From positions 1 to 64,000 of the IMG/VR virus record IMGVR_UViG_3300005613_000001: a stretch of 64,000 nt of DNA. One strand, given 5' to 3'. This stretch comes from a virus. The position numbers were made by a program, and so were the translations under genes. Of this stretch, positions 1 through 64,000 are shown piece by piece; the stretch's first letter is position 1; each line of letters opens with the position of its first letter. A model generated the notes under the pieces. That model was not told the DNA's origin. It saw only the letters and a list, made by a program, of their open reading frames with translations, and did not search any database.

Positions 1-117
1 GGCTGTGTCACTCAGCCGAGAAGAATAAGGATAGGAGAAATCCGTCAAACTTCTTCTAAGCGTCTAATCAAAACAATGTTTAGTTAGACCCAAGCCACGG
101 GGCTTGCCCCGTGGTAA
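1..117 (+). mobile_element. Structured left edge, possible end of an IS200/IS605-type element
   Basis: No reading frame is convincing here. Two strong hairpins are visible: GGCTG/CAGCC at 1-17 and CCACGGGG-CTTG-CCCCGTGG at 95-114. A GC-rich hairpin with a CTT-type loop a few bases before a boundary is the usual right-end structure of IS200/IS605 elements, and the next reading frame looks like a protein that lost its N-terminus. The element identity is inference, because no transposase or TnpB is inside the window. A simple terminator is the alternative. Confidence 0.35.
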
Positions 118-618
118 GTGACGAGTTGGGATGATGACAGAACTATGATAGCTTTATTTGATATGCAGAATAAACCGCACGTAGTTGTAACATATTCCCC
201 CAATGAAAAGAGAATTAGTGGGGATGAAGGAATCGCAAGCACAGGAGTCAAATCGCAATATCATAAGTATATCTTGGATCTATCCAAAACATTAGATGCA
301 AGATTTGATACGGAAAAAACTAAATCTACATTATTGAAAATGAAGTATATGTTAAGAAATAAAGCCACTCATCTTAGGGAGTTTGGTGATTTGTATAACA
401 AAAGATTTAGTTTTAAAATGCAAGGAAAACAATTCTATTCGGATGGACATGTTGCTGTGCCAAAAGAAGATTTGGAAAGATTGAAAGTTGCAATTAAACA
501 AGGGCAAATTCAATTAAGAAATAATGGAAGTGATGTCATTCGGGGTGTGTTCAACCACTATAATCAATCCATGCTAGCTGATTTTGGGGTTCGTTATATT
601 CCTTTGAGCCATATATAG
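118..618 (+). pseudogene. 5'-truncated phage protein
   Basis: The frame opens with GTG directly after a TAA and the hairpin at 95-114. The first residues already read like the middle of a domain: W-D-D-D-R-T-M-I-A-L-F-D, then K-P-H-V-V-V. In phage proteins with a similar segment this lies well inside the protein, so I infer that the N-terminal part was lost to an insertion or rearrangement upstream. The remaining 166 residues are charged and soluble. There is no Shine-Dalgarno sequence before the GTG. Function unknown. Confidence 0.55.
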
Positions 619-622
619 TTTT

Positions 623-1762
623 ATGAATTTCAGAGAATTTCTCTATCTTGAACTTAAATCGTCCCCTGGCGTTTTACAGCAGATACGCTCAGAACTGGCG
701 GCTAAAGGCTTCGTGTCAGTTGCCGTAGATGATATGGGTAATATCTCCACAAATGACCCCAGATTTGAAAAACATGGGAAACCATTAAGGTTTAATCGGA
801 GAATGGATAGAGTTTTTCTGAGTGATAAGAAGACTATTGGAATGGATAACATAGGCTCCACTGTAAAGCCTGCCATACAAAAATTAATTAAATTTCTTCT
901 CCAAAATGGGATTATTGATAATACGTGGTCATTTGATGATGGTCGTGGTATAGGTGAATTTTTAGGGTATAAATTTACGCATTTTCCCGATGAGTTAGCT
1001 GGCAAGACACCTGAAGAAGTTGCATCTATGGAACCGTTTTCTCGCGCAATTTCTAAATTGATCCTATTTCATGGTACTTCTCAGAAGGATTGGGAGAAAA
1101 TACAACAATTTGGGGCGCTCACGCCTCTATTTGTTGGTTCTGCTCAAGCCAAAGGCTTTGAAAGTCGGTCAAAACATTGGGGTAACGAAAAGTTACTTTA
1201 TTTAGCAACTGATCGAAAGGACGCCTGGCAGTATGCTAAAACTCGCGCAAGTGACGTAATGTTGGATTTAGAAAAGCGGTTAGAAAAGCGGATTAAAATT
1301 GCTGAAGACCAGGGAGACTGGGAAAAATCGGCAAGATTGGCAAAAGAGCTACAACAGATAAGCGGATCAAGGCACGATAGCCCTTGTCACCGTCCTGTAC
1401 TTCCGGTATTGCTTCGGGTGCGAATACCTGATATAAGCAATCTCCGCGCCGATGATGATGTAGTGAATAGCAACATGCGAAAGATGGGGCGTTGGCTCTG
1501 GAAAAAGAAGCCCCAGGAAGAAAAAGAGGCGGCTATTGCTCGTATGGATAAGGCGGTAGGATTTGAGACCGCCACAATGGCGGATCACATTTGGTCAAGC
1601 ACCGAGGGTTGGGAAGAAATCTTATCCAGATTGCCCAGTCGTATATATAAAGCCTGGTATGCCAGCATTATCAGGAGTCAGCAAGTTGCCTACAAGGGAA
1701 CCATCCCGATCCGATTTATTGAGGAAGTGCCTGTTTGTAATGCGAACCAATCGGGCGAATAA
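623..1762 (+). CDS. ADP-ribosyltransferase-like protein with capsid-targeting-like N-terminus
   Basis: This 379-residue protein carries the marks of the H-Y-type ADP-ribosyltransferase / RNA 2'-phosphotransferase fold: ILFHGTS near residue 149 (NAD-binding His), LLYLAT followed by a helix with A-x-x-Y-A near 190, and QVAYKGTIPIRFI near the C-terminus, where the third motif is expected. Proteins of this fold transfer ADP-ribose from NAD+ to protein or nucleic acid. The first residues, MNFREFLYLE, resemble the T4 internal-protein targeting peptide and are shared with genes at 8344, 12291, 12879 and 15075. No Shine-Dalgarno sequence is seen. The target is unknown; the fold assignment is fairly safe, the activity is inferred. 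Confidence 0.65.
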   Translation: MNFREFLYLELKSSPGVLQQIRSELAAKGFVSVAVDDMGNISTNDPRFEKHGKPLRFNRRMDRVFLSDKKTIGMDNIGSTVKPAIQKLIKFLLQNGIIDNTWSFDDGRGIGEFLGYKFTHFPDELAGKTPEEVASMEPFSRAISKLILFHGTSQKDWEKIQQFGALTPLFVGSAQAKGFESRSKHWGNEKLLYLATDRKDAWQYAKTRASDVMLDLEKRLEKRIKIAEDQGDWEKSARLAKELQQISGSRHDSPCHRPVLPVLLRVRIPDISNLRADDDVVNSNMRKMGRWLWKKKPQEEKEAAIARMDKAVGFETATMADHIWSSTEGWEEILSRLPSRIYKAWYASIIRSQQVAYKGTIPIRFIEEVPVCNANQSGE

Positions 1763-1814
1763 CCTGTCTCATGCGAATCCCGCCTCTTTTTTTTGTCCCG
1801 AGGAATTATTGGGC

Positions 1815-1842
1815 TTTACAACCACAATAATTATGTTATGAT
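1815..1842 (+). promoter_or_regulatory. Sigma-70-type promoter
   Basis: TTTACA at 1815-1820 and TATGAT at 1837-1842 are separated by 16 bases. They lie in the 226-base intergenic space before the sigma-factor gene and upstream of two AATTGTAC copies. The same TTTACA-16-TATATT arrangement recurs at 15129-15156. Confidence 0.5.
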
Positions 1843-1871
1843 GGGAAAATAGGATGGAAAATCGTTTTTGG

Positions 1872-1879
1872 AATTGTAC
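1872..1879 (+). promoter_or_regulatory. AATTGTAC element, intergenic
   Basis: First of two copies before the sigma-factor gene. Its context GG-AATTGTAC-GGCG is nearly identical to that of the second copy at 1933. Confidence 0.55.
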
Positions 1880-1932
1880 GGCGATGGTAGCGATTAAAGC
1901 ACTCTCCACCCACCTTGGGGGGTGAAATCGGA

Positions 1933-1940
1933 AATTGTAC
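1933..1940 (+). promoter_or_regulatory. AATTGTAC element before sigma-factor gene
   Basis: This copy ends 48 bases before the chosen ATG at 1989. Seven copies in the window share a 44-55 base distance to a start codon, which supports a promoter or leader signal. Confidence 0.6.
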
Positions 1941-1988
1941 GGCGGAGCGCTCGTCGTTTATTTGTCCTATGCCATTGCGAGGGATAGT

Positions 1989-2981
1989 ATGGATATCATT
2001 CCTTTTGTTCCCATCCAAACTCCCGAATTACAAAGCTATCTTTGTGTGATGGAAACGGGAAACCGACTGATTAAGATTTGGTCGGAAAGATTTCTCGGCA
2101 AACGAAAAAGACGAACTTTCAGACAGATGTTGTTTAACGACGAGATCTGTGTAGAGAGTACGTCTTTTTGTACTTCTTGCCAGCACTATTCAATTCCCGA
2201 GCAGGACTATGAGAAAATCATGGCCGTGCGCAGAATTGAATGGGACATGATTTGTGGTTTTGCCCCTCTGGCAATTTTTCACGCGCACACTTGGAATTGC
2301 CGAATTGAGGAAGATTTATTTGAGGATTTAGCCCAAGCAGCCCATTTGGCTTTGCTGGATGCGATCTATGGGTATATTCCTGCTCGAAGTGCTGATGGTT
2401 ATAAATCGGCTAATTTCATGACTTACGCTTGGCGGGTGATTCAACGCCGTCTGCGCCGTGAGGTTGAAAATAACCAAATGCCGTTGTTGCCCCCTTCAGG
2501 TGATGGTGCAAGAGAATTAGTGAGGAAGTTTGAATTCTTCCGTCGCCACTATAACGATCATCTGACGTTTGACGCTGCGGCAGAATTAATGGGGCTTTCC
2601 CAAGAGCAGCAGAGCATTTTGTCTTCTGCGATGGTCAATGTGATGCGTGAATCCGAAATGCGGGTTTCGCTTCAAGATGATCGGGATTACGAAGATCCAG
2701 TTCGGGATGATTATACAAGCTTTGCCTCTGATTTGAATGTTGATGATCCGCTTGACAGTGGATTAATTAGAAACGTTCAACTTTGTATGAAATTGGCAAA
2801 CTTGTCTGATTTTCAAATGGATTTACTGGTCACTAGCCAAACCCCATATCATGGATGGAAAGCGGAAGTGGCACAACGTCACGGTCGCACTCGTCAGGCA
2901 TCAGCGCAAGCATTTAAAAAGGCTTGTGAACTGGTGAGGGAAAAATATTACGAACGATTTGGGAAAGATGTAGATTTCTAA
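1989..2981 (+). CDS. Sigma-70 family RNA polymerase sigma factor
   Basis: A 330-residue divergent sigma factor that would direct host core RNA polymerase to phage promoters. Region 2 is at residues 106-168 (DLFEDLAQAAHLALLDAIYG, then FMTYAWRVIQRRLRR for -10 recognition and melting). A region 3-like helix lies near 192-215 (LTFDAAAELMGLS). Region 4 lies near 262-325, with a helix-turn-helix around KAEVAQRHGRTRQASAQAFK. A longer frame begins with TTG at 1935 inside an AATTGTAC copy, but ATG 1989 has GAGGG just upstream and is preferred. Two AATTGTAC copies and a sigma-70-type promoter precede it. It is a natural candidate to recognise the repeated motif, although that is untested. Confidence 0.82.
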   Translation: MDIIPFVPIQTPELQSYLCVMETGNRLIKIWSERFLGKRKRRTFRQMLFNDEICVESTSFCTSCQHYSIPEQDYEKIMAVRRIEWDMICGFAPLAIFHAHTWNCRIEEDLFEDLAQAAHLALLDAIYGYIPARSADGYKSANFMTYAWRVIQRRLRREVENNQMPLLPPSGDGARELVRKFEFFRRHYNDHLTFDAAAELMGLSQEQQSILSSAMVNVMRESEMRVSLQDDRDYEDPVRDDYTSFASDLNVDDPLDSGLIRNVQLCMKLANLSDFQMDLLVTSQTPYHGWKAEVAQRHGRTRQASAQAFKKACELVREKYYERFGKDVDF

Positions 2982-3445
2982 TGGACTATAAATTTGTGGC
3001 TGGCGTTCCTGAGTTGAAGCCAATAAAAATTGAATCCAAAGAAGATTTGGCGAAAATAGCTAATGAAATGCGGGAGCATGCAAGAAGCATACGCCCAATT
3101 GAGAGTAAGCCAAATTATCCCCAGGATGAAGAGCAATTTGCAGAGGTAGTTAATGAAGCAACGAGTGATGCAGCCAAGCTAGCTCGCGCGATGAAGATGA
3201 ATCGTAAAATCATTCTTGGAGGCGAGTTAATTTCTGTTGCACTCTCTATAGACAAGTATCATAGCGACAGCGATCAGGAGTTTTGGCATTTATCTACAGG
3301 TTGGTTACGTCCAGCAGGGATTAAAAAAACACCAGATGAAGTCATAGAAGTTCTTTGTGAGGTATTTTTTGATAAGCCGCATGAAGAAATACCCTGTGAA
3401 GGGGTGATGATTCCAACAATTAGGCACTTCATCAGTCCAGTCTAA
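2981..3445 (+). CDS. Hypothetical protein, coupled to sigma factor
   Basis: The ATG overlaps the sigma-factor stop (TAATG), so translation is probably coupled. The 154-residue product is soluble and mixed-charge. A lysine/glutamate-rich first half leads into a segment with KIILGGELISVALSID and a tryptophan pair (FWHLSTGWLRP). I do not recognise the family. Its coupling hints at a partner or modulator role for the sigma factor, which is inference only. Confidence 0.7.
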   Translation: MDYKFVAGVPELKPIKIESKEDLAKIANEMREHARSIRPIESKPNYPQDEEQFAEVVNEATSDAAKLARAMKMNRKIILGGELISVALSIDKYHSDSDQEFWHLSTGWLRPAGIKKTPDEVIEVLCEVFFDKPHEEIPCEGVMIPTIRHFISPV

Positions 3446-3453
3446 TGGGGGGT

Positions 3454-3483
3454 TTGACGCGATCCCTACAGGGGTAATATATT
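3454..3483 (+). promoter_or_regulatory. Sigma-70-type promoter for the AAA+ gene
   Basis: TTGACG at 3454-3459 and TATATT at 3478-3483 are separated by 18 bases. The AATTGTAC copy at 3488 would fall on or next to the predicted transcription start. Confidence 0.45.
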
Positions 3484-3487
3484 TGCA

Positions 3488-3495
3488 AATTGTAC
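3488..3495 (+). promoter_or_regulatory. AATTGTAC element before AAA+ gene
   Basis: This copy ends 45 bases before the ATG at 3541. It is followed after 17 bases by GAATAT, which could serve as a weak -10. Confidence 0.55.
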
Positions 3496-3540
3496 CTAGT
3501 ATTCTGTGTGAGGAATATAAAAAGTACAAGGAGAAGCAAA

Positions 3541-5100
3541 ATGACCGACTTTTGGGATCGCGCAAGATATCATTTCGCCAAAGACAATCCTGGTTTCCGA
3601 CGTATGTTCGGTTTGACAGCGGAAACCCCGGAGCGTATTGAAGCGGAAGCAACAATTGAACGACAGAAGGCGCAAGTTAGACATCTTCAGACCGTTCCTC
3701 AAGGTCGTCTTGTCTTTAATGTTCTAGATGAACAAGTTCGTCGCAATATTCTTTTTGATTTTTCCGGCCCCAACTTATTTGCTCGTTTAATTGGAAACGA
3801 AGAAGCAAAAGAAGTGGTGGCTTGGAGTATCTTTGCTGCCCTTGGTCGTGAAGACCATGTTCTGGCTGAAAACTTCCTTCTTGCAGGCCCGGCATCGTCT
3901 GGTAAAACGATGTTTGCTCGGCTAATTGCTGAGACTCTGGGATTGCCTTTTATTGAAGTTGCTGCTTCCACTTTGGCGAAGCAACGGCAACCTTTGGAAT
4001 ATTTGCTAGACAAGATTATTGAAGTTTGTGCAAATTTCAAACCTGACGCAAACCTTAATCTGTATCATCCGAGAGTTGAGGATGCAGATGATTTAACTTT
4101 GCGACCCCGTATGTTAAACTATGATCCGCAACTTGAGAGCGGAAATTACTGTTTTAATCAATTTTCGCTTCCTCCGATGGTAGTGTTTATTGATGAAGCA
4201 CACGCATTGCCTTCGGCATTAGAGCAAGCTTTGTTGAAGGTGACGGAGCGTGGTGATGCGTTCATGACAACGGAAACAGACAGCACGGCAGATTGCAGTA
4301 AGGTTTGTTGGATTCTTGCTACAACTGAACGTGGTAAATTATTCAAGCCGTTTGATACTCGGTTTGAAAAGGTTAATCTCCGTCTTTACACTAAGGACGA
4401 AATTGCAGAGATTATTTCCAAAATTGATGAGTTTAAAGATTGGGATGGAGACACCTGCCGTTTGGTGGCTCATTATTGCAATCGCATTCCGCGAGAAGCA
4501 ATTAGTTTTGCGAGAAAAGTCCAGCAGGCGATGGTTGCCACGCCGGGCAAGTTGGAAGATGTTGCTGCTAGAGTCGCTGAGCGCAAGGGTATTGACCCCT
4601 TTGGTATGACCTATCAGCGGTTGGAAATTCTGCGTGTCCTTGGACAACGCCCCGCCTCTATTAATGCTTTGTGTGCTGCGGTGGGTTGTGAAGATGAAGA
4701 GTTGCGTAGGTTTATTCTTCCGTGGCTTATTGCTTCCACTCCCGATCAAGAGCCTTATGTGATTGTTACAAACCGGCACTACATTACGCCCGCTGGTTTG
4801 GCTGAATTGGATAAGCGGGACATTGAGCATAGGCCCGCTAAAGATATATTAACAAAAGCAGATTTTGCAGCATACTTGGACTCTAGGTATAAAGCTGTGA
4901 GTAGGTTCTATGCCGCTTTTGTGAAGGATTCGAAGACAACAGAAGAAATCCCCGGTGTTGAGAAGGCTTTGTCTGATCCTAAGAACATTGAAAACCTCAG
5001 GAGGGCGGGAAAAATTCTTGCCGCTGAGCACCCGGAAAAAGACAAGGTGAAGACGATGATGAAATGGATTGAAGAGTATCTCGATTGGCGAGGCGTTTAA
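3541..5100 (+). CDS. RuvB-like AAA+ ATPase
   Basis: A 519-residue AAA+ protein with the RuvB layout: Walker A GPASSGKT at 116-123, Walker B VVFIDEAHAL at about 214-223, sensor-1 ILATTE at about 258-263, arginine finger in DTRFEKVNL near 274, sensor-2 in IPREAISFARKV, then a winged-helix region beginning GMTYQRLEILRVLG. RuvB drives Holliday-junction branch migration; this protein is larger than bacterial RuvB, with about 60 extra N-terminal residues and a longer tail, so it may act as a replication or recombination motor or clamp-loader-like ATPase. ATG 3541 has AAGGAG 7 bases upstream; the longer TTG-type start is rejected. It opens the run that continues at 5100. Confidence 0.82.
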   Translation: MTDFWDRARYHFAKDNPGFRRMFGLTAETPERIEAEATIERQKAQVRHLQTVPQGRLVFNVLDEQVRRNILFDFSGPNLFARLIGNEEAKEVVAWSIFAALGREDHVLAENFLLAGPASSGKTMFARLIAETLGLPFIEVAASTLAKQRQPLEYLLDKIIEVCANFKPDANLNLYHPRVEDADDLTLRPRMLNYDPQLESGNYCFNQFSLPPMVVFIDEAHALPSALEQALLKVTERGDAFMTTETDSTADCSKVCWILATTERGKLFKPFDTRFEKVNLRLYTKDEIAEIISKIDEFKDWDGDTCRLVAHYCNRIPREAISFARKVQQAMVATPGKLEDVAARVAERKGIDPFGMTYQRLEILRVLGQRPASINALCAAVGCEDEELRRFILPWLIASTPDQEPYVIVTNRHYITPAGLAELDKRDIEHRPAKDILTKADFAAYLDSRYKAVSRFYAAFVKDSKTTEEIPGVEKALSDPKNIENLRRAGKILAAEHPEKDKVKTMMKWIEEYLDWRGV

Positions 5101-5756
5101 TGGATTGTAAGCACACATTTAAAAAGAGGCGGAAGTATACAAACGGTTGGAAGTATGTTTGTATTCACTGTGGTTTTAAAAGCAGAACTCTTAGAAAAAC
5201 TCTTAGAAAGAAGTCTCTTGGGATTAAAAAGAAGAAGAATTATAGACTGCTCCACAAAGATGGTATTGTTGAAATAAGAAAATATCCACCTTGTTATCGT
5301 ACACTTCTTCGGGGCAGCGGGTGCAAACCCGTTTTTGTTCCTTTGCCATATCAAGTATTCGCTGGGGTTAAATGTTCTCATTGTAGTGGTTATGGTCCTG
5401 GTCGGTTGTTCTTTGCGGCATTTGCGGGCGAGAATGATAAAGTCATTTATCCCAGCCCGTTTCGCTCATTGTCATCGCCTGTTTGTATTGATAATCAGTG
5501 GCACTACCGAGTGCCATCTAAGGCAGATTTGACAGAAGCGATTCGCAGATATTGGGGCACTTACTTTCACGATCCTCACACAATGCTTAAACGCCTCTTT
5601 AATGTAGAGACGTTGCGAGAATGGGCTAAATTATCGCCCGAAAGGGTATTGGAGATAAATTATGCAGAGAGAACTGTAGAGGGTTTTGTGGATGATGTTT
5701 TGCGGATTAAACAACGACATGAAGATCGCTATAATCGTTATAAAGGAATCTGGTAG
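5100..5756 (+). CDS. Repeated phage family, copy 1 (E2/PRTRC-B-like layout)
   Basis: First of three tandem paralogues. The N-terminus adds a small C-x-x-C/H zinc-binding-type segment (CKHTF...CIHCGF). The shared core then runs: VEIRKYPPCYRTLL, a hydrophobic LPYQVFAGV strand, RLFFAAFA, YPSPFRSLSSPVCID, VPSKADLTEAIRRYWGTYF, and a C-terminal helix with LREWAKLSPERVL. The order strand - LFFAAF - Y(P)PF/PL...VCID - ..YW.T.F resembles the PRTRC protein B / prokaryotic E2-like family, but the match is by eye and weak. Starts by TAATG overlap with the AAA+ gene. 218 residues. Confidence 0.65.
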   Translation: MDCKHTFKKRRKYTNGWKYVCIHCGFKSRTLRKTLRKKSLGIKKKKNYRLLHKDGIVEIRKYPPCYRTLLRGSGCKPVFVPLPYQVFAGVKCSHCSGYGPGRLFFAAFAGENDKVIYPSPFRSLSSPVCIDNQWHYRVPSKADLTEAIRRYWGTYFHDPHTMLKRLFNVETLREWAKLSPERVLEINYAERTVEGFVDDVLRIKQRHEDRYNRYKGIW

Positions 5757-6152
5757 GTGAAATATAAAACACTCTATCAAGATGATGATGTAGAAGTAAG
5801 GAAATATCCTCCAGTTAATCGTACACTCCTTTCTCGCAACCATAGTAAACTTATTGGTCATTTCGTTCCCTTCCCTTATCAAGTTTACACCGCAGTAAGA
5901 AGCAAAATATCGGGTGGTCGGCTTTTATATACAGCGTTTGCCAAGGCTGACGATAAGTTTCTTTATGCTACTCCTTTTAGATCCGTTGATGTCCCAGTGT
6001 GTATAGATATGCGTTGGCATGTTGTCATGCCAGATGATGTTGATATGGGCGAAGCCGTTGGCAGGTATTTATCTACTTATTTTCCCCCTTATATTGGCTC
6101 GCGTTTGCGTCATCTTTTACAAGTTGAAAGTTATCAAGAATATAGAAATTAG
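5757..6152 (+). CDS. Repeated phage family, copy 2, C-terminally shortened
   Basis: GTG start directly after the TAG of copy 1. It has the shared core (VEVRKYPPVNRTLL, FPYQVYTAV, RLLYTAFA, TPFRSVDVPVCID, AVGRYLSTYF) but stops at VESYQEYRN. Copy 1 continues at the equivalent point with the WAKLSPERVL helix and about 45 more residues. The frame of copy 3 starts inside its last codons, so a deletion appears to have fused the end of copy 2 to the beginning of copy 3 out of frame. Confidence 0.65.
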   Translation: MKYKTLYQDDDVEVRKYPPVNRTLLSRNHSKLIGHFVPFPYQVYTAVRSKISGGRLLYTAFAKADDKFLYATPFRSVDVPVCIDMRWHVVMPDDVDMGEAVGRYLSTYFPPYIGSRLRHLLQVESYQEYRN

Positions 6153-6660
6153 AAAATATCCTCCGGTTCGGCGTACACTTTTGTTAGATGCATACTCATC
6201 GCAGATGTGCGGCAACCCTGATTCTATTGTTCTTGAGTTTCCTTATCAAGTTTATGCTTTGGTGAGAAATTCGTATTGTAACGGGTATACTCATGGCTCC
6301 AAAAATGGTGCAAGATTCTTCTTTTCAGCATTTGCAAAGAGTGATGATGGATTGATATATCCCAGCCCTTTCACTGGTATAACTTCTCCAATTTGTATAG
6401 ATATGGATTGGCATTACGGTGTTCCCAATGAGATTGAAATGCCGGAAGTCATTGCAAGATATTGGGGGACTGATTTCTGGGAGCCAGGGCATAATACGCT
6501 AAGTCAGTATTTGAAAGTTGATACCCTTAAAGAGTGGGCAAAGTTGTCAAGAAAAAAGGTAATTCGTCGTTTGAAATATGGTGAGCGAACTTTAGATTTC
6601 GTTGTTGAGCGATTTCGAAAGTGTGTTCGCCACGGAGTTTTACATCAGTGGCGTGGTTAA
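6124..6660 (+). CDS. Repeated phage family, copy 3, without a clear start
   Basis: The core begins abruptly at IEIRKYPPVRRTLL and continues with FPYQVYALV, RFFFSAFA, YPSPFTGITSPICID, VIARYWGTDF and LKEWAKLSRKKVI. No ATG or GTG lies at the expected place: TTG 6124 is the nearest possibility, and ATG 6019 would lie deep inside copy 2 in another frame. Either a +1 frameshift near 6130-6150 joins copies 2 and 3, or this copy is translated poorly. Cysteine in the CID element is kept. Confidence 0.55.
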   Translation: MKVIKNIEIRKYPPVRRTLLLDAYSSQMCGNPDSIVLEFPYQVYALVRNSYCNGYTHGSKNGARFFFSAFAKSDDGLIYPSPFTGITSPICIDMDWHYGVPNEIEMPEVIARYWGTDFWEPGHNTLSQYLKVDTLKEWAKLSRKKVIRRLKYGERTLDFVVERFRKCVRHGVLHQWRG

Positions 6661-7013
6661 AAAGTCCATTCCCAGAATTCAACCAATTTTGTAGGCTTGG
6701 GCTCAACGAGACTTAAAGATTCCATTTGACGATTGTGACAATAAAGAGGCGCGTACTGTATTCTCTGAGGATTATAACTACGCCAAATTCTTAAAGGTAT
6801 GAGTTCTTGACAATCGGGGTTGGGGCATAAGTTATGTTGTATTTCACTTAAACTAAGCCCCTCTTCATATACCCGAGCGTCCTTTCCGCCAACAACTAAA
6901 ATGTTTTTCTGTACGCAGAAAGCAGCATTCGGCACAAACCCACCTGACATATATTCAAGGTGTGGGGCCGGTGTTGATAATGTTCCACAATCACTTGGAC
7001 AAGTATAACCCAT
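6657..7013 (-). CDS. Hypothetical cysteine-rich protein
   Basis: A 118-residue frame on the - strand fills an otherwise empty 398-base space between + strand genes. It has two zinc-binding-type pairs, TCPSDCGTL near the N-terminus and LCPNPDCQELIP in the middle. No Shine-Dalgarno sequence is obvious before the ATG at 7013. Its 4-base convergent overlap with the preceding gene and the sensible cysteine spacing support it; the lack of a clear start lowers confidence. Confidence 0.5.
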   Translation of the reverse strand: MGYTCPSDCGTLSTPAPHLEYMSGGFVPNAAFCVQKNILVVGGKDARVYEEGLSLSEIQHNLCPNPDCQELIPLRIWRSYNPQRIQYAPLYCHNRQMESLSLVEPKPTKLVEFWEWTF

Positions 7014-7037
7014 AATTCTATTTAGGGAAGAAATTAA

Positions 7038-7045
7038 AATTGTAC
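7038..7045 (+). promoter_or_regulatory. AATTGTAC element, start-proximal
   Basis: Ends 13 bases before the ATG at 7059, belonging to the short-distance group (10-14 bases). No Shine-Dalgarno sequence lies between it and the ATG. Confidence 0.5.
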
Positions 7046-7058
7046 GTAGTTTTAATAA

Positions 7059-7400
7059 ATGAACATTTCAGTAGAAACAGTAGGCTTTGGTCGCCATAGA
7101 ATAACAGATATTAATAAAGGCTTTTGGGATGGGTCAAAATGGACAGATAACCCCAGGAAAGCTAGACTTTACTATAAGTTTCAAGAGGCGGCAAAAGATT
7201 TAAAACAAATACAAGAAGTTACCCTAAACGGACAACCGAAAAAACGCTATCAAGCTAGGGTGGTGGTAGATGTCATTGGTGATAAGCCTATGGACCTTCC
7301 CACCTTCCTGTCAAAATCTGCAAAACTCTCTCTAACAGAGGCGGGAGAAAATCCGGTCCAATTAGAAATAGATTGGACTACCTTGGAGGAAGAGAAATGA
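7059..7400 (+). CDS. Hypothetical protein
   Basis: 113 residues, soluble, basic first half (GFGRHRI, KKRYQARVVVDVIG) and acidic tail (TTLEEEK). No recognised domain. It has no Shine-Dalgarno sequence, and its ATG follows an AATTGTAC copy closely, so it may be read from a very short leader. The next gene starts by ATGA overlap, so it opens a three-gene unit ending at the terminator at 8281. Confidence 0.65.
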   Translation: MNISVETVGFGRHRITDINKGFWDGSKWTDNPRKARLYYKFQEAAKDLKQIQEVTLNGQPKKRYQARVVVDVIGDKPMDLPTFLSKSAKLSLTEAGENPVQLEIDWTTLEEEK

Positions 7401-7879
7401 CTTTAGTGCTAGATGGCAGTAATCCGACTCTTCACGCAAAAACGTTTGGTGGGATTGGTGGGCTTGATAATTTATACCTCACGGAAGGATGGGTTGGATT
7501 GCCGTGCAAACAACAAACGTCAGAGATTGAATTTTCTATATCTGATTTTTGTAAAATCGTTAAAGGCTTCTTGTACGAGCCACAAGAATATGGTATAAAT
7601 AACCGCTATTGGGTCTTAAAAAATGATGAGGGAAAACGGTTTGTAGTTACGTTGTTTGATTTGGTGGCCCTCACTCAATATGTTTTCACCAACACAGACG
7701 TAGTGAATAATGATCCACGATTGGAGTTATTAGAAGACATAGAACAAAAACCCGAAGGGGAGTATCAGCTTCAGTTGTGGGATTGGCTTCGTTTATTAGA
7801 ACGGGTTGAGGGTTGGCCTCAATTTCCGCCTCCTAAGACCCCAACACAACGTCTTTCTCCAAAGGAGTATAAGACATGA
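7397..7879 (+). CDS. Hypothetical protein
   Basis: Starts at an ATGA overlap with GGAGG 8 bases upstream. 160 residues, soluble. Aromatic-rich in the middle (LYEPQEYGINNRYWVL) with a proline-rich tail (WPQFPPPKTPTQRL). No domain recognised. It sits between 7059 and the alpha-CTD-like gene. Confidence 0.65.
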   Translation: MTLVLDGSNPTLHAKTFGGIGGLDNLYLTEGWVGLPCKQQTSEIEFSISDFCKIVKGFLYEPQEYGINNRYWVLKNDEGKRFVVTLFDLVALTQYVFTNTDVVNNDPRLELLEDIEQKPEGEYQLQLWDWLRLLERVEGWPQFPPPKTPTQRLSPKEYKT

Positions 7880-8256
7880 TCAAAGCGCCCCCCGAATGGG
7901 AACTGCTTGAGGGTTGTTATTTAACAAAAGAAATAATGGAGGCACTTCACAGGGAGTCAGGAACTCATCTTGCTGAACTTGAGCCTGTAGGGCTTTCAGA
8001 ACGAACAACAAATGCTTTAGAGCGTGCAGGAATTCACACTTTAGGGGATTTGTTGTTTTTTGCTTGGGACGGAGAATTGGAGCGGGTTCACAACATGGGC
8101 GATGGCGCTCACCGGGAGATTTTAAAAGCTATCTCTTTACTTGATAGATTAGAAGAATTGGCCGATAAACACATGGCTAAGTTAATGCCTAATAGGGATA
8201 AAATTGAGGCGATTCGAGACTGGGGACTTGAGGCGGTACTTGCAGGAGCGTATTGA
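7876..8256 (+). CDS. RNA polymerase alpha-CTD-like protein
   Basis: Residues about 37-95 match the C-terminal domain of the RNA polymerase alpha subunit: PVGLSERTTNALERAGIHTL, then GDLL, and a helix-hairpin-helix-like MGDGAHREILKAI. In bacteria this domain binds UP elements and activators upstream of promoters. There is no N-terminal dimerisation domain, so it cannot replace alpha. It may compete with alpha-CTD, bridge a phage regulator to promoter DNA, or simply be an HhH DNA-binding protein. Strong Shine-Dalgarno AAAGGAG precedes the ATG. A terminator follows immediately. Confidence 0.68.
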   Translation: MIKAPPEWELLEGCYLTKEIMEALHRESGTHLAELEPVGLSERTTNALERAGIHTLGDLLFFAWDGELERVHNMGDGAHREILKAISLLDRLEELADKHMAKLMPNRDKIEAIRDWGLEAVLAGAY

Positions 8257-8280
8257 AATCCCCTCTAGTCTGGGTTGGCA

Positions 8281-8320
8281 GACCCCGATTTTAACAAATC
8301 GGGGTCTTTCTTATTTTTTG
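8281..8320 (+). terminator. Rho-independent terminator
   Basis: An 11-bp perfect stem (GACCCCGATTT / AAATCGGGGTC, 8281-8306) with loop TAAC is followed by a T-rich run. It ends the 7059-8256 unit. Confidence 0.85.
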
Positions 8321-8330
8321 GGAGTGTTGT

Positions 8331-8338
8331 GCTAAATA
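8331..8338 (+). promoter_or_regulatory. CTAAATAA box, possible late promoter
   Basis: GTGCTAAATAATAGC sits directly before the ATG at 8344 and just after a terminator. The same GTGCTAAATAA precedes the - strand gene starting at 15075, and TCTAAATAA precedes 12291. It resembles a T4-like late -10 (TATAAATA). If so, transcripts would be nearly leaderless. Confidence 0.4.
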
Positions 8339-8343
8339 ATAGC

Positions 8344-9396
8344 ATGATGACTTTCAAAGAATATATGACTCTGTTTGAGCAGATTAGTGAAACTGAAATT
8401 CAGCAGATTACAGATGAAATTGAGACTGCGGTAGAAAAGGTTGGGAATTACGATTTAGATAAGGTAATTCTCGCCAAGAACGTTACTACCTCGCCTCAAT
8501 TTCAAGTAATACGAGACAATGAATTACAGGGTGGGCCTGGGCGGTTTGGAGGTCAATTACATGCCCAAGATGATGTTATCAAGAATTATCGTCAGTATTT
8601 CCCAGATGCCGATACCTTTCCACACGCTGAAATATTGAAATTTGAGTTTGTGCCTAATTTCCAGTGGTTTATGTTATTAATGGGCTTTACAGACAAACTT
8701 AGATTAGCCCACATGGCATTCTCACCAGACCTTCGTAGTGCGGGTCTTATAAAAGTAGTTGGAAACGCATTAAGGAAGCATAATTTTAGAATCTTTCCAC
8801 AAGGCGGTGGTTATGAAGAGTTGCATTCGTCCACTGAGTTTCTGGATGAGCTTGTAGCTATTTTTAGGAATGTTGCAGGCATGGGGTATCAAGTGCCCAG
8901 TTCCAGTCACTCTATATTCTCAGGCGTAAAGCAGCAATATGAACAACTGAAACAAAAATACCCTCAAGAATATACTGAGTTTCTAAAACAGAAAAAGAGA
9001 TTATTGCCTAACGGTGTGTTTGCTTTTAGACGGTTGGGCAACATTCCTGCTGATTCGCAATGGGAAACACCGCAAGGACAGACAGTACCTATTTCTGAGT
9101 TGAAAGTAGGAGATAAAGCGTTTTATCACCCCGGAGGCAACAATAGATATTATTCTCAGTGGGCGGAAAAAGACAAAGCGCGTAATATGGCTGGAGTTAT
9201 ATCTAGTGATAGATTTGAGGTTGAGTGTCATATCCCCACTGAAAAAATTATTTACACAAATCAACTACTCCCCGCAGGATTTTCAACTCACGTTGGAGAA
9301 GGTGAAGTCATTGTGGAGCATCCCAATCCTAATCAATCCGATAAACAATTGGTCTGTACCGTAACGAAAAACCGTACCGCAGGAGGCGGCTGGTAA
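8344..9396 (+). CDS. Unknown protein with capsid-targeting-like N-terminus
   Basis: Two consecutive ATGs (8344, 8347) follow the CTAAATAA box; the longer frame would start inside the terminator and is rejected. The N-terminus MMTFKEYMTLFE matches the targeting-like peptide of four other genes nearby. The 350-residue body is unrecognised. Near the C-terminus, FEVECHIPTEKIIYTNQLLP and GEGEVIVEH have the look of the strand and E-x-E loop of R-S-E-type ADP-ribosyltransferases, but I cannot place the other motifs, so that is a weak suggestion. Possibly a virion-packaged effector. Confidence 0.6.
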   Translation: MMTFKEYMTLFEQISETEIQQITDEIETAVEKVGNYDLDKVILAKNVTTSPQFQVIRDNELQGGPGRFGGQLHAQDDVIKNYRQYFPDADTFPHAEILKFEFVPNFQWFMLLMGFTDKLRLAHMAFSPDLRSAGLIKVVGNALRKHNFRIFPQGGGYEELHSSTEFLDELVAIFRNVAGMGYQVPSSSHSIFSGVKQQYEQLKQKYPQEYTEFLKQKKRLLPNGVFAFRRLGNIPADSQWETPQGQTVPISELKVGDKAFYHPGGNNRYYSQWAEKDKARNMAGVISSDRFEVECHIPTEKIIYTNQLLPAGFSTHVGEGEVIVEHPNPNQSDKQLVCTVTKNRTAGGGW

Positions 9397-9402
9397 AATA
9401 CG

Positions 9403-9410
9403 AATTGTAC
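9403..9410 (+). promoter_or_regulatory. AATTGTAC element
   Basis: Begins six bases after the preceding stop codon and ends 50 bases before the ATG at 9461. TCTGAT lies 17 bases downstream. Confidence 0.55.
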
Positions 9411-9460
9411 GTAAACTGAAGAACTTGTCTGATAGTCTGCGCATACCAAAGGAGAAAAAT

Positions 9461-9643
9461 ATGCATCTATCAATCAAACAAGATGAATATGGTTACGGGT
9501 TTTATAGCGATGGAGAAATGTGGCGGTATTTTAAGCACGGTGACGATTTTGTAGGTTTTATTGAGACAGTAGTTGGCGCAGGATTTACAAGCGTGTCGTT
9601 TGACGGTCAAATGACAGAAGAAGAGTCAGAAGCCTTTTGTTAG
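9461..9643 (+). CDS. Small hypothetical protein
   Basis: 60 residues with aromatic repeats (YGYGFYSDGEMWRYF) and an acidic end. Strong AAAGGAG Shine-Dalgarno and an AATTGTAC element precede it. It lies 9 bases before the ADP-ribosylglycohydrolase gene, with which it is probably co-transcribed. Function unknown. Confidence 0.65.
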   Translation: MHLSIKQDEYGYGFYSDGEMWRYFKHGDDFVGFIETVVGAGFTSVSFDGQMTEEESEAFC

Positions 9644-9652
9644 GAAACAACA

Positions 9653-10627
9653 ATGATAAGAGATAAGATTTTAGGCATGTATTTAGGCACGCCCATTGGG
9701 GACATTCTAGGACTCCCTTTTGAAACTATGGAGTTTGGAACCTACGAGAGAGTTACGGATTATGGAGCTTGGGGAGTGCCTGTTGCGTGGTCAGATGATA
9801 CTCAATTTACTTTGGCTGTAACAAATTCTCTAATGGAATCCAGTGGGTTTGATATTAAATCACAGGCTCAATGGCATGTGAGAGCATATCAGGATACTAC
9901 TTTCGGTTGGGGCAGCACTACTAAATACTGCTGCCGGAAGTTATTAGAAGGTGTGCCCCCAACTGAAATGGAGTATGGGCAAACGAAGGGTACAGGCAAT
10001 GGAGTGGCTATGAAAATTAGTCCTATTGCTGCCTACATGCATTCCAATCGCCCAGGTCGCATTGGAATTAAAGAATATATCGTTCCTCTGGCCCAAGACA
10101 TTATTGACTTTTCTCGTATGACCCACCATTCGGCAGTATCAGCACAAAGCGGTTTAGCTCAAGTTGCTGCTGTGATGTATTGCTTATCTGTAGAGCCTGA
10201 TGAATTCTCTGCTGAGAGGTTCGTTGAAGAAGTTGTATTTGCGTCAGAGATTGGGCTTGAGCATCCTGAATTGACGGACGGCCCTGATCTTACAACAAGG
10301 CTCCGAATTGTTGACCGCCTCAAAGATTCTCCTCCTGAAGCGATTGTAGATGTATTTGGAGGCGGGACTTCATATGTTTATAATTCTTTACCTTTCAGTT
10401 ATGCGTTTTTCCTTCAGAATCCGCATAGCATTGAGAGTCTTTACGAGGTAGTTTCTGCGGGAGGCGACACAGACACTAACGGCGCTATTGTTGGTTGTCT
10501 TTTGGGCGCTCTTCACGGGAACAGAATCTTCCCAGATCATTTAATAGCTGGGATTCCATTAGCCGGTCTTGCGGAAATCAATGACATGGCTAATGCGTTT
10601 AATGATAAATTTTACAGCCGAGGCTGA
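9653..10627 (+). CDS. ADP-ribosylglycohydrolase family protein
   Basis: Removes ADP-ribose from modified proteins or hydrolyses ADP-ribose-linked substrates using two magnesium ions. The family motifs are visible: start IRDKILGMYLGTPIGDILG, metal-binding AWSDDTQFTLA near residues 43-53, GTGNGVAMKISPIAAYM, and the second metal site AGGDTDTNGAIVGCLLGALHG near 275-295. Length 324 is usual for the family. In this phage it may reverse modification by its own ADP-ribosyltransferase-like proteins or by host defences; this is inference. AATTGTAC follows its stop. Confidence 0.85.
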   Translation: MIRDKILGMYLGTPIGDILGLPFETMEFGTYERVTDYGAWGVPVAWSDDTQFTLAVTNSLMESSGFDIKSQAQWHVRAYQDTTFGWGSTTKYCCRKLLEGVPPTEMEYGQTKGTGNGVAMKISPIAAYMHSNRPGRIGIKEYIVPLAQDIIDFSRMTHHSAVSAQSGLAQVAAVMYCLSVEPDEFSAERFVEEVVFASEIGLEHPELTDGPDLTTRLRIVDRLKDSPPEAIVDVFGGGTSYVYNSLPFSYAFFLQNPHSIESLYEVVSAGGDTDTNGAIVGCLLGALHGNRIFPDHLIAGIPLAGLAEINDMANAFNDKFYSRG

Positions 10628-10634
10628 AAAAAGA

Positions 10635-10642
10635 AATTGTAC
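10635..10642 (+). promoter_or_regulatory. AATTGTAC element
   Basis: Begins 8 bases after the glycohydrolase stop and ends 44 bases before the phosphatase ATG at 10687, with CTGATTATAT in the -10 region. Confidence 0.55.
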
Positions 10643-10686
10643 GTTAAGGCAAAAGTGGGCTGATTATATGCGCATGAGGAGAACCA

Positions 10687-11466
10687 ATGGAGAAAATCAG
10701 TGGAAAAGTAGTCGCTGTGGGAGATATCCACGGTGAATATGATAAGATGAGAAGAATGCTGGCTTGTTTGGTTAGATACGAAATCTTAGATGATCGCTGG
10801 CTAGTATTGCTGGGTGATTATGTGGATATGGGACCGGACACAGCAAAGGTTATTGAATTTCTGGTTCGGTTTAAGAAAGAATATCATCCAAATACAGCAT
10901 TCATTTGTGGGAATCATGATCTAAACCTTATCAAAGCATTAGGTCTTGTTGATTCTCCCGAAGAGGTATTCTATCGTGGTCGAGTTCCTACAAGGAATCG
11001 GGATGTTCTTGTGTCATATGGTGCAAGAAATGTTGATGAATTGAAGGCCAAGATGCCCGATAGTCACAAGGAATTTCTAGCCAATTTAAATTGGGCAGTA
11101 GAACATCCTGATTATCTATTTGTTCATGTGGGGTTAGACCCAAATGAAAGTTATGAAGCCCAAGTAGAAGCTTTAGCGGAAAGAGATATGGTTCCGCACA
11201 AGCCGAAGTGGCTCTATAGAGATCATCTTTCATTTTCATCCCCGAGGACAGATAAGATTGTTGTCTCCGGTCATATGATTTTGAATGATGCTATTGGTTT
11301 CAATAACAGGCGGCTAATTGATACTGGTTGTGGCTATGGTGGTGAATTAACTGCCTTGCAATTGCCAGAAGATCAAATCATCCAGCCTGAAACCGATAGG
11401 AAGTTTGTGAGAAGCCCAATTCCAATGCGGGGAGAACCAGCAGCTTTTACTTGGGCACAGTTTTAA
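10687..11466 (+). CDS. PPP-family metallophosphatase, copy 1
   Basis: A calcineurin-like Ser/Thr protein phosphatase of the lambda phosphatase type. The metal ligands are all visible: AVGDIHGEYDKM (motif GDxHG), LLGDYVDMGPD (GDxVDxG), FICGNHDLNL (GNHD), a His in VHVGL and another in SGHMI. 259 residues, about the expected size. GAGGAG lies upstream of the ATG. A paralogue follows 11 bases later. With the kinase at 14125-15075 and histidine kinase at 17639 it could reset phosphorylation states in the infected cell, which is inference. Confidence 0.85.
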   Translation: MEKISGKVVAVGDIHGEYDKMRRMLACLVRYEILDDRWLVLLGDYVDMGPDTAKVIEFLVRFKKEYHPNTAFICGNHDLNLIKALGLVDSPEEVFYRGRVPTRNRDVLVSYGARNVDELKAKMPDSHKEFLANLNWAVEHPDYLFVHVGLDPNESYEAQVEALAERDMVPHKPKWLYRDHLSFSSPRTDKIVVSGHMILNDAIGFNNRRLIDTGCGYGGELTALQLPEDQIIQPETDRKFVRSPIPMRGEPAAFTWAQF

Positions 11467-11476
11467 AAGGTCAATA

Positions 11477-12220
11477 ATGAATGGTCCTGCGGTATTTATT
11501 GGTGATATTCATGGATATGTTGGATCGCTCCGCGCTTTGCTTGAGGCGTTGGGTGATAATCTGACAGATCGGTGGATTGTTTTCTTGGGAGACTTAGTTG
11601 ATAAGCGTGGCAATCCAAAAGAAACCATTGAAACGGTTATTAATCTTAGGGATCGCCACCCTAAAACTGTAGCTCTAGCAGGAAACCATGACCTTTCGTT
11701 TGCAAGAGCAATTGGCGTGTCTCCTGCTCCTGATAATTATTGGAAGGGAAGGTATTGCCGGGCAAGGTATAGCCGCCCCACTTTTCATTCCTATGGAGCA
11801 TCACACGGCGACTTGCATACATTGACTAGGTTGGTCCCAAAGAAGCACAAAGAGTTTCTGGCGAATATGCCGTGGTGTTTTGAACACGATGAAATTCTTG
11901 GTGTTCACGCGGGATTAGTGCCTGAAAGGCTGGTGCCCCAGGTAGAACTACCACATGGGACAACCCTGGACGAGCAATTGAGAATGTTGCGAGAACGTGA
12001 ATATTCAATTCAACGCCCGCCGTGGTTGCATTGCCAGGCGCTTTCTCACACAGATGTAAAGGAATATCCCAAATATGTAATTTCGGGACATAATACTACA
12101 TCTGAAGTTAAAATGGTAGGAAAACACATTCACGCAGATACGGGTGTAAATTATGGTGGAAAACTCTCCGCTGTGCTTTTCCCCGAGCTAACGTCAATTA
12201 GTGTTCCGCCTATCAATTAA
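11477..12220 (+). CDS. PPP-family metallophosphatase, copy 2
   Basis: Paralogue of the preceding gene: FIGDIHGYVGSL, FLGDLVDKRGNP (the usual DxG is D-K-R-G), LAGNHDLSFA, GVHAGLVPE, ISGHNTTSEV and ADTGVNYGGKL. All metal-binding residues are present. The copies have diverged strongly, so they probably act on different substrates. AAAGG precedes the ATG. A bidirectional-looking terminator follows. Confidence 0.83.
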   Translation: MNGPAVFIGDIHGYVGSLRALLEALGDNLTDRWIVFLGDLVDKRGNPKETIETVINLRDRHPKTVALAGNHDLSFARAIGVSPAPDNYWKGRYCRARYSRPTFHSYGASHGDLHTLTRLVPKKHKEFLANMPWCFEHDEILGVHAGLVPERLVPQVELPHGTTLDEQLRMLREREYSIQRPPWLHCQALSHTDVKEYPKYVISGHNTTSEVKMVGKHIHADTGVNYGGKLSAVLFPELTSISVPPIN

Positions 12221-12231
12221 GGCTAAAAGCT

Positions 12232-12267
12232 AAAAAACCTCATTTCCGATGGAAATGAGGTTTTTTT
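12232..12267 (+). terminator. Rho-independent terminator
   Basis: A 16-base stem (AAAAAACCTCATTTCC with GGAAATGAGGTTTTTT) and loop GAT, ending in seven T. The A-run on the 5' side would allow it to work in both directions. Confidence 0.9.
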
Positions 12268-12290
12268 ATTCGATTTATCTAAATAATAAT

Positions 12291-12878
12291 GTGTTAGAAT
12301 TTAAATTGTGGCTAGAGGCTGGACAAATACCCAAATGCGTTATGCTGCTGGGAGCGCCAGGGGTAGGCAAAAGTCGAATTGGACGTAGATTTGTACAACA
12401 TGGCTTCCACCACGCTTTGATTGATGATTATTTCAAAAAATTATTAGGAGGCGAAACAAAAGTCTCTTTTGGTGACCCGCAACAGAAGCAGTTATTCCGT
12501 ACTGCTACAAAGATGTTCACGCAAGATTTATATGGGAACTTAATGCCCAACAAACAGAACATTGTCACAGAAAAAACGGGGCGTAACCTTTATACCATCC
12601 AAATGACCAAAGAAAATTGTGATAAGTTTGGTTATTTGTTATATGGAATTTTAATTCTAACAAATTTAGACACAGCACTTGCCCGCAATCTAGGCAGGAC
12701 AGATCGCCAAGTGGATGCAAATGAGCTAGCAAGCGAGTACGGCCAGATTTACCAGCCTGAAAATGTAGAGGGGATGAAAAACATTTTTGGGGAGCAATTC
12801 TTTTTTACTGTAGAGAATGAGTCACCGGCTGATGAGCTTAAAATAAATCAGGTAGTACAGAAGATAGTTGGAGCATAA
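12291..12878 (+). CDS. P-loop kinase with capsid-targeting-like N-terminus
   Basis: The frame is open from an ATG at 12249, but that lies inside the terminator hairpin. GTG 12291, right after TCTAAATAATAAT, gives MLEFKLWLEAG, matching the targeting-like peptides of neighbouring genes. The P-loop is LLGAPGVGKSRIGRRF, followed by HALIDDYFKKLL (DD as in kinases of the zeta-toxin / nucleotide-kinase type) and a downstream arginine-rich lid (ARNLGRTDRQ). It likely phosphorylates a small molecule, nucleic-acid end or cell-wall precursor; the substrate cannot be read. 195 residues. Confidence 0.62.
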   Translation: MLEFKLWLEAGQIPKCVMLLGAPGVGKSRIGRRFVQHGFHHALIDDYFKKLLGGETKVSFGDPQQKQLFRTATKMFTQDLYGNLMPNKQNIVTEKTGRNLYTIQMTKENCDKFGYLLYGILILTNLDTALARNLGRTDRQVDANELASEYGQIYQPENVEGMKNIFGEQFFFTVENESPADELKINQVVQKIVGA

Positions 12879-14132
12879 ATGTTTGGTTTTAAACTTTTTT
12901 TTGAAGAATCGGGTGTCCGCACTTTTAGTGATCCCCATGTCTTAAATGATACTACCATTGAGTTCCCAGGTGGATATGATTTAGAACCACAACAATTTGC
13001 TACCTATCACATTCCCCCTGAATTTCATGGTATGGTGATTCGTGATGTGATTTTAAATCACAAAAAGGGTCCACATGGTCATGGGGAACCTCATATGCGT
13101 TACGAAGAGGAAAAGAAGAAGTGGCGTGATTTCTACGGTTCATACAGCAAATTAGAAATGCATGATATGAATTCAGATAAGTGGGTAGCTTATAATCACG
13201 GTGGTCGGGATTATAAACACGCCGAATATCGCCCTTCTTGGGAGCCCGAAACTTTACACGATTGGATTTCAGAGGTTGGTAGGATTTCGCCTGATATGAT
13301 GAAAATTAGCAACCCAGGCAATCAACGTGCTAAGACAAATCCCATAACTGGCGAAAAGGTTGATCCAAACGACAAGAGAAGCACAGTAACAATAGGACCA
13401 ATTACAATTAGTTTCTTCGGCAAACAAGCCTTTGAGAAGAAAGAATATATCCAATGGACCTATTCCCCTGGTGGTACGCACGGCTCAACTAGATTCTCTG
13501 ATCTTGACAAAGGGGACCAACCAACTTACGGCACTTTCGGCATTGGATATTACCCCGGTGCTTTAGCATTATGGACAAACAGAAATCCCATTCAACGAGC
13601 CAAACCATATCACAACCCAGCCGTTCATAGACATATGCAAATGAAGCACTCAGGGATTGAGCAGGGTCAGTTGTTTGTTCCTGGCGATTCGGGTTATTTT
13701 GTGGATCGTAATGAAAAATCTGTACTCTATAGTTTAAAATATGATCCTAACAATGGACAAGGCACACATAACGTAAGAATGAAGAGAGAGGGAAATAACT
13801 CATTTAGAATTATGTTGCCGCCTAATACTTTCGGAAAGACCCTGGCAAGCATTGAACTAATGGTTGGTAAAAATATTGCTAGACCCTCTCAAGCCCCTCC
13901 TGGTAGTCAATATGATGATGGAACAGAAATGGCTAAGGTGGGTAAGATCAATAGTTCTATCCATGCCAACGTGGAAGGAAATACTGTTAAATTTAGGGGG
14001 CGGGAACATTCTATTGGTCCGGTAATCACAACAGCCGATTATCCTGGTGTTAAGATTGCTCCTGGCGATTCTGTTAGAGTATCGTCCAGCAACACAGCTT
14101 TTATTATGGCTTGGCGACTAGGCATTAGTTAA
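12879..14132 (+). CDS. Large unknown protein with capsid-targeting-like N-terminus
   Basis: Begins MFGFKLFFEES, the same pattern as 623, 8344, 12291 and 15075. The 417-residue body is rich in Gly, His and aromatic residues (KKGPHGHGEPHMRYE, GGTHGSTRF, GTFGIGYYPGALALW) and has no membrane segment, consistent with a beta-rich protein. I do not recognise a family. It starts directly after the kinase stop with GGAG upstream, so the two are co-transcribed, and it overlaps the convergent kinase gene by 8 bases. Confidence 0.68.
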   Translation: MFGFKLFFEESGVRTFSDPHVLNDTTIEFPGGYDLEPQQFATYHIPPEFHGMVIRDVILNHKKGPHGHGEPHMRYEEEKKKWRDFYGSYSKLEMHDMNSDKWVAYNHGGRDYKHAEYRPSWEPETLHDWISEVGRISPDMMKISNPGNQRAKTNPITGEKVDPNDKRSTVTIGPITISFFGKQAFEKKEYIQWTYSPGGTHGSTRFSDLDKGDQPTYGTFGIGYYPGALALWTNRNPIQRAKPYHNPAVHRHMQMKHSGIEQGQLFVPGDSGYFVDRNEKSVLYSLKYDPNNGQGTHNVRMKREGNNSFRIMLPPNTFGKTLASIELMVGKNIARPSQAPPGSQYDDGTEMAKVGKINSSIHANVEGNTVKFRGREHSIGPVITTADYPGVKIAPGDSVRVSSSNTAFIMAWRLGIS

Positions 14133-15075
14133 AGAAGTCTGTTTTAGTCGCAATATCTTCAAGAGACATCTTTAGAAGTAACTTTTTAATAAGCCCTAGT
14201 TGCTCAAATCGCTGATATAAGGTGGCTTGAACATCCCGAACATATTTTACACTTGGACGTTCTTTTACCTCTGATATTACCTCTCTAAAGATTTCATCTA
14301 CTGCTTTTTGTTGTGATAAGATATGATCTATTTGGGTGATTAAACCTTCATTGCGTTGCGCAGGTGGTAAATCAGGATTGCCGTGCATGCCGTGATGCTC
14401 AGTTTCTCCTGTATCTTGATTAACTTGTGGACCTAGAAGTTCTTTATTGTAGCGAATAGAGTGGTACAAATCACGAAGTTTAGGACCGAACCCCTTATCT
14501 GTTGCTCTGCGTCCCTCTCCATATCCTGTTCCTACTGGGGAATGCGGCCAACGATCCGCCCCGTGTGCTGTTTTTGCTAGACCAGATATATCAATTTGAT
14601 ATACTTTGCCTGTTTCTGGATCAACAATTGTATTTCCCGCATTCTTAATATCACGACTATCAAGGAATGCGTGAGCGACAGAAGCGGCATCAATAATTTG
14701 TTTGTTGGTTTTACGGATTTGTCCCCAATTTCCTTGGTTTAATAAACTTCTTATGGTGGGGTGTTGTCCAAAATCTTCCATAACGATGTAAAGTTGCCCG
14801 CCCGCATCTACTAAAGCCATCTCGGGAGCTTGAACACCTTCCATGCTTAGAGCGTTGAACAGTTTGGTGCCTAAATACTCAGAAACCGTTGCTTCCTCGT
14901 TGCGGTTCTTCTTGACCACAACGGTTTTCCCTGGATTTGAAGCTAATGGGGCGCGATAGATCGCCTCAGAGCCCATTCCGCCCAGCCGTTGCCCCGCTTG
15001 ATGGTCAATATCTTCCCATCGGAGGCTTTTAATGCTTGATTCTGTGAGGAAATACGATTTGAAGTTCAGTTCCAT
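14125..15075 (-). CDS. Protein-kinase-like protein with capsid-targeting-like N-terminus
   Basis: Starts MELNFKSYFLTES from ATG at 15075; the upstream in-frame ATG at 15090 lies within the CTAAATAA leader and is less likely. The kinase-like fold is suggested by a glycine loop GGMGSEAIYRA, VVVKKNRNEE (ATP-binding Lys), a hinge IVMEDFG, a catalytic-loop-like DSRDIKNAGNTIV, and a metal-binding QIDISGLAK. This order fits HipA / PI4-kinase-like atypical kinases. 316 residues. Placed against the transcription direction of its neighbours, so it has its own promoter. Substrate unknown. Confidence 0.62.
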   Translation of the reverse strand: MELNFKSYFLTESSIKSLRWEDIDHQAGQRLGGMGSEAIYRAPLASNPGKTVVVKKNRNEEATVSEYLGTKLFNALSMEGVQAPEMALVDAGGQLYIVMEDFGQHPTIRSLLNQGNWGQIRKTNKQIIDAASVAHAFLDSRDIKNAGNTIVDPETGKVYQIDISGLAKTAHGADRWPHSPVGTGYGEGRRATDKGFGPKLRDLYHSIRYNKELLGPQVNQDTGETEHHGMHGNPDLPPAQRNEGLITQIDHILSQQKAVDEIFREVISEVKERPSVKYVRDVQATLYQRFEQLGLIKKLLLKMSLEDIATKTDFFN

Positions 15076-15082
15076 AGAGTTA

Positions 15083-15090
15083 TTTAGCAC
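15083..15090 (-). promoter_or_regulatory. CTAAATAA box upstream of kinase-like gene
   Basis: Reading the - strand, TTGTGCTAAATAACTCT directly precedes the ATG at 15075, nearly identical to the sequence before 8344. No Shine-Dalgarno sequence is present. Confidence 0.4.
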
Positions 15091-15128
15091 AATTTCATCT
15101 TTTTCTTAACCCCCTCTTCAGAGGTTGC

Positions 15129-15156
15129 TTTACAATAGCCGTTTGCATGGTATATT
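15129..15156 (+). promoter_or_regulatory. Sigma-70-type promoter
   Basis: TTTACA 15129-15134 and TATATT 15151-15156 with a 16-base spacer ending in TGCATGG. It lies in the divergent space between the - strand kinase gene and the SWIM gene. Confidence 0.55.
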
Positions 15157-15171
15157 GTGAATAGGAATCGA

Positions 15172-15179
15172 AATTGTAC
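15172..15179 (+). promoter_or_regulatory. AATTGTAC element
   Basis: Ends 45 bases before the ATG at 15225 and lies 15 bases after the -10 of the promoter at 15129-15156. Confidence 0.55.
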
Positions 15180-15224
15180 CGGGAAGGGCTGTACCGCTTA
15201 ATTACTCGTTAATTAGGAGCCCTA

Positions 15225-15501
15225 ATGATGGCTACTACCCTTCCTGTTGTGTACAAGCCCCCCGGAACGGTGGCACTTCCTGACAATTCCCAGTGGGAAA
15301 ATCGTTTTGAGATTCGTTCTGAAAACAGCAACCGAGTGTATATCATTGCCCAACATAAAACCACATATCATTGCCCAACATAAAACCAAGCGGCATTGGG
15401 GATGTTCTTGCCCCGGTTGGCGGCGACACCGCAACTGTAAGCATCTAAGGCAATTGCAACTTCCCAGCCATGAACAACCACATGAAGTATTGCTGAAATG
15501 A
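15225..15501 (+). pseudogene. SWIM zinc-finger protein broken by a 25-base tandem duplication
   Basis: AGGAG precedes ATG 15225. The frame reads to about 15363, then a duplicated 24-base segment shifts it into an early stop. Removing one 25-base unit restores one frame of about 83 residues. That frame ends in a SWIM-type zinc finger with C-S-C-P-G-W and N-C-K-H-L (CxC...CxH), like the one at the N-terminus of the ligase at 21137. SWIM domains bind DNA or proteins. As written the gene makes only a 52-residue stub without the finger. Confidence 0.65.
15340..15388 (+). repeat. Short tandem duplication, period 25
   Basis: ATATCATTGCCCAACATAAA plus ACCA occurs at 15340-15363 and again at 15365-15388. 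The 25-base shift is not a multiple of three and breaks the gene. Confidence 0.9.
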
Positions 15502-16133
15502 ACGAACTTGATAAAGACGCTTTTACTGAAATGTTTAAGCACTTGCCAGAAGGCAAGGGTATAAATGTTGGCAAAATGCCCGATTATAACATTTCAGTCC
15601 ATGTGTTCGAAGAAGATGAATTGCGCAGATTAGCAGACGATTCTTCACTCCTTCATATGGCTTTTTGGTTTCAACGACCGGGTGTTCATTACTTTGCCAA
15701 CTATTTAGAGCATGTTCACTTTCTGCCCGATACTCCTGTAAATGATGAATTTGAGTATCGTGTTTATAAGTGGAAAGAAATGCTTTGGGGTATCATTACG
15801 ATACCCCTGGCTAAGAAGCATTTGGCCGAAGAAGCCGCAGAAGTATCTAAAATGAGGCTTGCCAATGGGGTGCCAATGATTTCTAAAGGGCCGATAATGG
15901 CAATGATGGCAACCCGCCCTGGTGATCCTAAATTAGATGAAACAGTAGATGCCTTCCCAATGGCGACCGATAATGTTTTCACTTTGGAAAACAAAAAAGG
16001 GGATGTTCTGTATGATGGTCCTGGTGGTCGGCAAGATGCGAAAATCAGTGAAGAATTCAAGATAAAAAAGTTGTGGAAAGAATGTGGCGTTCCTAATCCT
16101 GATGATGAAGAACCTGATCCCTGGGAGACATAA
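15498..16133 (+). CDS. Hypothetical protein of a duplicated DPW-tail family
   Basis: 211 residues, paralogous to the - strand gene at 59723-60292: both start near an MFKHLPEGK/LLESMPEGK element, share YF.N.LEH.HF.P, an RVYKWK / RIVKWK segment, and end with a YDGPGG / YEGPGG turn, an EEF-K-I-K-K helix and an acidic tail with DPW. No catalytic motif is seen. Its ATG overlaps the end of the SWIM frame, and no Shine-Dalgarno sequence is seen, so it depended on coupling that the upstream frameshift would now disturb. Confidence 0.72.
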   Translation: MNELDKDAFTEMFKHLPEGKGINVGKMPDYNISVHVFEEDELRRLADDSSLLHMAFWFQRPGVHYFANYLEHVHFLPDTPVNDEFEYRVYKWKEMLWGIITIPLAKKHLAEEAAEVSKMRLANGVPMISKGPIMAMMATRPGDPKLDETVDAFPMATDNVFTLENKKGDVLYDGPGGRQDAKISEEFKIKKLWKECGVPNPDDEEPDPWET

Positions 16134-16169
16134 AATGACTAAAAGAATTCGTGGTCCGCCGCCTCTTTA

Positions 16170-16357
16170 AATTTATAAATTTAAAGTTAGAATATAATAG
16201 ATTTGATTTGAGGTTTAGGCGGCTTCTGCTGTGACACGACTTCTCCCGCAAAGGCTCAGGACGGGCAAGGTTCAGAAGTGTATCGTTACAGGGAGGCAAA
16301 TAGAGGTAGCATAGAGGTAGAATTTAGAAAGATTTGAATTTAGAGATTTTAAAAGGG
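16170..16357 (+). other. Non-coding stretch with possible structured RNA
   Basis: No convincing gene. An ATG at 16135 gives only 11 codons. Between 16215 and 16295, CTTCTG pairs with a later CAGAAG, CTGTGAC with a later GTTACAG in interleaved order, and CCCG with CGGG between them, which suggests a compact or pseudoknotted fold. It leads directly into the hairpin at 16358, so it may be a cis-acting leader of the gene at 16399. Confidence 0.3.
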
Positions 16358-16398
16358 ATGCCCCCTCCTGCAAAAGCAGGAGGGGGCATTAGTTTATT
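16358..16398 (+). terminator. Terminator or attenuator hairpin
   Basis: A perfect 14-bp stem (ATGCCCCCTCCTGC / GCAGGAGGGGGCAT, loop AAAA, 16358-16389) is followed by TAGTTTATT and then immediately by the ATG at 16399. No room for a promoter is left, so it may attenuate the next gene rather than only end the previous one. Confidence 0.7.
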
Positions 16399-16827
16399 AT
16401 GGAACAGCCTAGAGATACGCTTGGAATACGTGTTTTCACCGATGATTTTGGGAATGTTATATTAAATGATGAATTCAAACAAAAAGTTGCTACCGCTATG
16501 GTGTACAGGCATTATGACATAGCGGTGATAGTGAATCTTCAGAAAGAAGTAATGGGGGTAACAGAGTGGGAGTTTAGAAAGGATGCTCGTTACCTGTTCA
16601 AACAGTTTACTGATGAGATATTAAAGTCGTTAGATGAGTTTGATTTTGAGAAGGACATAGCTATCTTTGTCATTGAATTTGATAAGGAAACAGTTGGCGA
16701 AGATGATGAGGAGTGTGGTTTAAAAATAATGGGTTGTAGTCGTAATGGTGTTCCTAGAAGGCCACCAAAACCTGAACCTGAACTAAAAGATATTGACCCT
16801 TGGAGTAAATCATGGAATTTAAATTAG
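16399..16827 (+). CDS. Hypothetical protein, duplicated family, DPW tail
   Basis: 142 residues. Paralogous to 58179-58589 on the other strand: both have FxxDxxGxVxL, a RYDIAVI / HYDIAVI strand and a D-E-F-D-F-E / SLDFE segment leading into a hydrophobic strand. The end reads DIDPWSKSWNLN, so it also belongs to the proteins with a C-terminal DPW. The ATG follows the hairpin without a Shine-Dalgarno sequence. Confidence 0.65.
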   Translation: MEQPRDTLGIRVFTDDFGNVILNDEFKQKVATAMVYRHYDIAVIVNLQKEVMGVTEWEFRKDARYLFKQFTDEILKSLDEFDFEKDIAIFVIEFDKETVGEDDEECGLKIMGCSRNGVPRRPPKPEPELKDIDPWSKSWNLN

Positions 16828-17633
16828 AAAATTTAGTTTATCCTGGTATGTTCGCACAGGTTGAAGAAACAGGATTTGTTCATGCTTATCGCCCTACGGG
16901 TTGGGAAAACGATCAAAAGAGACAGGGTAAGGATGATGTTGTTTGCATTCGTGTAAGGGGTATGTATAACGGTCCACTTGATAAGGAATTTGATTCGTTT
17001 GAGGCTTTGCTTGAAGAGTTCCCTGAATTCACTGACTGGGAATGGATTGGCGAGTTTGTTGGCGACGGGCAGAGAAAGGAAGAATGGATAACTAAACAGG
17101 TCCAACAAATAAAAGAGGCGGTCCAGCAAGAGTATGGGGCGGAAGTATCGCCGGGCTTTGATCGCAAAAATAAAATTGAACAGGTTCGCCTCAATTTTAA
17201 ACCTGAAGTGTGGGCTGATCTTTGCAATAAAGAAGGTGAACTTTTGCCTGCCTGTTGTGCTTCTATTAGTGCTATTCGGGATGCTTTGGTTGATGCACTA
17301 CGGGAAGACTGTTGGATACGTTGTGATGGGCTTCAATTAATTGCAAACCAAAGGGATTCTCATGACTTTGAAGACCCTCATCCTGTGAAGGTGATCTTTG
17401 ACATTTGGGAAATGATTGAGCCGGTCGCTCATTTCCCATTTAACAAAGAACCGGAAGAATTTAGAAAAGAAGATGCTGAAAGATTAAGTGATGCTCTTAC
17501 GGCGCTCATTGAGGAAGCGCCAACGGAAGAGGCTAAATTTGAGCTTCGTTACGCTCGGGATAAGATAGAGGCACAGGCGGGGGTTTGTAAACCTCGTAAG
17601 GACAATACCTTTCTCGGTTTAAAGGAGGACTGA
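16812..17633 (+). CDS. Hypothetical protein
   Basis: Overlaps the previous gene by 16 bases in another frame. 273 residues, acidic, with several tryptophans in the first third (TDWEWIGEF) and a C-terminal helical part (EAPTEEAKFELRYARDKIEA). Five cysteines are spread without a zinc-finger pattern. No recognised family. It is followed after 5 bases by the histidine kinase, whose AAAGGAGG site lies in its last codons, suggesting one operon. Confidence 0.7.
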   Translation: MEFKLENLVYPGMFAQVEETGFVHAYRPTGWENDQKRQGKDDVVCIRVRGMYNGPLDKEFDSFEALLEEFPEFTDWEWIGEFVGDGQRKEEWITKQVQQIKEAVQQEYGAEVSPGFDRKNKIEQVRLNFKPEVWADLCNKEGELLPACCASISAIRDALVDALREDCWIRCDGLQLIANQRDSHDFEDPHPVKVIFDIWEMIEPVAHFPFNKEPEEFRKEDAERLSDALTALIEEAPTEEAKFELRYARDKIEAQAGVCKPRKDNTFLGLKED

Positions 17634-17638
17634 TTAGG

Positions 17639-18697
17639 ATGGACCTAAAACAATCGCTAGAAGAATTAACAGAGCGATATCATTTAGCGGTTTCAGGCAC
17701 GGATGCTGGCATATGGGATTGGGATTTAAGAAATAATGAAGTTTTCTTTTCTGATCGTTGGAAAACAATGATCGGATTTGAACCTAATGAAATTGGCGAC
17801 ACCTACATGGAGTGGGAGTCGCGTGTACATCCTGATGATTTGCCTGCCTGTTTGGCGGCAATTGATAATTACCTTGATGGGAAAACCAAAGAATACCACA
17901 TAGAGCATAGATTGCTATGCAAGAATGGGCATTATATTTGGATTTCTTCAAGAGGCGCAGCGCAGAGGGATGAAAATGGAAAACCCTACCGTTTTGTAGG
18001 CTCTCATCTTGATATTACAAAAGAAAAAAAGGCAGAGAGGGATTTGAAGGAACAGCATCATAGGCTACAACGTCTCTTGGAAGTGCAGGATAAAGAGAGG
18101 AAATTAGTTTCATATGAAATTCATGACGGGCTGGCGCAAGATCTGGCTGGTTTGCTGATGCAGCTAGAAAATATTGTGGGGAAGTGTAAAGGCTGTGAGG
18201 CTTATACATTGGTGCATAGTGCGAGAGACTTAGCCAAGAAGGCTTTTACAGAAGCAAGACAATTGATAGGTGATTTAAGACCACCTGTTTTAGATGATGG
18301 TGGTGCGATTCCCGCCATTTTGCAGGTTGTGGAAAATTTGCCTCTTGATGTTGAATTGAAACATAATTTTAATGGTGCTCGATTTGAGCCTATTTTAGAA
18401 AATAGCATCTTTCGCATAGTTCAAGAGGCAATACAAAATACAGCACAACATAGTGGTAGTAAGCATGCAGCCGTAGAATTGAATTTAGAGGGCGAAATTA
18501 TCATCATTAAAATCATGGATTGGGGCAAAGGTTTTGATGTAGAGGCAGAAGCAGATGGTCATTTTGGATTGATAGGCATTCGTGAAAGGGTAGAATCTTT
18601 CAGTGGTCAATGCAGTATTATGAGTAGCGAAAATGGAACCGGCATTACGATTACCCTTCCAGCATTAGGAGTTAAAAATGGAATATCCAAGGATTGA
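17639..18697 (+). CDS. PAS-domain sensor histidine kinase (HisKA_3 type)
   Basis: A soluble 352-residue histidine kinase. Residues about 12-127 form a PAS_3/PAC domain (AGIWDWDLRNNEVFFSDRWK ... WISSRGAAQRDENGKPYRFV). A coiled coil leads to a HisKA_3 dimerisation region with phospho-acceptor His162 in YEIHDGLAQDL. The ATPase domain has an N-box QEAIQNTAQHSG (Asn267), G1 MDWGKGFD and G2 HFGLIGIRERV, ending GTGITITLP. All catalytic residues appear intact. There is no membrane segment and no response regulator in the window, so it may phosphorylate a host regulator. Kinases of this kind are common in bacteria but unusual in phages. Confidence 0.88.
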   Translation: MDLKQSLEELTERYHLAVSGTDAGIWDWDLRNNEVFFSDRWKTMIGFEPNEIGDTYMEWESRVHPDDLPACLAAIDNYLDGKTKEYHIEHRLLCKNGHYIWISSRGAAQRDENGKPYRFVGSHLDITKEKKAERDLKEQHHRLQRLLEVQDKERKLVSYEIHDGLAQDLAGLLMQLENIVGKCKGCEAYTLVHSARDLAKKAFTEARQLIGDLRPPVLDDGGAIPAILQVVENLPLDVELKHNFNGARFEPILENSIFRIVQEAIQNTAQHSGSKHAAVELNLEGEIIIIKIMDWGKGFDVEAEADGHFGLIGIRERVESFSGQCSIMSSENGTGITITLPALGVKNGISKD

Positions 18698-19151
18698 TGT
18701 TACTGTAGATTTGGCTCTGTTTTCGCTAAACGAAAATGGGGATGTTCAAGTTTTGCTGATACGACGGGGCAAGGAACCGTTTAAAGGCTATTTGGCTATA
18801 CCGGGGGGATATCTCAATCCCAATGAATCACTTAAACAGGCGGCAGAACGGGAGTTATATGAAGAAACTCACACCGTCGCTGAGTGGGGGGCTGGAAAAA
18901 ATAAAGGAGGCGAAGTTTTTTATGTTGGGGTCTATGATGATCCCGACCGCGATCCTAGAGGCCGAGTAATTTCCCACCTTTTTGCCGCTTTCACAAAGGA
19001 GCAATTACCCGAAGCTGGTGATGATGCGGAAAAAGATTCTGCGCATTGGGCAAAATGTCCCATTGAAGAACCGATGGCGTTTGACCACCAAGATATGATT
19101 GGAAAAGCGTATCTTACACTTTTGGAGGCGGGGCAAGTTCCCGCAGGATAA
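18678..19151 (+). CDS. Nudix hydrolase
   Basis: The Nudix box is clear: GGYLNPNESLKQAAERELYE followed by ET, fitting Gx5Ex7REUxEExGU except that the last positions read EETHTV. Start MEYPRIDVTVDLALFSLNEN resembles ADP-ribose / NrtR-type Nudix proteins. It would hydrolyse a nucleoside diphosphate linked to another group, plausibly ADP-ribose, which would fit the NAD-related genes around it. 157 residues. It overlaps the histidine kinase by 20 bases. Confidence 0.85.
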   Translation: MEYPRIDVTVDLALFSLNENGDVQVLLIRRGKEPFKGYLAIPGGYLNPNESLKQAAERELYEETHTVAEWGAGKNKGGEVFYVGVYDDPDRDPRGRVISHLFAAFTKEQLPEAGDDAEKDSAHWAKCPIEEPMAFDHQDMIGKAYLTLLEAGQVPAG

Positions 19152-19462
19152 TGATTAATCAAGAGCATGTTAGAGTTGTAAAGTTGGCTGCTGAAGAACT
19201 TATCGCAGAGGTTGATCTTGATGTAGAAGGTGATGTACTTATTTTGAAGAATCCTGTGATTATACAAATGGAGCCCACTGAGGAAGGCAGTGTGGTTTTG
19301 CGAATGTATCCCTGGTTAACTATGACACACGATGCTGAATATCCTGTTCGTAAAGATCATGTGATAACTACGGCTACAGCGCTTCCTAAGTTAGTAGAAG
19401 CGTATGTTAGGGAACATAGTAACATTGAGCTACCAGCGAATCCCGGTTTGGTAATGCCGTAA
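19151..19462 (+). CDS. Small conserved phage-type protein, possibly Sm-like
   Basis: ATG overlaps the Nudix stop. 103 residues with alternating hydrophobic strands: HVRVVKLAAEELIAEVDLD, LILKNPVIIQMEP, VVLRMYPWLTM. This pattern (LxNPxxI...W) appears in small phage proteins with a likely Sm-like barrel; the assignment is low confidence. Probably co-translated with the Nudix protein. Confidence 0.65.
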   Translation: MINQEHVRVVKLAAEELIAEVDLDVEGDVLILKNPVIIQMEPTEEGSVVLRMYPWLTMTHDAEYPVRKDHVITTATALPKLVEAYVREHSNIELPANPGLVMP

Positions 19463-19467
19463 ACGCA

Positions 19468-19475
19468 AATTGTAC
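19468..19475 (+). promoter_or_regulatory. AATTGTAC element, start-proximal
   Basis: Begins 6 bases after a stop codon and ends 10 bases before the ATG at 19486, leaving room only for a weak AAAGG. Confidence 0.5.
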
Positions 19476-19485
19476 CTCCAAAGGT

Positions 19486-19824
19486 ATGAAAAGCACCACA
19501 AAAAAACCGAAAAAGGGATTCCTTGACGGGTATAAGACCTATGACCCTTCCAAGGAGGGGTTTGGGTCTCCCGCTCAATGGAGGGAGGCGTTTTACGAGC
19601 GCCTCGGATTTGAAAAAGCACAAGAGGTTTTAGGTGACGAAAATCCCTATTTCGTCTTGGGCTTTGCTTCTGAAAATGTCACTTGGCCTGAAATCCAACA
19701 GGCTTATCGTGATTTGGCTAAAAAGTGGCACCCCGACATGAATAAGGGGAATGAAGAAGAAGCCAAAAAGCAATTCCAGCGGATTCAAGCTGCATTTGAA
19801 ATTTTGGAGGCGAGATATGGGTAA
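19486..19824 (+). CDS. J-domain (DnaJ-like) protein
   Basis: 112 residues. Residues about 48-110 form a J domain: PYFVLGF, then EIQQAYRDLAKKWHPDMNKG with the obligatory HPD, then a FQRIQAAFEILEARYG helix. J-domain proteins stimulate Hsp70 ATPase, so this probably redirects host DnaK to phage substrates. The N-terminal 45 residues are lysine-rich and unique. No zinc or substrate-binding domain is present. Confidence 0.88.
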   Translation: MKSTTKKPKKGFLDGYKTYDPSKEGFGSPAQWREAFYERLGFEKAQEVLGDENPYFVLGFASENVTWPEIQQAYRDLAKKWHPDMNKGNEEEAKKQFQRIQAAFEILEARYG

Positions 19825-20185
19825 ATTCACCCAACATATCCCGAATTTCGCAGATGGTATTGAACCCGCAACGGCTGAGTTCACCACTACGGAAGACCTA
19901 GTTAACCTAGAAGTTGTCCAGCGATACGTTGATGATCGTTTTTCGCATTTTGCGATGGATGATAAAATGTTGCTGGTTATTAAAGACGATGGATTCTATT
20001 GGTGGGTTGTTGGTTATGTTGAGAGTGATACGCCCATTGACCTCCCTGAGTGGGATCATGGAAAATATCGTGTGCAACTGGAAAACGGAGAGAATGTTGT
20101 AATGCAAGGATCGGAAATTATGTCTTCGTGTGGTGATGTAATAACATTATTGGATGGAAGTAAGGCCAAGTGGATAAGGGAGTAA
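19817..20185 (+). CDS. Hypothetical protein
   Basis: ATG 19817 lies inside the end of the J-domain gene, with GGAGG just upstream. 122 residues, probably beta-rich (DGFYWWVVGYVES, KYRVQLENGENVVMQGSEI), with a late-barrel feel. No known domain. Probably co-translated with the J-domain protein. Confidence 0.65.
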   Translation: MGKFTQHIPNFADGIEPATAEFTTTEDLVNLEVVQRYVDDRFSHFAMDDKMLLVIKDDGFYWWVVGYVESDTPIDLPEWDHGKYRVQLENGENVVMQGSEIMSSCGDVITLLDGSKAKWIRE

Positions 20186-20188
20186 ATT

Positions 20189-20590
20189 ATGGAATATATT
20201 GATGTAGCTGAACTTCGAAGAATGACTAAAACTGCACAAGAACGGATTCAGGCAGAAGAAGAGCGTATGCAACAGGAAATTGCAGAAAAAGAGGCGGCAC
20301 AACGGAAAATGGAGGAAGCGAAAGCAGAAGCTATTCTAAGTCAAGTGCTTTCTCGCTGCCAAAAAGAGGCGCACGCTGGACGACGACATGCAATTGTTAT
20401 GAGTGTTGGTTGGGACGATTGGAAGCGCCCCCCGCACTCTACCAATGCAACTTGCAGACCGGAATACTTAATCGGTGCTTGCCGCCTCGTTTTTGATAGG
20501 TTGGCAAAGTGTAATCTTAATCCCGCTTTGGAAGATTGGCATGATGGTATTGGCATGCAAAGCGGTTATAACATTGTAGTGTGCTGGTGA
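20189..20590 (+). CDS. Hypothetical coiled-coil protein
   Basis: 133 residues. The first 60 form a charged helix likely to be a coiled coil (QERIQAEEERMQQEIAEKEA). The second half is globular with several tryptophans and cysteines (MSVGWDDWKRPP, NIVVCW). Its first half resembles phage proteins with an N-terminal helical arm. No function recognised. Confidence 0.65.
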   Translation: MEYIDVAELRRMTKTAQERIQAEEERMQQEIAEKEAAQRKMEEAKAEAILSQVLSRCQKEAHAGRRHAIVMSVGWDDWKRPPHSTNATCRPEYLIGACRLVFDRLAKCNLNPALEDWHDGIGMQSGYNIVVCW

Positions 20591-20594
20591 AATT

Positions 20595-20702
20595 ATGAAA
20601 TTCTTCTTGGTATTAGTTGTAATTGTCCTTGTAATTGTCCTTTTGGCTGTAGTATTGGCGTGGTTATGCCCGAGTAGTCGTAGTGGGACAGGGAGAAGGT
20701 AA
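20595..20702 (+). CDS. Very small single-pass membrane protein
   Basis: 35 residues: MKFFLVLVVIVLVIVLLAV followed by WLCPSSRSGTGRR. One membrane helix with a basic tail. A 12-base unit GTAATTGTCCTT is duplicated in frame at 20619-20642. It fits exactly between the flanking genes, with the stop and the next ATG overlapping (TAATG). Confidence 0.5.
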   Translation: MKFFLVLVVIVLVIVLLAVVLAWLCPSSRSGTGRR

Positions 20703-20929
20703 TGAAACTTCCAACAGTAAATTGTCCTTTTTGTCACAAACCAGCGACCATTCTACAGGTTATTCAAGGCGAAGAGCCACAAAAGGTAGATGATATAACT
20801 TTGTTTGGTGGCAATTTAAAATTCTATTGCTGTTGTAATACGCTCAACTGTGTCCATAAAAAATTCACTTTTGTTCCTTCAAAGGAAGAGCAAGAAAAAA
20901 TTCTTAATGATGAAGAGGTAGTGGTATGA
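20702..20929 (+). CDS. Small zinc-ribbon-like protein
   Basis: 75 residues with NCPFCHKPA and, after 30 residues, YCCCNTLNCVHKKFTF. Two cysteine pairs with an intervening hydrophobic stretch form a zinc ribbon. Probably binds nucleic acid or protein. Starts by TAATG overlap. Confidence 0.65.
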   Translation: MKLPTVNCPFCHKPATILQVIQGEEPQKVDDITLFGGNLKFYCCCNTLNCVHKKFTFVPSKEEQEKILNDEEVVV

Positions 20930-21132
20930 TTGAACACACAAAAGAACTTGGCATTTATCATTGGGACACCTTTGATAACGAAACCCTCCTGGTGGATGAA
21001 GCTGATACATTAAATGAGGCGGTAGAGAAGGTGGAAACCCGATATAAGGGCCGCATTCGTGACGACGGAGCGGATCAAGTGGATATTGTGAATAGCAAAG
21101 GTGATATTGTTCGGAAATTCAAAGTAGGATAA
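20926..21132 (+). CDS. Small acidic hypothetical protein
   Basis: 68 residues, ATGA overlap with the zinc-ribbon gene. Acidic, with one helix (TLNEAVEKVETRYKGRI) and a strand end (VDIVNSKGDIVRKFKVG). No family recognised. Confidence 0.6.
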   Translation: MIEHTKELGIYHWDTFDNETLLVDEADTLNEAVEKVETRYKGRIRDDGADQVDIVNSKGDIVRKFKVG

Positions 21133-21136
21133 TAAA

Positions 21137-22129
21137 ATGCCTGATATTAAAGACGGCGAAGTTGTATATGTTCAAGGTTCAGCTAAAAAACCCTATGAAC
21201 TCAAGAATGTTGCAGGCGTATATAGTTGTTCGTGTATGTCTTGGCGAAACCAATCTCTGCCCATTGAGCGTAGAACTTGCAAGCATCTAAAGAAATATCG
21301 GGGCGAACAAGTTGAGTTTGCGCGGGTAGGCTCACCCCCTCCTAAAACTGCCAAAGTCAAGAAAAAAGAGAAGCCTCCGGTACTATTGGCTCACGTTTGG
21401 GAGAACGATATTGATTTAGATGGGTGGTGGATTAGTGAAAAACTTGATGGTGTAAGAGCATATTGGGATGGAGAGCAATTCTTGTCCCGAAATGGCAACG
21501 TCTATCACGCGCCTGATTGGTTTATTGCTAGTTTGCCAAAAGAGCCTCTTGATGGTGAATTATGGATGGCAAGGAAGTCATTCCAACGAACATCTGGAAT
21601 TGTACGGCGACATGACAAGAGCGAGCAGTGGCGGGAGATTAAATATCGTGTGTTTGATGTACCTGCGCAAGCTAATCCTTTTGAAGAGCGACAGAAGTAT
21701 CTTCATGAAATATTAGTTGGGCAAGGTTCGCACATTGATGTTTTGGAACAAATACAGTGTAGAGGTTTAGACCATTTGAGGGCAGAATTAGAAAAGGCAG
21801 AAGCGTTGGGTGCCGAAGGCTTGATGCTTCGCCAGCCCGCCTCTTTATACGATGTTGGGCGATCTAATACTTTGCTCAAGGTCAAGAGTTTCTATGATGC
21901 CGAAGCAACGATTATGGAGTACACAAGGGGTCGTGGTCGGCACAAGGGAACTGTTGGCGCATTGGTTTGTGTGGATTGCGAGACAGGTGTAGAATTTAAG
22001 GTAGGAACTGGTTTAAGTGATGCTGTGAGAAGGAATCCTCCTGCTGTTGGTACTAAAATTACTTACCGTTTCCAAGAATTAACGGATGGCGGAAAGCCAA
22101 GATTCCCCTCTTTTGTGAGGGTTGCGTAA
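21137..22129 (+). CDS. SWIM zinc finger fused to ATP-dependent DNA ligase
   Basis: 330 residues. The N-terminus has a SWIM finger, YSCSCMSWRNQ then TCKHLKKY (Cys31, Cys33, Cys48, His50). The adenylation domain follows with the lysine motif SEKLDGVRAYWDG (Lys102), SRNG, LDGELWMAR, GAEGLMLRQP and LLKVKSF. A C-terminal OB-like part has EYTRGRGRHKGTVGALVC and TYRFQEL. It seals nicks in DNA using ATP. One AATTGTAC occurs inside its coding sequence at 21598. The SWIM part may target it to DNA or a partner. Confidence 0.88.
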   Translation: MPDIKDGEVVYVQGSAKKPYELKNVAGVYSCSCMSWRNQSLPIERRTCKHLKKYRGEQVEFARVGSPPPKTAKVKKKEKPPVLLAHVWENDIDLDGWWISEKLDGVRAYWDGEQFLSRNGNVYHAPDWFIASLPKEPLDGELWMARKSFQRTSGIVRRHDKSEQWREIKYRVFDVPAQANPFEERQKYLHEILVGQGSHIDVLEQIQCRGLDHLRAELEKAEALGAEGLMLRQPASLYDVGRSNTLLKVKSFYDAEATIMEYTRGRGRHKGTVGALVCVDCETGVEFKVGTGLSDAVRRNPPAVGTKITYRFQELTDGGKPRFPSFVRVA

Positions 22130-22145
22130 GAAAGGATGAAAAATC

Positions 22146-23378
22146 ATGTCTGTAGGCAAAGGTTTTGCTTCTGGTTTTGGTGGTTGCCTGGGTGTGGGGT
22201 TTGCCATATTTTTTGTGGTAGTGATTTTGCCTATTGGGTGCTTAATGATAGTGGGTTCAAAATCGCAAAAACAATCAACACCAAAATTAGAGAAAAACGA
22301 AACCCCCGCCACCCTCCCCCAGCCGCGATTGAAGGTTTCAAATGATAAAACAGACGAAAATCCTGTACCGCTTCCTAAACATAAATATGTTGCATCATTT
22401 TCTGGAAGAAGTCAAATTAGGGCTGTAATTGATGATTACCCTTTGCGTGAACAGCAATGGAAAGAAATAGCGGTAAATTTATGTCACAATCGAGAACCTC
22501 ATGTTTTGGTGATGTTCTTTGATAATGAAACGGTTTTAAATGAGTGGGATGGATCGGGTTTATTAAAAGATCAAGATTGGAAATATTGGCTTTGTCGTAT
22601 TGCGGTTGATAATGGTGTTGCTGGAGATGTCAAAGTAGCCCAAAAAGAAGATGGAAACTTTCGTGACGATATAATTAAACAGAGTGATGAGGCTGACGTA
22701 AGCCGGAATGAAAGTGAATTATCTCAACCGGAACATGATTATCTTTCTTATCGTTTGCAAAATACTGGGAAAATACCACTTTTACATACAGGGGTAGTTG
22801 GTCGTCCTATTCAAATTGGAGATATAGGCGTTTTAACAAGGAATTCATCAGAACACACTTTCAGGGTAGACCAAATTATAGATAATGATGAAATGTTAAT
22901 TTTTGGTAATGAGTTTTGGATTAAAGGGGTGCGGACAACAAACCTAGTTGATAATTCCACGGTGGATTTGGGAAGTATAGTTTTCGTAGTGACGCAAAAC
23001 AAACAATACGCCACCGTGCTAGGTGCGAGTAAAACAGTTAGGTGTTTAACTGTATTGGACACTGATAACGCTGATCGGGCTTTTGAGGAAAAGTGGAGCG
23101 AAAAGGAAGAACAAGAGAGAAAAGCCGAGGAAAAAATAAGAAAGTTAGAACAAGAAAGATTAAAAAGAGAAGAAGAAGAGAGAATAAGACGAGAATCTGA
23201 AATTGAGGCGGCTAAATGGAGAATATGGACGAGCGTTGATGGCAAATATACAATTGAAGCAAAATTTCTAAAATACACTTTTGGCGAGGTACATCTTGAA
23301 AAGAAAGATGGAAGTGTGATTTCCATTAAGAAGGAACAACTTTCTAGTCAAGATTGGGAGTGGATAAAAAGACGATAA
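22146..23378 (+). CDS. Membrane-anchored protein with C-terminal SHD1-like domain
   Basis: 410 residues. A glycine-rich start leads into one membrane helix near residues 10-35 (GFAIFFVVVILPIGCLMIVG). A long middle part contains a thermonuclease-sized globular region. A glutamate/lysine/arginine coiled coil lies near 315-345. The end matches the SLA1-homology domain SHD1: RIWTSVDGKYTIEAKFLKY, EVHLEKKDGSVISI, QLSSQDWEWI. SHD1 is widespread in planctomycetes and rare in other bacteria, making it a host clue. Function unknown; likely an envelope protein. Confidence 0.7.
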   Translation: MSVGKGFASGFGGCLGVGFAIFFVVVILPIGCLMIVGSKSQKQSTPKLEKNETPATLPQPRLKVSNDKTDENPVPLPKHKYVASFSGRSQIRAVIDDYPLREQQWKEIAVNLCHNREPHVLVMFFDNETVLNEWDGSGLLKDQDWKYWLCRIAVDNGVAGDVKVAQKEDGNFRDDIIKQSDEADVSRNESELSQPEHDYLSYRLQNTGKIPLLHTGVVGRPIQIGDIGVLTRNSSEHTFRVDQIIDNDEMLIFGNEFWIKGVRTTNLVDNSTVDLGSIVFVVTQNKQYATVLGASKTVRCLTVLDTDNADRAFEEKWSEKEEQERKAEEKIRKLEQERLKREEEERIRRESEIEAAKWRIWTSVDGKYTIEAKFLKYTFGEVHLEKKDGSVISIKKEQLSSQDWEWIKRR

Positions 23379-23379
23379 C

Positions 23380-23412
23380 TTCACGACTTTTCCAAAGAAA
23401 TAAAGTCGTGAA
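23380..23412 (+). terminator. Hairpin after SHD1 gene
   Basis: TTCACGACTTT and AAAGTCGTGAA form a perfect 11-bp stem with an 11-base loop, two bases after the stop codon. There is no T-run, so it may stabilise or terminate the upstream message, or mark the edge of the inserted HNH gene. Confidence 0.5.
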
Positions 23413-23414
23413 TT

Positions 23415-23446
23415 CCCATATATAATCGTGGAGGATTATATATGGG
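23415..23446 (+). promoter_or_regulatory. Hairpin occluding the ribosome-binding site of the HNH gene
   Basis: CCCATATATAATC (23415-23427) is the exact reverse complement of GATTATATATGGG (23434-23446). The loop GTGGAG holds part of the Shine-Dalgarno sequence GGAGG, and the ATG at 23442 lies inside the stem. Messages that include the 5' arm would be translated poorly. Confidence 0.7.
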
Positions 23447-24167
23447 AAGAAGAAAAAAATTATCTAAAGGGCCGTGTGAAAATTGTGGGCTACGAGACCA
23501 TTTGCCTTGTTCATCTTTATGTCAAAAATGCAAAACCGAAAATATACGCAATTTTAGAAAAAATAGACTATCTCAAGGACTGTGTGCCGAGTGTGGTAAG
23601 TATCCACATTTACAGAAAAGGGTCAGGTGTCAAGTCTGTGCTGATAGATTAAAACAAAAAGATGCAATAAGGAGGGCTGAATGGATTGCCAAAGGGGTTT
23701 GCAAGAAACGCGGGTGTAATAATCCAATTGAAGACAATGTTCTGTGTAATGATTGTCGTGAAAAACAAAACAGCTATGTTAGACGCAGAAGAAAAAGGTT
23801 AAAAAATGAAGGGCTTTGTGAATCATGCGGTCAAAATACGGCTACAGGAAATCATTTGTGTGAGACTTGTTGGTTAAAGAAAGTCGCAGATAGACATTTG
23901 GGTAATAAAGACAAGTGGGTATTGTTAAAGGAAAAATTTGAATTACAAAATGAAAGTTGCCCATACACGGGAATTAAATTGGTTATTGGTGAAAATGCTT
24001 CTATAGATCATATTGTTCCTAAATCTTTGGGCGGTGCTAAAACGCTTGATAATATCCAATGGGTGCATATTTGGATTAATTTGATGAAATTTAACCTCAA
24101 GCATGAGGATTTTGTTGTAAAGTTTAGAGAGTTCATTCAATTGGTAAAGGAGTTTGAAAGTGACTGA
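23442..24167 (+). CDS. HNH homing endonuclease with zinc-finger array
   Basis: 241 residues. The N-terminal two thirds hold repeated CxxC pairs (PCENCG, LCQKCK, LCAECG, RCQVCA, LCNDCR, LCESCG, LCETCW). The C-terminus is an HNH nuclease: CPYTGIKLVIGENASIDHIV followed by PKSLGG and LDNIQWVHIWINLMKF. A free-standing mobile endonuclease that cuts DNA, probably to spread its own gene. It shows higher A+T and lysine use than its neighbours and sits between complete genes, so it is an intergenic insertion rather than intron-encoded. Confidence 0.85.
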   Translation: MGRRKKLSKGPCENCGLRDHLPCSSLCQKCKTENIRNFRKNRLSQGLCAECGKYPHLQKRVRCQVCADRLKQKDAIRRAEWIAKGVCKKRGCNNPIEDNVLCNDCREKQNSYVRRRRKRLKNEGLCESCGQNTATGNHLCETCWLKKVADRHLGNKDKWVLLKEKFELQNESCPYTGIKLVIGENASIDHIVPKSLGGAKTLDNIQWVHIWINLMKFNLKHEDFVVKFREFIQLVKEFESD

Positions 24168-25566
24168 AAACATTCTCTTACGGAGCGATAGTTACAAAGT
24201 AACCCACTGGCGGCAGTATCCGCCCGGTGCGGAGACTATTTATAGTTATTTTGAATCTCGGGGCGGGCGTTTTCATGATGTGGTGTTTTTTGGCTTGCAA
24301 TATTATCTTAAGCGTTATCTTCAAGGACAGGTTGTGACGCAAGAGAAAATCGAACAGGCTGATGAACTTTTCCGTCTGCACTTCGGGGATAAAGATGGAT
24401 ATTTGTTTAATCGTGCAGGTTGGGAAGATATACTTAATAGGTTTGGCGGTCGTCTTCCTGTTTCTATTAAAGCCCCGCTGGAAGGTTCGGTTATTCCTAA
24501 TCACAATGTTATGATGACTATTGAAAATACCGATCCTGCTTTCTATTGGCTTCCTAATTACTTAGAAACGCTACTTGTACAGACGTGGTACGCTTGTTCG
24601 GTTTCGACGCAATCGAGAGAAATGAAAAAGCTAATTCTTCGTTATCTTCGTAGTACCGGCGATCCTGAACAAGTTGGATTTAAGTTATGTGACTTCGGAT
24701 TTCGTGGAGTATCTTCTGTTGAAACTGCTGGTGTAGGTGGGGCCGCTCACCTTCTTAACTTCATGGGTACTGATACTTTTGAAGGAATTATGGTGGCGAG
24801 AGATTTTTACGGCGAACCAATGGCCGGATTCAGCATCCCAGCCGCCGAACACTCCACAATTACTTCGTGGGGTAGAGAAAATGAAATGGATGCGATGGAA
24901 AATATGATTACCCAGTTTCCGGCTGGTTTGGTTGCTGTGGTAAGCGATTCCTTCAATATTTATGAGGCGTGTCGAGATATTTGGGGCGACAAACTCCGCG
25001 ATAAGGTAATGGAGCGTAATGGTACGCTTGTTATTCGCCCCGATTCCGGTGATCCTGCTGGTGTTATTTGTGAGATTCTTCCCATCCTTGGGGAGAGGTT
25101 TGGATATGCAGCGAACGCAAAGGGTTACAAAGTTCTTGATCCTCACGTTCGGTTGATCCAAGGCGATGGCATTGATTTTGATATGTTAAATGCCATTCTT
25201 AAAGCAATGAAGCGGGCCGAGTGGAGTGCCGACAACATTGCTTTCGGTTCGGGCGGCGGTTTGCTGCAAAAACTAGACCGAGACACTTTGAAGTTTGCTT
25301 TCAAGTGTTCCAACATTCGGGTTAATGGTGAAGACCGCCCCGTTTATAAATCTCCCATTACGGACAGGGGCAAGCAGTCCAAGCAGGGACGATTGAAGTT
25401 GGTGAAGCTTACGGGATCGCACGGTTGGGTATATCACACTGTTCCCGAAGATGATCCTCGCCCCGATGAAATGGTAGAGGTTTTCCGTGACGGAGATATT
25501 CTAGTAGATCAATCATTTGCGGATATTCGGAAACGAGCGGAAATCCATGAGAGGGAATTAGGATGA
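24160..25566 (+). CDS. nadV: Nicotinamide phosphoribosyltransferase (NAMPT/NadV)
   Basis: Makes nicotinamide mononucleotide from nicotinamide and PRPP. About 468 residues, the family length. Motifs: SDSYKVTHWRQYPPG near the start, FKLCDFGFRGVSSVETAGVG, GTDTFEGI, SIPAAEHSTITSWG with the active-site His, TLVIRPDSGDP, LIQGDGID and AFGSGGGLLQKLDRDT. GTG 24160 is chosen because AAAGGAG lies 7 bases upstream; TTG 24154 is too close to it. With the CinA-NMNAT fusion at 27170 it completes a two-step route from nicotinamide to NAD+. Confidence 0.93.
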   Translation: MTENILLRSDSYKVTHWRQYPPGAETIYSYFESRGGRFHDVVFFGLQYYLKRYLQGQVVTQEKIEQADELFRLHFGDKDGYLFNRAGWEDILNRFGGRLPVSIKAPLEGSVIPNHNVMMTIENTDPAFYWLPNYLETLLVQTWYACSVSTQSREMKKLILRYLRSTGDPEQVGFKLCDFGFRGVSSVETAGVGGAAHLLNFMGTDTFEGIMVARDFYGEPMAGFSIPAAEHSTITSWGRENEMDAMENMITQFPAGLVAVVSDSFNIYEACRDIWGDKLRDKVMERNGTLVIRPDSGDPAGVICEILPILGERFGYAANAKGYKVLDPHVRLIQGDGIDFDMLNAILKAMKRAEWSADNIAFGSGGGLLQKLDRDTLKFAFKCSNIRVNGEDRPVYKSPITDRGKQSKQGRLKLVKLTGSHGWVYHTVPEDDPRPDEMVEVFRDGDILVDQSFADIRKRAEIHERELG

Positions 25567-25763
25567 AATTCAGGATGAATGTGAGAATCAAGGATTGTGA
25601 TAAGCAATTCCATGAAGATTTTCCGCCCGGTGTTATTGCTACACAGGATGTAGAATTAGAAGGCACAGAGGGCGCTTCCGAAACTCAATTGGCGATGGCT
25701 GTTATGGGACATTCAGAGCGTTTTCTTAATGAAACTGTAACTGTTGATATAATGGAGAGATAA
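25563..25763 (+). CDS. Small hypothetical protein
   Basis: 66 residues, ATGA overlap with nadV. Beta-type start (MKFRMNVRIKDCDKQF) and a helical middle (ASETQLAMAVMGHSERFL). The tight overlap suggests it is expressed with nadV. No family recognised. Confidence 0.6.
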   Translation: MKFRMNVRIKDCDKQFHEDFPPGVIATQDVELEGTEGASETQLAMAVMGHSERFLNETVTVDIMER

Positions 25764-25764
25764 A

Positions 25765-26225
25765 ATGCTTTGTTGTAGCGAACAAGAAGCCCCAATGGGT
25801 CTTGCGCGTTTCCCTAAGCAGCAAGTAATTGATGCTTGTAGGCACATGTTGAAGCATATTGCTGACACTCGTAGGAAAAAGCAGCGAAGGTCTATTAACC
25901 AAGAATTAGAAAAGCAATTACGGTCGTGGAAGCGTTTCTGGCGATGGCTTGGCATTCCTAAACCTACAAGAAGGAATGCAATTGACTGTTATCGCAATGC
26001 AAGACCAGCCGCACTGGGGTTCATTGTGATCTTTTCACTGACGGTTCGGGCAAATTTATAGTTGAAGCTCAAACTCTTTCAAACCGCCAAGATAGTCCTA
26101 CTGAAATATTAATCGCGTCAATTTTCACTGTTGAGTATAAATTTGAATTTAATTCTTTTGATGAAATTGAAGACGCATTTCAACGCGCACTAACGCATAG
26201 TCCAACACACCCAGAGTTATCATGA
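25765..26225 (+). pseudogene. Hypothetical gene split by a frameshift near 26016
   Basis: The first frame (25765-26061) gives a basic helical protein with RRKKQRRSINQELEKQL and WKRFWRWLGIPKPTRR, then ends in unrelated-looking residues. The following 160 bases hold an open frame without a start codon, in frame 0, reading CDLFTDGSGKFIVEAQT to its TGA at 26223, which overlaps the next ATG exactly as real genes do here. A single-base change in the GGGG run at 26016-26019 would join both into one protein of about 150 residues. It could be a programmed -1 shift, a mutation or a sequence error. Confidence 0.5.
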
Positions 26226-26545
26226 ACGATTTGCCCGAAAAAGAACTGAGAAAGATTGCCTTGGGCATCGCAGAGGGGAAGATTTTAACTTCCTCGCAAG
26301 TTGATGAAAACTCAATGACAATGGTGTTTATGCCTATCCTGTTTGGTGCTTTTGATGATATGTCAGAAGACGAGAGAATGAGGATCGGTTTCATTTACGA
26401 ATACATTGATAAAGCCGGTCCCCGTAGTATCAATGGCTATCCTATCTTTTGGAGTTTTGGGATCGTAAATCGCCCTGATGCTGAACGTATTGGGGAAATG
26501 GTAAAGGAAATTAGTGAGGCGAGAGAGGCTTATTTGGAGGGTTAA
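26222..26545 (+). CDS. Hypothetical protein
   Basis: 107 residues, mostly helical and acidic. Begins MNDLPEKELRKIALGIAEGK and has a hydrophobic centre (MVFMPILFGAFDDMSEDERM). The start overlaps the stop of the open frame ahead (ATGA). No recognised domain. Confidence 0.65.
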   Translation: MNDLPEKELRKIALGIAEGKILTSSQVDENSMTMVFMPILFGAFDDMSEDERMRIGFIYEYIDKAGPRSINGYPIFWSFGIVNRPDAERIGEMVKEISEAREAYLEG

Positions 26546-26547
26546 AT

Positions 26548-27093
26548 ATGGCTTGGATAATTCAATCTGCTGATGGGAAATCTTTTTGGGCTGGGAGGTA
26601 TTGGTACACGGACAAGAGTAGAGCAAAACGATGGAAGACTGCAAAAGGGGCAATCAACGCTAAAGTAAAATTAGTTTTGGACTCCCAACAACGTGACGTT
26701 TATTTCCGACGCCAGCAAGCTGAGGTAGATTTCCTAGAAGGTTTGACGGTAGTTGAAGTGCCTGATTTGGAAAAGAAGTTTAAGAAGAAGAAATTAACAA
26801 GTGAAGAGTGTACCGCTGTAAGGCGGAAAATAGCAGAAACCCTTGTAGCTCGCGGTTGGAAACCAAATAGGAAGTATGATAAAGAGATTGATGATTTAGG
26901 TTTTAGCCATAGGTGGTCGGAACATGGGTATTTGATTGACCCCGATGATCGCTTTGCTATCACTCTAAAATCACAAGTTCTGACTGTTCATGACGGGAGT
27001 AGGCAATTCTGTAAGGTCGTGGGAATGGGGTATAATGAAATCAAAATTAGGAAAAATGAGCTAGTATGTGGTAGGGTGGCTCTAAAGTTATGA
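26548..27093 (+). CDS. Hypothetical basic protein
   Basis: 181 residues, basic, with a lysine-rich linker (LEKKFKKKKLTSEE) between an N-terminal strand-rich part (AWIIQSADGKSFWAGRYWY) and a C-terminal part. Possibly nucleic-acid binding because of its charge. GGAGG lies upstream of the ATG. No family recognised. Confidence 0.65.
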   Translation: MAWIIQSADGKSFWAGRYWYTDKSRAKRWKTAKGAINAKVKLVLDSQQRDVYFRRQQAEVDFLEGLTVVEVPDLEKKFKKKKLTSEECTAVRRKIAETLVARGWKPNRKYDKEIDDLGFSHRWSEHGYLIDPDDRFAITLKSQVLTVHDGSRQFCKVVGMGYNEIKIRKNELVCGRVALKL

Positions 27094-27173
27094 AAACTCT
27101 AATTGAACTTATTTTCTTTTGCGGTGATATAGCTTTATTCATTATAGCCCTATGGGTCTTGGAAGTAATATGA
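27090..27173 (+). CDS. Very small membrane peptide
   Basis: 27 residues, MKTLIELIFFCGDIALFIIA followed by LWVLEVI, a single membrane helix. It overlaps both neighbours by four bases (ATGA at each end), which is the standard junction in this genome and supports it. Confidence 0.5.
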   Translation: MKTLIELIFFCGDIALFIIALWVLEVI

Positions 27174-28285
27174 ACAATCCCTTTGATGATATCCACGAAA
27201 GCCCCTACCGTGCTGTGATTGCTATTACAGGCGGCGGCAGCGAGGCTATCGGACGACTCCTACAATATGGAAACGCCTCTAAAACTTTATTAGAGGCGGT
27301 TGTGCCGTATCATCCTGGGGCTATGGATTCATTCTTAGGTTTCACCCCTAAGAAGTATTGTTCGGAAGAAGTGACTCGCCAATTAGCCGTTGCCGCTTAT
27401 CGTCGGGCAATGGAGCTAACAGGTGAAGATAATGATAATTATTTGTGTGGGCTTGCGCTAACAGCAAAGTTGGTGAAACCCGATGGAGAACGAGAAGGTA
27501 GAGTGCATGAGATTCACGTTGCCTTCCACAATTGTTATAAAACTGTCTATCAAAAACTCACACTGACAGTCCCCAGAATTCGCTTCTTTGAAGAGCAAAT
27601 TGCCTCTACGATGTTGTTAAATCTATTGAGGCGGGAGACTACAGGCGTTGAGGAAATTTTGGATATTGAGGAAAACATTGAAGAAATCAGCAAAGGCCCT
27701 GATTCTACAGAAACTTGGCTCAAATTTGACAGTAAGCCCAAATCCGATTGGGCTATCCCATCGGAAAAAGAAACTACTTTAATTTTCCCTGGTTCATTCA
27801 ATCCCTGCCATAAACAGCATGTGGAGCTTGCTAAAGTAGCATTCAAAGCAACAGGGCAGCCAGTACGGTTTGAAATTGCTCTAAAGAATGCAGCAAAGCC
27901 GCCTCTAGATCATATTGATTTAGCAGAACGGGTTGAAACATTGCGATCTTATCAGGATGAAGAGTGGTTTGGTGGCGTTGTTACAACTAATACGCCTCTT
28001 TTTAAAGAGAAAGTAGTATTATTCCCCGGATGTACCTTTATTGTTGGTTCGGATACGATTAATCGTATTGCTGACCCCATTTATTATCGCACAAAACTTG
28101 AGGCGGTTGCGATAGCACAGTTCTTTGTAGAACACAAAATTAAATTTTTGATTTATCAGCGGAAGGATGTTCCTATCTCGGACGCTGTGTTAGCCAATAA
28201 GAATTTTGAGGCGTGTTGTCAGATTGTGGAAGGGTATGAAGACGACGGTACTTCAAGCACGGAGATTAGAAATGGCGTGGACTAG
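27170..28285 (+). CDS. CinA-like domain fused to NMN adenylyltransferase
   Basis: 371 residues. Residues 1 to about 165 form a CinA/PncC-type domain (AVIAITGGGSEAIGRLL, ASKTLLEAVVPYHPGAM, YCSEEVTRQLAVAAYRRA). The second half is a nucleotidylyltransferase: LIFPGSFNPCHKQHVELA with the GxFNPxHxxH signature and GTSSTEIRNG with the ISSTxxR-type motif near the end. The latter would join NMN and ATP to NAD+. The CinA half may deamidate NMN or bind ADP-ribose, but catalytic residues cannot be confirmed by eye. ATG 27170 overlaps the upstream stop (ATGA). Confidence 0.87.
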   Translation: MNNPFDDIHESPYRAVIAITGGGSEAIGRLLQYGNASKTLLEAVVPYHPGAMDSFLGFTPKKYCSEEVTRQLAVAAYRRAMELTGEDNDNYLCGLALTAKLVKPDGEREGRVHEIHVAFHNCYKTVYQKLTLTVPRIRFFEEQIASTMLLNLLRRETTGVEEILDIEENIEEISKGPDSTETWLKFDSKPKSDWAIPSEKETTLIFPGSFNPCHKQHVELAKVAFKATGQPVRFEIALKNAAKPPLDHIDLAERVETLRSYQDEEWFGGVVTTNTPLFKEKVVLFPGCTFIVGSDTINRIADPIYYRTKLEAVAIAQFFVEHKIKFLIYQRKDVPISDAVLANKNFEACCQIVEGYEDDGTSSTEIRNGVD

Positions 28286-28592
28286 AGCAGAAGAAGAGGC
28301 GTGGGTTGAACAACATACAGATGAAGATGATCGTTATGTGTTTCAACCAGGTGAATTGTCATTTAATATCATAGCTCCTTGTGAATTGACTGGGGCTGAT
28401 GTAGCCATTATTACTCCTACTGTTTATCGGCAGCAAACGGGATATTGTTTCGATCAAGAAATTGTCTGTGTTGGTTTAGATTGGTTTGAATTAATGGAAG
28501 GACATTTTGAGATTGAAGGGGATAATCCAAGGCAGTTCCTACTTGATTTAGGATTAACAGAAGATCCTACTATAAGATTTGATGAGGATTAA
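28272..28592 (+). CDS. Hypothetical acidic protein
   Basis: 106 residues beginning MAWTRAEEEAWVEQHTDEDD. Strongly acidic with cysteines at IIAPCELTG, YCFDQEIVCVG. The start lies inside the end of the NMNAT gene, so it is co-translated. No recognised domain. Confidence 0.65.
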   Translation: MAWTRAEEEAWVEQHTDEDDRYVFQPGELSFNIIAPCELTGADVAIITPTVYRQQTGYCFDQEIVCVGLDWFELMEGHFEIEGDNPRQFLLDLGLTEDPTIRFDED

Positions 28593-28593
28593 A

Positions 28594-28752
28594 ATGGAAG
28601 ATCAAATTAGACAGCGATACACTCGCCAGGGTCAGGTTGTAAAGTCCGTTAACAAGGATGAATCGGGCTATATTGTGGTTGTAGAAACGGAAATTGGGGA
28701 TAGAACGATTTTGTTAGATGAAAATGGGGAAATGTTTGGAGCGCAGGGATGA
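28594..28752 (+). CDS. Small hypothetical protein
   Basis: 52 residues, MEDQIRQRYTRQGQVVKSVN start, then a beta-hairpin-like segment (SGYIVVVETEIGDRTILLDE). Fits exactly between flanking genes, and its TGA overlaps the next ATG. Confidence 0.5.
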   Translation: MEDQIRQRYTRQGQVVKSVNKDESGYIVVVETEIGDRTILLDENGEMFGAQG

Positions 28753-29174
28753 AATTTAGAGAACTTGCTGTTGGCGATATGTTCAACACAAAGCCTGCTA
28801 GGTTTGTTAAAATTAACGAAACCGAAGCTATTGTGGTAATGTCTAGTGTTTGGCCGGTGGGTGAGATAATTTCTCATGAGAATGATGATCATGATTTGGT
28901 CGTTTTGTACTCTGCGAAACAAAGACAGCCAAATCAATTCATACAGGAAATAGGAACTGTATCTTTATTGCGCGATTTAAAATACCCTGAAGATTATGTA
29001 GCTCGGGGGTTTAGGGTGCCACAACCGGGTGAAGATGAAGAGGACGAGAATAATCACGAACACTTTGTTTGCAAAGCTTGTGATACTAAGATTTTCCTCC
29101 ATTTCCATGAAATCATTGATGAATATGTGTTGCAAAAAGAAGCCGGTCTTTGTATCGAATGTGACCAAATGTAG
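28749..29174 (+). CDS. Hypothetical protein with C-terminal zinc ribbon
   Basis: 141 residues. N-terminal beta-type domain (KFRELAVGDMFNTKPARFVK), an acidic linker GEDEEDENNHEH, then FVCKACDTKIFLHFH and GLCIECDQM, which form a four-cysteine zinc site. The same beta-type N-terminus is common in small phage proteins. Role unknown. Confidence 0.65.
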   Translation: MKFRELAVGDMFNTKPARFVKINETEAIVVMSSVWPVGEIISHENDDHDLVVLYSAKQRQPNQFIQEIGTVSLLRDLKYPEDYVARGFRVPQPGEDEEDENNHEHFVCKACDTKIFLHFHEIIDEYVLQKEAGLCIECDQM

Positions 29175-29183
29175 GAGAAAATT

Positions 29184-29708
29184 ATGAAAAGCCTTTTAAT
29201 TCTTTGTGTTTTAGCTACCGCTGCAAGTGCGGCTGAAGTTGATACTAGCGGCCTGACTGATAAACAGGTGGCAGAATTAGCACTTCAAGCAGAACAGATG
29301 AAGTCCAATATTCCCGGCGACCTACAGGATGCAGAAGAGTGGGTTGATTGGGGCACAGGAATTGGCAAAGCAATTTCAGCTACGGCAGCGGAGTTAGGGG
29401 TTGCAGTTGATGATTTCTCTCGCACTGGTGTTGGTAAGATTACCATTGGTGTGATTGTTTATAAAGTCATTGGTAAAGAGGTTGTGAGATTCTTCTCTGG
29501 GATCTTCCTGTTTTTCATGGTCATTATCATTTGGGCAAAATATTTGAGGCGACCATTTGAAGAATTAGAGTATCACGAAAATGGGAAATTAAAATCTAGG
29601 AAGTGGAAAAAGCCTGTATCGGATGGTGAGTGGGCTACTTTCTGGATTATGAATTGGGGCAGTCTGGTTGTTGGCATTGCACTCTCATTTGTGGTAGCTC
29701 TAGCATGA
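29184..29708 (+). CDS. Exported membrane protein with signal peptide
   Basis: 174 residues. A signal peptide MKSLLILCVLATAASAAEVD with an Ala-Ser-Ala cleavage site is followed by a helical periplasmic part (LTDKQVAELALQAEQMKSNI). Two membrane segments follow (SGIFLFFMVIIIWAKYL and GSLVVGIALSFVVALA). AGGAG lies upstream. It may act at the envelope, for example in lysis or exclusion, but there is no diagnostic motif. Confidence 0.68.
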   Translation: MKSLLILCVLATAASAAEVDTSGLTDKQVAELALQAEQMKSNIPGDLQDAEEWVDWGTGIGKAISATAAELGVAVDDFSRTGVGKITIGVIVYKVIGKEVVRFFSGIFLFFMVIIIWAKYLRRPFEELEYHENGKLKSRKWKKPVSDGEWATFWIMNWGSLVVGIALSFVVALA

Positions 29709-30121
29709 TTCCCGATTCAGTAACACAAGCTGATTTAGAGCGGTGGCGAGAGGATTTTGAGCGCACGCTGGCAACTGATCCTGCCCCTGCAACAGCATTA
29801 CAGACATTTTCTTTGATGAGTCAATTGTTGCCCGGTGGTTTTACGAGCCCGCCTATGGAAGAAATTCACATGGCAGGTTGTTGGCTTGGAGAACAATTAG
29901 AAATTGCTGGTGCTGGTGCTGATATGGAGCCGGTTATTGTTGCTAATGGGCAAAAGACCGTGTTCGCTCATATAGAACAAAAAGATGCTTGGGATATTGC
30001 TCAAGAAACACTAGAGTCATACAAAGCTGGAAATTGGGATCGTCCTGGTCCTGAATTAGCAGACCAACTCAATGATAAGTTCCTAAGAGTGGCAATTGAT
30101 AATTCAAAAAGGAGAAATTAA
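29705..30121 (+). CDS. Hypothetical protein
   Basis: 138 residues, soluble, helical. MIPDSVTQADLERWREDFER starts it; the rest has ALQTFSLMSQLLPGGFTSPP and EQKDAWDIAQETLESYKAG. ATGA overlap with the exported protein. No known family. Confidence 0.65.
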   Translation: MIPDSVTQADLERWREDFERTLATDPAPATALQTFSLMSQLLPGGFTSPPMEEIHMAGCWLGEQLEIAGAGADMEPVIVANGQKTVFAHIEQKDAWDIAQETLESYKAGNWDRPGPELADQLNDKFLRVAIDNSKRRN

Positions 30122-30400
30122 ATGCCATTTACAGATTTTAAGCCTCACCCAAAAGAAGACAGGTGCATCCATCCCGAACACGATCCTCCTGGGATGATTG
30201 TATTGGAACCCGGCACACACACTTACGAGTGTCCTGGTTGCGGGGCGAAACAGACATTTACTGTGCCTCCCCGACCCACTTGTAATTTCCGTCAGGAGGA
30301 TTTATTTCCCAAAGATTTCACTTCGATGACAACGGCAACGGCAAAACCGGGAGATTTTACTCTTGGCGCTGGTCCCTTGCCTGGCAATCCTGCTGGATAA
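30122..30400 (+). CDS. Small zinc-binding protein
   Basis: 92 residues. CIHPEHDPPGMI and YECPGCGAKQTF give a Cys-His / Cys-Cys zinc site. The C-terminus is rich in Gly, Pro and Thr (TTATAKPGDFTLGAGPLPG) and probably disordered. Similar zinc-ribbon genes recur at 20702, 28749 and 43659. Confidence 0.65.
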   Translation: MPFTDFKPHPKEDRCIHPEHDPPGMIVLEPGTHTYECPGCGAKQTFTVPPRPTCNFRQEDLFPKDFTSMTTATAKPGDFTLGAGPLPGNPAG

Positions 30401-30410
30401 AGGAAGTAAA

Positions 30411-30977
30411 ATGAGCGGACTATACAATATGTTGATGGGGAACAATCCTTTCATTCCTTATCTTTTGGGTTGCATTGGGATTACGGAAGAAACAAAGGAT
30501 CAATACCCTTTGGGTCGTTTTCGTGATGTTGGTGTGAGTGAAGATGGTAAGACTGTTTTCGTTTTGACTCGTAATTACGGGGAAGAATGGGAGCATGTAG
30601 ATGAAGCACTGGCGACCAACCCTAATTTTAGAGAAAAGGTGGCTGAGTCTGACGAAACGTATTCAACATACCTTTTTGATACTCCCACCGAAACCCTTGA
30701 AGTTACGCAGAAGATTGCTGAATTGTCTGACACAGGAAGTCCATTTGAGCGATATCTAAAAGCAATTAAGGATTTTGGCGAAGGTAAGGAAAACGAACAA
30801 ACCAAACACATGATGGAGGTTGGCAAGAAAATTGTTGAGCCTCTTGTAAAAACAATTCAAGATGGTGAGAACACTTCCGAAGTAGTTGAAAGTGGCGGTG
30901 GTGCTGTGCATATTATAGGTATGAAGGGTGGTAAGACCGCTGCGCTTGACGAAGATATTGGGCCGAAAGATGAATGA
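30411..30977 (+). CDS. Hypothetical protein
   Basis: 188 residues, acidic. Starts MSGLYNMLMGNNPFIPYLLG. The rest includes RFRDVGVSEDGKTVFVLTRN and a glycine-rich tail VVESGGGAVHIIGMKGGKTA. No membrane segment and no recognised domain. GGAAG upstream. Confidence 0.65.
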   Translation: MSGLYNMLMGNNPFIPYLLGCIGITEETKDQYPLGRFRDVGVSEDGKTVFVLTRNYGEEWEHVDEALATNPNFREKVAESDETYSTYLFDTPTETLEVTQKIAELSDTGSPFERYLKAIKDFGEGKENEQTKHMMEVGKKIVEPLVKTIQDGENTSEVVESGGGAVHIIGMKGGKTAALDEDIGPKDE

Positions 30978-31191
30978 AAAACTGCAACAATTTGCAAGAA
31001 GTGAATTGAAAAAGGGACTTGCACAACTACCATTGGGATGGCAACAAAAATTCTGTCTCTTGTACGCTAATAAGCATGCTCCTGTGGATGAGGTAGTGGA
31101 TAATTTGCCTGAAAGTAAGTTAGATTGGGCAATGCAGCAAGTGGAAAATTCTTTGCGCAAATTAAGCCGGGAAAAACCGAATTGTACCTAA
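30970..31191 (+). CDS. Small helical hypothetical protein
   Basis: 73 residues, all-helical pattern (NEKLQQFARSELKKGLAQLP, LDWAMQQVENSLRKLSREK). ATG lies just inside the end of the previous gene. Its last codons carry an AATTGTAC copy. Confidence 0.65.
   Translation: MNEKLQQFARSELKKGLAQLPLGWQQKFCLLYANKHAPVDEVVDNLPESKLDWAMQQVENSLRKLSREKPNCT
31180..31187 (+). promoter_or_regulatory. AATTGTAC element over a stop codon
   Basis: Overlaps the last codons of the gene ending at 31191 and ends 46 bases before the ATG at 31234. Confidence 0.55.
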
Positions 31192-31233
31192 TTGACTGGA
31201 AACAGCGGAAATATACCCCAGATAGGGAGAAAA

Positions 31234-32079
31234 ATGATGGCGAAAAAGCAGAAACCAGATGATCTATTGGGTGCCCTTAATGCCCAAATTGGGGGGGATA
31301 GCAAGCCCAAAGGTAAGGCAAAGCCTGCCCGTCCTGAACTCAAATTGCTTGAAGCTACCCAAGATTTGCTTATCGAATTGGCGGGTATTACTGAAGTCTA
31401 TAATATTGTAGAACAGCGAAAATCTGTTCTTTCTGACGAATTCAAGTCTCAAACCTGGGAACAGTTTACCGATCATTGGTTTGCTGTTGGTTCTCGCCCC
31501 AAAAATCCCAAGGTTCAACACGAAGATTCTCAAGGCATCTTCCAACTGAAAGCCATGTTTAAGGTAGTCGTGCCTGAAGATGGTGATGTTGATGATGCTC
31601 TCAAAGCTGCTGGTTTTGAGGAAAAAGTCCGAGATAAGATCATTGAAGAAAACGTGGATCATGTGACTGAAACTGGTCCCCGCCCCTTTAATGAACTTCT
31701 GCACGGTCATTACATTTCGGGTGAAGGTGGTCGTCAATTTATTGAGGCGAACGAAGTGGAGCAATCCGCTGCGAAAAAGATTCTCGCTTTCATGACTGCC
31801 GATGGTGGTAAGAAGGTTTCTGTAGAGCCTCTTACTGCGGAAGAGCGTATGGCAGCGATTACTAAGAGTGAAAAGTACGTTGTCAAAGCAGGCTTTATGG
31901 AGCGTGCTGCGGCTTATTGTAAGAATGCGGCGCAACTCCGTGCCCTTCTTACAATCATTAAGCCTCAAGTTGCTGTGTCGCATATGAAGTTTGCCGAGAA
32001 AGCAAGCGGACGCGAAAAGATTGAAAGGATTCAGGCGGTGTTCAATGCCCTCTTTGATCCCGTTGCAGGTGAATTCTAA
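31234..32079 (+). CDS. Hypothetical protein, 282 residues
   Basis: Two ATGs (31234, 31237) follow GGGAGAAA. The start MMAKKQKPDDLLGALNAQIG is lysine-rich and probably disordered (KPKGKAKPARP). The rest is a mixed alpha/beta body with ATQDLLIELAGITEVYNIV, a GPRPFNELLHGHYISGEGG loop and a helical end (KASGREKIERIQAVFNALF). Codon use (CGT, GGT, CGC) is richer in preferred-looking codons than neighbouring unknown genes, as also seen for the AAA+ and nadV genes. This suggests high expression. Family not recognised. Confidence 0.7.
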   Translation: MMAKKQKPDDLLGALNAQIGGDSKPKGKAKPARPELKLLEATQDLLIELAGITEVYNIVEQRKSVLSDEFKSQTWEQFTDHWFAVGSRPKNPKVQHEDSQGIFQLKAMFKVVVPEDGDVDDALKAAGFEEKVRDKIIEENVDHVTETGPRPFNELLHGHYISGEGGRQFIEANEVEQSAAKKILAFMTADGGKKVSVEPLTAEERMAAITKSEKYVVKAGFMERAAAYCKNAAQLRALLTIIKPQVAVSHMKFAEKASGREKIERIQAVFNALFDPVAGEF

Positions 32080-32276
32080 TGAGCGACTACCCTTTCCGAC
32101 CACCCGATTCAGCACCCACTCCTGGTGGCTGTCTGTTTAAACTGGCAGGCATTGTCATACTTGGGGCGCTTGTATATTTCCTACTTCCGGCAATTATTTT
32201 GTTTTGCATTGGATTTGGGATTTATTTGTTGTGGGCTTGGGCTTGGGCTATAGCAAAAGCCTCAACAGAGAGGTAA
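32079..32276 (+). CDS. Small membrane protein
   Basis: 65 residues with a proline-rich start (YPFRPPDSAPTPGG) and two adjacent membrane helices (LAGIVILGALVYFLLPAIIL, FCIGFGIYLLWAWAWAI). TAATG overlap with the previous gene. Confidence 0.65.
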   Translation: MSDYPFRPPDSAPTPGGCLFKLAGIVILGALVYFLLPAIILFCIGFGIYLLWAWAWAIAKASTER

Positions 32277-32280
32277 TAGA

Positions 32281-33072
32281 ATGAGAAGAGGCACACAAGA
32301 CGTTTGCACTTATACAGACGACGATGGCAATTTTGTTGGCATCTGTTGTGGCTGGGATTATACAGCCGAACATGAGTGGGGAATTAAGGGAATTCAACGA
32401 CAATTAGGGATACGATGGGAAGAGGAAGGTCTTTTTGGCTTAGACCGTCGTAAAATCAATAATCCCCCGCCTAATTTGTCGCTTACTAAAGTTGGCGACA
32501 CCACTTATCTTGTTTGTCATTCAGACAATTGGGATGGTTCCCTTTGCTCACACGATAAGGAAGAATTAAAGATTTATGATTTTGAGGGAGCTAAACCCAA
32601 TGCGGGGGCATGGGATGCTGATGCTTGGGGATTTGCAACGACTGTCCCTGAAGTCGCGGAACAATTAAAAGAACTTGCAGAGGCATTACAACAGGGTGAC
32701 GGGGCAGTTTATTTGGGTGGCATGTCGGATAATCCTTTTGCGAGAAATGGTTTGTGTATTGTTATAGCCTCTCGTCTTCCACAAGATGTTATTGAGTGTA
32801 TGTCTAAGGTTGATGAAACCCAATACAAACTTGAAGAGGCGGTAAAGAAAACAGGGATAGAAGATCAATTAAAAGAGGCGGGCTTACGTTATTATGCCTT
32901 AAAGCCTGCTTGGAAGACAGAGTTAAAAAGGACAAGCTTGGAAGACACCGAGCATCCTGTTGTATTCTTCCTTAACCCCCATGAACAAAAGCAATATGCT
33001 GCTGGTTGGTTTACGGTAGAACAGTTGCAAGAGTGGATCAGGGGAGAAGGGCCGGTGATTAAAAGTGAGTGA
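32281..33072 (+). CDS. Hypothetical phage protein
   Basis: 263 residues. N-terminal region VCTYTDDDGNFVGICCGWDY and WGIKGIQRQLGI, of a type I associate with conserved uncharacterised phage proteins. The middle is Gly/Asp-rich (SDNWDGSLCSHDKEE), with an end reading PVVFFLNPHEQKQYAAGWFT, often seen where the chain closes a beta sheet. Function unknown. Confidence 0.65.
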   Translation: MRRGTQDVCTYTDDDGNFVGICCGWDYTAEHEWGIKGIQRQLGIRWEEEGLFGLDRRKINNPPPNLSLTKVGDTTYLVCHSDNWDGSLCSHDKEELKIYDFEGAKPNAGAWDADAWGFATTVPEVAEQLKELAEALQQGDGAVYLGGMSDNPFARNGLCIVIASRLPQDVIECMSKVDETQYKLEEAVKKTGIEDQLKEAGLRYYALKPAWKTELKRTSLEDTEHPVVFFLNPHEQKQYAAGWFTVEQLQEWIRGEGPVIKSE

Positions 33073-33322
33073 CCAATCAGGTTTTGGTAATGGGCCTAAA
33101 AAGCCAAAGATGGTACGCAAAGAGGAATTGCGCAAGAAACCATCTAAATTAAAAAAAGATGATACGACAACTTGGAGAGCAACCGAATACAACAATCGTC
33201 AAGAGGGCTGGTTTGATGGCCCCGATGGTTGCTTAAATGGTTGTTTAGTTTTTGTTTGTTGTTTTATTTTATTTGTTGTTTTGATAGCTTTTTGTGGTGG
33301 TGCCGGTAGCGGCTCATTTTAG
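33065..33322 (+). CDS. Small tail-anchored membrane protein
   Basis: GTG start overlapping the previous gene. 85 residues, basic N-terminal half (KKPKMVRKEELRKKPSKLKK), then one cysteine-rich membrane helix (NGCLVFVCCFILFVVLIAFC) and a short glycine-serine end. Confidence 0.6.
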   Translation: MSDQSGFGNGPKKPKMVRKEELRKKPSKLKKDDTTTWRATEYNNRQEGWFDGPDGCLNGCLVFVCCFILFVVLIAFCGGAGSGSF

Positions 33323-33330
33323 GAGAAATC

Positions 33331-33681
33331 ATGAGTTTGCATTTATCTACTTCAATCGGTTTCGTTTTAACTTTTGTCTTGTTATTTATGCTTTCGCCTA
33401 CTGTGCGAAAAGAGGCAAAAGCAACTATTAGTGAGTGGGGCGATGCTTGGGCTAGGGCTTTTAAGCGCCGATCACCCACGGTGTATCGAAGGCAATCATC
33501 TACCGAACAACTTCTTAATGAATTCGTGGCGTTGGTGGACAAGTATGATGTAGAATCTCCTTATGTGACGGCATTTCTTGAAGAGCATAAGGAAAACGAA
33601 GCATTTATTCAGCTTACTGGGAAAGCTGAACTACTTCAACAGGCTGTGGAATTGCGAAAACCCGGTGCCGACAAGAGTTAA
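33331..33681 (+). CDS. Small N-anchored membrane protein
   Basis: 116 residues. A membrane helix at residues 8-25 (IGFVLTFVLLFMLSPTVRKE) is followed by a soluble helical part (TEQLLNEFVALVDKYDVESP). AGGAG lies upstream. Role unknown. Confidence 0.65.
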   Translation: MSLHLSTSIGFVLTFVLLFMLSPTVRKEAKATISEWGDAWARAFKRRSPTVYRRQSSTEQLLNEFVALVDKYDVESPYVTAFLEEHKENEAFIQLTGKAELLQQAVELRKPGADKS

Positions 33682-33689
33682 AGAAAGCA

Positions 33690-34346
33690 ATGAAATTATA
33701 TCATGGGACCGCTTTACGTTTTAAGGATGGCATTCTACAAGACGGGATAGAACCCCGAGGCGATGTAGATAGTAACTGGGATGCGCACCCAAGTAGGCCG
33801 GATTTGGTTTATTTGACTGTGGCGTATCCCTTTTATTTTGCGCTCTGTGCCGCCGAGAAAGAGCCTTTGTTGGTATTTGAGATTGATAGTGAGAAATTAG
33901 ATCAATCTCTTTTCCTCCCCGATGAAGACTTTATCGCACAAGTTATCTCCCAACAACAGAAAAAGCCTTTGGAAGAGATTCATCCGAGAGTGGTAGAATC
34001 TTTAGAGAGTTGGCAAGATCTTTGGGAAAAGAGCTTAGAGGGATTGGGAAATTGCTCTTACAAGGGCAGGATTCCGGCTGAAGCCATTACACGATATTGT
34101 GTATTTGACACTAAAGAGAGGCCCGAGATAGCACTGATGATGGCTGACCCATCTATCTCTATTATGAATTATTTCTTTGTTGGTAAAAGGAAGTATGTGC
34201 CTTTGGTAGAGTGGATGTTTGGTGATAGAGAGTCTATTCCTAATGAGTTTGAGGGGTTTGATCTTGTGGGAGTAATGGAAGACCAAATTAAATTTTGGCA
34301 GGAGGAATCTAAAAAGCGTAATGGGATCACAGTATGTACCGTATAA
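33690..34346 (+). CDS. ADP-ribosyltransferase / KptA-like protein
   Basis: 218 residues. MKLYHGTALRFKDGILQDGI carries the His-Gly-Thr motif, DLVYLTVAYPFYFAL the Tyr-containing strand with its following helix, and CSYKGRIPAEAITRY the third motif region (S-Y-K-G-R-I-P). This is the same plan as 623-1762 but without the extra N-terminal part and without the capsid-targeting-like peptide. It would use NAD+ to modify protein or nucleic acid. Activity inferred from the fold. Confidence 0.65.
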   Translation: MKLYHGTALRFKDGILQDGIEPRGDVDSNWDAHPSRPDLVYLTVAYPFYFALCAAEKEPLLVFEIDSEKLDQSLFLPDEDFIAQVISQQQKKPLEEIHPRVVESLESWQDLWEKSLEGLGNCSYKGRIPAEAITRYCVFDTKERPEIALMMADPSISIMNYFFVGKRKYVPLVEWMFGDRESIPNEFEGFDLVGVMEDQIKFWQEESKKRNGITVCTV

Positions 34347-34951
34347 TCCAAAAACACAAACATAGAGCTACAATGGTGGAATATGCGCCCGCCTCAAGAA
34401 ATGTAGTGTATATTGAGCGGGATGATGAGGGCCACATGCGTGATTCGCACATTTTAAATCTTCCGTTTCCTACTACTATATTTTTTCGATCTCCGGTTGA
34501 TCCTAGATTGTTTGTAGCATTTGCGAAGGAACCTGTTAAATCTATTGATGATCCTTTGTATTGTCCTCCTCTTCCTAATATGTATAACCAATGGAACATG
34601 TGTGGTTGTGATTGTAAGAATTTGACTCAGGGCATTGAGCTATTTTGGCAGGTTGGATTTAATTCAGATGGAGGCACGGGACATACTACGCTATGGAAGA
34701 TGATGGGGGAATCCACTACGTCAGAAGCTTTACAGATATGGGAAGCATACTCGCTGGATGGATTTGTTGAGAGGTTAGTTGAAAAGGCGGAAATGCGACC
34801 ATTTTGGATGTTTGCTAGTCGTCAATTGCCCGAAAGATTTAATCGTGGCATACCTAAGAAACCCGAACCCGGCCATTTGAGTATGTCGGGATTTAATTTT
34901 GAGGCGGAATATCCTAAAGTTAAATCTTTAGAGGCGTTGAAAGATGCGTAG
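34334..34951 (+). CDS. Repeated phage family, distant copy (E2/PRTRC-B-like layout)
   Basis: 205 residues with the same order as 5100-6660: LPFPTTIFFRS strand, RLFVAFAKEP, DPLYCPPLPNMYNQWNMCG (cysteine at the place of VCID), then NLTQGIELFWQVGFNSDGG and helices LQIWEAYSLDGFVERLVEKA. It is closer to the LY-PPLPN-Y form seen in E2/PRTRC-B-like proteins. Overlaps the ADP-ribosyltransferase-like gene by 13 bases. Confidence 0.6.
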   Translation: MYRIIQKHKHRATMVEYAPASRNVVYIERDDEGHMRDSHILNLPFPTTIFFRSPVDPRLFVAFAKEPVKSIDDPLYCPPLPNMYNQWNMCGCDCKNLTQGIELFWQVGFNSDGGTGHTTLWKMMGESTTSEALQIWEAYSLDGFVERLVEKAEMRPFWMFASRQLPERFNRGIPKKPEPGHLSMSGFNFEAEYPKVKSLEALKDA

Positions 34952-35339
34952 AGAATTAGCAAAAAACGTGTGGGAATATCCACCTGTCAGGCGGTCTATT
35001 TCATATTCGTATTACAAAGATGAACGAAAGGTGCATCATACTGTTAATTTGTGGTTTCCAACTACAATATGGTCATTCAGGGCATCGAAATTTACGTGAA
35101 ATCGTAGGAGAGGTCTTGAAGGTTTACGAAAGTGGTCAGAACTGTCACTAGAAGAAGTGCAAAAGAAGTTTTTTGATACACGGAACCTTCCCCTTTGGGT
35201 GTTCGCAACAGGACAAGATTCGACGATGAGTTATAATGAAGACAATGTAGAATTACATATTCGTGGTCCTAGCCGTGGTTCATTTAATTTAAATTTTGAC
35301 GCGGAGTATAAAAATGGCAACAGTAATAACGACAGTTAA
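34944..35339 (+). pseudogene. Degenerate copy of the repeated family
   Basis: Reads VWEYPPVRRSISYSYYKDE then LWFPTTIWSF (the N-terminal part of the family), hits TGA at 35097, and continues in the same frame with GLEGLRKWSELSLEEVQKKF (the C-terminal helix). The central LFFAAF / VCID / YW.T.F part is missing. An internal deletion plus an in-frame stop is the simplest reading. The second part might still be translated from GTG or ATG codons near 35157. Confidence 0.6.
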
Positions 35340-36048
35340 CGGCGAAAAATCAGAACACCAAATTGATGGTAATTTTACTGTACTTGTCCACAAACAAGGG
35401 ATTAAGGTAGATGTTCCTGAGTTTGTGGAAATCAACCCTCGTAATACGCTCCGTTGCATGGAAGATATGACGCAATCGCAATGGTTGTGGCTTAGCGGTG
35501 GAGAATTGTTCCAAGCCCTTTTTAGGTTGGCATTTCAAGATCAAGAAGAAATAACCGTACCTCCAACAATCCAAGAATTAAATGATGGAGATATGGGGAT
35601 TGCGCACGTAGCTGGCATGATTACTTTGGGCTGTGAGGCTTTGTTTGCAAATAAAAACATCTTTGTGCGCAATCCTGAAACCTATCTGCACCCAAAAACA
35701 GAACGATGTATTATGACAATGTTCCAAGCCATGATGAGGCTTCTAGGTACAAAAGGTGTCATTACCGATGAAATTAATCCCGATGATCCACCTGAAAAGA
35801 TTGATAGTTATTTAGAAAACAATATCAAAGAAGCATTTGAGGCGGTTAAGAGAGAACCAGAATCCGATAAAGAAGAAGTTTTGCGGTGGCTGCGTCTTGT
35901 GGGTGATGAAAAGGGGATGGATAAAGAGTTTTTACAAATTGGCGATGTACGATATACTATCGCTGACTTGATTCTTGAGATTCAAGGAGATACAGAGGCG
36001 GCGGCGAGAATGATTGAGAAGTACCTTGAAATGAAAGGTACGCCATGA
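35314..36048 (+). CDS. Protein with ABC-type signature but no Walker A
   Basis: 244 residues. LWLSGGELFQALFRLAF near residue 60 matches the LSGGE signature of ABC/SMC/RecF-type ATPases. ALFANKNIFVRNPETYLHPK matches the following Walker B / D-loop stretch (...NPE.YLHP). No GxxGxGKS/T precedes them. It may be the C-terminal lobe of a split ATPase that works with another subunit, or a degenerate nucleotide-binding protein. Starts within the previous frame, with GAGTATAAAA before the ATG. Confidence 0.6.
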   Translation: MATVITTVNGEKSEHQIDGNFTVLVHKQGIKVDVPEFVEINPRNTLRCMEDMTQSQWLWLSGGELFQALFRLAFQDQEEITVPPTIQELNDGDMGIAHVAGMITLGCEALFANKNIFVRNPETYLHPKTERCIMTMFQAMMRLLGTKGVITDEINPDDPPEKIDSYLENNIKEAFEAVKREPESDKEEVLRWLRLVGDEKGMDKEFLQIGDVRYTIADLILEIQGDTEAAARMIEKYLEMKGTP

Positions 36049-36356
36049 ATTTGCAACAATTTAAAGTAGATGTTGATGGTTGGCGACAGATTGATCTTTT
36101 CCCTGACCAATTAGATTTCTTCAATCAGGAATATGGGATTAGTCTTCACATATCAATCAAGGAAGCTGATCTTCTTCATGTTTCTATCGGTCCAGTTAGA
36201 CAAGGTAGAGAAGACTCCGAAGAAGAACACGCCTCTTTTATATTGAAGAAAACTCCAGAGATTTTAAGAGCATTTTTTGGGGAGCGATCATTTCGGCGTA
36301 TGGCTCCCCATCCTAGCAAACCGGACGTTAACCATTATTTTAGTGCTTTGCCGTGA
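36045..36356 (+). CDS. Hypothetical protein
   Basis: 103 residues, ATGA overlap with the ABC-like gene, so possibly its partner. Alternating strands (GISLHISIKEADLLHVSIGP) and a basic end (RSFRRMAPHPSKPDVNHYF). No recognised domain. Confidence 0.62.
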   Translation: MNLQQFKVDVDGWRQIDLFPDQLDFFNQEYGISLHISIKEADLLHVSIGPVRQGREDSEEEHASFILKKTPEILRAFFGERSFRRMAPHPSKPDVNHYFSALP

Positions 36357-36368
36357 TTATATACCTAT

Positions 36369-37061
36369 ATGGTCACTTTAATCACCCAACACTATATTCC
36401 TGACGATTTAATAAGGCAATCTGAATTAAATTTGGCTCTACTCCAAAATCTAAGAAATCCCTTAATCCAAGAAATACATCTTTTAAATGAAGCCGAGTGT
36501 GATTTGGGTGGTTTTGACCGTAGTAAGATAACTGAACATATAATAGGGGATAGAATTACTTACGAGTCGGCTTTTGATTATGCGTCAGAGAGGTTGTCTG
36601 ATAGGGTTTGTGTGCTTGCTAATTTTGATATCTATTTTGATGAAAGTTTGATGGAGTTGGACAATCAGGAATGGGAAGACACGATTGTTTGTGTTAGCAG
36701 GCATGATTTGGAAATTTCCGGCGAGATTGTGCCACTTGGAAGATTCAGGATAAAAAAGAGAACAGGGTGCATAAATCCCCATCGTTCTCATGATGCTTGG
36801 TTTTTCAAGAGTCCATTAAAGAAGTTTAATTGTGGATTTCAATTGGGGGTGGGGGGTTGTGAAACTAATATGGTTTATTGGGCTACCCAGGCAGGTTTAA
36901 AGTGTTTAAATGGGTTTCCATATGTAAGAGCTATCCATGCACATTGGTCACAACAACGCACTTGGAAACGCGGTTATCCTTTTGCAAAAGAGTTAGGTCC
37001 AAAAGACGCTTTACTGCGTGAAGATATTCGTGGAAAAAAGATTAGGTGGAAAAAAAATTAG
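36369..37061 (+). CDS. Glycosyltransferase-like protein
   Basis: 230 residues. Begins MVTLITQHYIP; RQSELNLALLQNLRNPLI and then VCVLANFDIYFDESLMEL give the nucleotide-sugar / metal site of GT-A-like enzymes (ANxDIxFD). Later parts include WFFKSPLKKFNCGFQLGVGG. Probably transfers a sugar to DNA bases, envelope or virion components; the acceptor cannot be seen. Confidence 0.6.
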   Translation: MVTLITQHYIPDDLIRQSELNLALLQNLRNPLIQEIHLLNEAECDLGGFDRSKITEHIIGDRITYESAFDYASERLSDRVCVLANFDIYFDESLMELDNQEWEDTIVCVSRHDLEISGEIVPLGRFRIKKRTGCINPHRSHDAWFFKSPLKKFNCGFQLGVGGCETNMVYWATQAGLKCLNGFPYVRAIHAHWSQQRTWKRGYPFAKELGPKDALLREDIRGKKIRWKKN

Positions 37062-37069
37062 GTGTTGTC

Positions 37070-37318
37070 ATGACACACAAAAAACCGCCTCAAGGCACTC
37101 ATTCTATTGTAAGTAAGAATCGTGAAGATCGTGGTCGTGCTGCGGCTGAGGTTATTTTGGATGATTGTATGTGTTATAACGTATTGCAAGGCGATGAAGA
37201 TTTTGATAAATTAATATCCACTTCCACTCCCGATCCCGAGTTATGGAAATTATTGGTAGCTCGGCATGGAAAAAATTTAGTGGGGCGGGCTTACCGATTT
37301 GCTAGGCGAACCCCCTGA
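37070..37318 (+). CDS. Small basic hypothetical protein
   Basis: 82 residues from ATG 37070; an earlier in-frame start at 37046 would overlap the glycosyltransferase-like gene. Basic, with VSKNREDRGRAAAEVILDDC and a basic end (HGKNLVGRAYRFARRTP). No domain recognised. Confidence 0.55.
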   Translation: MTHKKPPQGTHSIVSKNREDRGRAAAEVILDDCMCYNVLQGDEDFDKLISTSTPDPELWKLLVARHGKNLVGRAYRFARRTP

Positions 37319-37337
37319 ATTGACTAGCTTAAAACGA

Positions 37338-37345
37338 AATTGTAC
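37338..37345 (+). promoter_or_regulatory. AATTGTAC element
   Basis: Lies in the 90-base gap before the LemA-like gene, 63 bases ahead of its ATG at 37409. Confidence 0.5.
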
Positions 37346-37408
37346 CCCAATGTTCGTGAGTTTCAACCGAATTACTAGAGGCACTGAACCCGAAATAGGA
37401 GAAGTAAC

Positions 37409-38023
37409 ATGAGTCCTGGTAAAGCTGTACTTTTGGCTGTTGTTCTAATTGGTGGTCTTATTTGTGTTAGCACTATTGGCTGTGTTGTCGGCACAGTTAA
37501 TGACGAAGTGAGGCTACAAAAGGCCGTTAAAGCTAAATCAATTTCAAATGAGGCGAGTCTTGATACCATGTGGAAGGTTATCAAGCAGAAGGCCAAGATT
37601 TCTGAAAAAGCGGTCAGTGACATTAAGGACATGAACCAGATTTATGAGGAACTTGTTGAAGGTCGTACTGGTGGCATGTTGTTTAAGATGGTCACAGAAT
37701 CTTATCCTGATTTGGGACAGGAGCAAGTTACTTCGCTGTATAAAGAGGTTATGGCTTCTGTAGAGGCAGAACGGAAGGTGTTTAAGCGGGACCAACAGGC
37801 TTTGGTTGACCTTGTGCGGGAACGAGAAGTGTTGATTTCAACCATTCCTAGCAAGTGGGTTTTGGGGATGTTTGGTGACACCACTCCGTTTTATCGCAAG
37901 GGTCATGCGGAAGTCCCCGAACTTCATCCCGAGAGTTATACTTATGTTTTCGTAACCGCCAAGGCTACTAAAGAAATGGCTGAAACTGGCGAAGAAAACG
38001 AAATTGATCTGTTTGAGGAATAA
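37409..38023 (+). CDS. LemA-like membrane protein
   Basis: 204 residues. One N-terminal membrane helix (AVLLAVVLIGGLICVSTIGC) is followed by a long helical domain: LQKAVKAKSISNEASLDTMW, KVIKQKAKI, DQQALVDLVREREVLIS. This helical-bundle plan is that of LemA-family proteins, which occur in several large phages. Its exact job is unknown. Preferred-looking codons suggest good expression; AGGAG and AATTGTAC lie upstream. Confidence 0.6.
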   Translation: MSPGKAVLLAVVLIGGLICVSTIGCVVGTVNDEVRLQKAVKAKSISNEASLDTMWKVIKQKAKISEKAVSDIKDMNQIYEELVEGRTGGMLFKMVTESYPDLGQEQVTSLYKEVMASVEAERKVFKRDQQALVDLVREREVLISTIPSKWVLGMFGDTTPFYRKGHAEVPELHPESYTYVFVTAKATKEMAETGEENEIDLFEE

Positions 38024-38024
38024 A

Positions 38025-38219
38025 ATGCGAAAAATCCTCAAGCGATTGCATCTAACGACAATATCAGCGGAAGATGAAACTCCGCAGGTTTTAATTCTTG
38101 GCCCATCTAGTAGTCCCAATGTTGAACACGCCTCTGAAATTGTACTAGACATTGAGACGAACGATGGGCGGTGGCAAGTGCCTTTAGATAAATTAAAAGA
38201 AGAATGGTTGATCCCCTAG
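38025..38219 (+). CDS. Small hypothetical protein
   Basis: 64 residues, basic start (MRKILKRLHLTTI) and a beta-type end. An AATTGTAC copy at 38138 lies inside its coding sequence. Start after TAA of the LemA-like gene. Confidence 0.55.
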   Translation: MRKILKRLHLTTISAEDETPQVLILGPSSSPNVEHASEIVLDIETNDGRWQVPLDKLKEEWLIP

Positions 38220-38380
38220 ACATAGTGAATGAATTTACTACTTGCCCTCCGGGTCAACAACCATATCCTGTTTTTGACGATTATTGGTTGAAAAAGTTAT
38301 GCGCACTGGCTGAACGGTGTGCCGAAGCAGAAAATGAAAGGGATGAATTATGCCGTCAAGCGAAGAAATTAACGGGCTGA
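38204..38380 (+). CDS. Small hypothetical protein
   Basis: 58 residues: MVDPLDIVNEFTTCPPGQQP, then a helix LKKLCALAERCAEAENERDE. The first of three linked small frames that fill 38204-38693 completely with overlaps, which supports all three. Confidence 0.5.
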   Translation: MVDPLDIVNEFTTCPPGQQPYPVFDDYWLKKLCALAERCAEAENERDELCRQAKKLTG

Positions 38381-38514
38381 TTACTGTCCTAGAGACAGCC
38401 AACAGTCAGAGTGAGGAAGATAAGATTCAAGCTGCCCTTTGGTTGCACGATCATATTGAAAATGCCGTGAAGAGGGCAGTTGCCAAAGAACTGGAAACCG
38501 TAGAAAGTTTCTAA
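38350..38514 (+). CDS. Small helical hypothetical protein
   Basis: 54 residues, helical (LITVLETANSQSEEDKIQAA, HIENAVKRAVAKELETV). Overlaps the previous frame by 31 bases and the next start by one base (TAATG). Confidence 0.5.
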   Translation: MPSSEEINGLITVLETANSQSEEDKIQAALWLHDHIENAVKRAVAKELETVESF

Positions 38515-38693
38515 TGAAAGTTGGGAAAAAGACTGCGGTGAGTCGTTCGCCTGTTGGGGTGATAATTTATGCTACCAACATGGTTCCCAAAATCCTTAAC
38601 AGGCCCGTCACAGAGGTAGAAATAGAAGAAGCTGTGGCTGACTATGAGGCAAAAAGGAAGAAACAAGCCGCTGAATTTGGAGAGCTAGAGTGA
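38514..38693 (+). CDS. Small basic hypothetical protein
   Basis: 59 residues beginning MKVGKKTAVSRSPVGVIIYA and ending in a charged helix (EEAVADYEAKRKKQAAEFGE). TAATG start. No recognised family. Confidence 0.5.
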   Translation: MKVGKKTAVSRSPVGVIIYATNMVPKILNRPVTEVEIEEAVADYEAKRKKQAAEFGELE

Positions 38694-38705
38694 AAGGTTA
38701 ATAAT

Positions 38706-39884
38706 ATGGCTATTTGGTCGGCACTTTTAATACCCCTCGCTACAGCACTTGTGCTTTATTTCTTTTTTAAGCACAAGTTGGTGTGGTGGGAAGTCCTAAT
38801 TCCATTCGGAGTTAGTTTAATTTTAATTGTGATCGCTAAATACGCCGTTGAAGCCACACAGACGAACGATACAGAATATTGGACCGGATGGATTACTGAG
38901 GCGCGATATTATGAGCCTTGGACCGAGGAATGGGATGAGTGGGTGCCAGAGACTACGGATTCCGATGGAAATGTAATTACTCCGGGCCATTGGGAGCATC
39001 ATGTCAGACACCACCCGCCTCAATGGAATATGTACGATAATAATGGGCTTTCATTTGGCATTACAAGGGAAGCGTATGAGAAGTTTGTAAAGCGATTTGA
39101 AAACCATGCTGAAAAGAATCTGCACCACACTAATCAGACTTCTTGGGGTGATGGAGATATGTGGTACACCAAATGGCCCCGCCGACAAGAAACTATGGTG
39201 ACTTGCACTTCCAAGCATACCTACGAAAACAGGGTGCAAGCATCTAAATCAGTCTTTAAATTCCCAGAAGTTGATCCCGAAGGGCTGTTTGAATACCCTG
39301 AAATCAAAGATCGTACCAATCATCCTTCAATTTTAGGAGGCGGGACACCAGCGGAAAACCGTCTTTTGACTATTAAGAATGCTGAACTTGGCGCACAAAA
39401 GCAGGTTCGTATGTGGATTTTGCTTTTCAATGACGCCCCTCTTCAAGCTGGTTTAGATCAGGAATCTTACTGGCAGGGCGGTAATAAGAATGAATTCGTG
39501 GTGTGTATTGGCTTAAAGGACAATTTAATTCAATGGACTCACGTTTTCTCTTGGACAGAGGTTGAGCGCCTCAAAATTGATGTAAGGGATTTTGTTCGTC
39601 GGCAAGAGGAACTGAATCTAACTGAAATCGTCAATTTTATGTCAAATGAGGTTAAGGGTAATTTTATTCGCAAGCAATTTGCTGATTTCTCATATTTGAC
39701 CGTTACGCCTCCATTTGGTGCCGTGATGGCGGTTTTTATTATTACCATTCTGGTCAATGCTGGTTGTGCTGCATTTGCCATTTTCAATCAATTTGATGCG
39801 GAGAATCCAACCGGGGTGCCTCGTTGGCGAAGGCAATTCAGGGAGGTTTATCGTCCAAACATTTATCGTAGAACCAGACTTTAG
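38706..39884 (+). CDS. Integral membrane protein with large soluble domain
   Basis: 392 residues. Two N-terminal membrane helices (LLIPLATALVLYFFF, VLIPFGVSLILIVIAKYAV). A soluble region then follows with many Trp and His (EEWDEWVPETTDSDG, HWEHHVRHHPPQWN), and a third helix lies near residue 340 (AVMAVFIITILVNAGCAAF). The His/Trp-rich part could bind metal. Looks like a conserved large-phage membrane protein; function unknown. A terminator follows. Confidence 0.7.
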   Translation: MAIWSALLIPLATALVLYFFFKHKLVWWEVLIPFGVSLILIVIAKYAVEATQTNDTEYWTGWITEARYYEPWTEEWDEWVPETTDSDGNVITPGHWEHHVRHHPPQWNMYDNNGLSFGITREAYEKFVKRFENHAEKNLHHTNQTSWGDGDMWYTKWPRRQETMVTCTSKHTYENRVQASKSVFKFPEVDPEGLFEYPEIKDRTNHPSILGGGTPAENRLLTIKNAELGAQKQVRMWILLFNDAPLQAGLDQESYWQGGNKNEFVVCIGLKDNLIQWTHVFSWTEVERLKIDVRDFVRRQEELNLTEIVNFMSNEVKGNFIRKQFADFSYLTVTPPFGAVMAVFIITILVNAGCAAFAIFNQFDAENPTGVPRWRRQFREVYRPNIYRRTRL

Positions 39885-39910
39885 TGAGATCTTGATGGTT
39901 CGTATGGATC

Positions 39911-39937
39911 AAAGCCCCCTTTTTGGGGGCTTTTTTT
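39911..39937 (+). terminator. Rho-independent terminator
   Basis: AAAGCCCCC / GGGGGCTTT stem with a five-T loop and seven T at the end. It closes the unit ending at 39884. Confidence 0.92.
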
Positions 39938-39941
39938 ATGG

Positions 39942-39949
39942 AATTGTAC
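39942..39949 (+). promoter_or_regulatory. AATTGTAC element directly after a terminator
   Basis: Five bases after the terminator's T-run and 55 bases before the ATG at 40005. Position immediately behind a terminator argues for a promoter role. CACTAT lies 17 bases downstream. Confidence 0.6.
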
Positions 39950-39952
39950 GTC

Positions 39953-39980
39953 AGTTTCCGTTGCTTCACTATATGGTATA
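39953..39980 (+). promoter_or_regulatory. Sigma-70-type extended -10 promoter
   Basis: TTTCCG, 16 bases, then TATACT preceded by TATGG. The 16-base spacing and the ATGG before the -10 match the promoter at 15129-15156. Confidence 0.45.
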
Positions 39981-40004
39981 CTGATAGTAGGGAGGGTTTG
40001 TGCT

Positions 40005-40274
40005 ATGGCTAAGGTCTTTCACGCTGTGAACCCCACTTTTGGGTTTGGAGAAACCCCCCAATGGCCGGAAGGATATCGGCAGGTGGCGGAAACCGAAACT
40101 GATGAATTGGGTAAGGTTTTTGAGCTAACCAATACGATTGATTCAGATTGGTGGCTCAATGAAGGGGTGAAATCCCTTGTTGGTCCGTGTCGGTCAAGTT
40201 CGGTAGGTGATGTTGTAGTCACTTCCGATGGTAAAACTTGGCGTTGTGAAATGGTAGGATGGGAGGAATTATGA
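40005..40274 (+). CDS. Small conserved protein
   Basis: 89 residues. FELTNTIDSDWWLNEGVKSL and RSSSVGDVVVTSDGKTWRCE match a small family found in plasmids and phages (F..TN.ID..W...., RS.SVGDV). Likely beta-rich. No known function. It is the first gene after a terminator and a promoter, so it opens a transcription unit. Confidence 0.68.
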   Translation: MAKVFHAVNPTFGFGETPQWPEGYRQVAETETDELGKVFELTNTIDSDWWLNEGVKSLVGPCRSSSVGDVVVTSDGKTWRCEMVGWEEL

Positions 40275-40387
40275 AGGGTAAAGTTAAAAGCTTGGAAAAA
40301 GTTCCGGCTCCAAGATGGTTTGATATTTTGTCTCTGATTGTCATGCCGACTGCAATTTTAATGTTTTTAGAATTGAAAGTCACGTAG
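40271..40387 (+). CDS. Very small membrane protein
   Basis: 38 residues: basic start (MKGKVKSLEKVPAPRW) and one membrane helix (FDILSLIVMPTAILMFLEL). ATGA overlap with the previous gene. Confidence 0.5.
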   Translation: MKGKVKSLEKVPAPRWFDILSLIVMPTAILMFLELKVT

Positions 40388-40398
40388 AGGAAAATTAA

Positions 40399-40701
40399 AT
40401 GGATGCAAAAGTGCCTTTTTCCAGAATTTGTCTCGGCACTCGATTTCGTTATGACCCCGACAAGTATCCTGAAGTGGATACAGTGTGGGTTAAAATTGGG
40501 CACAATGAGATTGCTGAGTGGGATGCAAGTCAAATTGATACAAATTGGGTTGGGCAAAGAATTTGTTGTTTTTCCGACAAAGAACAGGAAATAGTGAAAT
40601 TTGATCCAGCTTTACATACACAGTTTGAACAAGATCTACAGGAAGAGGTTTTGATTTGCGAAGATGATGTTGACGAATTGTACGAGGACGACGACAAATG
40701 A
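40399..40701 (+). CDS. Hypothetical acidic protein
   Basis: 100 residues. N-terminal beta-type part (PFSRICLGTRFRYDPDKYPE) resembling other small phage proteins with an FRY/F start, very acidic end (VDELYEDDDK). An AATTGTAC at 40676 lies in its last codons, 14 bases before the next ATG. Confidence 0.65.
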   Translation: MDAKVPFSRICLGTRFRYDPDKYPEVDTVWVKIGHNEIAEWDASQIDTNWVGQRICCFSDKEQEIVKFDPALHTQFEQDLQEEVLICEDDVDELYEDDDK

Positions 40702-40982
40702 GTGTTTGGGATCAGACATATACTGAAGTTAATTTCTATGATGAAGTACAAAAGGCTAAGGATATTGTCGAAAGGGTGAAGCTGGCAATCTGTTGTTGGG
40801 CTTTTATTCATCCAAATGAACTTAATGAAAATGCTTCCCTAGCACAACTTCGCCCCGAATTTGGTGTGGATAGCAAAATGGCGATGTTGGTGGGTCTCGA
40901 TGAGTTTTATCCTATGGCAAGGAAGGTGCTTGACCCAACTGATTCTCGTTATGATAGAGGCAGAATTGATACCACTGGATAA
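40698..40982 (+). CDS. Hypothetical protein
   Basis: 94 residues, helical (FYDEVQKAKDIVERVKLAIC), with PMARKVLDPTDSRYDRGRID near the end. ATGA overlap. No recognised domain. Confidence 0.62.
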   Translation: MSVWDQTYTEVNFYDEVQKAKDIVERVKLAICCWAFIHPNELNENASLAQLRPEFGVDSKMAMLVGLDEFYPMARKVLDPTDSRYDRGRIDTTG

Positions 40983-41021
40983 TGTTAAACAATTCGTTGA
41001 TTTTATAAAGGCCCATCAAGT

Positions 41022-41210
41022 ATGAAACTAACTTTTAAAACACCCGTTGCTGAACCGCCTAAACCCGCTGTTGATGAAATGAATCAAGAACAATTAATTG
41101 AGGCGTTGGAGGCATTGGGCGAAGGGGATCATGTCGCTGCATATATCGCTGCATATAGTTGGCACGATAATTTTGAGAAAGCTGCCCGCGATCATCTAAG
41201 GAAGAAGTGA
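41022..41210 (+). CDS. Small helical protein
   Basis: 62 residues, MNQEQLIEALEALGEGDHVA helix and basic end. A 12-base unit TCGCTGCATATA is duplicated in frame at 41134-41157, giving the repeat AAYIAAYS. Confidence 0.58.
   Translation: MKLTFKTPVAEPPKPAVDEMNQEQLIEALEALGEGDHVAAYIAAYSWHDNFEKAARDHLRKK
41134..41157 (+). repeat. 12-base tandem duplication, in frame
   Basis: Two adjacent copies of TCGCTGCATATA. It lies 100 bases before the 16-base duplication at 41257. Confidence 0.9.
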
Positions 41211-41402
41211 TGTTAAATACGGTCATTTGGCAAGATGATAATGGATTTATCCATACCATGCATTGCCACGACCATGCATTGCCACGACGATGTAAAGCGG
41301 GCAGAGGAAATGCGGGATGTGGCTCTAACCTGCGGATACGCTGTTACCATTGCTCATACCATTACCGAATGGGACCAATTTATTGAAAGTTTAGAACAAT
41401 GA
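41210..41402 (+). pseudogene. Small gene broken by a 16-base tandem duplication
   Basis: From the ATG at 41210 the frame reads 16 codons and then meets two adjacent copies of CATGCATTGCCACGAC. With one copy removed, the frame runs on as HCHDDVKRAEEMRDVALTCG and ends in WDQFIESLEQ at the TGA that overlaps the next start, about 58 residues. As written it ends elsewhere after an unrelated basic tail. The restored protein looks like a small phage gene with a conserved D-D-V-K-R-A helix. Confidence 0.6.
41257..41288 (+). repeat. 16-base tandem duplication, frame-breaking
   Basis: Two perfect copies of CATGCATTGCCACGAC, 41257-41272 and 41273-41288. Confidence 0.92.
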
Positions 41403-41563
41403 AATGGATTTTATTGGCACTAATGGTGCTACCCTTTACAGGATGTAAAGTAATATTGAGTTTGGGAGTTCATAAGGATTGGGCGATTGATTCGCCTCAT
41501 ATTTATCAACCGGACTGTAAAACCAATGCAGAAATAAGGTTTGAAAAGGAATTCAAAGAATGA
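41399..41563 (+). CDS. Small lipoprotein
   Basis: 54 residues. MKWILLALMVLPFTGCKVIL has a lipoprotein signal peptide with lipobox F-T-G-C (Cys16). The mature part is about 39 residues with a second cysteine. It overlaps both neighbours by four bases. Likely attached to the envelope; a small lipoprotein could act in superinfection exclusion or lysis, which is inference. Confidence 0.55.
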   Translation: MKWILLALMVLPFTGCKVILSLGVHKDWAIDSPHIYQPDCKTNAEIRFEKEFKE

Positions 41564-41847
41564 TGGAAATATTTTTCTATATGTACCCTGGCGAAACAAT
41601 GATCCGTGCTACCTCAAGGATTCTCTTTTGGTCGGCATTTATAATCTTTGGCATTGCCCTTACTCGTTTAGGCATGAACACACCTGCGATGCTTTGGTTT
41701 GAATTCGGCAAACTGACTTTGATGGCATCATTTAGTTTTAGAATAGCTTGCTTCTTAGAGGTTAAAGATGAAAAGGCACATAAGGATAATTGGCGATGTC
41801 CACGGCTGGATATCAAGCAAAAGCCGTTTGAGGGGGCGTACATATAA
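41560..41847 (+). CDS. Small membrane protein
   Basis: 95 residues (or 94 from the second ATG). Membrane helix near residues 24-42 (ILFWSAFIIFGIALTRLGMN) and a second hydrophobic stretch. Its last 80 bases overlap the phosphoesterase start in another frame, an unusually long overlap here. Confidence 0.58.
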   Translation: MMEIFFYMYPGETMIRATSRILFWSAFIIFGIALTRLGMNTPAMLWFEFGKLTLMASFSFRIACFLEVKDEKAHKDNWRCPRLDIKQKPFEGAYI

Positions 41848-42475
41848 AAATCTACTGGCAAAAGCGAACTACAGCGTCCAGTTAGGCGACCTTACCATTG
41901 ATGATTACACTACGCGATTGGAGCATGTTGATCCCGAGCGACACAAAGTAGTTTTGGGCAACCATGAAAATTATGATGCGCCTCCTGTTCATTCATTAGG
42001 AGATTATGGCACTCATAGTTTTCCTCTTGCTAATGGAGATGAATTTACATTCTTCTATGTTCGTGGTGCATTTAGCATCGATAAAGCGAGGCGGCAGACT
42101 TTTGGCACATTTGAAACTGGCAAAAGTTGGTGGGAAGAGGAAGAATTAACTTGGGAGCAAGGTTACGCAGCAATAGAAGCCTTCAAGGAGGCCAAACCGA
42201 GAACGGTATTCACGCATACTTGTCCGATGGAATTGCGCCATCGGCTTGCGAGGGATCACCGATTTTTAGTACCGGAACAGTTGGGGCCACCTTGTAGGAC
42301 TGAGGCGTTACTTCAATCTTGTTTTGAGGCTCACCAACCCGAGTTGTGGGTTTTTGCTCACTGGCACATGAATTGGGCATACCGAAAGGATCGCACTTTA
42401 TTCATGTGTTTAGACGAATTGAGTTACCTTGATTTTGACGAGAACGGACATTTGTTAACCCCGAGGCCACAATGA
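41768..42475 (+). CDS. Calcineurin-like metallophosphoesterase, copy 3
   Basis: 235 residues. IRIIGDVHGWISSKS, YSVQLGDLTIDDYT, VVLGNHENYDAPP, a His in TVFTHTCPME and LWVFAHWHMNW supply the metallophosphoesterase ligands. It is closer to the general phosphoesterase group than to the two PPP phosphatases at 10687 and 11477. Substrate unknown. Start chosen at ATG 41768, with GAGG upstream. Confidence 0.8.
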   Translation: MKRHIRIIGDVHGWISSKSRLRGRTYKNLLAKANYSVQLGDLTIDDYTTRLEHVDPERHKVVLGNHENYDAPPVHSLGDYGTHSFPLANGDEFTFFYVRGAFSIDKARRQTFGTFETGKSWWEEEELTWEQGYAAIEAFKEAKPRTVFTHTCPMELRHRLARDHRFLVPEQLGPPCRTEALLQSCFEAHQPELWVFAHWHMNWAYRKDRTLFMCLDELSYLDFDENGHLLTPRPQ

Positions 42476-42789
42476 GAATTAAGCCGCAATTATACGTTCA
42501 CTTTGAAGATGGACGATATGAGCAACAAACCATCGCAGGTAGGGAACTTCGATATGAAGATGCTGCCGATAAGTTTAGAGAAATCCTTGGGGGTGATTTT
42601 AAAGTCTTTTGCTGGGACTATCGGAATTGTACCTACTACGTCATGTTAGACCCGGATACCCAAAAGTTCAAAGATGCAATTGAGAATAGGTCTTTGACTG
42701 GCACTCTACGGAATCCCATTAGAGGTAAAGTGGTTTTCTTCTATGGATTTAATGAACACGAATATGCTAATCCACCGGGAGATTTCTAG
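42472..42789 (+). CDS. Hypothetical protein
   Basis: 105 residues, ATGA overlap. Beta-type (KPQLYVHFEDGRYEQQTIAG) with a central Asp/Tyr-rich part (FKVFCWDYRNCTYYVML). One AATTGTAC (42625) lies inside. No recognised domain. Confidence 0.62.
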   Translation: MRIKPQLYVHFEDGRYEQQTIAGRELRYEDAADKFREILGGDFKVFCWDYRNCTYYVMLDPDTQKFKDAIENRSLTGTLRNPIRGKVVFFYGFNEHEYANPPGDF

Positions 42790-43067
42790 TGTATGAATGG
42801 CAACAGTATGATGTTGGTGAGAAAGTTGATATTGTCGTAATACGAAGTTCGGGAGAACCCAACTTTGACCGGGCTTGCGAACAAGCATATCACCAAGCCT
42901 TAATGCGATTTGGCTGTGATGATTGTGGGCATTTAAAAAATGTCAATGACTCTGAACGATCAACAGATGCAGTAATTGTTGAATTTAAAGGATATAGGCA
43001 TTCAGGTGGCATGGGTGGTCAAGAATGTTGCTACACATTTCAAGCCTGGGTGGAAAGGAATGAGTAA
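42789..43067 (+). CDS. Hypothetical protein
   Basis: GTG start overlapping the preceding TAG. 92 residues with four cysteines including FGCDDCGHL and QECCYTF, perhaps binding zinc. Strands KVDIVVIRSSGE and DAVIVEFKGYRH. Unknown. Confidence 0.6.
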   Translation: MYEWQQYDVGEKVDIVVIRSSGEPNFDRACEQAYHQALMRFGCDDCGHLKNVNDSERSTDAVIVEFKGYRHSGGMGGQECCYTFQAWVERNE

Positions 43068-43106
43068 AACTATCATTACGATAGCTGAAGCCTGCGGAGA
43101 AAGAAA

Positions 43107-43373
43107 ATGAAAATTAATGATTTTGTATTTTGGGTTGTTCCAAATGGGTCAAAATTTTGGGGTATCCTAGCAAGTTTTATGGAAGATGGTAACCCCTATA
43201 TCATCTCTGATTGTTCTGGCTCCGACCACCCCCCAGAGCAGGTAAAAGTAACAACCCTTCAAGAAATTATTGACTACAATGAACAAGAGTGGGGTTGGAG
43301 CGAACAACGAACTCGTAATCAGGTAAAAGTAGCGCAAAGAACGGTAGAATCTGTATTTCAAATGGAGGGATAA
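43107..43373 (+). CDS. Hypothetical protein
   Basis: 88 residues, MKINDFVFWVVPNGSKFWGI start of beta type, helical second half (TLQEIIDYNEQEWGWSEQRT). Preceded by a short CTATC/GATAG hairpin. Unknown. Confidence 0.6.
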   Translation: MKINDFVFWVVPNGSKFWGILASFMEDGNPYIISDCSGSDHPPEQVKVTTLQEIIDYNEQEWGWSEQRTRNQVKVAQRTVESVFQMEG

Positions 43374-43374
43374 A

Positions 43375-43662
43375 ATGAGAAAAGCCTTTACGTTGGTTGA
43401 ATTGTTAATTGTTCTTGCAATCCTTGGAATTTTGATTTCATTGATTGCTACGGGTATTGCAAAATTCAGCGGGGCAGAAAATCCCGCCGTTCAAACAACG
43501 CCAAATTATCAGGAAACACCCCAACAGCCCCCTCAATACCAACCGCAACCGCCCCAATTTCAAGCATCTGACATGCAAGATATCCCAATTGTAATCAATG
43601 GGGATAACTTTATGATTAAATATCGGGGGCGGGATAACGTGTCAATTGAAAGAGTACAATGA
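43375..43662 (+). CDS. Prepilin-like protein
   Basis: 95 residues. MRKAFTLVELLIVLAILGIL is the classical type IV prepilin N-terminus: a basic leader, then F-T-L-V-E-L with Glu5 and a membrane helix. The remainder is short, Pro/Gln-rich (QQPPQYQPQPPQFQ) and ends in a small strand region. It could be processed by the host prepilin peptidase and enter pilus or secretion pseudopili. Planctomycetes have very many such proteins, so it may have been taken from the host. Confidence 0.65.
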   Translation: MRKAFTLVELLIVLAILGILISLIATGIAKFSGAENPAVQTTPNYQETPQQPPQYQPQPPQFQASDMQDIPIVINGDNFMIKYRGRDNVSIERVQ

Positions 43663-43826
43663 CAGATAAAAGACTTGATGAAGCAACAGCGGAAGAGTTG
43701 CGAGAGGCGTTAAGAGAAAAGTGCGAACACAAAAACTCATTCGTAAGACATGAGGGCATCACTGGTATGCTTGGAACAGTGATTTGTCTTGATTGTGGAT
43801 ACGAGAGAGAGTGGAACGCTTATTAG
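43659..43826 (+). CDS. Small zinc-finger-like protein
   Basis: 55 residues: helix TAEELREALREKCEHKNSF, then MLGTVICLDCGYERE. Cys/His pair plus C-L-D-C form a likely zinc site. ATGA overlap with the prepilin-like gene. Confidence 0.55.
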   Translation: MTDKRLDEATAEELREALREKCEHKNSFVRHEGITGMLGTVICLDCGYEREWNAY

Positions 43827-43834
43827 GAAATAAA

Positions 43835-44413
43835 ATGAGCAACAGAACAAGATTAGAAGCGTTTCGTACTGCGCGAGATGTTGCATGGAAAGAGCAACGT
43901 CGCCTTCAGGTTCAGTTTGATAAGGCTGCGCGATTGGTCATTCAAGAAGAAAAAATGCTTGGAGCCGCCCCTTGGGAATATGTTACAATGTCGGGCGGCG
44001 AACATCGTTCATTTTATCTTCATTGCACTGAAAGTTGGGATAGTTTTGCTGAAGTCCGCGAGTTATTAAAGCCCGACTACCATTCTACTATTGGATTGGT
44101 GATAAAGCCAGCCGCCGATTACACCGAACAAGATCAACTTGCTCAAATGCGCTATCTTGAACGAAACCCAGATAGCGAATACGAAATCACGGTAGCTACT
44201 TTATATTTCAATGATGGAGATATGGATTTAAGATTCCACTCAGACGCAGATGGAATTAAGTTTATTAAAGATTGGGGAATTCCAGTAGACTTTTCCAGGT
44301 TGGAAACTGAACTGACAAGATCAGAACAAAGGGTTGCCACTTTGAGGGCATTACTTGACGAAGCTAAGGAAAATATCGATGAACCTGAAAAGAGTGACGA
44401 TAACGGGCGCTGA
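43835..44413 (+). CDS. Hypothetical protein with coiled-coil ends
   Basis: 192 residues. Helical start (EQRRLQVQFDKAARLVIQEE), globular centre (HRSFYLHCTESWDSFAEVRE) and a C-terminal coiled coil (LETELTRSEQRVATLRALLD). No recognised family. Confidence 0.65.
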   Translation: MSNRTRLEAFRTARDVAWKEQRRLQVQFDKAARLVIQEEKMLGAAPWEYVTMSGGEHRSFYLHCTESWDSFAEVRELLKPDYHSTIGLVIKPAADYTEQDQLAQMRYLERNPDSEYEITVATLYFNDGDMDLRFHSDADGIKFIKDWGIPVDFSRLETELTRSEQRVATLRALLDEAKENIDEPEKSDDNGR

Positions 44414-45119
44414 TGATAGCGTCAAACAAGATGATTTGCTTGAATTAACAAAGCGATACCCCTTTGTTGAGTGGGGTATTTTGCTTTCGAAAAATGCCGA
44501 AGGTGGTTACGCAAGATTTCCTACGAGGGAGTGGATTAACAATCTTGTGACAGGCTATGAACATTTGAAATACAAACCCCAACTCTGCGGGCACTTATGC
44601 GGACGTTGGGTTAGAGATGTATGCGCCGGTCTTTGGACGTTTGTTGACGACCGCCCCGATTTTTGTAATTACTTTGGGCGATTTCAACTAAACTTCCATG
44701 CATACCGACACAAAATTGAGCCGGATCGGTTTTTGATGGGTATTAAAGAGGCGTGGGGAGAAAATGCGCCTCAACTTATCTTCCAGAGTGACGGCGTTAA
44801 TGAGGATTTGCTTATTGATGCTAGGGAGGCGGGTGTTGACGCAGTATCTTTGTTTGATCTTTCTGGTGGTGCTGGCATTTTGCCCGAAGAGTGGCCTAAG
44901 CCCACTTACAGGGGTTTTGCTGGTTATGCTGGGGGTTTATCTCCCGAAAACCTCCAAGAACAATTAGAAAAGATTGATGAAATCTGTGGTGACAATCCTA
45001 TTTGGATTGATGTAGAAACAGGAGTCAGGACGAAAGAAATTTTTGACTTAGGAAAAGTCACAGAGTTTCTTGAAGTCGCTAATCCGTGGGTCGAAAAATC
45101 CAACATTCGTACTATATAG
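44379..45119 (+). CDS. Phosphoribosylanthranilate isomerase-like TIM-barrel protein
   Basis: 246 residues. A beta/alpha barrel is indicated by RVTITGADDSV, VEWGILLSKNAEG, QLCGHLCGRWVRDVCAG, RFQLNFHAY, LIFQSDGVNEDLL, AVSLFDLSGGAGILPEEWP, FAGYAGGLSPENL and PIWIDVETGVRT. The last elements form the phosphate-binding end of TrpF-like barrels. It is not necessarily in tryptophan synthesis; phages and bacteria carry related barrels of unknown role. ATG 44379 lies within the end of the previous gene. Confidence 0.7.
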   Translation: MNLKRVTITGADDSVKQDDLLELTKRYPFVEWGILLSKNAEGGYARFPTREWINNLVTGYEHLKYKPQLCGHLCGRWVRDVCAGLWTFVDDRPDFCNYFGRFQLNFHAYRHKIEPDRFLMGIKEAWGENAPQLIFQSDGVNEDLLIDAREAGVDAVSLFDLSGGAGILPEEWPKPTYRGFAGYAGGLSPENLQEQLEKIDEICGDNPIWIDVETGVRTKEIFDLGKVTEFLEVANPWVEKSNIRTI

Positions 45120-45136
45120 GATAGTACGAATGTTGG
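45100..45136 (+). promoter_or_regulatory. Perfect hairpin before the LAGLIDADG-like gene
   Basis: CCAACATTCGTACTA (45100-45114) pairs with TAGTACGAATGTTGG (45122-45136), loop TATAGGA. The 3' arm overlaps the GGAGG (45135-45139) of the next gene, and the 5' arm is in the coding end of the barrel gene. It could both end the upstream message and limit translation of the mobile gene. Confidence 0.65.
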
Positions 45137-45144
45137 AGGTTCGA

Positions 45145-45870
45145 ATGTTGCCTAAATTAGAAGAACAAAAAAAAGCAGTAGAATTAAGAAAAACAGGAGA
45201 GTCAATTAAAAACATCGCCAAGATTCTAGGAGTTTCCCCTTCTTCTGTTTCTTTGTGGACAAAAGATATAACACTTAATGATGACCAAAAAGCTAAATTG
45301 TTGGCAAAAAATGGAGCCGCTTATTTTACATTTACAAAAAATGCTTCACTAGCATCGAAGGCAATTCAGAAAAAATGCAAGGAATTAAGAGAAAGCTATC
45401 AAGAACAAGGGCGAGAAGACGCTAAGCATTTTGATCCACTTCATATACAAGGGTGCATGTTGTATTGGGGCGAAGGGGGAAAGAATGCAAATGTAGCATG
45501 TTTGGATAATACTGATGTCCATTTATTAAAGTGTTTTGTAAGATTTTTAAAGCATTGCTATCATATAAAAAATTCAGAAATAAAAGTTAGTGTGCGAGCA
45601 CACGCTAATGGTAAGACACTTGATGAGATTCAAAAATACTGGCTTGATGCATTAAATCTGCCTCATGAATCACTTACAACTGCTAGCTTTTATTACGACG
45701 GGCAGCAAAAAAAAGCAAAAAGAAAGAAGAATAAACACATTTATGGTGCTTGCCGCGTCTCAGTAAATAGCACAGAAATTGTTCAACGGATATATGGTGC
45801 AATTCAAGAATATGGAGGATTTTCCAGCGAGGAGTGGTTGGAAACAAATTATTCTAAACGCAAAAGGTGA
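45145..45870 (+). CDS. LAGLIDADG-like homing endonuclease with HTH
   Basis: 241 residues. The N-terminus is a helix-turn-helix (VELRKTGESIKNIAKILGVS, PSSVSLWTKDI). The centre, GCMLYWGEGGKNANVACLDN then DVHLLKCFVRFLKHCY, matches the WGEG-type LAGLIDADG-like family of mobile phage genes, and ACRVSVNSTEIVQRIYGAIQ fits its second half. High A+T and lysine content, unlike the neighbours. ATG 45145 is favoured over 45130 by GGAGG 5 bases upstream. Probably a free-standing homing gene inserted between intact genes. Confidence 0.7.
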   Translation: MLPKLEEQKKAVELRKTGESIKNIAKILGVSPSSVSLWTKDITLNDDQKAKLLAKNGAAYFTFTKNASLASKAIQKKCKELRESYQEQGREDAKHFDPLHIQGCMLYWGEGGKNANVACLDNTDVHLLKCFVRFLKHCYHIKNSEIKVSVRAHANGKTLDEIQKYWLDALNLPHESLTTASFYYDGQQKKAKRKKNKHIYGACRVSVNSTEIVQRIYGAIQEYGGFSSEEWLETNYSKRKR

Positions 45871-45876
45871 AGCCAA

Positions 45877-46089
45877 ATGACACACGGCACTATTAGAGTG
45901 AGGGATGCTGAGGGCAAAGAGATTATTCTTTATGCTTGGCATGACGGTCATACAACAGAAGCTATTAAAATGCTTGCTGATTTGCCCTTCACGATCTTTG
46001 ATGCGGCAAAACAAGAGGCACATAATACATTTGTTAAAGACAAGCATTCTGGTGGGTTGTGGTGGTATTGGCACGTTATAAAGTTGTGA
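45877..46089 (+). CDS. Small hypothetical protein
   Basis: 70 residues: MTHGTIRVRDAEGKEIILYA, then helical and ending with GGLWWYWHVIKL. Resembles small phage proteins in size and context only. Its TGA overlaps an AATTGTAC. Confidence 0.6.
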   Translation: MTHGTIRVRDAEGKEIILYAWHDGHTTEAIKMLADLPFTIFDAAKQEAHNTFVKDKHSGGLWWYWHVIKL

Positions 46090-46358
46090 ATTGTACCAAA
46101 TGTGGGGGGGGTACACCGCCAAATGAAGTTGCCCTTCGGTTTAATGGCATGATTTCAGATGAAGGCATAGAGGATAAGTGGAGGGGCGAAGAGAATTATT
46201 GCTTGACATATCAAGAATACGCTCAAAAGATGGTAGCCCACGTTCCTAATAAGCAAATGCAAACGGCTCTCTTGCAAGAAGATCAAAGATTTGCCCCATC
46301 GGCTTTCCGAGTTGATTTAGGACCAGAAATACAGTTGCAGATGGATGTACCAGGATGA
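46086..46358 (+). CDS. Hypothetical protein, start uncertain
   Basis: The open frame runs back to 46059, but GTG 46086 overlapping the previous stop is the most typical junction, giving about 90 residues beginning MNCTKCGGGTPPNEVALRFN. One CxxC pair; an AATTGTAC (46089-46096) lies in the first codons. Unknown function. Confidence 0.5.
   Translation: MNCTKCGGGTPPNEVALRFNGMISDEGIEDKWRGEENYCLTYQEYAQKMVAHVPNKQMQTALLQEDQRFAPSAFRVDLGPEIQLQMDVPG
46089..46096 (+). promoter_or_regulatory. AATTGTAC element overlapping a stop codon
   Basis: Its first base is the last base of the preceding TGA. Same placement as the copies at 47855 and 31180. Confidence 0.45.
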
Positions 46359-47137
46359 GAATAGTTAGCCCATTTCACGATTATTACGATGTTATCCAAG
46401 GTCAGGGACAAGATCTGACGTTGGTGTATCCTCGTATCCCCGAAGAGGTTCCAGCGGGCTATCGTGATCCGCGCCGAGCATTTCAAGTGGTGGCAGAGCG
46501 TGGAGAAGAAACTAAAACTGAGAAGAAAGAGAGAATTCCCAGTTTTCCTATTGGTCCTCATCATTATCAGTGGCGGCAGTGCAAACTACATGCAGACACC
46601 TATGTTGTGGGGTTCTGCGGTAAAATTTATCCTGTAATTAAATTGGCTGTCTGGGTTCCTGGGCAGGATGCAGAGGCATTTTGCTTTAACTTGGAACACG
46701 TAGATAAATTTATTGAGGCGAACTTCCACAAAAAGGAAATTGAAGGTTATCATCGCTCTAATCGACGGGGTAAAAGGTATTGGCGACATAGAAGCCCTTG
46801 GAATAATGAAGTTTCACGCAGAACCTTTCGGAAAACCTTTGAAGCATTTGCGGAGAAGCAAGATGCTTATGCCGATTTCTTTGAAAAGAAAAAGTGCCCC
46901 GTCTTTGTGCGTGATTACCGTCAAGAAATTATTACCTATCACGCTTGTCTTAGGGAATTAGAATTTTATAGGGTCATTGAACCCTATACTGCCTTTCAAG
47001 AACTTTCAATGTATTGGGGCGGTTTGGCACAACCTAGTCGCCCCATCCCCGAAGTGACAGATAAAGATATGGTCACTGCTAAGGGGTTTGATAAATATAG
47101 CTTCCGAAAAGAGAAGAAGAAGAAGAAGAAGAAATGA
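46355..47137 (+). CDS. Conserved phage protein (FHDYYD family)
   Basis: 260 residues beginning MRIVSPFHDYYDVIQGQGQD and containing VVGFCGKIYPVIKL, a start and core I recognise from uncharacterised proteins of many phages. Basic C-terminus ends in a run of lysines encoded by an AAG microsatellite (about 47113-47133), whose length may vary. Unknown function. Confidence 0.7.
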   Translation: MRIVSPFHDYYDVIQGQGQDLTLVYPRIPEEVPAGYRDPRRAFQVVAERGEETKTEKKERIPSFPIGPHHYQWRQCKLHADTYVVGFCGKIYPVIKLAVWVPGQDAEAFCFNLEHVDKFIEANFHKKEIEGYHRSNRRGKRYWRHRSPWNNEVSRRTFRKTFEAFAEKQDAYADFFEKKKCPVFVRDYRQEIITYHACLRELEFYRVIEPYTAFQELSMYWGGLAQPSRPIPEVTDKDMVTAKGFDKYSFRKEKKKKKKK

Positions 47138-47301
47138 TACAATTGTGGTTACAACGGATTGTATTTAACTCTTTAATTGTATTTTTCATTATCGCACATT
47201 TTACCCTTTGTACGTTGTTGTGGGTATTTGTGCAGGACGCTGAAGAATGTAGGAAGATTCACGAATATTATACTCCTTTTGGGAGAGGGTTTTGGAAATG
47301 A
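47134..47301 (+). CDS. Small membrane protein
   Basis: 55 residues with one membrane helix (FNSLIVFFIIAHFTLCTLLW) and a soluble tail. Overlaps both neighbours by four bases. Confidence 0.52.
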   Translation: MIQLWLQRIVFNSLIVFFIIAHFTLCTLLWVFVQDAEECRKIHEYYTPFGRGFWK

Positions 47302-47513
47302 GACCACTTACAGACTTTTTATCACTCATTGGAATTCCTGGCGCTATTGTCGCTACCTTTATTGGTATTGGGCTTAAAAAGCTTGGGATTTATAAACCGA
47401 AACATAGGGAAGGTTTTGCGGACCTTGGACATTTCACTTCGGTTTGTTTCTTTTCAGGTATTGGTACAGTTGTTGCCGCAATTATTATCCTTGTTTTTTG
47501 GTTGTATCCATGA
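47298..47513 (+). CDS. Small two-helix membrane protein
   Basis: 71 residues from ATG 47298, with hydrophobic segments FLSLIGIPGAIVATFIGIGL and SGIGTVVAAIIILVFWLYP. ATGA overlaps at both ends. Confidence 0.58.
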   Translation: MRPLTDFLSLIGIPGAIVATFIGIGLKKLGIYKPKHREGFADLGHFTSVCFFSGIGTVVAAIIILVFWLYP

Positions 47514-47854
47514 AGAAAATAAATCAAACCCAGGCTATTCGTTTAATTGCTGCTGGTGAGGCAGGATATTATGCGGCATCGGCTAATCCTCCACTTCGCC
47601 ATGATAAACAAATAGCGGTGGAGTGTTCTGGGGAGTGGTATCTTTGTGCTGTGCCTGACGAAATATCTATTGAATTGAAAGAGGCAATTCCGACAAGCGA
47701 CACCCACGGCAAGGGGATATTTGCAGTTAAATCCTGTGACGAACTAGGACATATGGTGCAGGCTGAGATAGACAAGCTACAGAGGGGTCCAGATATAGCA
47801 GGAGTGCCTACCTACGTTCAGGGGGGTGGCGACCATCCCGATCTAAGGAACTGA
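47510..47854 (+). CDS. Hypothetical protein
   Basis: 114 residues, starts MKKINQTQAIRLIAAGEAGY. Three cysteines without a finger pattern; Gly-rich end (VPTYVQGGGDHPDL). ATGA overlap. An AATTGTAC directly abuts its stop codon. Confidence 0.6.
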   Translation: MKKINQTQAIRLIAAGEAGYYAASANPPLRHDKQIAVECSGEWYLCAVPDEISIELKEAIPTSDTHGKGIFAVKSCDELGHMVQAEIDKLQRGPDIAGVPTYVQGGGDHPDLRN

Positions 47855-47862
47855 AATTGTAC
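47855..47862 (+). promoter_or_regulatory. AATTGTAC element between stop and start
   Basis: Starts at the base after TGA and ends 11 bases before the ATG at 47874; no Shine-Dalgarno sequence lies between. Confidence 0.5.
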
Positions 47863-47873
47863 TGGATGAAAAT

Positions 47874-48059
47874 ATGACTAATAGGCAAATTTTCAATATG
47901 TGGAAAAATGGCGAGGATATTGCGGCAATTCCTACCAAAGACCTCTATCGCGCACTTGAAGTGAATTGGATGCAGGTCTTTATGGTAACAGATTGTCACT
48001 TTCAAAAAAGGATTTGGGTTTATATTCCCGAAGATAACAAAATGACACTTGTTCGCTAG
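47874..48059 (+). CDS. Small hypothetical protein
   Basis: 61 residues: MTNRQIFNMWKNGEDIAAIP, TKDLYRALEVNWMQVFMV, ending with KRIWVYIPEDN. Its ATG is close behind an AATTGTAC. Unknown. Confidence 0.6.
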   Translation: MTNRQIFNMWKNGEDIAAIPTKDLYRALEVNWMQVFMVTDCHFQKRIWVYIPEDNKMTLVR

Positions 48060-48069
48060 GAGATTTCAA

Positions 48070-48693
48070 ATGAAGTTAGTTCCCCGCCCCAATAATGAAG
48101 GTACATTTGATTGGGTTGATGATACAGGCCGACCCATTGCTACTATTACGCTGTATGAAGATGGTTTGGTTGAATTTAACAGCCAAAATAGCAAATTAGA
48201 GTTAATGATTGAACGCATTGGGACGGAAGAAGAACAGGTAGTTATCAACAAGGATGATCATGTGGCTACCGTAGATCAAGCAACTATTACTGTTGCTCGC
48301 CCTTCGCTAGATGATCGCTTTGCCCGTTGTTTAGAAGAGGATTTTATAGAGTTAGATGATGATGGCATTTATCTCTTCAAGATTGACGACGGCAGTGTTG
48401 ACAAAGATGGCAAGTCTAATGCTCTTTATCTAGTCTCATGCAAAGCCTCAAAAAATGCTCTTAGGGGAGAAATTGGCAATCAAGATCATGGTGGTATGCC
48501 CTATGAAGATTGGGACAGGGTGATTGATAATGGCGAGATTACGGTGGTGAAATCATTAGATGATATTCCCCCGGAGTCCTATGGCTTTTACCCCTATGAA
48601 TACGGCGGGCGAATGGAAGACATGATGTGCCCCATTAGTCAGATTTGTCAATGGATGGATAACCAAGGCAAAATTACAGTACCCGAGGATTAA
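48070..48693 (+). CDS. Hypothetical acidic protein
   Basis: 207 residues, acidic and beta-rich (FDWVDDTGRPIATITLYEDG, GIYLFKIDDGS), with a C-terminal MCPISQICQWMDNQG. AGGAG upstream. No recognised family. Confidence 0.65.
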   Translation: MKLVPRPNNEGTFDWVDDTGRPIATITLYEDGLVEFNSQNSKLELMIERIGTEEEQVVINKDDHVATVDQATITVARPSLDDRFARCLEEDFIELDDDGIYLFKIDDGSVDKDGKSNALYLVSCKASKNALRGEIGNQDHGGMPYEDWDRVIDNGEITVVKSLDDIPPESYGFYPYEYGGRMEDMMCPISQICQWMDNQGKITVPED

Positions 48694-48695
48694 AA

Positions 48696-48956
48696 ATGCC
48701 TGGGATTTTGGGCATAATTGTAAGTTCGGTCACAATAGCATGTCTATTCCTATTGCCGAGGGATTATAATTCCCGCTTTGTAATTGTAGGTGGTCACGCT
48801 GCTGTTGCTGCGGCTCATTGCTTAGTGGGCAATTACAGCATTACTGTTATGTGGGTGATTTTAACTATAGCCTGGCTTGTTATGGCTAATCTGCTCAAAT
48901 ATAGACCTTATCAACACCGAGAGTTGAATTATGAACGAGACACGATCTTTGGATAA
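48696..48956 (+). CDS. Small polytopic membrane protein
   Basis: 86 residues with three likely membrane helices (IIVSSVTIACLFLLP, FVIVGGHAAVAAAHCLVG, VMWVILTIAWLVMANLL) and a charged end. Overlaps the next gene by 26 bases. Confidence 0.62.
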   Translation: MPGILGIIVSSVTIACLFLLPRDYNSRFVIVGGHAAVAAAHCLVGNYSITVMWVILTIAWLVMANLLKYRPYQHRELNYERDTIFG

Positions 48957-49317
48957 GACGATTGATCTAGCTCAAGTTCGTAAGGTCTTAGAGGCTGGAA
49001 AACAACAAGATATTAACAAGGGCGGGTATTTTGATGCCCGCTCTGGTTGTGTTAACATTTGGTGTGGTCCTGACGATAAACCTGAGTGTTGGGAAATTGA
49101 AGTACGACCAGGCGCATTGAATTATCCGAGGGCATTTTGTGGAACTTTAAGATGGGATTGGGATGATGAAGTCCGAATACCCAGCAAAGCAAAATTGTAC
49201 CTAGAGTGCCAACCCTACGAACTGTTAGAACATTTGGGGCGGGGGGTAGAACCAAATTGGGATAGTCTATTTGAGTGGTTAAATGAAAAAGCTAATAGTC
49301 TATTGGAGGAATTATGA
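48931..49317 (+). CDS. Hypothetical protein
   Basis: 128 residues, with VRKVLEAGKQQDINKGGYFD at the start and EWLNEKANSLLEEL at the end. Contains an AATTGTAC at 49193. Unknown. Confidence 0.62.
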   Translation: MNETRSLDKTIDLAQVRKVLEAGKQQDINKGGYFDARSGCVNIWCGPDDKPECWEIEVRPGALNYPRAFCGTLRWDWDDEVRIPSKAKLYLECQPYELLEHLGRGVEPNWDSLFEWLNEKANSLLEEL

Positions 49318-49535
49318 GAGAGTTTTATCGCACGGTAGTTCATGTTGAGGTTTTATCCGAAGGTCCGTTTAACACTACGGATTTGGGTGAAATTAATTCT
49401 GCGATTACCGATGGAGATTGCAGCGGCAAGGTAGAAATTGTACGAAGTGAGCAAGTATCAGAAGATTGTATGGCTGAACTTCTGACAGCACAAGGCTCCG
49501 ATCCTGCTTTCCTCTTGGGAGAAAATGATGAGTAA
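49314..49535 (+). CDS. Small acidic protein
   Basis: 73 residues, ATGA overlap, acidic (GENDE end). Contains an AATTGTAC at 49436. Unknown. Confidence 0.58.
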   Translation: MREFYRTVVHVEVLSEGPFNTTDLGEINSAITDGDCSGKVEIVRSEQVSEDCMAELLTAQGSDPAFLLGENDE

Positions 49536-49863
49536 ATTTATTGCTTACATTCAAGGCGCTGGTGAAGGTTGCGATTATACCATTGGTTGTAATCTTTCTG
49601 TCTATTTTTTGCCCGACCACATTGAAACAATGGAACAAGCAGTAGAGTTTTGTGGTACGCCTCAAGATGAAGATGATTTCTTGGGGTGTAGCTCCGAAAT
49701 GGTATCTCAAATTACAGTTTTTGAAGTAATTAACTTTGAAAATGTTGATGTGGGTGCAGTTAAAGCAGCACGAAAAGCAGATAGAAGACGGATTGCCAAC
49801 GAGAGGAAGGAACAACAAGAACGAGCAGAATTAGAAAGATTGAAAGCACGGTATGAAAAATGA
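49528..49863 (+). CDS. Hypothetical protein with helical tail
   Basis: 111 residues from ATG 49528 (49525 is also possible). N-terminal KFIAYIQGAGEGCDYTIGCN with cysteines, C-terminal charged helix (AARKADRRRIANERKEQQER). Unknown. Confidence 0.62.
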   Translation: MSKFIAYIQGAGEGCDYTIGCNLSVYFLPDHIETMEQAVEFCGTPQDEDDFLGCSSEMVSQITVFEVINFENVDVGAVKAARKADRRRIANERKEQQERAELERLKARYEK

Positions 49864-50231
49864 GGTTGTTAATTGAACATAATGAGGCGGGATTTAAGGG
49901 AGAGTGGTTAAATGCTACTGAACTCACCGAAGATACTGCGCAAATTGATGCTATCCCAATGACTACTAGGGAAGTTGGGAAAGGCGATGTTGTGCGTTTT
50001 GAGGGAGATAAAATCGTAGAGGTTATAGAAAAGAATGGCGTAGTCTTCCATGCAAAAACCACCTACGATTGGGATTCCCCGGAATGGGCTGAAATTGAAC
50101 AGCAACTAACCGAACAAGGGATTCAAGTAGAGCGATTTCTTCCCTGTAATTTTGGTATGGTCGTTCCTTTGGATAAGGAAGAAAATGTAGATTTTATCTT
50201 AGCCGAATGTAATGGAGTAGAATTGCTATGA
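49860..50231 (+). CDS. Hypothetical protein
   Basis: 123 residues, ATGA overlap. MRLLIEHNEAGFKGEWLNAT start, beta-type (GDVVRFEGDKIVEVIEKNGV). No recognised family. Confidence 0.62.
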   Translation: MRLLIEHNEAGFKGEWLNATELTEDTAQIDAIPMTTREVGKGDVVRFEGDKIVEVIEKNGVVFHAKTTYDWDSPEWAEIEQQLTEQGIQVERFLPCNFGMVVPLDKEENVDFILAECNGVELL

Positions 50232-50941
50232 TCCAACTAACTCGCTCGCCTCTAATTAATGATGTATCCCCTGTAGAGGTAGAGAATCCAGAAGAGGTAC
50301 AAGACAAGATACAAGAAATTACCTCTGCACTAGCCTTTTTGATGGATTTAGTTCAACGAGGCGAGTTGAAGGTTCAAAACCGCTTCTCAATCATGGCGGC
50401 AACTGAGGGATATATCCGAGACTTATCTAAGATTTTAGGATATGACAGCGATATTGAGAAAGAAAAAGTGGCGCAGCATGCCGATTTGAGGACTGCCAAC
50501 ATAGAGATTCGTCGTCTTGAAGAATTAGTTGGTAGTGAGCGTGGATTAGATGGGATTGCTGAGAAATTATCTTTATTGAGGGAGAATTTCTATAATTTCT
50601 GGAAAGAAATGGGATTCTCACTTGTTTATGACCATCATTCTCATCCTGATAAGCCGGGTGGATTTTCTGCGGGACACGGCAACATTTCATATTATGCCTA
50701 TCTTTCTACGCTGCTGCTCGATGCACCCGAAGATTTGAATACTGAGCTAGAAGAGGGAGATATTCACCACCCGCAACTTTTGGATACGCCTGAAAATAGG
50801 GAAATCATTACAAGCCAATTACAGGAGAAATACCCTTCTTTGGAAGTTTTGTCGTGGGATATATTTAGATGCCATCGTAGCCCCTCTATGCAGATTAGAG
50901 GCATGGACATTCACATTCTAGACATTCGGGAGATGGAATAG
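50228..50941 (+). CDS. Hypothetical protein, helical then globular
   Basis: 237 residues. The first 130 are helical (NPEEVQDKIQEITSALAFLM; RTANIEIRRLEELVGSERGL); then YDHHSHPDKPGGFSAGHGNI and a C-terminal strand region. Tight ATGA overlap. Unknown. Confidence 0.62.
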   Translation: MIQLTRSPLINDVSPVEVENPEEVQDKIQEITSALAFLMDLVQRGELKVQNRFSIMAATEGYIRDLSKILGYDSDIEKEKVAQHADLRTANIEIRRLEELVGSERGLDGIAEKLSLLRENFYNFWKEMGFSLVYDHHSHPDKPGGFSAGHGNISYYAYLSTLLLDAPEDLNTELEEGDIHHPQLLDTPENREIITSQLQEKYPSLEVLSWDIFRCHRSPSMQIRGMDIHILDIREME

Positions 50942-51234
50942 TGGACAAAGCAGTTCTTTGGATCGTTGTGATCGGGCTTATCCTTTTAGTTTCCAGTTGC
51001 AGTAAAGGCTGTGGGGACAGTTCCAACGATAGTGGTAAGCCTGATGATTTCTCATTAAAGTATGCTGGTCGGGAGCGATTGGAAGCCCAGTTAAAAGACC
51101 CTGGTTCTCTTGAAATTATCAGCGAGAGACTTGTGCGACCGGGGAAATATGGTGGCGACGTAGGCTATGAATGTAAATACCGAGCCAAGAATTCTTTTGG
51201 TGGTTATGTAGTGGATACATTTTATACGGAGTGA
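50941..51234 (+). CDS. Small lipoprotein
   Basis: GTG start overlapping the preceding TAG. MDKAVLWIVVIGLILLVSSC has a lipobox L-V-S-S-C (Cys20) followed by a Ser/Asp-rich linker. The mature part carries further cysteines and a strand-rich end. Second lipoprotein in the window after 41399. Confidence 0.62.
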   Translation: MDKAVLWIVVIGLILLVSSCSKGCGDSSNDSGKPDDFSLKYAGRERLEAQLKDPGSLEIISERLVRPGKYGGDVGYECKYRAKNSFGGYVVDTFYTE

Positions 51235-51554
51235 CTATGTTCCAATATAGACTTAAAACGCTTCTGATTGTTGTAACTCTCTTTGCGCTACTTATCTGCG
51301 TGCCTTTAGCATATTGGGCAATAGAGAGACAGCGACAAATTGATATGTGGGGACCAAACCCCGGTTGGGTTGAATATCATTGTGTTGGTGCTGGACATGG
51401 ACAAATGATGGTGCGAGATGTTGAAAATGCAGAAGATGAAGTGCGTAAACAAATAGAGGCGGATCGGGAGTGGATTCGCAATTCTGAAAACTTTGAAATC
51501 ATAGGCGAATGGCCCCCAATTGAATTCACTAAATTTGAGGTAATGAAAAGATGA
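51231..51554 (+). CDS. Planctomycete-type RLKTLL membrane protein
   Basis: 107 residues. The start reads FQYRLKTLLIVVTLFALLIC, one membrane helix right after a basic RLKTLL segment. This precise type of N-terminus is abundant in planctomycete genomes and I do not know it elsewhere. The rest is a short soluble tail. Suggests gene exchange with a planctomycete host. Function unknown. Confidence 0.65.
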   Translation: MTMFQYRLKTLLIVVTLFALLICVPLAYWAIERQRQIDMWGPNPGWVEYHCVGAGHGQMMVRDVENAEDEVRKQIEADREWIRNSENFEIIGEWPPIEFTKFEVMKR

Positions 51555-52381
51555 GTACAAAAATCTTCAACGGATATAAACTGCCGCCTCTTAGTTTTTT
51601 AGAACTTCAAGAGTTTGTACGAGGTTTCCAGAGGCAGGTGCGTGAGGAAGGTCACAATTTATATTCTAAACTTTTGGTAGATATTGCTACTACACACTTT
51701 GATTTAGCCACACTAGGCAAAGGCCCCGAGGACAACGACGCGACGGCAGCATATTTGGCTTGGAATGAGATTGCAGAAAAACAGAGGAAGATTGAAAAAA
51801 CTGGGCTCCGCGATCCTGCGTTTGATTTTCATTGTGAGATTTGTTTTATCCCCTTTGAAGATTGCATTCTTGCGATACTTTTCACAGAGCAGCAAACATA
51901 TACCGAGATTTGGGAGTCATTGCCGGAAGTGGAGAGTTATGGCTATTGGAATAATACTGACCCACCGGATGATGTAACGGATGAAGAGTGGAAAGAACGC
52001 GAGAAGAAATGGGATGAGGCGTTGGGCGAATTCTATATCCCAGCAACCGCAGCATTTACAATTCAATGCTTGGGGAAATATGAATCGCTTGACGGAGATT
52101 GGCAGAGTGAATTAGATCAATTTGCTGTTCCTTTTAAAGATCGGGTGAGAAAACACGCCCACGATAAATTCTTCACAGAATACATGCACAAGCGAAAGTC
52201 CGAAGAAGATGATGAAGATGATAGCACCTTCCGTTTTATGGAAGGGTTGCGGGCATTCTCGGATTGGCTTGAAAACGAAGGGAAAGAAATATTTGAGGCG
52301 GGGAAAGAGGAAATAGCTGCAATTCTGAAGCCTAAATTGACAAAGGCTGATCTTTGTACAACTAAATTAGGGAGAAATTAA
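51551..52381 (+). CDS. Conserved phage protein (STKIFNGY family)
   Basis: 276 residues. MSTKIFNGYKLPPLSFLELQ is a start I recognise from conserved uncharacterised phage proteins. Helical, acidic, with IWESLPEVESYGYWNNTDPP and a long charged C-terminal helix. AATG-type overlap with the next gene. Confidence 0.7.
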   Translation: MSTKIFNGYKLPPLSFLELQEFVRGFQRQVREEGHNLYSKLLVDIATTHFDLATLGKGPEDNDATAAYLAWNEIAEKQRKIEKTGLRDPAFDFHCEICFIPFEDCILAILFTEQQTYTEIWESLPEVESYGYWNNTDPPDDVTDEEWKEREKKWDEALGEFYIPATAAFTIQCLGKYESLDGDWQSELDQFAVPFKDRVRKHAHDKFFTEYMHKRKSEEDDEDDSTFRFMEGLRAFSDWLENEGKEIFEAGKEEIAAILKPKLTKADLCTTKLGRN

Positions 52382-52995
52382 TGGGAACTAGAAGCCTGAC
52401 AATTGTGAAAGAGGGCGGTAAAGACAGCGATGATATTTGCGTCCTTTATGGTCAGATGGACGGATACCCTGATGGCTTGGGGGCTATAATTAAGAGATTG
52501 TTTGGTGACTTTGTGATTGTGAATGGTCTTCAAGGCAAAAGTCCGCAAGTCGCTAATGGCATGAGTTGTTTTGCGGCACAGTTGATTACGCAATTAAAAA
52601 ATGAGCATGTCAAACAAAGACAGAAAACCCGAGACATAATGAAGGCAACGCCACACCCATTTGCCGAAGCGGGTGGCAATTGGGATTGGGATGATGGAAT
52701 GGCAGGACAATATTATCTGTATCCTGCCGGAACAAGGGATTGTGGTGAAAGCTATCTTTATACCCTCTACCTAGATGAATCTAAAGAGGCGGAACTTCGA
52801 AAAGAGTATGATGAAGCCGTTATGAAGTGGCGAGTTGAAGGTGATCGTTCGGATTTAGATAAACTTATCCCTCCTGCGGGAATTTTATGCTTGATGGTAG
52901 AATATGCTTATGGTGACAAGGTAGTATATGATGGTCCGCTTGCTGACTTTGATCCCAAAGCACGCGACCCTAATTTGGAGGATGATGATGAGTGA
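52381..52995 (+). CDS. Conserved protein (MGTRSLT family)
   Basis: 204 residues. MGTRSLTIVKEGGKDSDDIC then VLYGQMDGYPDGLG is the hallmark of a widespread phage and bacterial family of unknown function. Typical length. The end is strongly acidic (PNLEDDDE). TAATG overlap. Confidence 0.75.
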   Translation: MGTRSLTIVKEGGKDSDDICVLYGQMDGYPDGLGAIIKRLFGDFVIVNGLQGKSPQVANGMSCFAAQLITQLKNEHVKQRQKTRDIMKATPHPFAEAGGNWDWDDGMAGQYYLYPAGTRDCGESYLYTLYLDESKEAELRKEYDEAVMKWRVEGDRSDLDKLIPPAGILCLMVEYAYGDKVVYDGPLADFDPKARDPNLEDDDE

Positions 52996-53236
52996 ATTAG
53001 CAGAAATATTTCGTAAATTAGCCACACGATTCCACGTTAGCGGGGAGAAAACCGTGAGTGGAGCGTCTGCTATTATTTCCCGCCTCTTTGTTCATACTGA
53101 AGTTGGAATGATTTATTCCAACACCACAAAAGGCATTTGTGTATATTATTTGGAACGACCTAAGATTCTTGAGTGCCTAGTAGGAACTGAACAAGATTTC
53201 TGGGATGATATGGAGGAATGGCATGTCAAACCCTAA
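52988..53236 (+). CDS. Hypothetical protein
   Basis: 82 residues from ATG 52988, 8 bases after TTGGAGG; two further in-frame ATGs lie just upstream. MSELAEIFRKLATRFHVSGE and IYSNTTKGICVYYLERPK. Unknown. Confidence 0.58.
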   Translation: MSELAEIFRKLATRFHVSGEKTVSGASAIISRLFVHTEVGMIYSNTTKGICVYYLERPKILECLVGTEQDFWDDMEEWHVKP

Positions 53237-53792
53237 TAGAGAATCAGGAAATCCCGCTGATTGGGCTTATTGGGCGACGTTAGGGCCTAATGGGAAAACC
53301 TATTTTAGTTTTGCGCCAGTGGAGGGAGAGTATGCAGAGCCCCAAGGTGTGGCGCAAACTATGATTAGGCAGGCAGTACAAGGTTTGTCTGAGATTGTTG
53401 AATGGGTTTATCAAGTCCCAAAGAAATGGGAAGCTAAGGATATTATTGCTCGCTTTGATGCCTATGGTTTCAAGCAGGATGAAAAGGCAAATCATCTTCT
53501 AAAATTCTGTTTGGAACATGGATATTTTGAACCTGATGAGTTTGATGATTCCCCGCCTCTTGAAAAAGATCATGAACGGCACCCAAAAGACCCTGATATG
53601 TTGCTTGGCGTTTATTGTGCTAAGTGTGATGGCGTAATCCCTGGTAAAATTATTTGTTGGAATACCAATCTCTGCCCCACTTGTTCTGACAATTATGAAC
53701 CATTTGTGCCTTGGGAAGAATTGGGAATGACCAAAGAGGAAGTCATGGCATTTAAGCCAACGGAGTTTAGAGAGGACAGGGGGAAGTTTTAA
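53223..53792 (+). CDS. Hypothetical protein with zinc ribbon
   Basis: 189 residues. Helical first half (QTMIRQAVQGLSEIVEWVYQ) and a four-cysteine site, GVYCAKCDGVIPGKIICWNT then NLCPTCSDNY. GGAGG upstream. Unknown. Confidence 0.65.
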   Translation: MSNPNRESGNPADWAYWATLGPNGKTYFSFAPVEGEYAEPQGVAQTMIRQAVQGLSEIVEWVYQVPKKWEAKDIIARFDAYGFKQDEKANHLLKFCLEHGYFEPDEFDDSPPLEKDHERHPKDPDMLLGVYCAKCDGVIPGKIICWNTNLCPTCSDNYEPFVPWEELGMTKEEVMAFKPTEFREDRGKF

Positions 53793-54217
53793 TGTTCTTT
53801 GATGATGATAGTGATGGCTACGAGTTTGATGTTCCCGATGAATTAAGAGAGTGGATTGAATACCAACAATCCAAGAGTGAAGAATTCAGTCGGCTGCGCT
53901 TGGGGTACGTACTTGAACGGGGGAAAATTAAACAAATAGATTGGCTAAAAGCCGCTATATGGTGGGAAACCCATCCCGATGAAAAACGGGTGGATCAGAC
54001 AATTATAAAAGGAACGGAGGAAGAGAGAGAAATTTGGGTTTCAACCGTATTCCTGTTCATAGATCATAATTTTTGGGGAGAAGGACCACCTGTTTTATTT
54101 GAAACAATGGTGTTTGGTGGGGAACACAATCAATATTGTCGTCGGTATTCGTCTTTTGGTGAAGCGAAAACTGGTCATTGGGAAACTGTGGAGATGGTAA
54201 AAAATGGAAGCGACTGA
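53792..54217 (+). CDS. Hypothetical protein
   Basis: 141 residues, TAATG overlap, acidic start (MFFDDDSDGYEFDVPDEL). Contains DWLKAAIWWETHPDEKRV and strands around IWVSTVFLFIDHNFWGEG. Unknown. Confidence 0.62.
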   Translation: MFFDDDSDGYEFDVPDELREWIEYQQSKSEEFSRLRLGYVLERGKIKQIDWLKAAIWWETHPDEKRVDQTIIKGTEEEREIWVSTVFLFIDHNFWGEGPPVLFETMVFGGEHNQYCRRYSSFGEAKTGHWETVEMVKNGSD

Positions 54218-54437
54218 TGTAATCGACGGACCCAGTTTTGATGCTTGGGTTGAACAAACGAAAGTGAGACTAGAAGAGAAGGGGAAATTCAACCCCGACA
54301 CAGAGGCGGCACTTGAGAAGTTCGCCCGAGTGGTAAGAGAATGCGCAGATGAATTAGAGGGTCAAAGCGAAATTGTACATTCCATCCAACGTATCAGGGT
54401 CAAGATTGTTGCTTGCGTCGGGAACAATTATTCTTAG
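54204..54437 (+). CDS. Hypothetical protein, convergent overlap
   Basis: 77 residues, helical acidic (NPDTEAALEKFARVVRECAD). Its last 84 bases overlap the - strand gene 54354-54833, the longest convergent overlap in the window. Contains an AATTGTAC at 54371. The C-terminal end may therefore be a read-through tail. Confidence 0.55.
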   Translation: MEATDVIDGPSFDAWVEQTKVRLEEKGKFNPDTEAALEKFARVVRECADELEGQSEIVHSIQRIRVKIVACVGNNYS

Positions 54438-54833
54438 AACGGGGCGATCATTTTCGGTAGCAGCTACAAATTTAAGAGAGTATCCACCTTGGATAAGATC
54501 ATCTACAACATCGCCATCCTCATAAACTGTGCCTTCTTTGATCTTTTCTACTATACCATGCACAACATTGTGAATCACATTGGGATTCATCGGTAAAACA
54601 ACCTGAAGATCAGGGTGTTGAAAACTGTGAGGCATACCATGCGTATGATAGTTGGCTAAATCGCCTTCTTTTTCAGCTACTACAATATGTGCGTACCACC
54701 CCTCTTGCTCCATTGCTTCTCGTTCGCGGGCCTCCAATTCTTCTATGCTGTGTGTGCAAGCAAAACAAGCTGGGTCAGCACATTTCTCCCTGAGTTTTTG
54801 GGCATAAGGGGATTCCCACGGGTCTTTTGACAT
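54354..54833 (-). CDS. DUF4262-like protein
   Basis: 159 residues. LANYHTHGMPHSFQHPDLQV matches the core of DUF4262 (Y..N.HTHG..E...HPDFQ), followed by helices. A cysteine pair lies near the N-terminus (CADPACFACTHS). AAGGTG lies upstream. The function of the family is not known. Confidence 0.72.
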   Translation of the reverse strand: MSKDPWESPYAQKLREKCADPACFACTHSIEELEAREREAMEQEGWYAHIVVAEKEGDLANYHTHGMPHSFQHPDLQVVLPMNPNVIHNVVHGIVEKIKEGTVYEDGDVVDDLIQGGYSLKFVAATENDRPVLRIIVPDASNNLDPDTLDGMYNFALTL

Positions 54834-54834
54834 T

Positions 54835-55053
54835 TTACACCTTCGCTATCGTTTTATGGGTATCCGCATTCATAATAAAATCACACACACCACTTTTCCA
54901 CGGTTCAAATGAAACCTCATACTTGCCATAAAGAAAAATTGGAGGCGCACGATACTTCCTTGAGCCAGTTGCTTTAGCATCCGGCTCCCCGAGAAGTTCT
55001 ATTACTTCTTCTCGCGTCTTCCCAAGTGCATGTTTAACTTTAAATTCATTCAT
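54835..55053 (-). CDS. Small hypothetical protein
   Basis: 72 residues. KTREEVIELLGEPDAKATGS resembles the SmpA/BamE-like helix-turn found in many small proteins (GxTxxEVxxLLGxP), then strands (YGKYEVSFEPWKSGVCDF). No signal peptide, so not a lipoprotein. Directly follows the tRNA in transcription order. Confidence 0.62.
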   Translation of the reverse strand: MNEFKVKHALGKTREEVIELLGEPDAKATGSRKYRAPPIFLYGKYEVSFEPWKSGVCDFIMNADTHKTIAKV

Positions 55054-55058
55054 CTTAG

Positions 55059-55131
55059 TAGGCCGAGAGGGATTTGAACCCCCGACCCAGGGATTATGAG
55101 TCCCCTGCTCTCACCACTGAGCTACCGGCCC
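55059..55131 (-). tRNA. tRNA with anticodon CAU (Met or Ile2)
   Basis: On the - strand a full cloverleaf is visible: acceptor GGGCCGG with TCGGCCT and discriminator A, D arm GCTC/GAGC, anticodon stem GGGGA/TCCCT with loop CTCATAA, and T arm GGGGG-TTCAAAT-CCCTC. The 3' CCA is not encoded. The anticodon region (GACTCATAATC, followed by GGGTC) resembles bacterial tRNA-Ile2, whose CAU is converted to read AUA, more than initiator tRNA, but elongator Met cannot be excluded. AUA is used regularly in this genome. Confidence 0.93.
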
Positions 55132-55139
55132 TACCACAA

Positions 55140-55571
55140 TTACCCCAATTCGGCGGCAATTGCATCAAGTTCCATTTGCGCCCGAAGTTCGGGACTAACG
55201 ATTTTGTTCAATCGGTTCTCCAACGTTTCCAGTTTCTTCTTTTTACTCTGGATTTGGAGTTTGTCAATACGGGTCTTAATGTCTTCCAACCAATCTTTAA
55301 CACTAAAACCAGTCCATTCAAATGGCGGGGATTCTACCTGAAGTTGTTTAGCCGCCTCAATATATGCTTGTTCCCGAGCAATCAGGAATCCTGCAATATC
55401 AATCAGCTTACGAATATCCGCTTCTACATGGATATTAACAGGCTCCCTAAAGCCCGAGAAGGAAAACGTACAATTGGTTTTCCATTGGGGCTTTTCCAAC
55501 TTGGCAATTTCTTCCTTTCGCTTCTTAACTTCCCCAATCAAAGCAAGAGTCTTTTCATCAGTTTTCGCCAT
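55140..55571 (-). CDS. Hypothetical coiled-coil protein
   Basis: 143 residues. Helical ends (VKKRKEEIAKLEK; IKTRIDKLQIQSKKKKLETL) around a small globular part. It carries one AATTGTAC (55468-55475) in the sense direction. Unknown. Confidence 0.62.
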   Translation of the reverse strand: MAKTDEKTLALIGEVKKRKEEIAKLEKPQWKTNCTFSFSGFREPVNIHVEADIRKLIDIAGFLIAREQAYIEAAKQLQVESPPFEWTGFSVKDWLEDIKTRIDKLQIQSKKKKLETLENRLNKIVSPELRAQMELDAIAAELG

Positions 55572-55572
55572 T

Positions 55573-56724
55573 TTAATACCCTCCTCTACAAGTTAGTTCA
55601 GTTACTCTAAATTCAGCACCACTTTCAAGTCGTGCGTACAAAACAAGGTTTGTGGGTTCCACCCAAGCCATAGTATCTTGTGCGTATCTACCGCAACTCC
55701 ATGAATGCCTGTGTTGGTTTTTCTCTCTGTATTTCTTACTAAAGCATTGACCACTCCGCCGTTCTTTAACCAGACGCCCTTTATCGTCAATGTGATAACA
55801 ATAATTCGCCTGGATATGTTCAATTAACGACGGCTCACGATAATCACAGCGATCATAACACTGCACCCAAGCACCATCAGCATCCTGAAAATACCAATCA
55901 GCACGGGTACGAGGATCACGCGACTTATTATCTTCATCTTCTTTTGCAAACAATTCAACAACTGGCGTACCGTGCTTGGATTGATAATACTGATCTACCA
56001 ATTCAGCGTAATTGGGGGCAACAGCATCAGATTGCAGAACAGCAATGCTCTTTACATCGTTTGTAAATTCAAAATCATTTCCATTCCACCACACATACTT
56101 TCTCTTGTGAACACCCTCTTCATCTTTCTTGGGATTGAAAGTGCGCCCATTTGGATGAACGACAAAATGGTACTCTCGCCGCCCCATGAAAACCAGGGTT
56201 CTTTGGTCTTTGGTAGTGTAAGAGGCTCCTTCGATCAAATCCTTAGACATGACCTTTTTGGCTTTTAGGTCGGTGAATTCGACGGAGTTTTTATAATCTT
56301 CGCAACCAGTGGGCAACAGGACAAGTTCGGTGCCTTCCCAAGCATAAACAAATTCTCCCTCTAGTCCCTTACCCCGACTACAATCGCACTCCCTAAGGAT
56401 GAAGAGAAGATTCGCCACAGAGATTTCAAATTCAAAATCCCTTGGATCATAAACACGGATGTATTCATTGCGGGCATTCCACCCATATGACCGACGCGCA
56501 CCACCAACACCCTTGTTGAGAACAAACCCCGACAGAGGTTCATTCTTTAATTCTTGTGACCCAAGTTCTTCTTTACACCAACTTCGCCACGATTTCTCTT
56601 TGCGAAGTTTCCCTTTTTGGTCAAAATAAATTACATAGGCGAGTTTGCCTGTGTATGTATCTCCACGTTCTTGGAAGCCCACATTGATTCGGTCGGGAAT
56701 AAACAATTGCTTTGCTTCACTCAT
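55573..56724 (-). CDS. Hypothetical protein, 383 residues
   Basis: Rich in Tyr, Trp, Arg and charged pairs. Repeats of a theme are visible: KLAYVIYFDQKGKLRKEKSW..., YCYHIDDKGRLVKERRS..., each followed by a tyrosine/arginine-rich stretch (SYGWNARNEYIRVYDPRDFE; HSWSCGRYAQDTMAWVEP). This suggests an internally duplicated module. No recognised domain. GGAG is upstream of the ATG. Confidence 0.68.
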   Translation of the reverse strand: MSEAKQLFIPDRINVGFQERGDTYTGKLAYVIYFDQKGKLRKEKSWRSWCKEELGSQELKNEPLSGFVLNKGVGGARRSYGWNARNEYIRVYDPRDFEFEISVANLLFILRECDCSRGKGLEGEFVYAWEGTELVLLPTGCEDYKNSVEFTDLKAKKVMSKDLIEGASYTTKDQRTLVFMGRREYHFVVHPNGRTFNPKKDEEGVHKRKYVWWNGNDFEFTNDVKSIAVLQSDAVAPNYAELVDQYYQSKHGTPVVELFAKEDEDNKSRDPRTRADWYFQDADGAWVQCYDRCDYREPSLIEHIQANYCYHIDDKGRLVKERRSGQCFSKKYREKNQHRHSWSCGRYAQDTMAWVEPTNLVLYARLESGAEFRVTELTCRGGY

Positions 56725-56726
56725 AA

Positions 56727-57065
56727 TTATCTCCTCATAACAACATTTGTCTTGTGGGCAGCATTAAACAGAGAATTGCAAATATCACGAATTTTCTGAA
56801 GTCCATTACTTGTAAGCACTTTATCTTTCAACTCATCAAAGGTATGAGCTATGAAAACGACGCCCTCATTAATATAAAGCGTCCATGTTTCATCTTCATC
56901 ATCATAAAAGATTGAAACGGGCCATTCTTCGCCGGGGGTGCAAGAAGAGAATACTATTCCCCAATCAACGTCCTCTATTGTGGTTTCAGGGTCAGTAACA
57001 CTCCAATAATCTGCTTTTAATTCTCGGCTGATATCAAGCAAAAGTGAGCGAATTTTAACGTCCAT
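56727..57065 (-). CDS. Hypothetical protein
   Basis: 112 residues, acidic; SLLLDISRELKADYWSVTDP then WGIVFSSCTPGEEWPVSIFY and a helical end. Its start lies just within the upstream gene. Unknown. Confidence 0.62.
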   Translation of the reverse strand: MDVKIRSLLLDISRELKADYWSVTDPETTIEDVDWGIVFSSCTPGEEWPVSIFYDDEDETWTLYINEGVVFIAHTFDELKDKVLTSNGLQKIRDICNSLFNAAHKTNVVMRR

Positions 57066-57189
57066 TTTCTGTCTCCCAAATTATTTTACGAATACAGTGT
57101 TCTGCTGCTTCCTTAACCTCATCATCCGTGAGTTTAGGATTCCACGCCTTAATGCTGTGTAGATAAAGCGCAACCGAAACATATTTCAT
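57055..57189 (-). CDS. Small hypothetical protein
   Basis: 44 residues from ATG 57189: MKYVSVALYLHSIKAWNPKL, then a helix with EAAEHCIRKIIWETENG. A GAGGT site lies upstream, which favours this start over the longer open frame beginning inside the PHP gene. Confidence 0.5.
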   Translation of the reverse strand: MKYVSVALYLHSIKAWNPKLTDDEVKEAAEHCIRKIIWETENGR

Positions 57190-57193
57190 TTCA

Positions 57194-58177
57194 TTACCTC
57201 GGCTTAAACCAGATAGGTGCAGACCAAATTTTATCTCCGTCACTTTGAGTTACTTTAACATAAAAGAATGTTTCTTCTTTGCGAGCATGATGGATATGGA
57301 CACTAGTAGAAACATTAACATTTTTCCCATAAGCACCAGGAATCGTTTTTGTTTGTGTATATCCACCAATTAACTTCACTTCTCTCACTGTATCACGCGA
57401 ATCAGGATCGTTGATAGTAAGTTCTAAATGAAGCGTATTAACAGGCGTAGAAATAACATCACCCATCACCGCCCCATTTATTTTAAATGATAGACGGCAA
57501 TTCCTGTCATATGTTGCATAACAATGCCGACTCTTGATTGCCTCCCAAATTGAACGTCTATCCAAACGAGGCGAGAGAATACAAGTCCATGTATGTCGTG
57601 GCGTTCGATTTCCCCAGTATGCCTTATGACTATCGGTAGAACCATCGGGAGCTACATGCCAGCCCAATTTCAACATTTTCAGATATGACGTTTCCTCTAG
57701 GTCTGACCTTACTTCCACTAAAGATGTTGTTGCATCCCGAATTTGACTATAAGCTAGTCCATTAAAGACTTTCCCATCCCCAGGGTGGCATATTTTAAGA
57801 ATGGAGCCAGAACTATATACAGCGGGAAATATATTGCCAGTATCTCGGGGCCACTTTTTCGTTGGGGGATTAAAAAAGCAAGCATGACCGCCCTTGGTAG
57901 TCCATTCCATTCCCGCGAAAGTGACAAATCTACCTGTTTGATTGTATCTTTCCGCCACCGCTCTCGTTGCTTGCCACTCGCTCTGACTAAGTTGCTCTAA
58001 ATGATCTGTTAAAATAAAAACATCAAGCCTCGCTACATCCCTTGCATATCTATAAGCCTGTTCTGGTGTTCCCGCTCCATCTGAGTATGAAGTGTGCCCA
58101 TGCATATCCGCAAAATAATGATTCAATTCAGAGGCGGATACAGAATTGGCTAACAGCAATAAAAGCAAAACTCTCAT
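57194..58177 (-). CDS. Secreted PHP-domain phosphoesterase
   Basis: 327 residues. A signal peptide (MRVLLLLLLANSVSASELNH) starts at the second ATG. The PHP metal motifs follow: ADMHGHTSYSDGAG, FILTDHLEQ, TFAGMEWTT, GHACFF, KICHPGDGK and STDSHKAYW. Enzymes of this superfamily hydrolyse phosphoesters with a trinuclear metal site. The C-terminal part looks like a beta-sandwich. Export implies action in the periplasm or outside the cell, which is unusual for a phage gene; similar secreted PHP proteins occur in environmental bacteria. Confidence 0.78.
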   Translation of the reverse strand: MRVLLLLLLANSVSASELNHYFADMHGHTSYSDGAGTPEQAYRYARDVARLDVFILTDHLEQLSQSEWQATRAVAERYNQTGRFVTFAGMEWTTKGGHACFFNPPTKKWPRDTGNIFPAVYSSGSILKICHPGDGKVFNGLAYSQIRDATTSLVEVRSDLEETSYLKMLKLGWHVAPDGSTDSHKAYWGNRTPRHTWTCILSPRLDRRSIWEAIKSRHCYATYDRNCRLSFKINGAVMGDVISTPVNTLHLELTINDPDSRDTVREVKLIGGYTQTKTIPGAYGKNVNVSTSVHIHHARKEETFFYVKVTQSDGDKIWSAPIWFKPR

Positions 58178-58178
58178 A

Positions 58179-58589
58179 TTAATTATCCACAATTTCTATT
58201 CCATATCGGGGACGATTTCTTTTCATATCATGAAGAACACAAAATACAGCATCTTCTTCTTCATCCACTTTCCCCGACGTAACACAAAAGAAATTCTCTT
58301 CAAAATCCAATGAACGAATACGGTCTACCAACCCTTGAAAATGAATGGGCATTGGCCCACCTTCTTCTACCACACACGCTGTCTTGCACCCCCTTATCAA
58401 ACCTTCAATGAAATCTTCTACATCACAAAGCATAACGCCTTCAATTGCTGGCGATTTATAAATCACAGCAATGTCGTATCTATCTGCAACCTCTTCAGTC
58501 AATCGTTTCTTAAGTGATTCAGTAAGGGCTACTTGTCCCGTTTCGTCTCTTTCAAAGACAATATCTGATATGTAATGGCGATTTCTCAT
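58179..58589 (-). CDS. Hypothetical protein, paralogue of 16399-16827
   Basis: 136 residues from ATG 58589 (ATGA overlap with the upstream gene). Shares FERDETGQVAL, ADRYDIAVIY and SLDFEENFFCV with the + strand gene at 16399, but lacks the DPW tail. A small disulfide or zinc site is not seen. Role unknown. Confidence 0.65.
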   Translation of the reverse strand: MRNRHYISDIVFERDETGQVALTESLKKRLTEEVADRYDIAVIYKSPAIEGVMLCDVEDFIEGLIRGCKTACVVEEGGPMPIHFQGLVDRIRSLDFEENFFCVTSGKVDEEEDAVFCVLHDMKRNRPRYGIEIVDN

Positions 58590-58783
58590 TGGCTTAAGCA
58601 AATCTTTACGGGGAACCCACACCAATGGGAAGGTATAGTTTTTTCGGCATATTCACCACGCTCAACATGCACACAAACACAAGGAGTCCTATCCTCCAAT
58701 TCCCCAGCACAAATTAGGAGGCGGGGGCCAACTAATCGTTTTGTCAAAGACAACACGGCAGAATTCAATTCATCATTCATCAA
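58586..58783 (-). CDS. Small hypothetical protein
   Basis: 65 residues. LVGPRLLICAGELEDRTPCV, with four cysteines. Overlaps the neighbour on either side by four bases (TGATG, ATGA), which supports it. Unknown. Confidence 0.58.
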   Translation of the reverse strand: MMNDELNSAVLSLTKRLVGPRLLICAGELEDRTPCVCVHVERGEYAEKTIPSHWCGFPVKICLSQ

Positions 58784-59109
58784 TTGTTGCTACGCGCCCA
58801 AGGATCATGCTCCGTCACTCGTTCTACTTCCACATGGTCAGCCTCCACAGGTGACCACCATACTTGACACCCATATACTGTTCTGCCCGAATCTAAAACG
58901 ATTTTGGGGTTATTGTCCGTCTTCTGAACTCTTGCTCCGGGGGGAACTTCATCTTCCGAGGGTGGTTCTTCTGCATTTCTATTTGATCGCAACGATCCAT
59001 CAGGCATCACAATAAAATATACCGTAACATCACCTACATAAGTTCCAAAACCCAAATGCTCGGACTGGTCGCCGTTCCAAACATCAACTCGCATACCTTT
59101 TACATTCAT
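58780..59109 (-). CDS. Hypothetical protein with DPW tail
   Basis: 109 residues. Begins MNVKGMRVDVWNGDQSEHLG, strand-rich with GTYVGDVTVYFIVMPDGSLR, and ends VTEHDPWARSNN. One of five proteins here with a C-terminal acidic-DPW sequence. Confidence 0.65.
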   Translation of the reverse strand: MNVKGMRVDVWNGDQSEHLGFGTYVGDVTVYFIVMPDGSLRSNRNAEEPPSEDEVPPGARVQKTDNNPKIVLDSGRTVYGCQVWWSPVEADHVEVERVTEHDPWARSNN

Positions 59110-59110
59110 T

Positions 59111-59419
59111 TTAATTCTCGCTAAATTTAATTTCGCCCCTTGGGGGTTTGGGTGACAAGCCCATCTTTCCTTCCAATTTCACCATGCCTTGTACGGCTTT
59201 ATCAAAACATTCTCTCATCTGTGGGTTTAGATTGTCCGACTCCAAAACCCACAATAACACTTCAATTGTTCGCATAATCCCGCTGAGGGCGATTTTCTCT
59301 TCTCGGTCTGTTAGATTATCAAACCCTTCAATATCTAACCCTATCTTTTTATCCTCCATCTCTTTTATGTTAAGCCCAAATGCAGCCAATAATCGCCTAA
59401 TATCATTATCATCTTTCAT
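59111..59419 (-). CDS. Hypothetical helical protein
   Basis: 102 residues, helical (DIRRLLAAFGLNIKEMEDKK; EKIALSGIMRTIEVLLWVLE). Begins a - strand unit divergent from the PMP3-like gene. Unknown. Confidence 0.6.
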   Translation of the reverse strand: MKDDNDIRRLLAAFGLNIKEMEDKKIGLDIEGFDNLTDREEKIALSGIMRTIEVLLWVLESDNLNPQMRECFDKAVQGMVKLEGKMGLSPKPPRGEIKFSEN

Positions 59420-59460
59420 GTTATTAAACCTAAATACAGATAGCTTATAGGAGGAACCTA

Positions 59461-59697
59461 ATGAAGTTAAACACAGGAATGAAAATCGGTGTGAAGTTGA
59501 TTGCGGCTGTTATTGCTTTCTTTCTTCCACCACTTGCCGTCTTAATCGTTAGAGGTTCAATAAACTCATTGATACTCAACATTATCTTGACATTTTTCTT
59601 TTGGATTCCAGGTATAATCCACGCATTATATGTTATCTTTCGTGATGATGCGGGTAACCCATTTAACCTCAAAAAAGAAAAAGACGACAAAAAATAG
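59461..59697 (+). CDS. PMP3/UPF0057-like membrane protein
   Basis: 78 residues. LIAAVIAFFLPPLAVLIVRG, then LNIILTFFFWIPGIIHALYV, are the two membrane helices and signature of the PMP3/YqaE family (F.PP..V, L.NI.LT...WIPG.IHA.Y). The family is linked to membrane potential and stress response. It is the only + strand gene in the - strand block, with AGGAGG upstream, so it has its own promoter within 59420-59460, a 41-base divergent space. Confidence 0.82.
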   Translation: MKLNTGMKIGVKLIAAVIAFFLPPLAVLIVRGSINSLILNIILTFFFWIPGIIHALYVIFRDDAGNPFNLKKEKDDKK

Positions 59698-59713
59698 GGG
59701 ATCTCATTCCCAG

Positions 59714-59721
59714 GTACAATT
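59714..59721 (-). promoter_or_regulatory. AATTGTAC element on the - strand
   Basis: Begins right after the stop of the - strand gene 59723-60292, oriented with it, and ends in the convergent gap to the PMP3-like gene. Here it precedes no gene, so a role at the 3' end of transcripts must be considered. Confidence 0.5.
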
Positions 59722-59722
59722 T

Positions 59723-60292
59723 CTATTTCCAGGGATCATCGGTGTCCAAACCCTTTTCTTTGAGATATTTTTGAACTCTAAAGCGTTCGCTGATTTTCTC
59801 ATCTTGGACACCACCCGGTCCCTCGTAGATTTGACTACCATCACCACTAATTAATACGGCAACGGAATCCGTTACCATAGGAAACGTCTGTATTTCACCC
59901 TCACCTAAAAGAACAGGAACGTGACCCTCGGGTTCAAATCTCATCTTTGTCTTCTTTGCAGCCTCGTAGCACAAATGTCTCTTGTGGCGGGGGATGCTTA
60001 TTACAGTCCAATGCAATCCCTTCCACTTGACAATGCGATATTGCATTTCATCGTTTAAATCACTTTCAGGAGGGAAATGCTCATGTTCTAAAACGTTCTC
60101 AAAATAACCAGCACCAGGACGACTCGATTGAATAATTACATGAAATAACTCGGGATCATTCGCCAATTCCTGTAACTTGCTGACATCTTCTGCTTTACCC
60201 CGTATATCATCTGGACCACAAAATATAAAAAGAATCTTCCCTTCTGGCATCGACTCTAACAATTCAAAAAAATCGCCTTCAGACAGGGGCAT
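59723..60292 (-). CDS. Hypothetical protein, paralogue of 15498-16133, DPW tail
   Basis: 189 residues from ATG 60292, with AGGGA upstream. PLSEGDFFELLESMPEGK, YFENVLEHEHFPPESDLNDE, YRIVKWKGLHWTVISIPRHK and YEGPGGVQDEKISERF match 15498-16133 step by step. Ends LDTDDPWK. Unknown function. Confidence 0.7.
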   Translation of the reverse strand: MPLSEGDFFELLESMPEGKILFIFCGPDDIRGKAEDVSKLQELANDPELFHVIIQSSRPGAGYFENVLEHEHFPPESDLNDEMQYRIVKWKGLHWTVISIPRHKRHLCYEAAKKTKMRFEPEGHVPVLLGEGEIQTFPMVTDSVAVLISGDGSQIYEGPGGVQDEKISERFRVQKYLKEKGLDTDDPWK

Positions 60293-60293
60293 T

Positions 60294-60602
60294 TTAATTC
60301 CCTTCATTCCAGGGGTCGTCTGTTGGGTCAAGGTCAAAATACTCTGCCGCCTCTTCCATTGGAATGATCTTTATGTTCTCGGGTAAATCCTCTCCTTTTA
60401 AGACCCTTCCAACAATCTCCGCTGCGCCTGCTAATTCTTGGAAAACGTCACCAGGGCCTTGCCCGCAACAATGCATAAGCGTGGCATCCTTTGGCTCTGG
60501 TTCGTCCTCCACCTTGCTAGGAGGCAGCAACAAAATGAACGGCTTATCACGTTTCACCAATTCATAAACAATCTGATTGGTGGTAGCTAATTCTAATTCC
60601 AT
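60294..60602 (-). CDS. Hypothetical protein with DPW tail, tandem duplicate
   Basis: 102 residues. LELATTNQIVYELVKRDKPF, then ILLLPP, matches the next gene upstream (LELATTDQIWQELTRRPEPF). Ends DPTDDPWNEGN. Contains a CCGQGPG turn. Unknown. Confidence 0.65.
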   Translation of the reverse strand: MELELATTNQIVYELVKRDKPFILLLPPSKVEDEPEPKDATLMHCCGQGPGDVFQELAGAAEIVGRVLKGEDLPENIKIIPMEEAAEYFDLDPTDDPWNEGN

Positions 60603-60604
60603 TT

Positions 60605-60967
60605 TTATGCCTCCTCATGTAGATTACCAGACCAACCATCATCGCCATCAAAAGACTTCAAAGTAACAGATAATACTTCTCTTGCAGCATCATGAGGAAT
60701 TCCAGCAGCACGAACAGACACCCCTACGCACTCACGCTCTTCATCACTTATCTCCTTCACTTTTGGAAAGATAACAATGAATGGCTCGGGGCGACGAGTC
60801 AATTCTTGCCAAATCTGGTCAGTGGTCGCCAACTCCAAATCTAGCTCGGTAGGGTTTCTGTTCCTTATTGATTTGTTTTCCCTTCTCATATTCGCATTTT
60901 CAAAAAGCGCGTTGATGAGAGCAAAAAACAAGATTAAAAATATAAGCCCAGCGAAAATGTACGGCAT
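60605..60967 (-). CDS. Membrane-anchored paralogue of 60294-60602
   Basis: 120 residues. One N-terminal membrane helix (IFAGLIFLILFFALINALF), then the LELATTDQIW core shared with the downstream gene. This one has no DPW tail. The pair looks like a soluble and an anchored version of one protein. Confidence 0.65.
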   Translation of the reverse strand: MPYIFAGLIFLILFFALINALFENANMRRENKSIRNRNPTELDLELATTDQIWQELTRRPEPFIVIFPKVKEISDEERECVGVSVRAAGIPHDAAREVLSVTLKSFDGDDGWSGNLHEEA

Positions 60968-60978
60968 GAATTCCTCCC

Positions 60979-61617
60979 TTAATTATCAAACCAAAAAATG
61001 AATCGTGACGCATTTCCCGCCTCATTTAAAGCCTTCATTGCCGCAATAGCAGCAACAATTTCAGGAGGCGGCACTTTGTTAATCGGCTCGTCGGAAACAA
61101 TCATTTTATGTCGAAGCCTAGACAAGTCCTCTAAGCATTGCGGGTGTAGGTGGAAACCATCAGGAATTGGTTCTAACTTCTCAATATATTTAACGACTTC
61201 TTCTTTTGTCTCCGTGTATTTTTCAACAACCCTTTCTAGCTCATCAACTGTAAGCCAAGAGTGGGTGTGCCAATCAGGGTGCCACACCTGAGTTTTTGAT
61301 TCATCCACATAACCATAAACAGCGCCAGGATTGTTGCGCCTCCACTCCTCGCCATCCCATCCATCTGCGTCGGCTCGGGTGCAACAATGATAACTTCCAG
61401 GCGGCAAGTTAACATCATCCATCACCATAAGGATTGCATCATATTTAACCCTCCATGATACTGCATCTGGCAATCCTTTTGGTTCAATTACAGCAGGGCC
61501 TCCCCGTACATCTGCTAAATATCCAAATAATAAATAATTCCTACAAATGTCAATTTGTCCAAAACATTCGACTGATCGCTCTCCATAGTCAATATATGCA
61601 TGAATATCACAACCCAT
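60979..61617 (-). CDS. Conserved phage protein (MGCDIH family)
   Basis: 212 residues. Starts MGCDIHAYIDYGERSVECFG, the hallmark of a widespread phage family of unknown function, with the usual SWLTVDELERVVEKY segment in the second half. Length typical. Confidence 0.78.
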   Translation of the reverse strand: MGCDIHAYIDYGERSVECFGQIDICRNYLLFGYLADVRGGPAVIEPKGLPDAVSWRVKYDAILMVMDDVNLPPGSYHCCTRADADGWDGEEWRRNNPGAVYGYVDESKTQVWHPDWHTHSWLTVDELERVVEKYTETKEEVVKYIEKLEPIPDGFHLHPQCLEDLSRLRHKMIVSDEPINKVPPPEIVAAIAAMKALNEAGNASRFIFWFDN

Positions 61618-61620
61618 TAC

Positions 61621-61923
61621 TTACTCCCTTTTTTCCAAAATCTGTTTTATATCTTCTTCATAAATTTTCCGTAATGATGGGCTAGGCGTTAGTTTAACCA
61701 GCCTAAATAACTCTTGAGCCTGCTTGTGCCATTCTTCTTCTCGATGAAAGCAACGAAAAAAGTCATGGGGGCGAGAAGTGTGAGCTAAAGCCGAAGTAAA
61801 ATTCGTTGGACCATTGACATCTCTTGTTACGAGCATCAAATCACCACAAACCCCACAAGACGCTTCATCTACAGTACCGGGTGGGGGGAAATATGTATCT
61901 TGCCCAGGCGATAACTTAGCCAT
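61621..61923 (-). CDS. Hypothetical protein with cysteine pair
   Basis: 100 residues. SCGVCGDLMLVTRDVNGPTN and a later FRCFHREEEWHKQAQELFRL give C-x-x-C plus Cys/His, a likely zinc site. GKATAA overlap with its neighbour upstream. Unknown. Confidence 0.62.
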   Translation of the reverse strand: MAKLSPGQDTYFPPPGTVDEASCGVCGDLMLVTRDVNGPTNFTSALAHTSRPHDFFRCFHREEEWHKQAQELFRLVKLTPSPSLRKIYEEDIKQILEKRE

Positions 61924-62161
61924 GAATTAACCCCTCATAATGTTTCAACATCTCAATGAGTAGAGTTATCTTTTCATCGCCAGGGGTTACCGTGTGATGG
62001 GAAGTAAGTTGAGCCAACCTCAATATCGCTTCTGCCATCAATTCCCGATTAGCCTCTACACCAAAATGATCTAATGTAGAATGTAGAGCATCTAATTGAA
62101 ATCTTTGAGTGATGTTATCCCCGGCTTCATCCTGAAGTTGAGTATAAAGAACAGCGGGCAT
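61916..62161 (-). CDS. Small helical hypothetical protein
   Basis: 81 residues from ATG 62161, with AGGAG upstream; the longer open frame overlaps the next gene and is rejected. MPAVLYTQLQDEAGDNITQR, then helical. Unknown. Confidence 0.6.
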   Translation of the reverse strand: MPAVLYTQLQDEAGDNITQRFQLDALHSTLDHFGVEANRELMAEAILRLAQLTSHHTVTPGDEKITLLIEMLKHYEGLIHG

Positions 62162-62162
62162 C

Positions 62163-62444
62163 TTAATCTCCTGTTTCGGAGAAAACCTGTTCTGTAATGT
62201 CTTCCTTTCCAGAAAACTTGAACACACGAATTGTTTTGCCCGTTTCTTTTTCCATGTTCTTAGCATGAGGAATAAGGGATTGCACCCTGTCCCAATCAGC
62301 CCCAACAAACGGCATCATTACCTCCCTACCATTGGGGAGGGGCATAGTTTGGGCGATTAAGCCTTCGCCGTTCTCATCTACCGCAACAAACGCATACAGT
62401 GCCTCAATCTTCAGATCGGGGCCTTTACCTACAACAGTTGCCAT
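62163..62444 (-). CDS. Hypothetical protein
   Basis: 93 residues from ATG 62444, with GGAG 7 bases upstream; the TTG at 62456 is inside the ribosome site region. KIEALYAFVAVDENGEGLIA, AQTMPLPNGREVMMPFVGAD resemble small phage proteins of beta type. First gene after the ClpX terminator. Confidence 0.62.
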   Translation of the reverse strand: MATVVGKGPDLKIEALYAFVAVDENGEGLIAQTMPLPNGREVMMPFVGADWDRVQSLIPHAKNMEKETGKTIRVFKFSGKEDITEQVFSETGD

Positions 62445-62509
62445 TTCATTCTCCAATTAGAGGATTTCGCTACCCTATCTTCATTCTAACATGAATTTGG
62501 AGAATGGTA

Positions 62510-62543
62510 AAAAGAAACCGCCCCCTCTAAATGAGGGGGCGGT
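62510..62543 (-). terminator. Rho-independent terminator after clpX
   Basis: ACCGCCCCCTC / GAGGGGGCGGT stem with loop ATTTA on the - strand, followed by TTTCTTTTT. Ends the clpX transcript. Confidence 0.9.
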
Positions 62544-62714
62544 GTTGTTGTCTAGGGGTCAGTCTTAATGTGCCCTGTGAAGATAGTGGAAACGGAACCC
62601 ATCTGACCCCTTCCCCTACTAGTTCTAAGCTAGTCAAGGGCTCTTATTGGATAACCAATCGGGTGGTTTCTTCCTATCAGGCTTACCCTTTATATATGCA
62701 ATTACACCCAAATT
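62544..62714 (-). ncRNA. Structured 3' region of clpX, possible non-coding RNA
   Basis: 171 bases without a gene. On the - strand three stems can be drawn: GATTGGTTATCCAATA near 62650; CCCTTGACTAG / CTAGTAGGGG near 62615-62642; and AGGGGTCAG paired with CTGACCCCT enclosing about 40 bases (about 62554-62613). They are followed by the terminator. This could be a stable 3'-UTR-derived small RNA or a processed message end. Confidence 0.35.
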
Positions 62715-63998
62715 TTATGCAGCCGCTTCCGCCTCAAATAACTTCTTTTTACCCTTCACGATGCAACTTGTTATAACATGACGCTTGCCTTGGTTTTGCT
62801 CAGGCAATTCATACATTATCTCTAACATTAAATCTTCTACAACCGCTCGCAAGGCCCGAGCGCCGGTTTTTCGTTCTTTTGCCAGGACGGCCAGTTCTTT
62901 AATGGCATCTTCTGTGAATTCTAAATCACATTTATCCATTTTGAAGAGTTTTTGATATTGTTTTAATAAAGCATTCTTTGGTTCCAACAATACTTTAACA
63001 AGATCATCTACAGCCAATTCATCCAAGGAAACTTGAACGGGCAATCTGCCTATTAATTCAGGGATTAAACCATACTCCTGTAAATCGTCACTCGTAACCT
63101 GACGCAATAGATCATTCTTTTCTTGAGCGTCGTCCATCTCTCCTTTATGAACAAATCCAATTTGTTTTTTACCAACACGACGACCAACAATATCTTCAAT
63201 GCCCGTGAAAGAACCCCCGCAGATGAAAAGGATGTTAGAAGTGTCTAGCTGAATATATTGTTGCTCAGGATGTTTGCGTCCACCTTGGGGCGGTATGTTG
63301 GCAACCGTTCCCTCTAACATTTTCAACAAAGCCTGCTGCACGCCTTCGCCGGAAACATCTCTTGTAATGGATACATTCTGATTTGTCTTGCCGATCTTAT
63401 CAATTTCATCAATATACACGATCCCAACTTGTGCCGCCTCAATATTAAAATCGGCTGCATGAAGGAGTTTAAGCAGCAAGTTCTCTACGTCTTCCCCAAC
63501 GTAGCCCGCCTCCGTTAACGTGGTGGCATCACCTATAGCAAATGGAACATCTAGCATATGAGCTAACGTTTTTGCCAAAAGCGTTTTACCGCAACCCGTG
63601 GGACCAACCAGCAGCACATTTGACTTATCTAGAACGATATCGTCCAACTCGGCACAAGACACCTTCAAATCAAAGAGTCGCTTGTAGTGGTTGATAACAG
63701 ACACGGCAAGGATTCTCTTGGCACGGTCCTGGCCGATTACGTGTTGGTCTAAATACTCTACTATCTGTCGGGGCTTGGGCAGCACAAGAGTCTCGCCATC
63801 AACATTGAAATTTAGGGGAGACCACCCATGCTCATCTACGATTTTGTGGCATCTTTTAACACAGGTAGAGCAGATAAAAACGTACTCTTTCCCGGTTTTT
63901 ACGAGACGATTATCCGCACAACCCGGCCCCTTGAAAAGAGGACCAGCCTGGTGTGTTGGTCGTCCACAAAAGTCGCAATGCTGTCGTCGCTCTGCCAT
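62715..63998 (-). CDS. clpX: ClpX-like AAA+ unfoldase
   Basis: A complete 427-residue ClpX. N-terminal zinc domain (CDFCGRP at Cys8/Cys11, ICSTCVKRC at Cys43/Cys46), Walker A GPTGCGKT at 132-139, pore loop GYVG at 165-168, Walker [10 protein letters not shown] at 193-201, RKH loop GGRKHPEQQ at 239-247, and KKQIGFVHK with the IGF tripeptide (280-282) that docks on ClpP. Sensor-2 [11 protein letters not shown] is near the end. It unfolds proteins for degradation by ClpP. The phage would rely on host ClpP while changing which substrates are chosen. Phage-encoded ClpX is uncommon. Confidence 0.94.
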
Positions 63999-64000
63999 AC

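Follow-up and report, generated by a model that had tools for sequence, protein, structure and literature searches.

The window analyzed here, the first 64,000 nt of the 527,112-bp record of a giant bacterial virus (IMGVR_UViG_3300005613_000001, labelled G000 in our comparisons), encodes a divergent sigma-70-type factor behind two copies of AATTGTAC, and a self-driving arrangement of this sigma factor is well supported. AATTGTAC is one lineage's version of a TGTAC-core promoter-like element. The window also encodes a stand-alone RNA polymerase alpha C-terminal-domain-like protein (alpha-CTD) in a unit headed by the same element, and this protein is unlikely to be the partner of the sigma factor.

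The ORF set of the window was taken from our own gene calls, which left a non-coding share of 6.7%; the sigma start, placed at 2220 by the gene caller, was replaced by 1989. The comparison set consisted of 16 virus records, some of them fragments (e.g., G006 with 102 kb, and G008 and G009 with 102-144 kb). The small proteins gave the impression of a planctomycete-like host.

Sigma factor and its neighboring AAA gene

The features of the sigma region, all on the plus strand, were as follows.

1872..1879, +, AATTGTAC, upstream copy before the sigma gene (TGTAC at -114 of the ATG)
1933..1940, +, AATTGTAC, proximal copy before the sigma gene (TGTAC at -53 of the ATG)
1989..2981, +, divergent sigma-70 factor ("class I"), 330 aa (ORF, profiles, family in 9 of 16 records, model)
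2981..3445, +, small ORF between the sigma and AAA genes (no family found in Pfam or PHROG)
3488..3495, +, AATTGTAC before the AAA gene (TGTAC at -50 of the AAA start)
3541..5100, +, AAA ATPase, neighbor of the sigma gene (RuvB-like by Pfam, clamp-loader-like by PHROGs)

The profile matches of the sigma protein were weak. Pfam Sigma70_r2 gave an E-value of 0.068 and 13.4 bits, under the cut-off of 24, and the NCBIfam sigma70 superfamily gave 8.4e-5, under that profile's cut-off; the PHROG sigma profile gave 3.6e-5. A relative in G004 exceeded the Pfam region 2 cut-off (26.2 bits vs. 24), which the relatives L043 and L038 did not reach. The region 4 profile (Sigma70_r4) showed no match to the window sigma at E ≤ 1; an HTH-like stretch was seen by eye at the C-terminus, and helices were present there in the predicted structure. 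This structure had a mean pLDDT of 72. At E ≤ 0.001, Foldseek returned 51 matches to it, and nearly all of the best 50 were chains of bacterial transcription-initiation complexes. The top match was a Thermus sigma-A complex (E 1.8e-6, TM-score only 0.30), and the likeness is local, with a TM-score of about 0.3 and an rmsd of about 25. Two of the best 50 matches were integrative models named after ribosomal proteins with RNA polymerase subunits. The identification of the 1989 protein as a divergent sigma-70 factor holds, and core binding and directed initiation are predicted for it.

The sigma family was found in nine of the 16 records searched, six of which had supplied the query alignment. 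Scans of viral contigs with the window sigma alone, or with a two-member sigma alignment, retrieved no close relatives. In six of the nine sigma-bearing records (the window, W01, and four IMG/VR records), an AAA ATPase gene lies no more than 1.6 kb downstream of the sigma gene; in the window, its product matched Pfam AAA (5.6e-13), Pfam RuvB_N (1.3e-8), and a PHROG clamp loader (1.5e-20).

The TGTAC-core element

The window contains 22 copies of AATTGTAC, compared with 2.46 expected, and none of 100 shuffles reached 22. By our own gene calls, 12 copies fall in the 6.7% non-coding part; 13 lie at most 75 nt upstream of a same-strand start, a zone in which the word is the top 8-mer, and 21 are oriented with the direction of the surrounding genes. 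Across the whole record, the word occurs 59 times and its reversed control 17 times. The element takes the form of an A-rich tract followed by GG and AATTGTAC.

The core recurs in other records. Five of the nine sigma records have TGTAC between -45 and -58 relative to the sigma gene, with differing flanks; in G020, no TGTAC lies within 150 nt of the sigma gene. In W01, G007, G004, and G006, it stands at -20 to -62 of both the sigma and AAA genes (8 of 8), compared with 4 of 76 other RBS-marked starts at the same loci; these counts exclude G002 (0 of 2 for the sigma and AAA genes and 1 of 29 for other starts), and the core and the distance windows were picked after data inspection. In seven of the eight records where both genes were located, the AAA gene has TGTAC in the 170 nt before it. 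The flanks around TGTAC are lineage-specific in several lineages, as expected if reader and site co-evolve. Counting against the reading of the element by this sigma, WTTGTACC as a fixed word clearly exceeded its reversed control in only three of the 16 records (85 vs. 6 in G001, 96 vs. 23 in G005, and 71 vs. 39 in G003); the excess was modest in G000 (49 vs. 32), the counts were near equal in G020 (36 vs. 33), and the control was more frequent in 11 records, including W01 (11 vs. 54) and G007 (15 vs. 53).

The first-pass annotation had proposed that the sigma and alpha-CTD genes both follow AATTGTAC, directly or at the head of their unit, as parts of a feed-forward switch. The copies at 1872 and 1933 precede the sigma gene and the copy at 7038 heads the alpha-CTD unit, as proposed, and the self-driving arrangement of the sigma gene is well supported because TGTAC recurs at -45 to -58 in the five records with different flanks.

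Polymerase and reader of the element

The RpoC family was not found in G000, nor the RpoB family in G000 or W01, in searches (PF00623 and PF00562) that matched all 14 control genomes and that could miss very divergent subunits. Five DxDGD matches occurred in G000, none in an RNA polymerase-like context by eye, and a phage-encoded multisubunit polymerase of the phiKZ type is considered unlikely on these grounds. A T7-like polymerase (PF00940) was not found in G000; none of the 16 records held a match over the cut-off and three held weak ones, with a profile that had no match in any of the 14 control genomes. Although the sequence ...CCCTATAGG stands at some G005 sites, promoters of a T7-like polymerase are considered unlikely, no PF00940 gene over the cut-off having been found in the 16 records. 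A 4407-aa frame in G001/G005 gave only a 12-bit PF00940 match. As no phage polymerase was found, the phage probably uses the host polymerase.

We lean slightly toward the 1989 sigma as the reader of the TGTAC element, its own promoter included. It is possible, though on the unlikely side, that another phage sigma or an altered host holoenzyme reads these promoters and that the 1989 sigma is a cascade target reading different, later promoters. G000 has three other sigma-like ORFs, two of them over the Pfam cut-off, any of which could read the element, and PF04542 gave at least three matches (E ≤ 0.1) in each of W01, G003, G005, G007, and G020. The element and the sigma are also found apart: TGTAC precedes the AAA gene in the fragments G001, G008, and G009, where the 1989-type sigma was not found, and G002 has this sigma with no element before the sigma or AAA gene. 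Against such a reader, the 102-kb G006 fragment carries a 19-base repeated element and, with no sigma detected there by PF04542, the 1989-type family is the only one seen in it; moreover, G010, G011, and G012, in which the 1989-type sigma was not found, have no TGTAC before the AAA gene (0 of 3).

Stand-alone alpha-CTD protein

The alpha-CTD unit comprises the following features, all on the plus strand.

7038..7045, +, AATTGTAC heading the alpha-CTD unit (13 nt before the ATG at 7059)
7059..7400, +, first gene of the unit, no function assigned (ORF; Pfam, PHROG)
7397..7879, +, second gene of the unit, overlapping both neighbors, no function assigned (ORF; Pfam, PHROG)
7876..8256, +, stand-alone RNA polymerase alpha-CTD-like protein, 126 aa (PF03118, residue mapping, structure comparison)

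The sole Pfam match of the 7876 protein was PF03118 (E 2.6e-9, 37.1 bits, cut-off 23.8), and no other protein of the whole 527-kb record matched this family at E ≤ 0.001. Stand-alone alpha-CTDs were present in three further virus records, and the two relatives scanned scored 35.0 and 38.7 bits. The structural model had a mean pLDDT of 57.6, with a core of only moderate confidence and additional helices at both termini that were predicted with low confidence. An alpha-CTD was its best VIA match (Z 5.9, rmsd 2.8, 63 aligned), and, judged by title and range, the first 14 matches all came from entries for RNA polymerase alpha; the best Foldseek match had an E-value of 0.23. PHROG 28674, "RNA polymerase," matched weakly (0.0087 for the G005 alpha-CTD and 0.27 for that of the window).

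Further relatives were scarce. Scanning viral contigs with the 7876 protein alone gave no close relatives, the plasmids collection gave no alpha-CTD match, and the phages collection gave none for the window alpha-CTD and one weak match for that of G020. For cellular stand-alone alpha-CTDs, two alignments searched against genome contigs returned 67 and 66 pattern stretches, none of which was confirmed.

The four phage alpha-CTDs were aligned to E. coli RpoA. We take the DNA-binding (265) determinant to include R265, N268, C269, G296, K298, and S299; R265, N268, and G296 were kept in all four proteins, whereas C269, K298, and S299 were changed in all four, so that the DNA-binding residues were retained only in part. 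E302 was kept in one of the four. In E. coli, D259 and E261 (the 261 determinant) contact sigma region 4; in all four phage proteins, these positions are P/Y and G. Of the six positions of the CAP-contacting 287 determinant, zero to three were kept. By Pfam, the 126-aa ORF has no N-terminal domain for dimerization or core assembly, and the protein thus cannot enter polymerase in the normal way.

In the first-pass annotation, the sigma factor and the alpha-CTD-like protein were taken as two matched promoter-recognition surfaces. Both protein identities hold, but the pairing is only partly supported: an alpha-CTD was found in only three of the nine sigma-bearing records (none was detected in the other six, some of which are fragments), the 261 determinant is gone, and three other sigma-like ORFs are present. 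In the three other alpha-CTD records, the element does not lie closely upstream of the alpha-CTD gene. We therefore regard a partnership with the 1989 sigma as doubtful, and a transcriptional role of any kind is assigned tentatively, at somewhat less than even odds. Our best single guess is that the protein would bind AT-rich DNA via the R265/N268/G296 surface and, through contact with the phage sigma or some other factor of the phage, help phage DNA to be transcribed.

Two other roles were weighed. The protein may be a helix-hairpin-helix DNA-binding protein of replication or repair with no promoter link, a possible but less than probable reading. In G020, the alpha-CTD gene is directly followed by a gene for a gp32-like single-strand-binding protein and then an RNase H-like ORF (by eye), and G019 has the same order (PF08804 for the gp32-like protein, RNase H-like ORF by eye) with one small ORF after the alpha-CTD gene. 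The N-terminal helix-hairpin-helix of RAD51 came close behind the alpha-CTDs in structure (Z 5.1 vs. 5.9), and PF03118-like domains occur elsewhere, in BREX PglW (weak) and, fused to NinX, in a protein of Morganella phage Mecenats66 (24.6 bits). This reading is at odds with the RpoA-domain match, well over the cut-off in three scanned proteins, and with R265 and N268 being kept in all four. Rather unlikely is a decoy that occupies host UP elements or holds alpha-CTD-binding activators and thereby shuts down host transcription. The main DNA-contact residues are kept, and the N-terminal domain and sigma-contact patch are missing, as in a competitor; on the other hand, K298 and S299 are lost and the 287 determinant is poorly kept. 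Other phages do act on the host alpha subunit, by modification or cleavage, as described for T4 Alt/ModA and phiKMV Rac in PMC7824862.

Proposed mechanism

In the mechanism that we propose, the phage sigma would load onto host RNA polymerase and direct it to the phage's own TGTAC-core promoters. With two element copies before its own gene, it would boost its own synthesis, and it would also switch on a few dozen further units besides the neighboring AAA gene. The start of transcription would lie just downstream of the element, whose role would then be that of a -10/initiator-type core and not of a -35 box.

We rejected the idea that AATTGTAC is a -35 box followed by a -10 element. The pattern AATTGTAC-N15-22-TANNNT occurred nine times in G000 and its reversed control twice, a ratio in line with that of the word alone (59 vs. 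17), and the 59 aligned sites showed no positional -10 signal and no common -10 hexamer. In G005, 23 sites had a scored RBS, and at 7 of them it follows TTGTACC by only 10-15 nt, too short a distance for TTGTACC to be a -35 box. Hairpins 5' at the element were dropped as start-site evidence (27 of 59 vs. 17-23 at four shifted positions); striking single hairpins occur, e.g., at L010 and L004. The palindromic GTAC and the inverted element pairs in G003 and G020 might suggest that a phage regulator uses AATTGTAC as an operator overlying ordinary promoters. This is very unlikely given the orientation bias in the window and in G005 (81 forward vs. 15 reverse WTTGTACC), the short RBS distances in G005, and the missing -10 hexamer at the G000 sites.

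The alpha-CTD protein would be a detached DNA-gripping module made from one element-headed unit. We consider it distinctly unlikely that the two proteins form one portable promoter-recognition kit of huge phages, with the alpha-CTD acting in trans instead of being tethered in RpoA; in such a kit, the sigma would read the TGTAC core near the start, and the alpha-CTD would grip an A-rich or phage-specific flank just upstream and touch sigma or polymerase by a new surface.

If uncultured huge phages share a TGTAC core whose flanks vary by lineage, and the putative sigma itself sits behind a copy, gene control would become accessible even where culture is impossible: operons and their timing could then be deduced from sequence. 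A detached alpha-CTD with the main DNA-contact residues would test the upstream DNA grip of polymerase in trans, which, to our knowledge, is normally approached only through engineered RpoA.

Comparison with known systems

No mention of a stand-alone phage alpha-CTD or of the TGTAC element was found in the portions covered of the open-access literature, including PMC7824862, PMC13282480, PMC7162821, and PMC12619734; a whole-word search of the PMC7824862 text found no "CTD," "alpha-CTD," or "RpoA." According to PMC7824862, group-2 jumbo phages have no phage RNA polymerase, and their phage sigma factors are thought to recruit the host polymerase. The viruses here resemble them in that no phage polymerase was found, in the phage sigmas, and in a gp32-type single-strand-binding protein (in G019), but differ in that the portions covered of PMC7824862 describe two sigma types and neither a TGTAC-core element nor a sigma-AAA pairing.

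The alpha-CTD protein resembles bacterial RpoA in its PF03118 match over the cut-off and the conserved R265, N268, and G296, and differs in having no N-terminal domain and in the changed K298, S299, C269, and 261 determinant. BREX PglW and Morganella phage ORF34 likewise carry a PF03118-like helix-hairpin-helix outside RpoA; these are larger or fused proteins, whereas here the domain makes up most of the protein.

Separate shorter ORFs in W01 and G003 looked gp55-like by eye. T4 gp55 is a phage sigma with -10-only late promoters, TATAAATA. The system described here likewise combines a phage sigma with a promoter, proposed in this case, that consists of one element near the start site, but its element has a TGTAC core instead of TATAAATA, and the model of its 330-aa sigma aligns along whole sigma-A chains.

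A divergent sigma-70 family and its neighboring AAA gene

The window comprises bases 1-64,000 of a virus record of 527,112 bases (G000), and the sigma factor that the first-pass annotation had placed in it is a real gene: the ORF is present, and weak profile matches, a relative, and a structure model mark its product as a divergent sigma-70 protein.

Sigma region of the window
1989-2981, very divergent sigma-70 protein
3541-5100, AAA gene, separated from the sigma gene by one small ORF

The sigma protein gave only weak matches in Pfam, PHROGs, and NCBIfam. An AlphaFold model built from five family members had a mean pLDDT of 72, and its best structural matches were chains of bacterial transcription-initiation complexes, with Thermus sigma-A first (E 1.8e-6, TM-score only ~0.3). 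One relative was found in the phage record LR756511 (W01, 595 kb). In profile scans, the relative from G004 (G001-G020 denote other virus records) passed the Pfam region-2 cut-off, and those from loci L043 and L038 were below it. A search with a six-member alignment detected the family in nine of 16 whole records (G000, G002, G003, G004, G005, G006, G007, G020, and W01), six of which had supplied sequences to the query; G003, G005, and G020 were new. The same alignment did not find the family in G010-G012, nor was it detected in G001, G008, and G009, all of which are fragments.

In W01, an AAA protein is encoded ~0.7 kb after the sigma ORF, the same arrangement as in the window, and the two AAA proteins share 46% identity across the alignment. 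The window protein matched Pfam AAA and RuvB_N and a PHROG named clamp loader (1.5e-20). Scanning IMG/VR with the AAA alignment yielded 18 loci. A sigma profile located sigma upstream of AAA in four of them (directly in L038, L040, and L042, and at ~1.5 kb in L043) and had no significant match in the remaining 14. The sigma gene is distant from the AAA locus in G003 and G005.

Elsewhere in the window, at 623-1762, 33690-34346, and 9653-10627, lie two L(F/Y)HGT ORFs, which resembled ADP-ribosyltransferases by eye only and had no Pfam match above cut-off, and an ADP-ribosylglycohydrolase (PF03747, E 1.1e-43). Three tandem paralogous ORFs at 5100-6660 share an RKYPP..RTLL..PYQVY pattern; the one scanned matched no Pfam family.

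Records with this family often encode several sigma factors. Including weak matches (E <= 0.1), PF04542 was matched four times each in G000, G003, and G020 and three times each in G005, G007, and W01.

Further sigma-70 ORFs of G000 above the Pfam region-2 cut-off
~177.9-178.5 kb (locus L079, 1207-1779, minus strand)
219.9-221.0 kb (locus L069, 751-1824, minus strand)

The tail of the ORF at 220 kb is zinc-finger-like and matched HNH-type PHROGs, and a weaker sigma-like ORF lies at 352.8 kb. At loci L066-L085, several sigma types per huge-phage record were recognized by eye (short FliA-like, gp55-like, and primary-like). Distinct sigma types within one huge-phage record suggest sigma cascades.

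A promoter-like element in the window and in other records

The element reported in the first pass was confirmed, as AATTGTAC occurs 22 times in the window compared with 2.46 in shuffled sequences and 59 times in the whole of G000 compared with 17 for the reversed word. The maxima of a 400-anagram sample are no valid control, because the sample evidently contained AATTGTAC itself. For 13 of the 22 window copies, a start on the same strand follows within 75 nt, and AATTGTAC is the commonest 8-mer in such intervals ahead of starts. Around the 59 sites, A is favored at -7 to -5, G or A at -2/-1, and C or G after the word. GC skew and gene direction switch together at ~54,300 in the window, and the two minus-strand copies of AATTGTAC lie beyond this switch.

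The element extends beyond G000. Thirty G005 sites picked by WTTGTACC gave the extended form AATTGTACCCTA preceded by A-rich DNA, and 16 plus-strand sites in G020 gave AGGTCTATTGTACCCTAG; the form is TTTTAGAG-ATTTGTACCCTA at locus L039 (G003) and TTTAGGGGAATTGTACCTACAGG at L044/L045. At L039 and L100-L101 (G020), TTGTACC often accompanies an inverted GGTACAA starting ~21-26 bp upstream, with back-to-back pairs. Among 16 records, the excess of the fixed word WTTGTACC over its reversed control was clear only in G001, G005, and G003 and modest in G000; the counts were about equal in G020, and the word was below the control in the other 11. Four of these 11 have their own repeated word around TGTAC at the locus: GCAGCTGTAC in W01, TAGTTGTACC in G007, TAACTGTACCAACTG in G004, and AAGTTTGATTGTACAATGT in G006. 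Ranked among 1023 pentamers by the length of the longest word occurring three times, TGTAC was first or equal first in G004 and G006 and only 43rd in W01 and 51st in G007, so the case in the latter two is based on position.

In W01, G007, G004, and G006, TGTAC lies at -20 to -62 of the sigma and AAA genes in 8/8 cases, compared with 4/76 other starts marked by a ribosome-binding site (Fisher p ~1e-8, which is optimistic because the core and distance window were picked after inspection). In G002, it precedes neither of the two genes (0/2; other starts, 1/29). In seven of the nine sigma records (G000, W01, G007, G004, G006, G003, and G005), the 150 nt preceding the sigma start contain TGTAC, which is at -45 to -58 in five of the nine; it is missing from this interval in G002 and G020, and the occurrence at -27 in G003 may be due to chance. 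The 170 nt preceding the AAA gene contain TGTAC in 10 of 14 records (G000, W01, G007, G004, G006, G003 at -123 and -146, G005, G001, G008, and G009) and lack it in G002, G010, G011, and G012, a count that omits G020, where the AAA gene was not located. The 14 records are not independent cases, as the G001 and G005 loci have identical counts and G008 and G009 have common element sites. The idea of a feed-forward switch, proposed in the first pass, is well supported for sigma by TGTAC ahead of its gene, and the idea extends to other huge phages.

Start-site proximity and the polymerase

In G005, the ribosome-binding site lies 10-15 nt past TTGTACC at 7 of 23 sites with a scored one, and in G007, W01, and G004, the AAA start codon is only 26-31 nt after TGTAC. 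If that site serves for translation of the gene, a -35 element is impossible at such distances; therefore, we read the element as a putative start-proximal core.

RpoC had no match in G000 and RpoB none in G000 or W01, with 14/14 controls positive for each family. PF00940 matched neither G000 nor any control, and none of five DxDGD DNA matches in G000 fell within an ORF judged by eye to be polymerase-like. At L087 and L088 (G001/G005), a 4407-aa open frame weakly matched the C-terminal portion of T7-like RNA polymerase (12.2 bits, below cut-off). As sigma genes are present and no phage polymerase was matched, use of the host polymerase is the natural reading for the G000 phage; PMC7824862 and PMC13282480 state this for sigma-bearing jumbo phages.

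The alpha-CTD protein

The alpha-CTD gene of the first-pass annotation is likewise real, with a clear match that is the only one to PF03118 in G000 at E <= 0.001. Stand-alone ORFs were found in three more virus records.

Stand-alone alpha-CTD ORFs
Window, 7876-8256, PF03118 at 37.1 bits (cut-off 23.8), residues 31-86
G005 (381 kb), locus L055, 87 aa
G019 (79-kb contig), locus L061, 110 aa
G020 (340 kb), locus L062, 110 aa

Two of the further ORFs, scanned with Pfam, scored 35.0 and 38.7 bits, and the G019 and G020 copies are 85% identical. The four proteins were mapped on E. coli RpoA and compared at its determinant residues. The expected DNA-binding residues were partly conserved: R265, N268, and G296 are retained in 4/4, C269, K298, and S299 are altered in 4/4, and E302 is retained in 1/4. 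D259 and E261 are lost in all four, and of the six positions checked in the 287-determinant, one is kept in G000, one in G005, three in G019, and none in G020.

The proposal that sigma and alpha-CTD together replace two promoter-recognition surfaces was upheld only in part. In its favor, both are present in three of the nine sigma records (G000, G005, and G020, above cut-off) and R265, N268, and G296 are kept; against it, the sigma-contact patch is lost, most sigma records lack alpha-CTD, and there is no common promoter control. No alpha-CTD was detected at E <= 0.1 in G002, G003, G004, G006, G007, and W01, of which G002, G004, and G006 are short records (22-138 kb). In G019 and G020, the 900 nt preceding the alpha-CTD gene contain no same-strand TGTAC; in G005, they contain a single one, at -873, and its flank differs. 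A replication role instead of promoter partnership is plausible and is indicated by a gp32-like SSB 3' of the alpha-CTD gene, directly in G020 (L062, 5323-6150) and past one small ORF in G019 (L061, 5744-6589; tested on the G019 copy). A decoy role is also plausible.

The predicted alpha-CTD model had low overall confidence (57.6); alpha-CTDs headed its structural list (Z 5.9) with RAD51 HhH domains close behind, and thus the fold alone is not decisive. PF03118-like domains also occur in PglW of BREX and in Morganella phage Mecenats66, where the protein is NinX-fused, so family membership alone is no proof of work with polymerase.

Follow-up and report, generated by a model that had tools for sequence, protein, structure and literature searches.

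The question raised by this locus is whether a giant bacterial virus rebuilds NAD+ from nicotinamide by means of a nicotinamide phosphoribosyltransferase (NAMPT) and a protein in which a CinA-like domain is fused to an adenylyltransferase. The window, that is the whole stretch of 64,000 nucleotides analysed here, opens a virus record of 527,112 bases (positions 1-64000), in which a terminase large subunit is also encoded. A first-pass annotation had described in this window a NAMPT, the CinA-adenylyltransferase fusion, a Nudix hydrolase and an ADP-ribosylglycohydrolase, and the four genes were confirmed (Table 1); the frame of the fusion starts at 27152, the start annotated at 27170 being an inner methionine. 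A PADLOC search returned nothing useful for the NAD+ gene set. In the promoter scan, promoter-like sites were fewer than in shuffled sequences and the excess of terminators was only modest. Elsewhere in the window, the minus strand encodes a full-length ClpX ATPase (62715-63998, above the curated cut-off) and a CehA/McbA-type metallohydrolase (57194-58192).

Table 1. Features of the NAD+ gene set and ADP-ribosyltransferase candidates, in positions of the window or, for the PRPP synthetase, of the record.
Feature	Position	Strand	Evidence or remark
Possible ADP-ribosyltransferase, HGT...YLAT...YA protein (pattern by eye only)	623..1762	+	phrog_13493, unknown function, 4e-7
ADP-ribosylglycohydrolase (DraG/ARH family)	9653..10627	+	PF03747 1.1e-43; PDB ADP-ribosylglycohydrolase 5.9e-16
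Stand-alone Nudix hydrolase, NadM-Nudix/NrtR type	18678..19151	+	NUDIX 1.3e-17; probable ADP-ribose pyrophosphatase
NAMPT	24154..25566	+	start codon TTG (24154) or, as first annotated, GTG (24160)
CinA/PncC-like and NMN/NaMN adenylyltransferase-like fusion, 377 aa	27152..28285	+	CTP_transf_like 8.5e-8; fold matches; motifs
Fusion, CinA/PncC-like half (residues ~15-165)	27194..27646	+	aligned with PncC; Thr26 and Met58 in place of the Ser/Lys pair
Fusion, HIGH-type nucleotidyltransferase half (residues ~210-375)	27779..28276	+	Pfam stretch 211-374; family profile against S. aureus NadD 8.9e-7
Possible ADP-ribosyltransferase-superfamily protein (LYHGT...VYLT)	33690..34346	+	viral relatives; faint profile match
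PRPP synthetase, full length, outside the window	69345-70316	-	TIGR01251 1.1e-69 (above cut-off); PDB 3.8e-49

The NAMPT product matched NCBIfam PRK09198 (2.4e-180), NAMPT_N (1.9e-37) and PDB NAMPT (2e-153), and the match to the family and to solved NAMPT structures spans its whole length. The active-site motifs SDSYKVTH, DFGFRGVSS, NFMGTDTF, EHSTITSWG and IRPDSGDP are intact, as is PAAEHSTITSWG, and these motifs are largely kept too in eight viral relatives. In another viral sequence (IMGVR_UViG_3300035698_003877, L029:9995-13285), the NAMPT frame (1096 aa; 64% identity with that of the window) contains two intein-like inserts, one just before the EHST motif and the other within the RPD/SGDP motif; the terminase of this contig carries an intein-like insert as well.

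The fusion gene lies 1.6 kb downstream of NAMPT, with four small genes between them. Pfam CTP_transf_like covered only the second half of the protein, in which both nucleotidyltransferase motifs, GSFNPCHKQH and SSTEIR, were found. An AlphaFold model of moderate quality was built from 14 sequences (mean pLDDT 74, pTM 0.48). By Foldseek, the first half matched CinA (6mr3, 2.5e-7; 2a9s, TMt 0.71) and the second half matched NadD/NMNAT proteins (1kaq, TMt 0.66; 1nup, 0.54). In the family profile search, the second half was likewise assigned to NadD and the first half to CinA weakly (0.7); Pfam CinA was reported in 3 of the 14 members of the fusion family, the best of them at 3e-5. Unlike phage NadM, the fusion has no Nudix domain, the Nudix being a separate gene in the window, and unlike NadR it has no P-loop riboside kinase domain detectable by Pfam, NCBIfam or the fold search. 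Three further HIGH-type nucleotidyltransferases of the record were considered as the real NMN adenylyltransferase and rejected, being HldE-like and RfaE/g3p-cytidylyltransferase-like. Since these look like sugar-nucleotide enzymes, no NMNAT candidate other than the fusion was found in the record.

Phage NAD+ synthesis has been described as NadV, a NAMPT, plus NadM or NadR (PMC9503650), and the later name NARP2 for the phage NAMPT-NMNAT counter-defence is mentioned in PMC12028318. The window resembles salvage by NadV with NadM-Nudix or NadR (PMC9503650, PMC7824862) in that NAMPT is near an NMN-adenylyltransferase-like gene and that a NadM-type Nudix and a source of PRPP are present in the same genome. 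It differs in its adenylyltransferase, which is a CinA-like fusion, whereas only NadM and NadR are listed in PMC9503650. Among ten close viral NAMPT loci, eight have a NadM-Nudix gene (341-392 aa) within about 3.5 kb of NAMPT, suggesting that the slot of NadM is taken here by the fusion. The remaining two are a short locus with neither enzyme and the 85.9-kb viral contig G005, in which the CinA fusion is encoded 2.3 kb from NAMPT, on one strand. G005 and the window share NAMPT (56%), the fusion (36%) and almost nothing else; the viral status of G005 is that of its IMG/VR listing, and the one terminase family searched in it was absent. The recurrence of the pair in so dissimilar a contig indicates that the NAMPT-fusion pairing is probably functional. 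The adenylyltransferase in the NadM slot of the window and G005 would be a third kind within the known phage NAMPT-NMNAT pathway.

The first-pass annotation had regarded the fusion as a variation on the simple two-gene pair. This view holds, although the fusion itself is already a cellular architecture; an invention specific to phages was ruled out by its presence in archaea and Planctomycetota. Full-length relatives were found in Methanolobus and other Methanosarcinaceae and in Planctomycetota (22 of 247 sampled archaeal-group genomes and 6 of 294 sampled Planctomycetota genomes). These cellular proteins have the same full-length architecture as the window fusion, at 34-41% identity, and the family alignment of 14 sequences is co-linear over the full length, with 30 invariant columns across both halves. 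A single-sequence scan of viral contigs returned no fusion relatives; an alignment-based scan found them. The tree placed the window fusion beside the Methanosarcinaceae group; support was modest (86/81) and branches were long, so that the direction of transfer was not decided.

Contrary to the window virus, three fusion-bearing cellular genomes, the three tested, gave no NAMPT, and none was detected in the huge phage LR745208 (485 kb), in which the fusion is present. The fusion may thus have a role of its own; in the literature searched, no described cellular function of the CinA-like/nucleotidyltransferase fusion family was found. On a 102-kb viral contig, a PRPP synthetase is encoded within a few kb of the fusion. 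In LR745208 (L002:9941-14186), 2 kb separate the fusion from an ATP-dependent DNA ligase whose cysteine-rich, SWIM-like N-terminus resembles, by eye, window positions 21137-22129. This suggests a common neighbourhood between that region and window 21137-28285.

The best NCBIfam match of the Nudix hydrolase was the Nudix half of NadM-Nudix (7.5e-16), and it is 37% identical to a viral NadM-Nudix over 146 aa (E 4e-21). As it is of the NadM/NrtR kind and encoded separately, the two functions of NadM are apparently divided between two genes. In window 17639-19151, the Nudix gene shares 20 bases with a gene for a PAS + HisKA_3 + HATPase sensor kinase. Both metal-site motifs, WSDDT and GGDTDT, were found in the ADP-ribosylglycohydrolase, right after which two adjoining genes (10687-12220) look, by eye on their translations, like calcineurin-like phosphoesterases. 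Outside the window, RtcB, a Phage_30_3 protein and a cpYpsA SLOG protein are encoded at 72-77 kb of the record, the last two (PF08010 and PF12694; 75554-77164, minus strand) lying near RtcB and the PRPP synthetase; SLOG domains have been discussed alongside NAD+/ADP-ribose systems (PMC9503650). A protein with two LuxR-like segments, recognised by eye, is encoded at 80016-81107.

The genes described above, their domains and motifs and the linkage that recurs define an NAD+ set which, in our judgement, quite probably serves phage NAD+ salvage (reconstitution), with PRPP, Nudix and ADP-ribosylglycohydrolase steps feeding into the NAMPT-fusion pair. From family membership, NAMPT would convert nicotinamide and PRPP into NMN, the adenylyltransferase half of the fusion would convert NMN and ATP into NAD+, and the PRPP synthetase would supply PRPP. 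From ADP-ribose, the NadM-type Nudix would yield AMP and ribose-5-phosphate; the ADP-ribosylglycohydrolase would free ADP-ribose from modified targets, so that breakdown products of NAD+ could re-enter NAD+. With the PRPP synthetase completing it, a closed route would run from nicotinamide and ADP-ribose to NAD+, provided that flux follows the cycle as drawn. The two-step conversion of nicotinamide to NMN and NAD+ that had been proposed at first is well supported by the conserved motifs and by the recurrent viral NAMPT-NMNAT linkage.

By analogy with described phages, the countering of NAD-depleting defence is plausible as the likeliest benefit. The same enzymology could have another purpose, the general metabolic provisioning of a very large phage with NAD+ and PRPP for replication and nucleotide metabolism, and no specific counter-defence. 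In favour of this are the huge genome, its wealth of genes for metabolism (HldE-like, PRPP synthetase and further nucleotidyltransferases) and the DNA ligase of the window, which is of the ATP type and has itself no need of NAD+. Phage NAD+ synthesis has however been reported to restore NAD+ against NADase defences (PMC12774641, PMC13232231), and such a restoration was proposed for NadV/NadM/NadR (PMC9503650). Provisioning as the sole purpose is possible, if rather doubtful.

A second alternative concerns the substrate: the fusion would act on NaMN or another nucleotide instead of NMN, and NAMPT would feed the NMN adenylyltransferase of the host. By sequence, the nucleotidyltransferase half is nearest to NadD, the NaMN-preferring enzyme, its closest solved relatives being NadD enzymes, and the fusion is not regularly accompanied by NAMPT, as seen in LR745208 and the three cellular genomes. 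On the other hand, dual-specificity NMN/NaMN adenylyltransferases are also returned by the fold search, and the fusion stands in the NadM slot next to NAMPT in two dissimilar viruses. We consider this alternative unlikely and keep NMN as the predicted substrate.

The first half of the fusion was examined for the activities that had been suggested for it, NMN deamidation and action on ADP-ribose. PncC has a Ser/Lys catalytic pair, located in the ESCTGG and YSNxxK motifs. The N-terminal halves of the fusions were aligned with three PncC proteins from the retrieved loci. At the position of the serine, most fusions have Thr (Thr26 in the window) and a few have Ala or Ser; at the position of the lysine, the window fusion has Met58 and none of the sampled fusions has Lys, so that the complete pair is lost in all of them. 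NMN deamidation is not expected because this pair is missing, and the deamidase was rejected on that ground. An active deamidase, channelling NMN via NaMN into the deamidated route, would agree with the CinA/PncC fold and with the few Pfam CinA matches in the family, but it would also weaken the direct route from NAMPT to NMNAT if no NAD synthetase participates; we regard it as very improbable. A role as ADP-ribose pyrophosphatase is that of a different CinA domain, COG1058 (PMC3680494), and this domain is not part of the fusion. The CinA-like half, which shares the fold of PncC/CinA and lacks both the catalytic pair and the COG1058 domain, is a PncC derivative, most likely with a structural, NMN-binding or regulatory role.

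Identity with NARP1, the ADP-ribose pyrophosphate route in which the NAMPT would be Namat and the PRPP synthetase Adps, is highly unlikely and was rejected on the Namat motif: the genome does contain a NAMPT-superfamily enzyme and a PRPP-synthetase homologue (substrate loop DDMISGGST), but the NAMPT loop, GSGGGLLQKLDRD, is of the Nampt type and departs from the Namat consensus and selectivity motif, GSx..TRD with aromatic residues (PMC12774641), the PRPP synthetase lies more than 40 kb from NAMPT on the opposite strand and fits the ordinary family, and the window set, unlike NARP1, includes an adenylyltransferase. Because its loop is Nampt-like, the window NAMPT is expected to use PRPP.

The active use of NAD+ that had been ascribed to the phage rests on ADP-ribosyltransferase calls ranging from weak to unsupported. 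The protein encoded at 33690 has seven viral relatives (40-51%) and no match in Pfam or NCBIfam; its family profile faintly matched, in the N-terminal part only, RNA 2'-phosphotransferase (KptA/Tpt1, 0.0017) and DarT1 (0.063), and its structure model (pLDDT 43) was too poor for a meaningful fold search. The call at 623 is weaker, no further match to this protein being found in Pfam or NCBIfam beyond its PHROGs family, and no relatives when these were sought. The third call, at 8344 (frame 8275-9396), was left unsupported; Pfam, PHROGs and NCBIfam gave no match. A similar start, F[KR]x[FY][LMF], was seen in four proteins of the window, at 623, 8344 and 12879 on the plus strand and 14125-15090 on the minus strand (MNFREFL, MTFKEYM, MFGFKLFF and MELNFKSYF, respectively); this pattern has 10 matches in about 31,000 aa, four of them N-terminal. 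Such a start resembles the capsid-targeting leader of T4 internal proteins, and these four proteins may be virion-packaged.

Taken further, the salvage reading leads us to propose, tentatively, that viruses may use a third kind of NMN adenylyltransferase, in which a catalytically dead PncC-like domain would sense or channel NMN or ADP-ribose, and that the methanogen and Planctomycetota family may be an unrecognised NAD+-making enzyme acquired by phages in place of NadM. If this is true, a third type of adenylyltransferase would be added to phage NAD+ salvage, and the cellular fusion family would receive a testable function. It would also explain how a relative of an NMN-consuming deamidase domain comes to sit on an NMN-using enzyme. 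Searches for counter-defence limited to NadM or NadR would miss pairs made of NAMPT and the CinA fusion.
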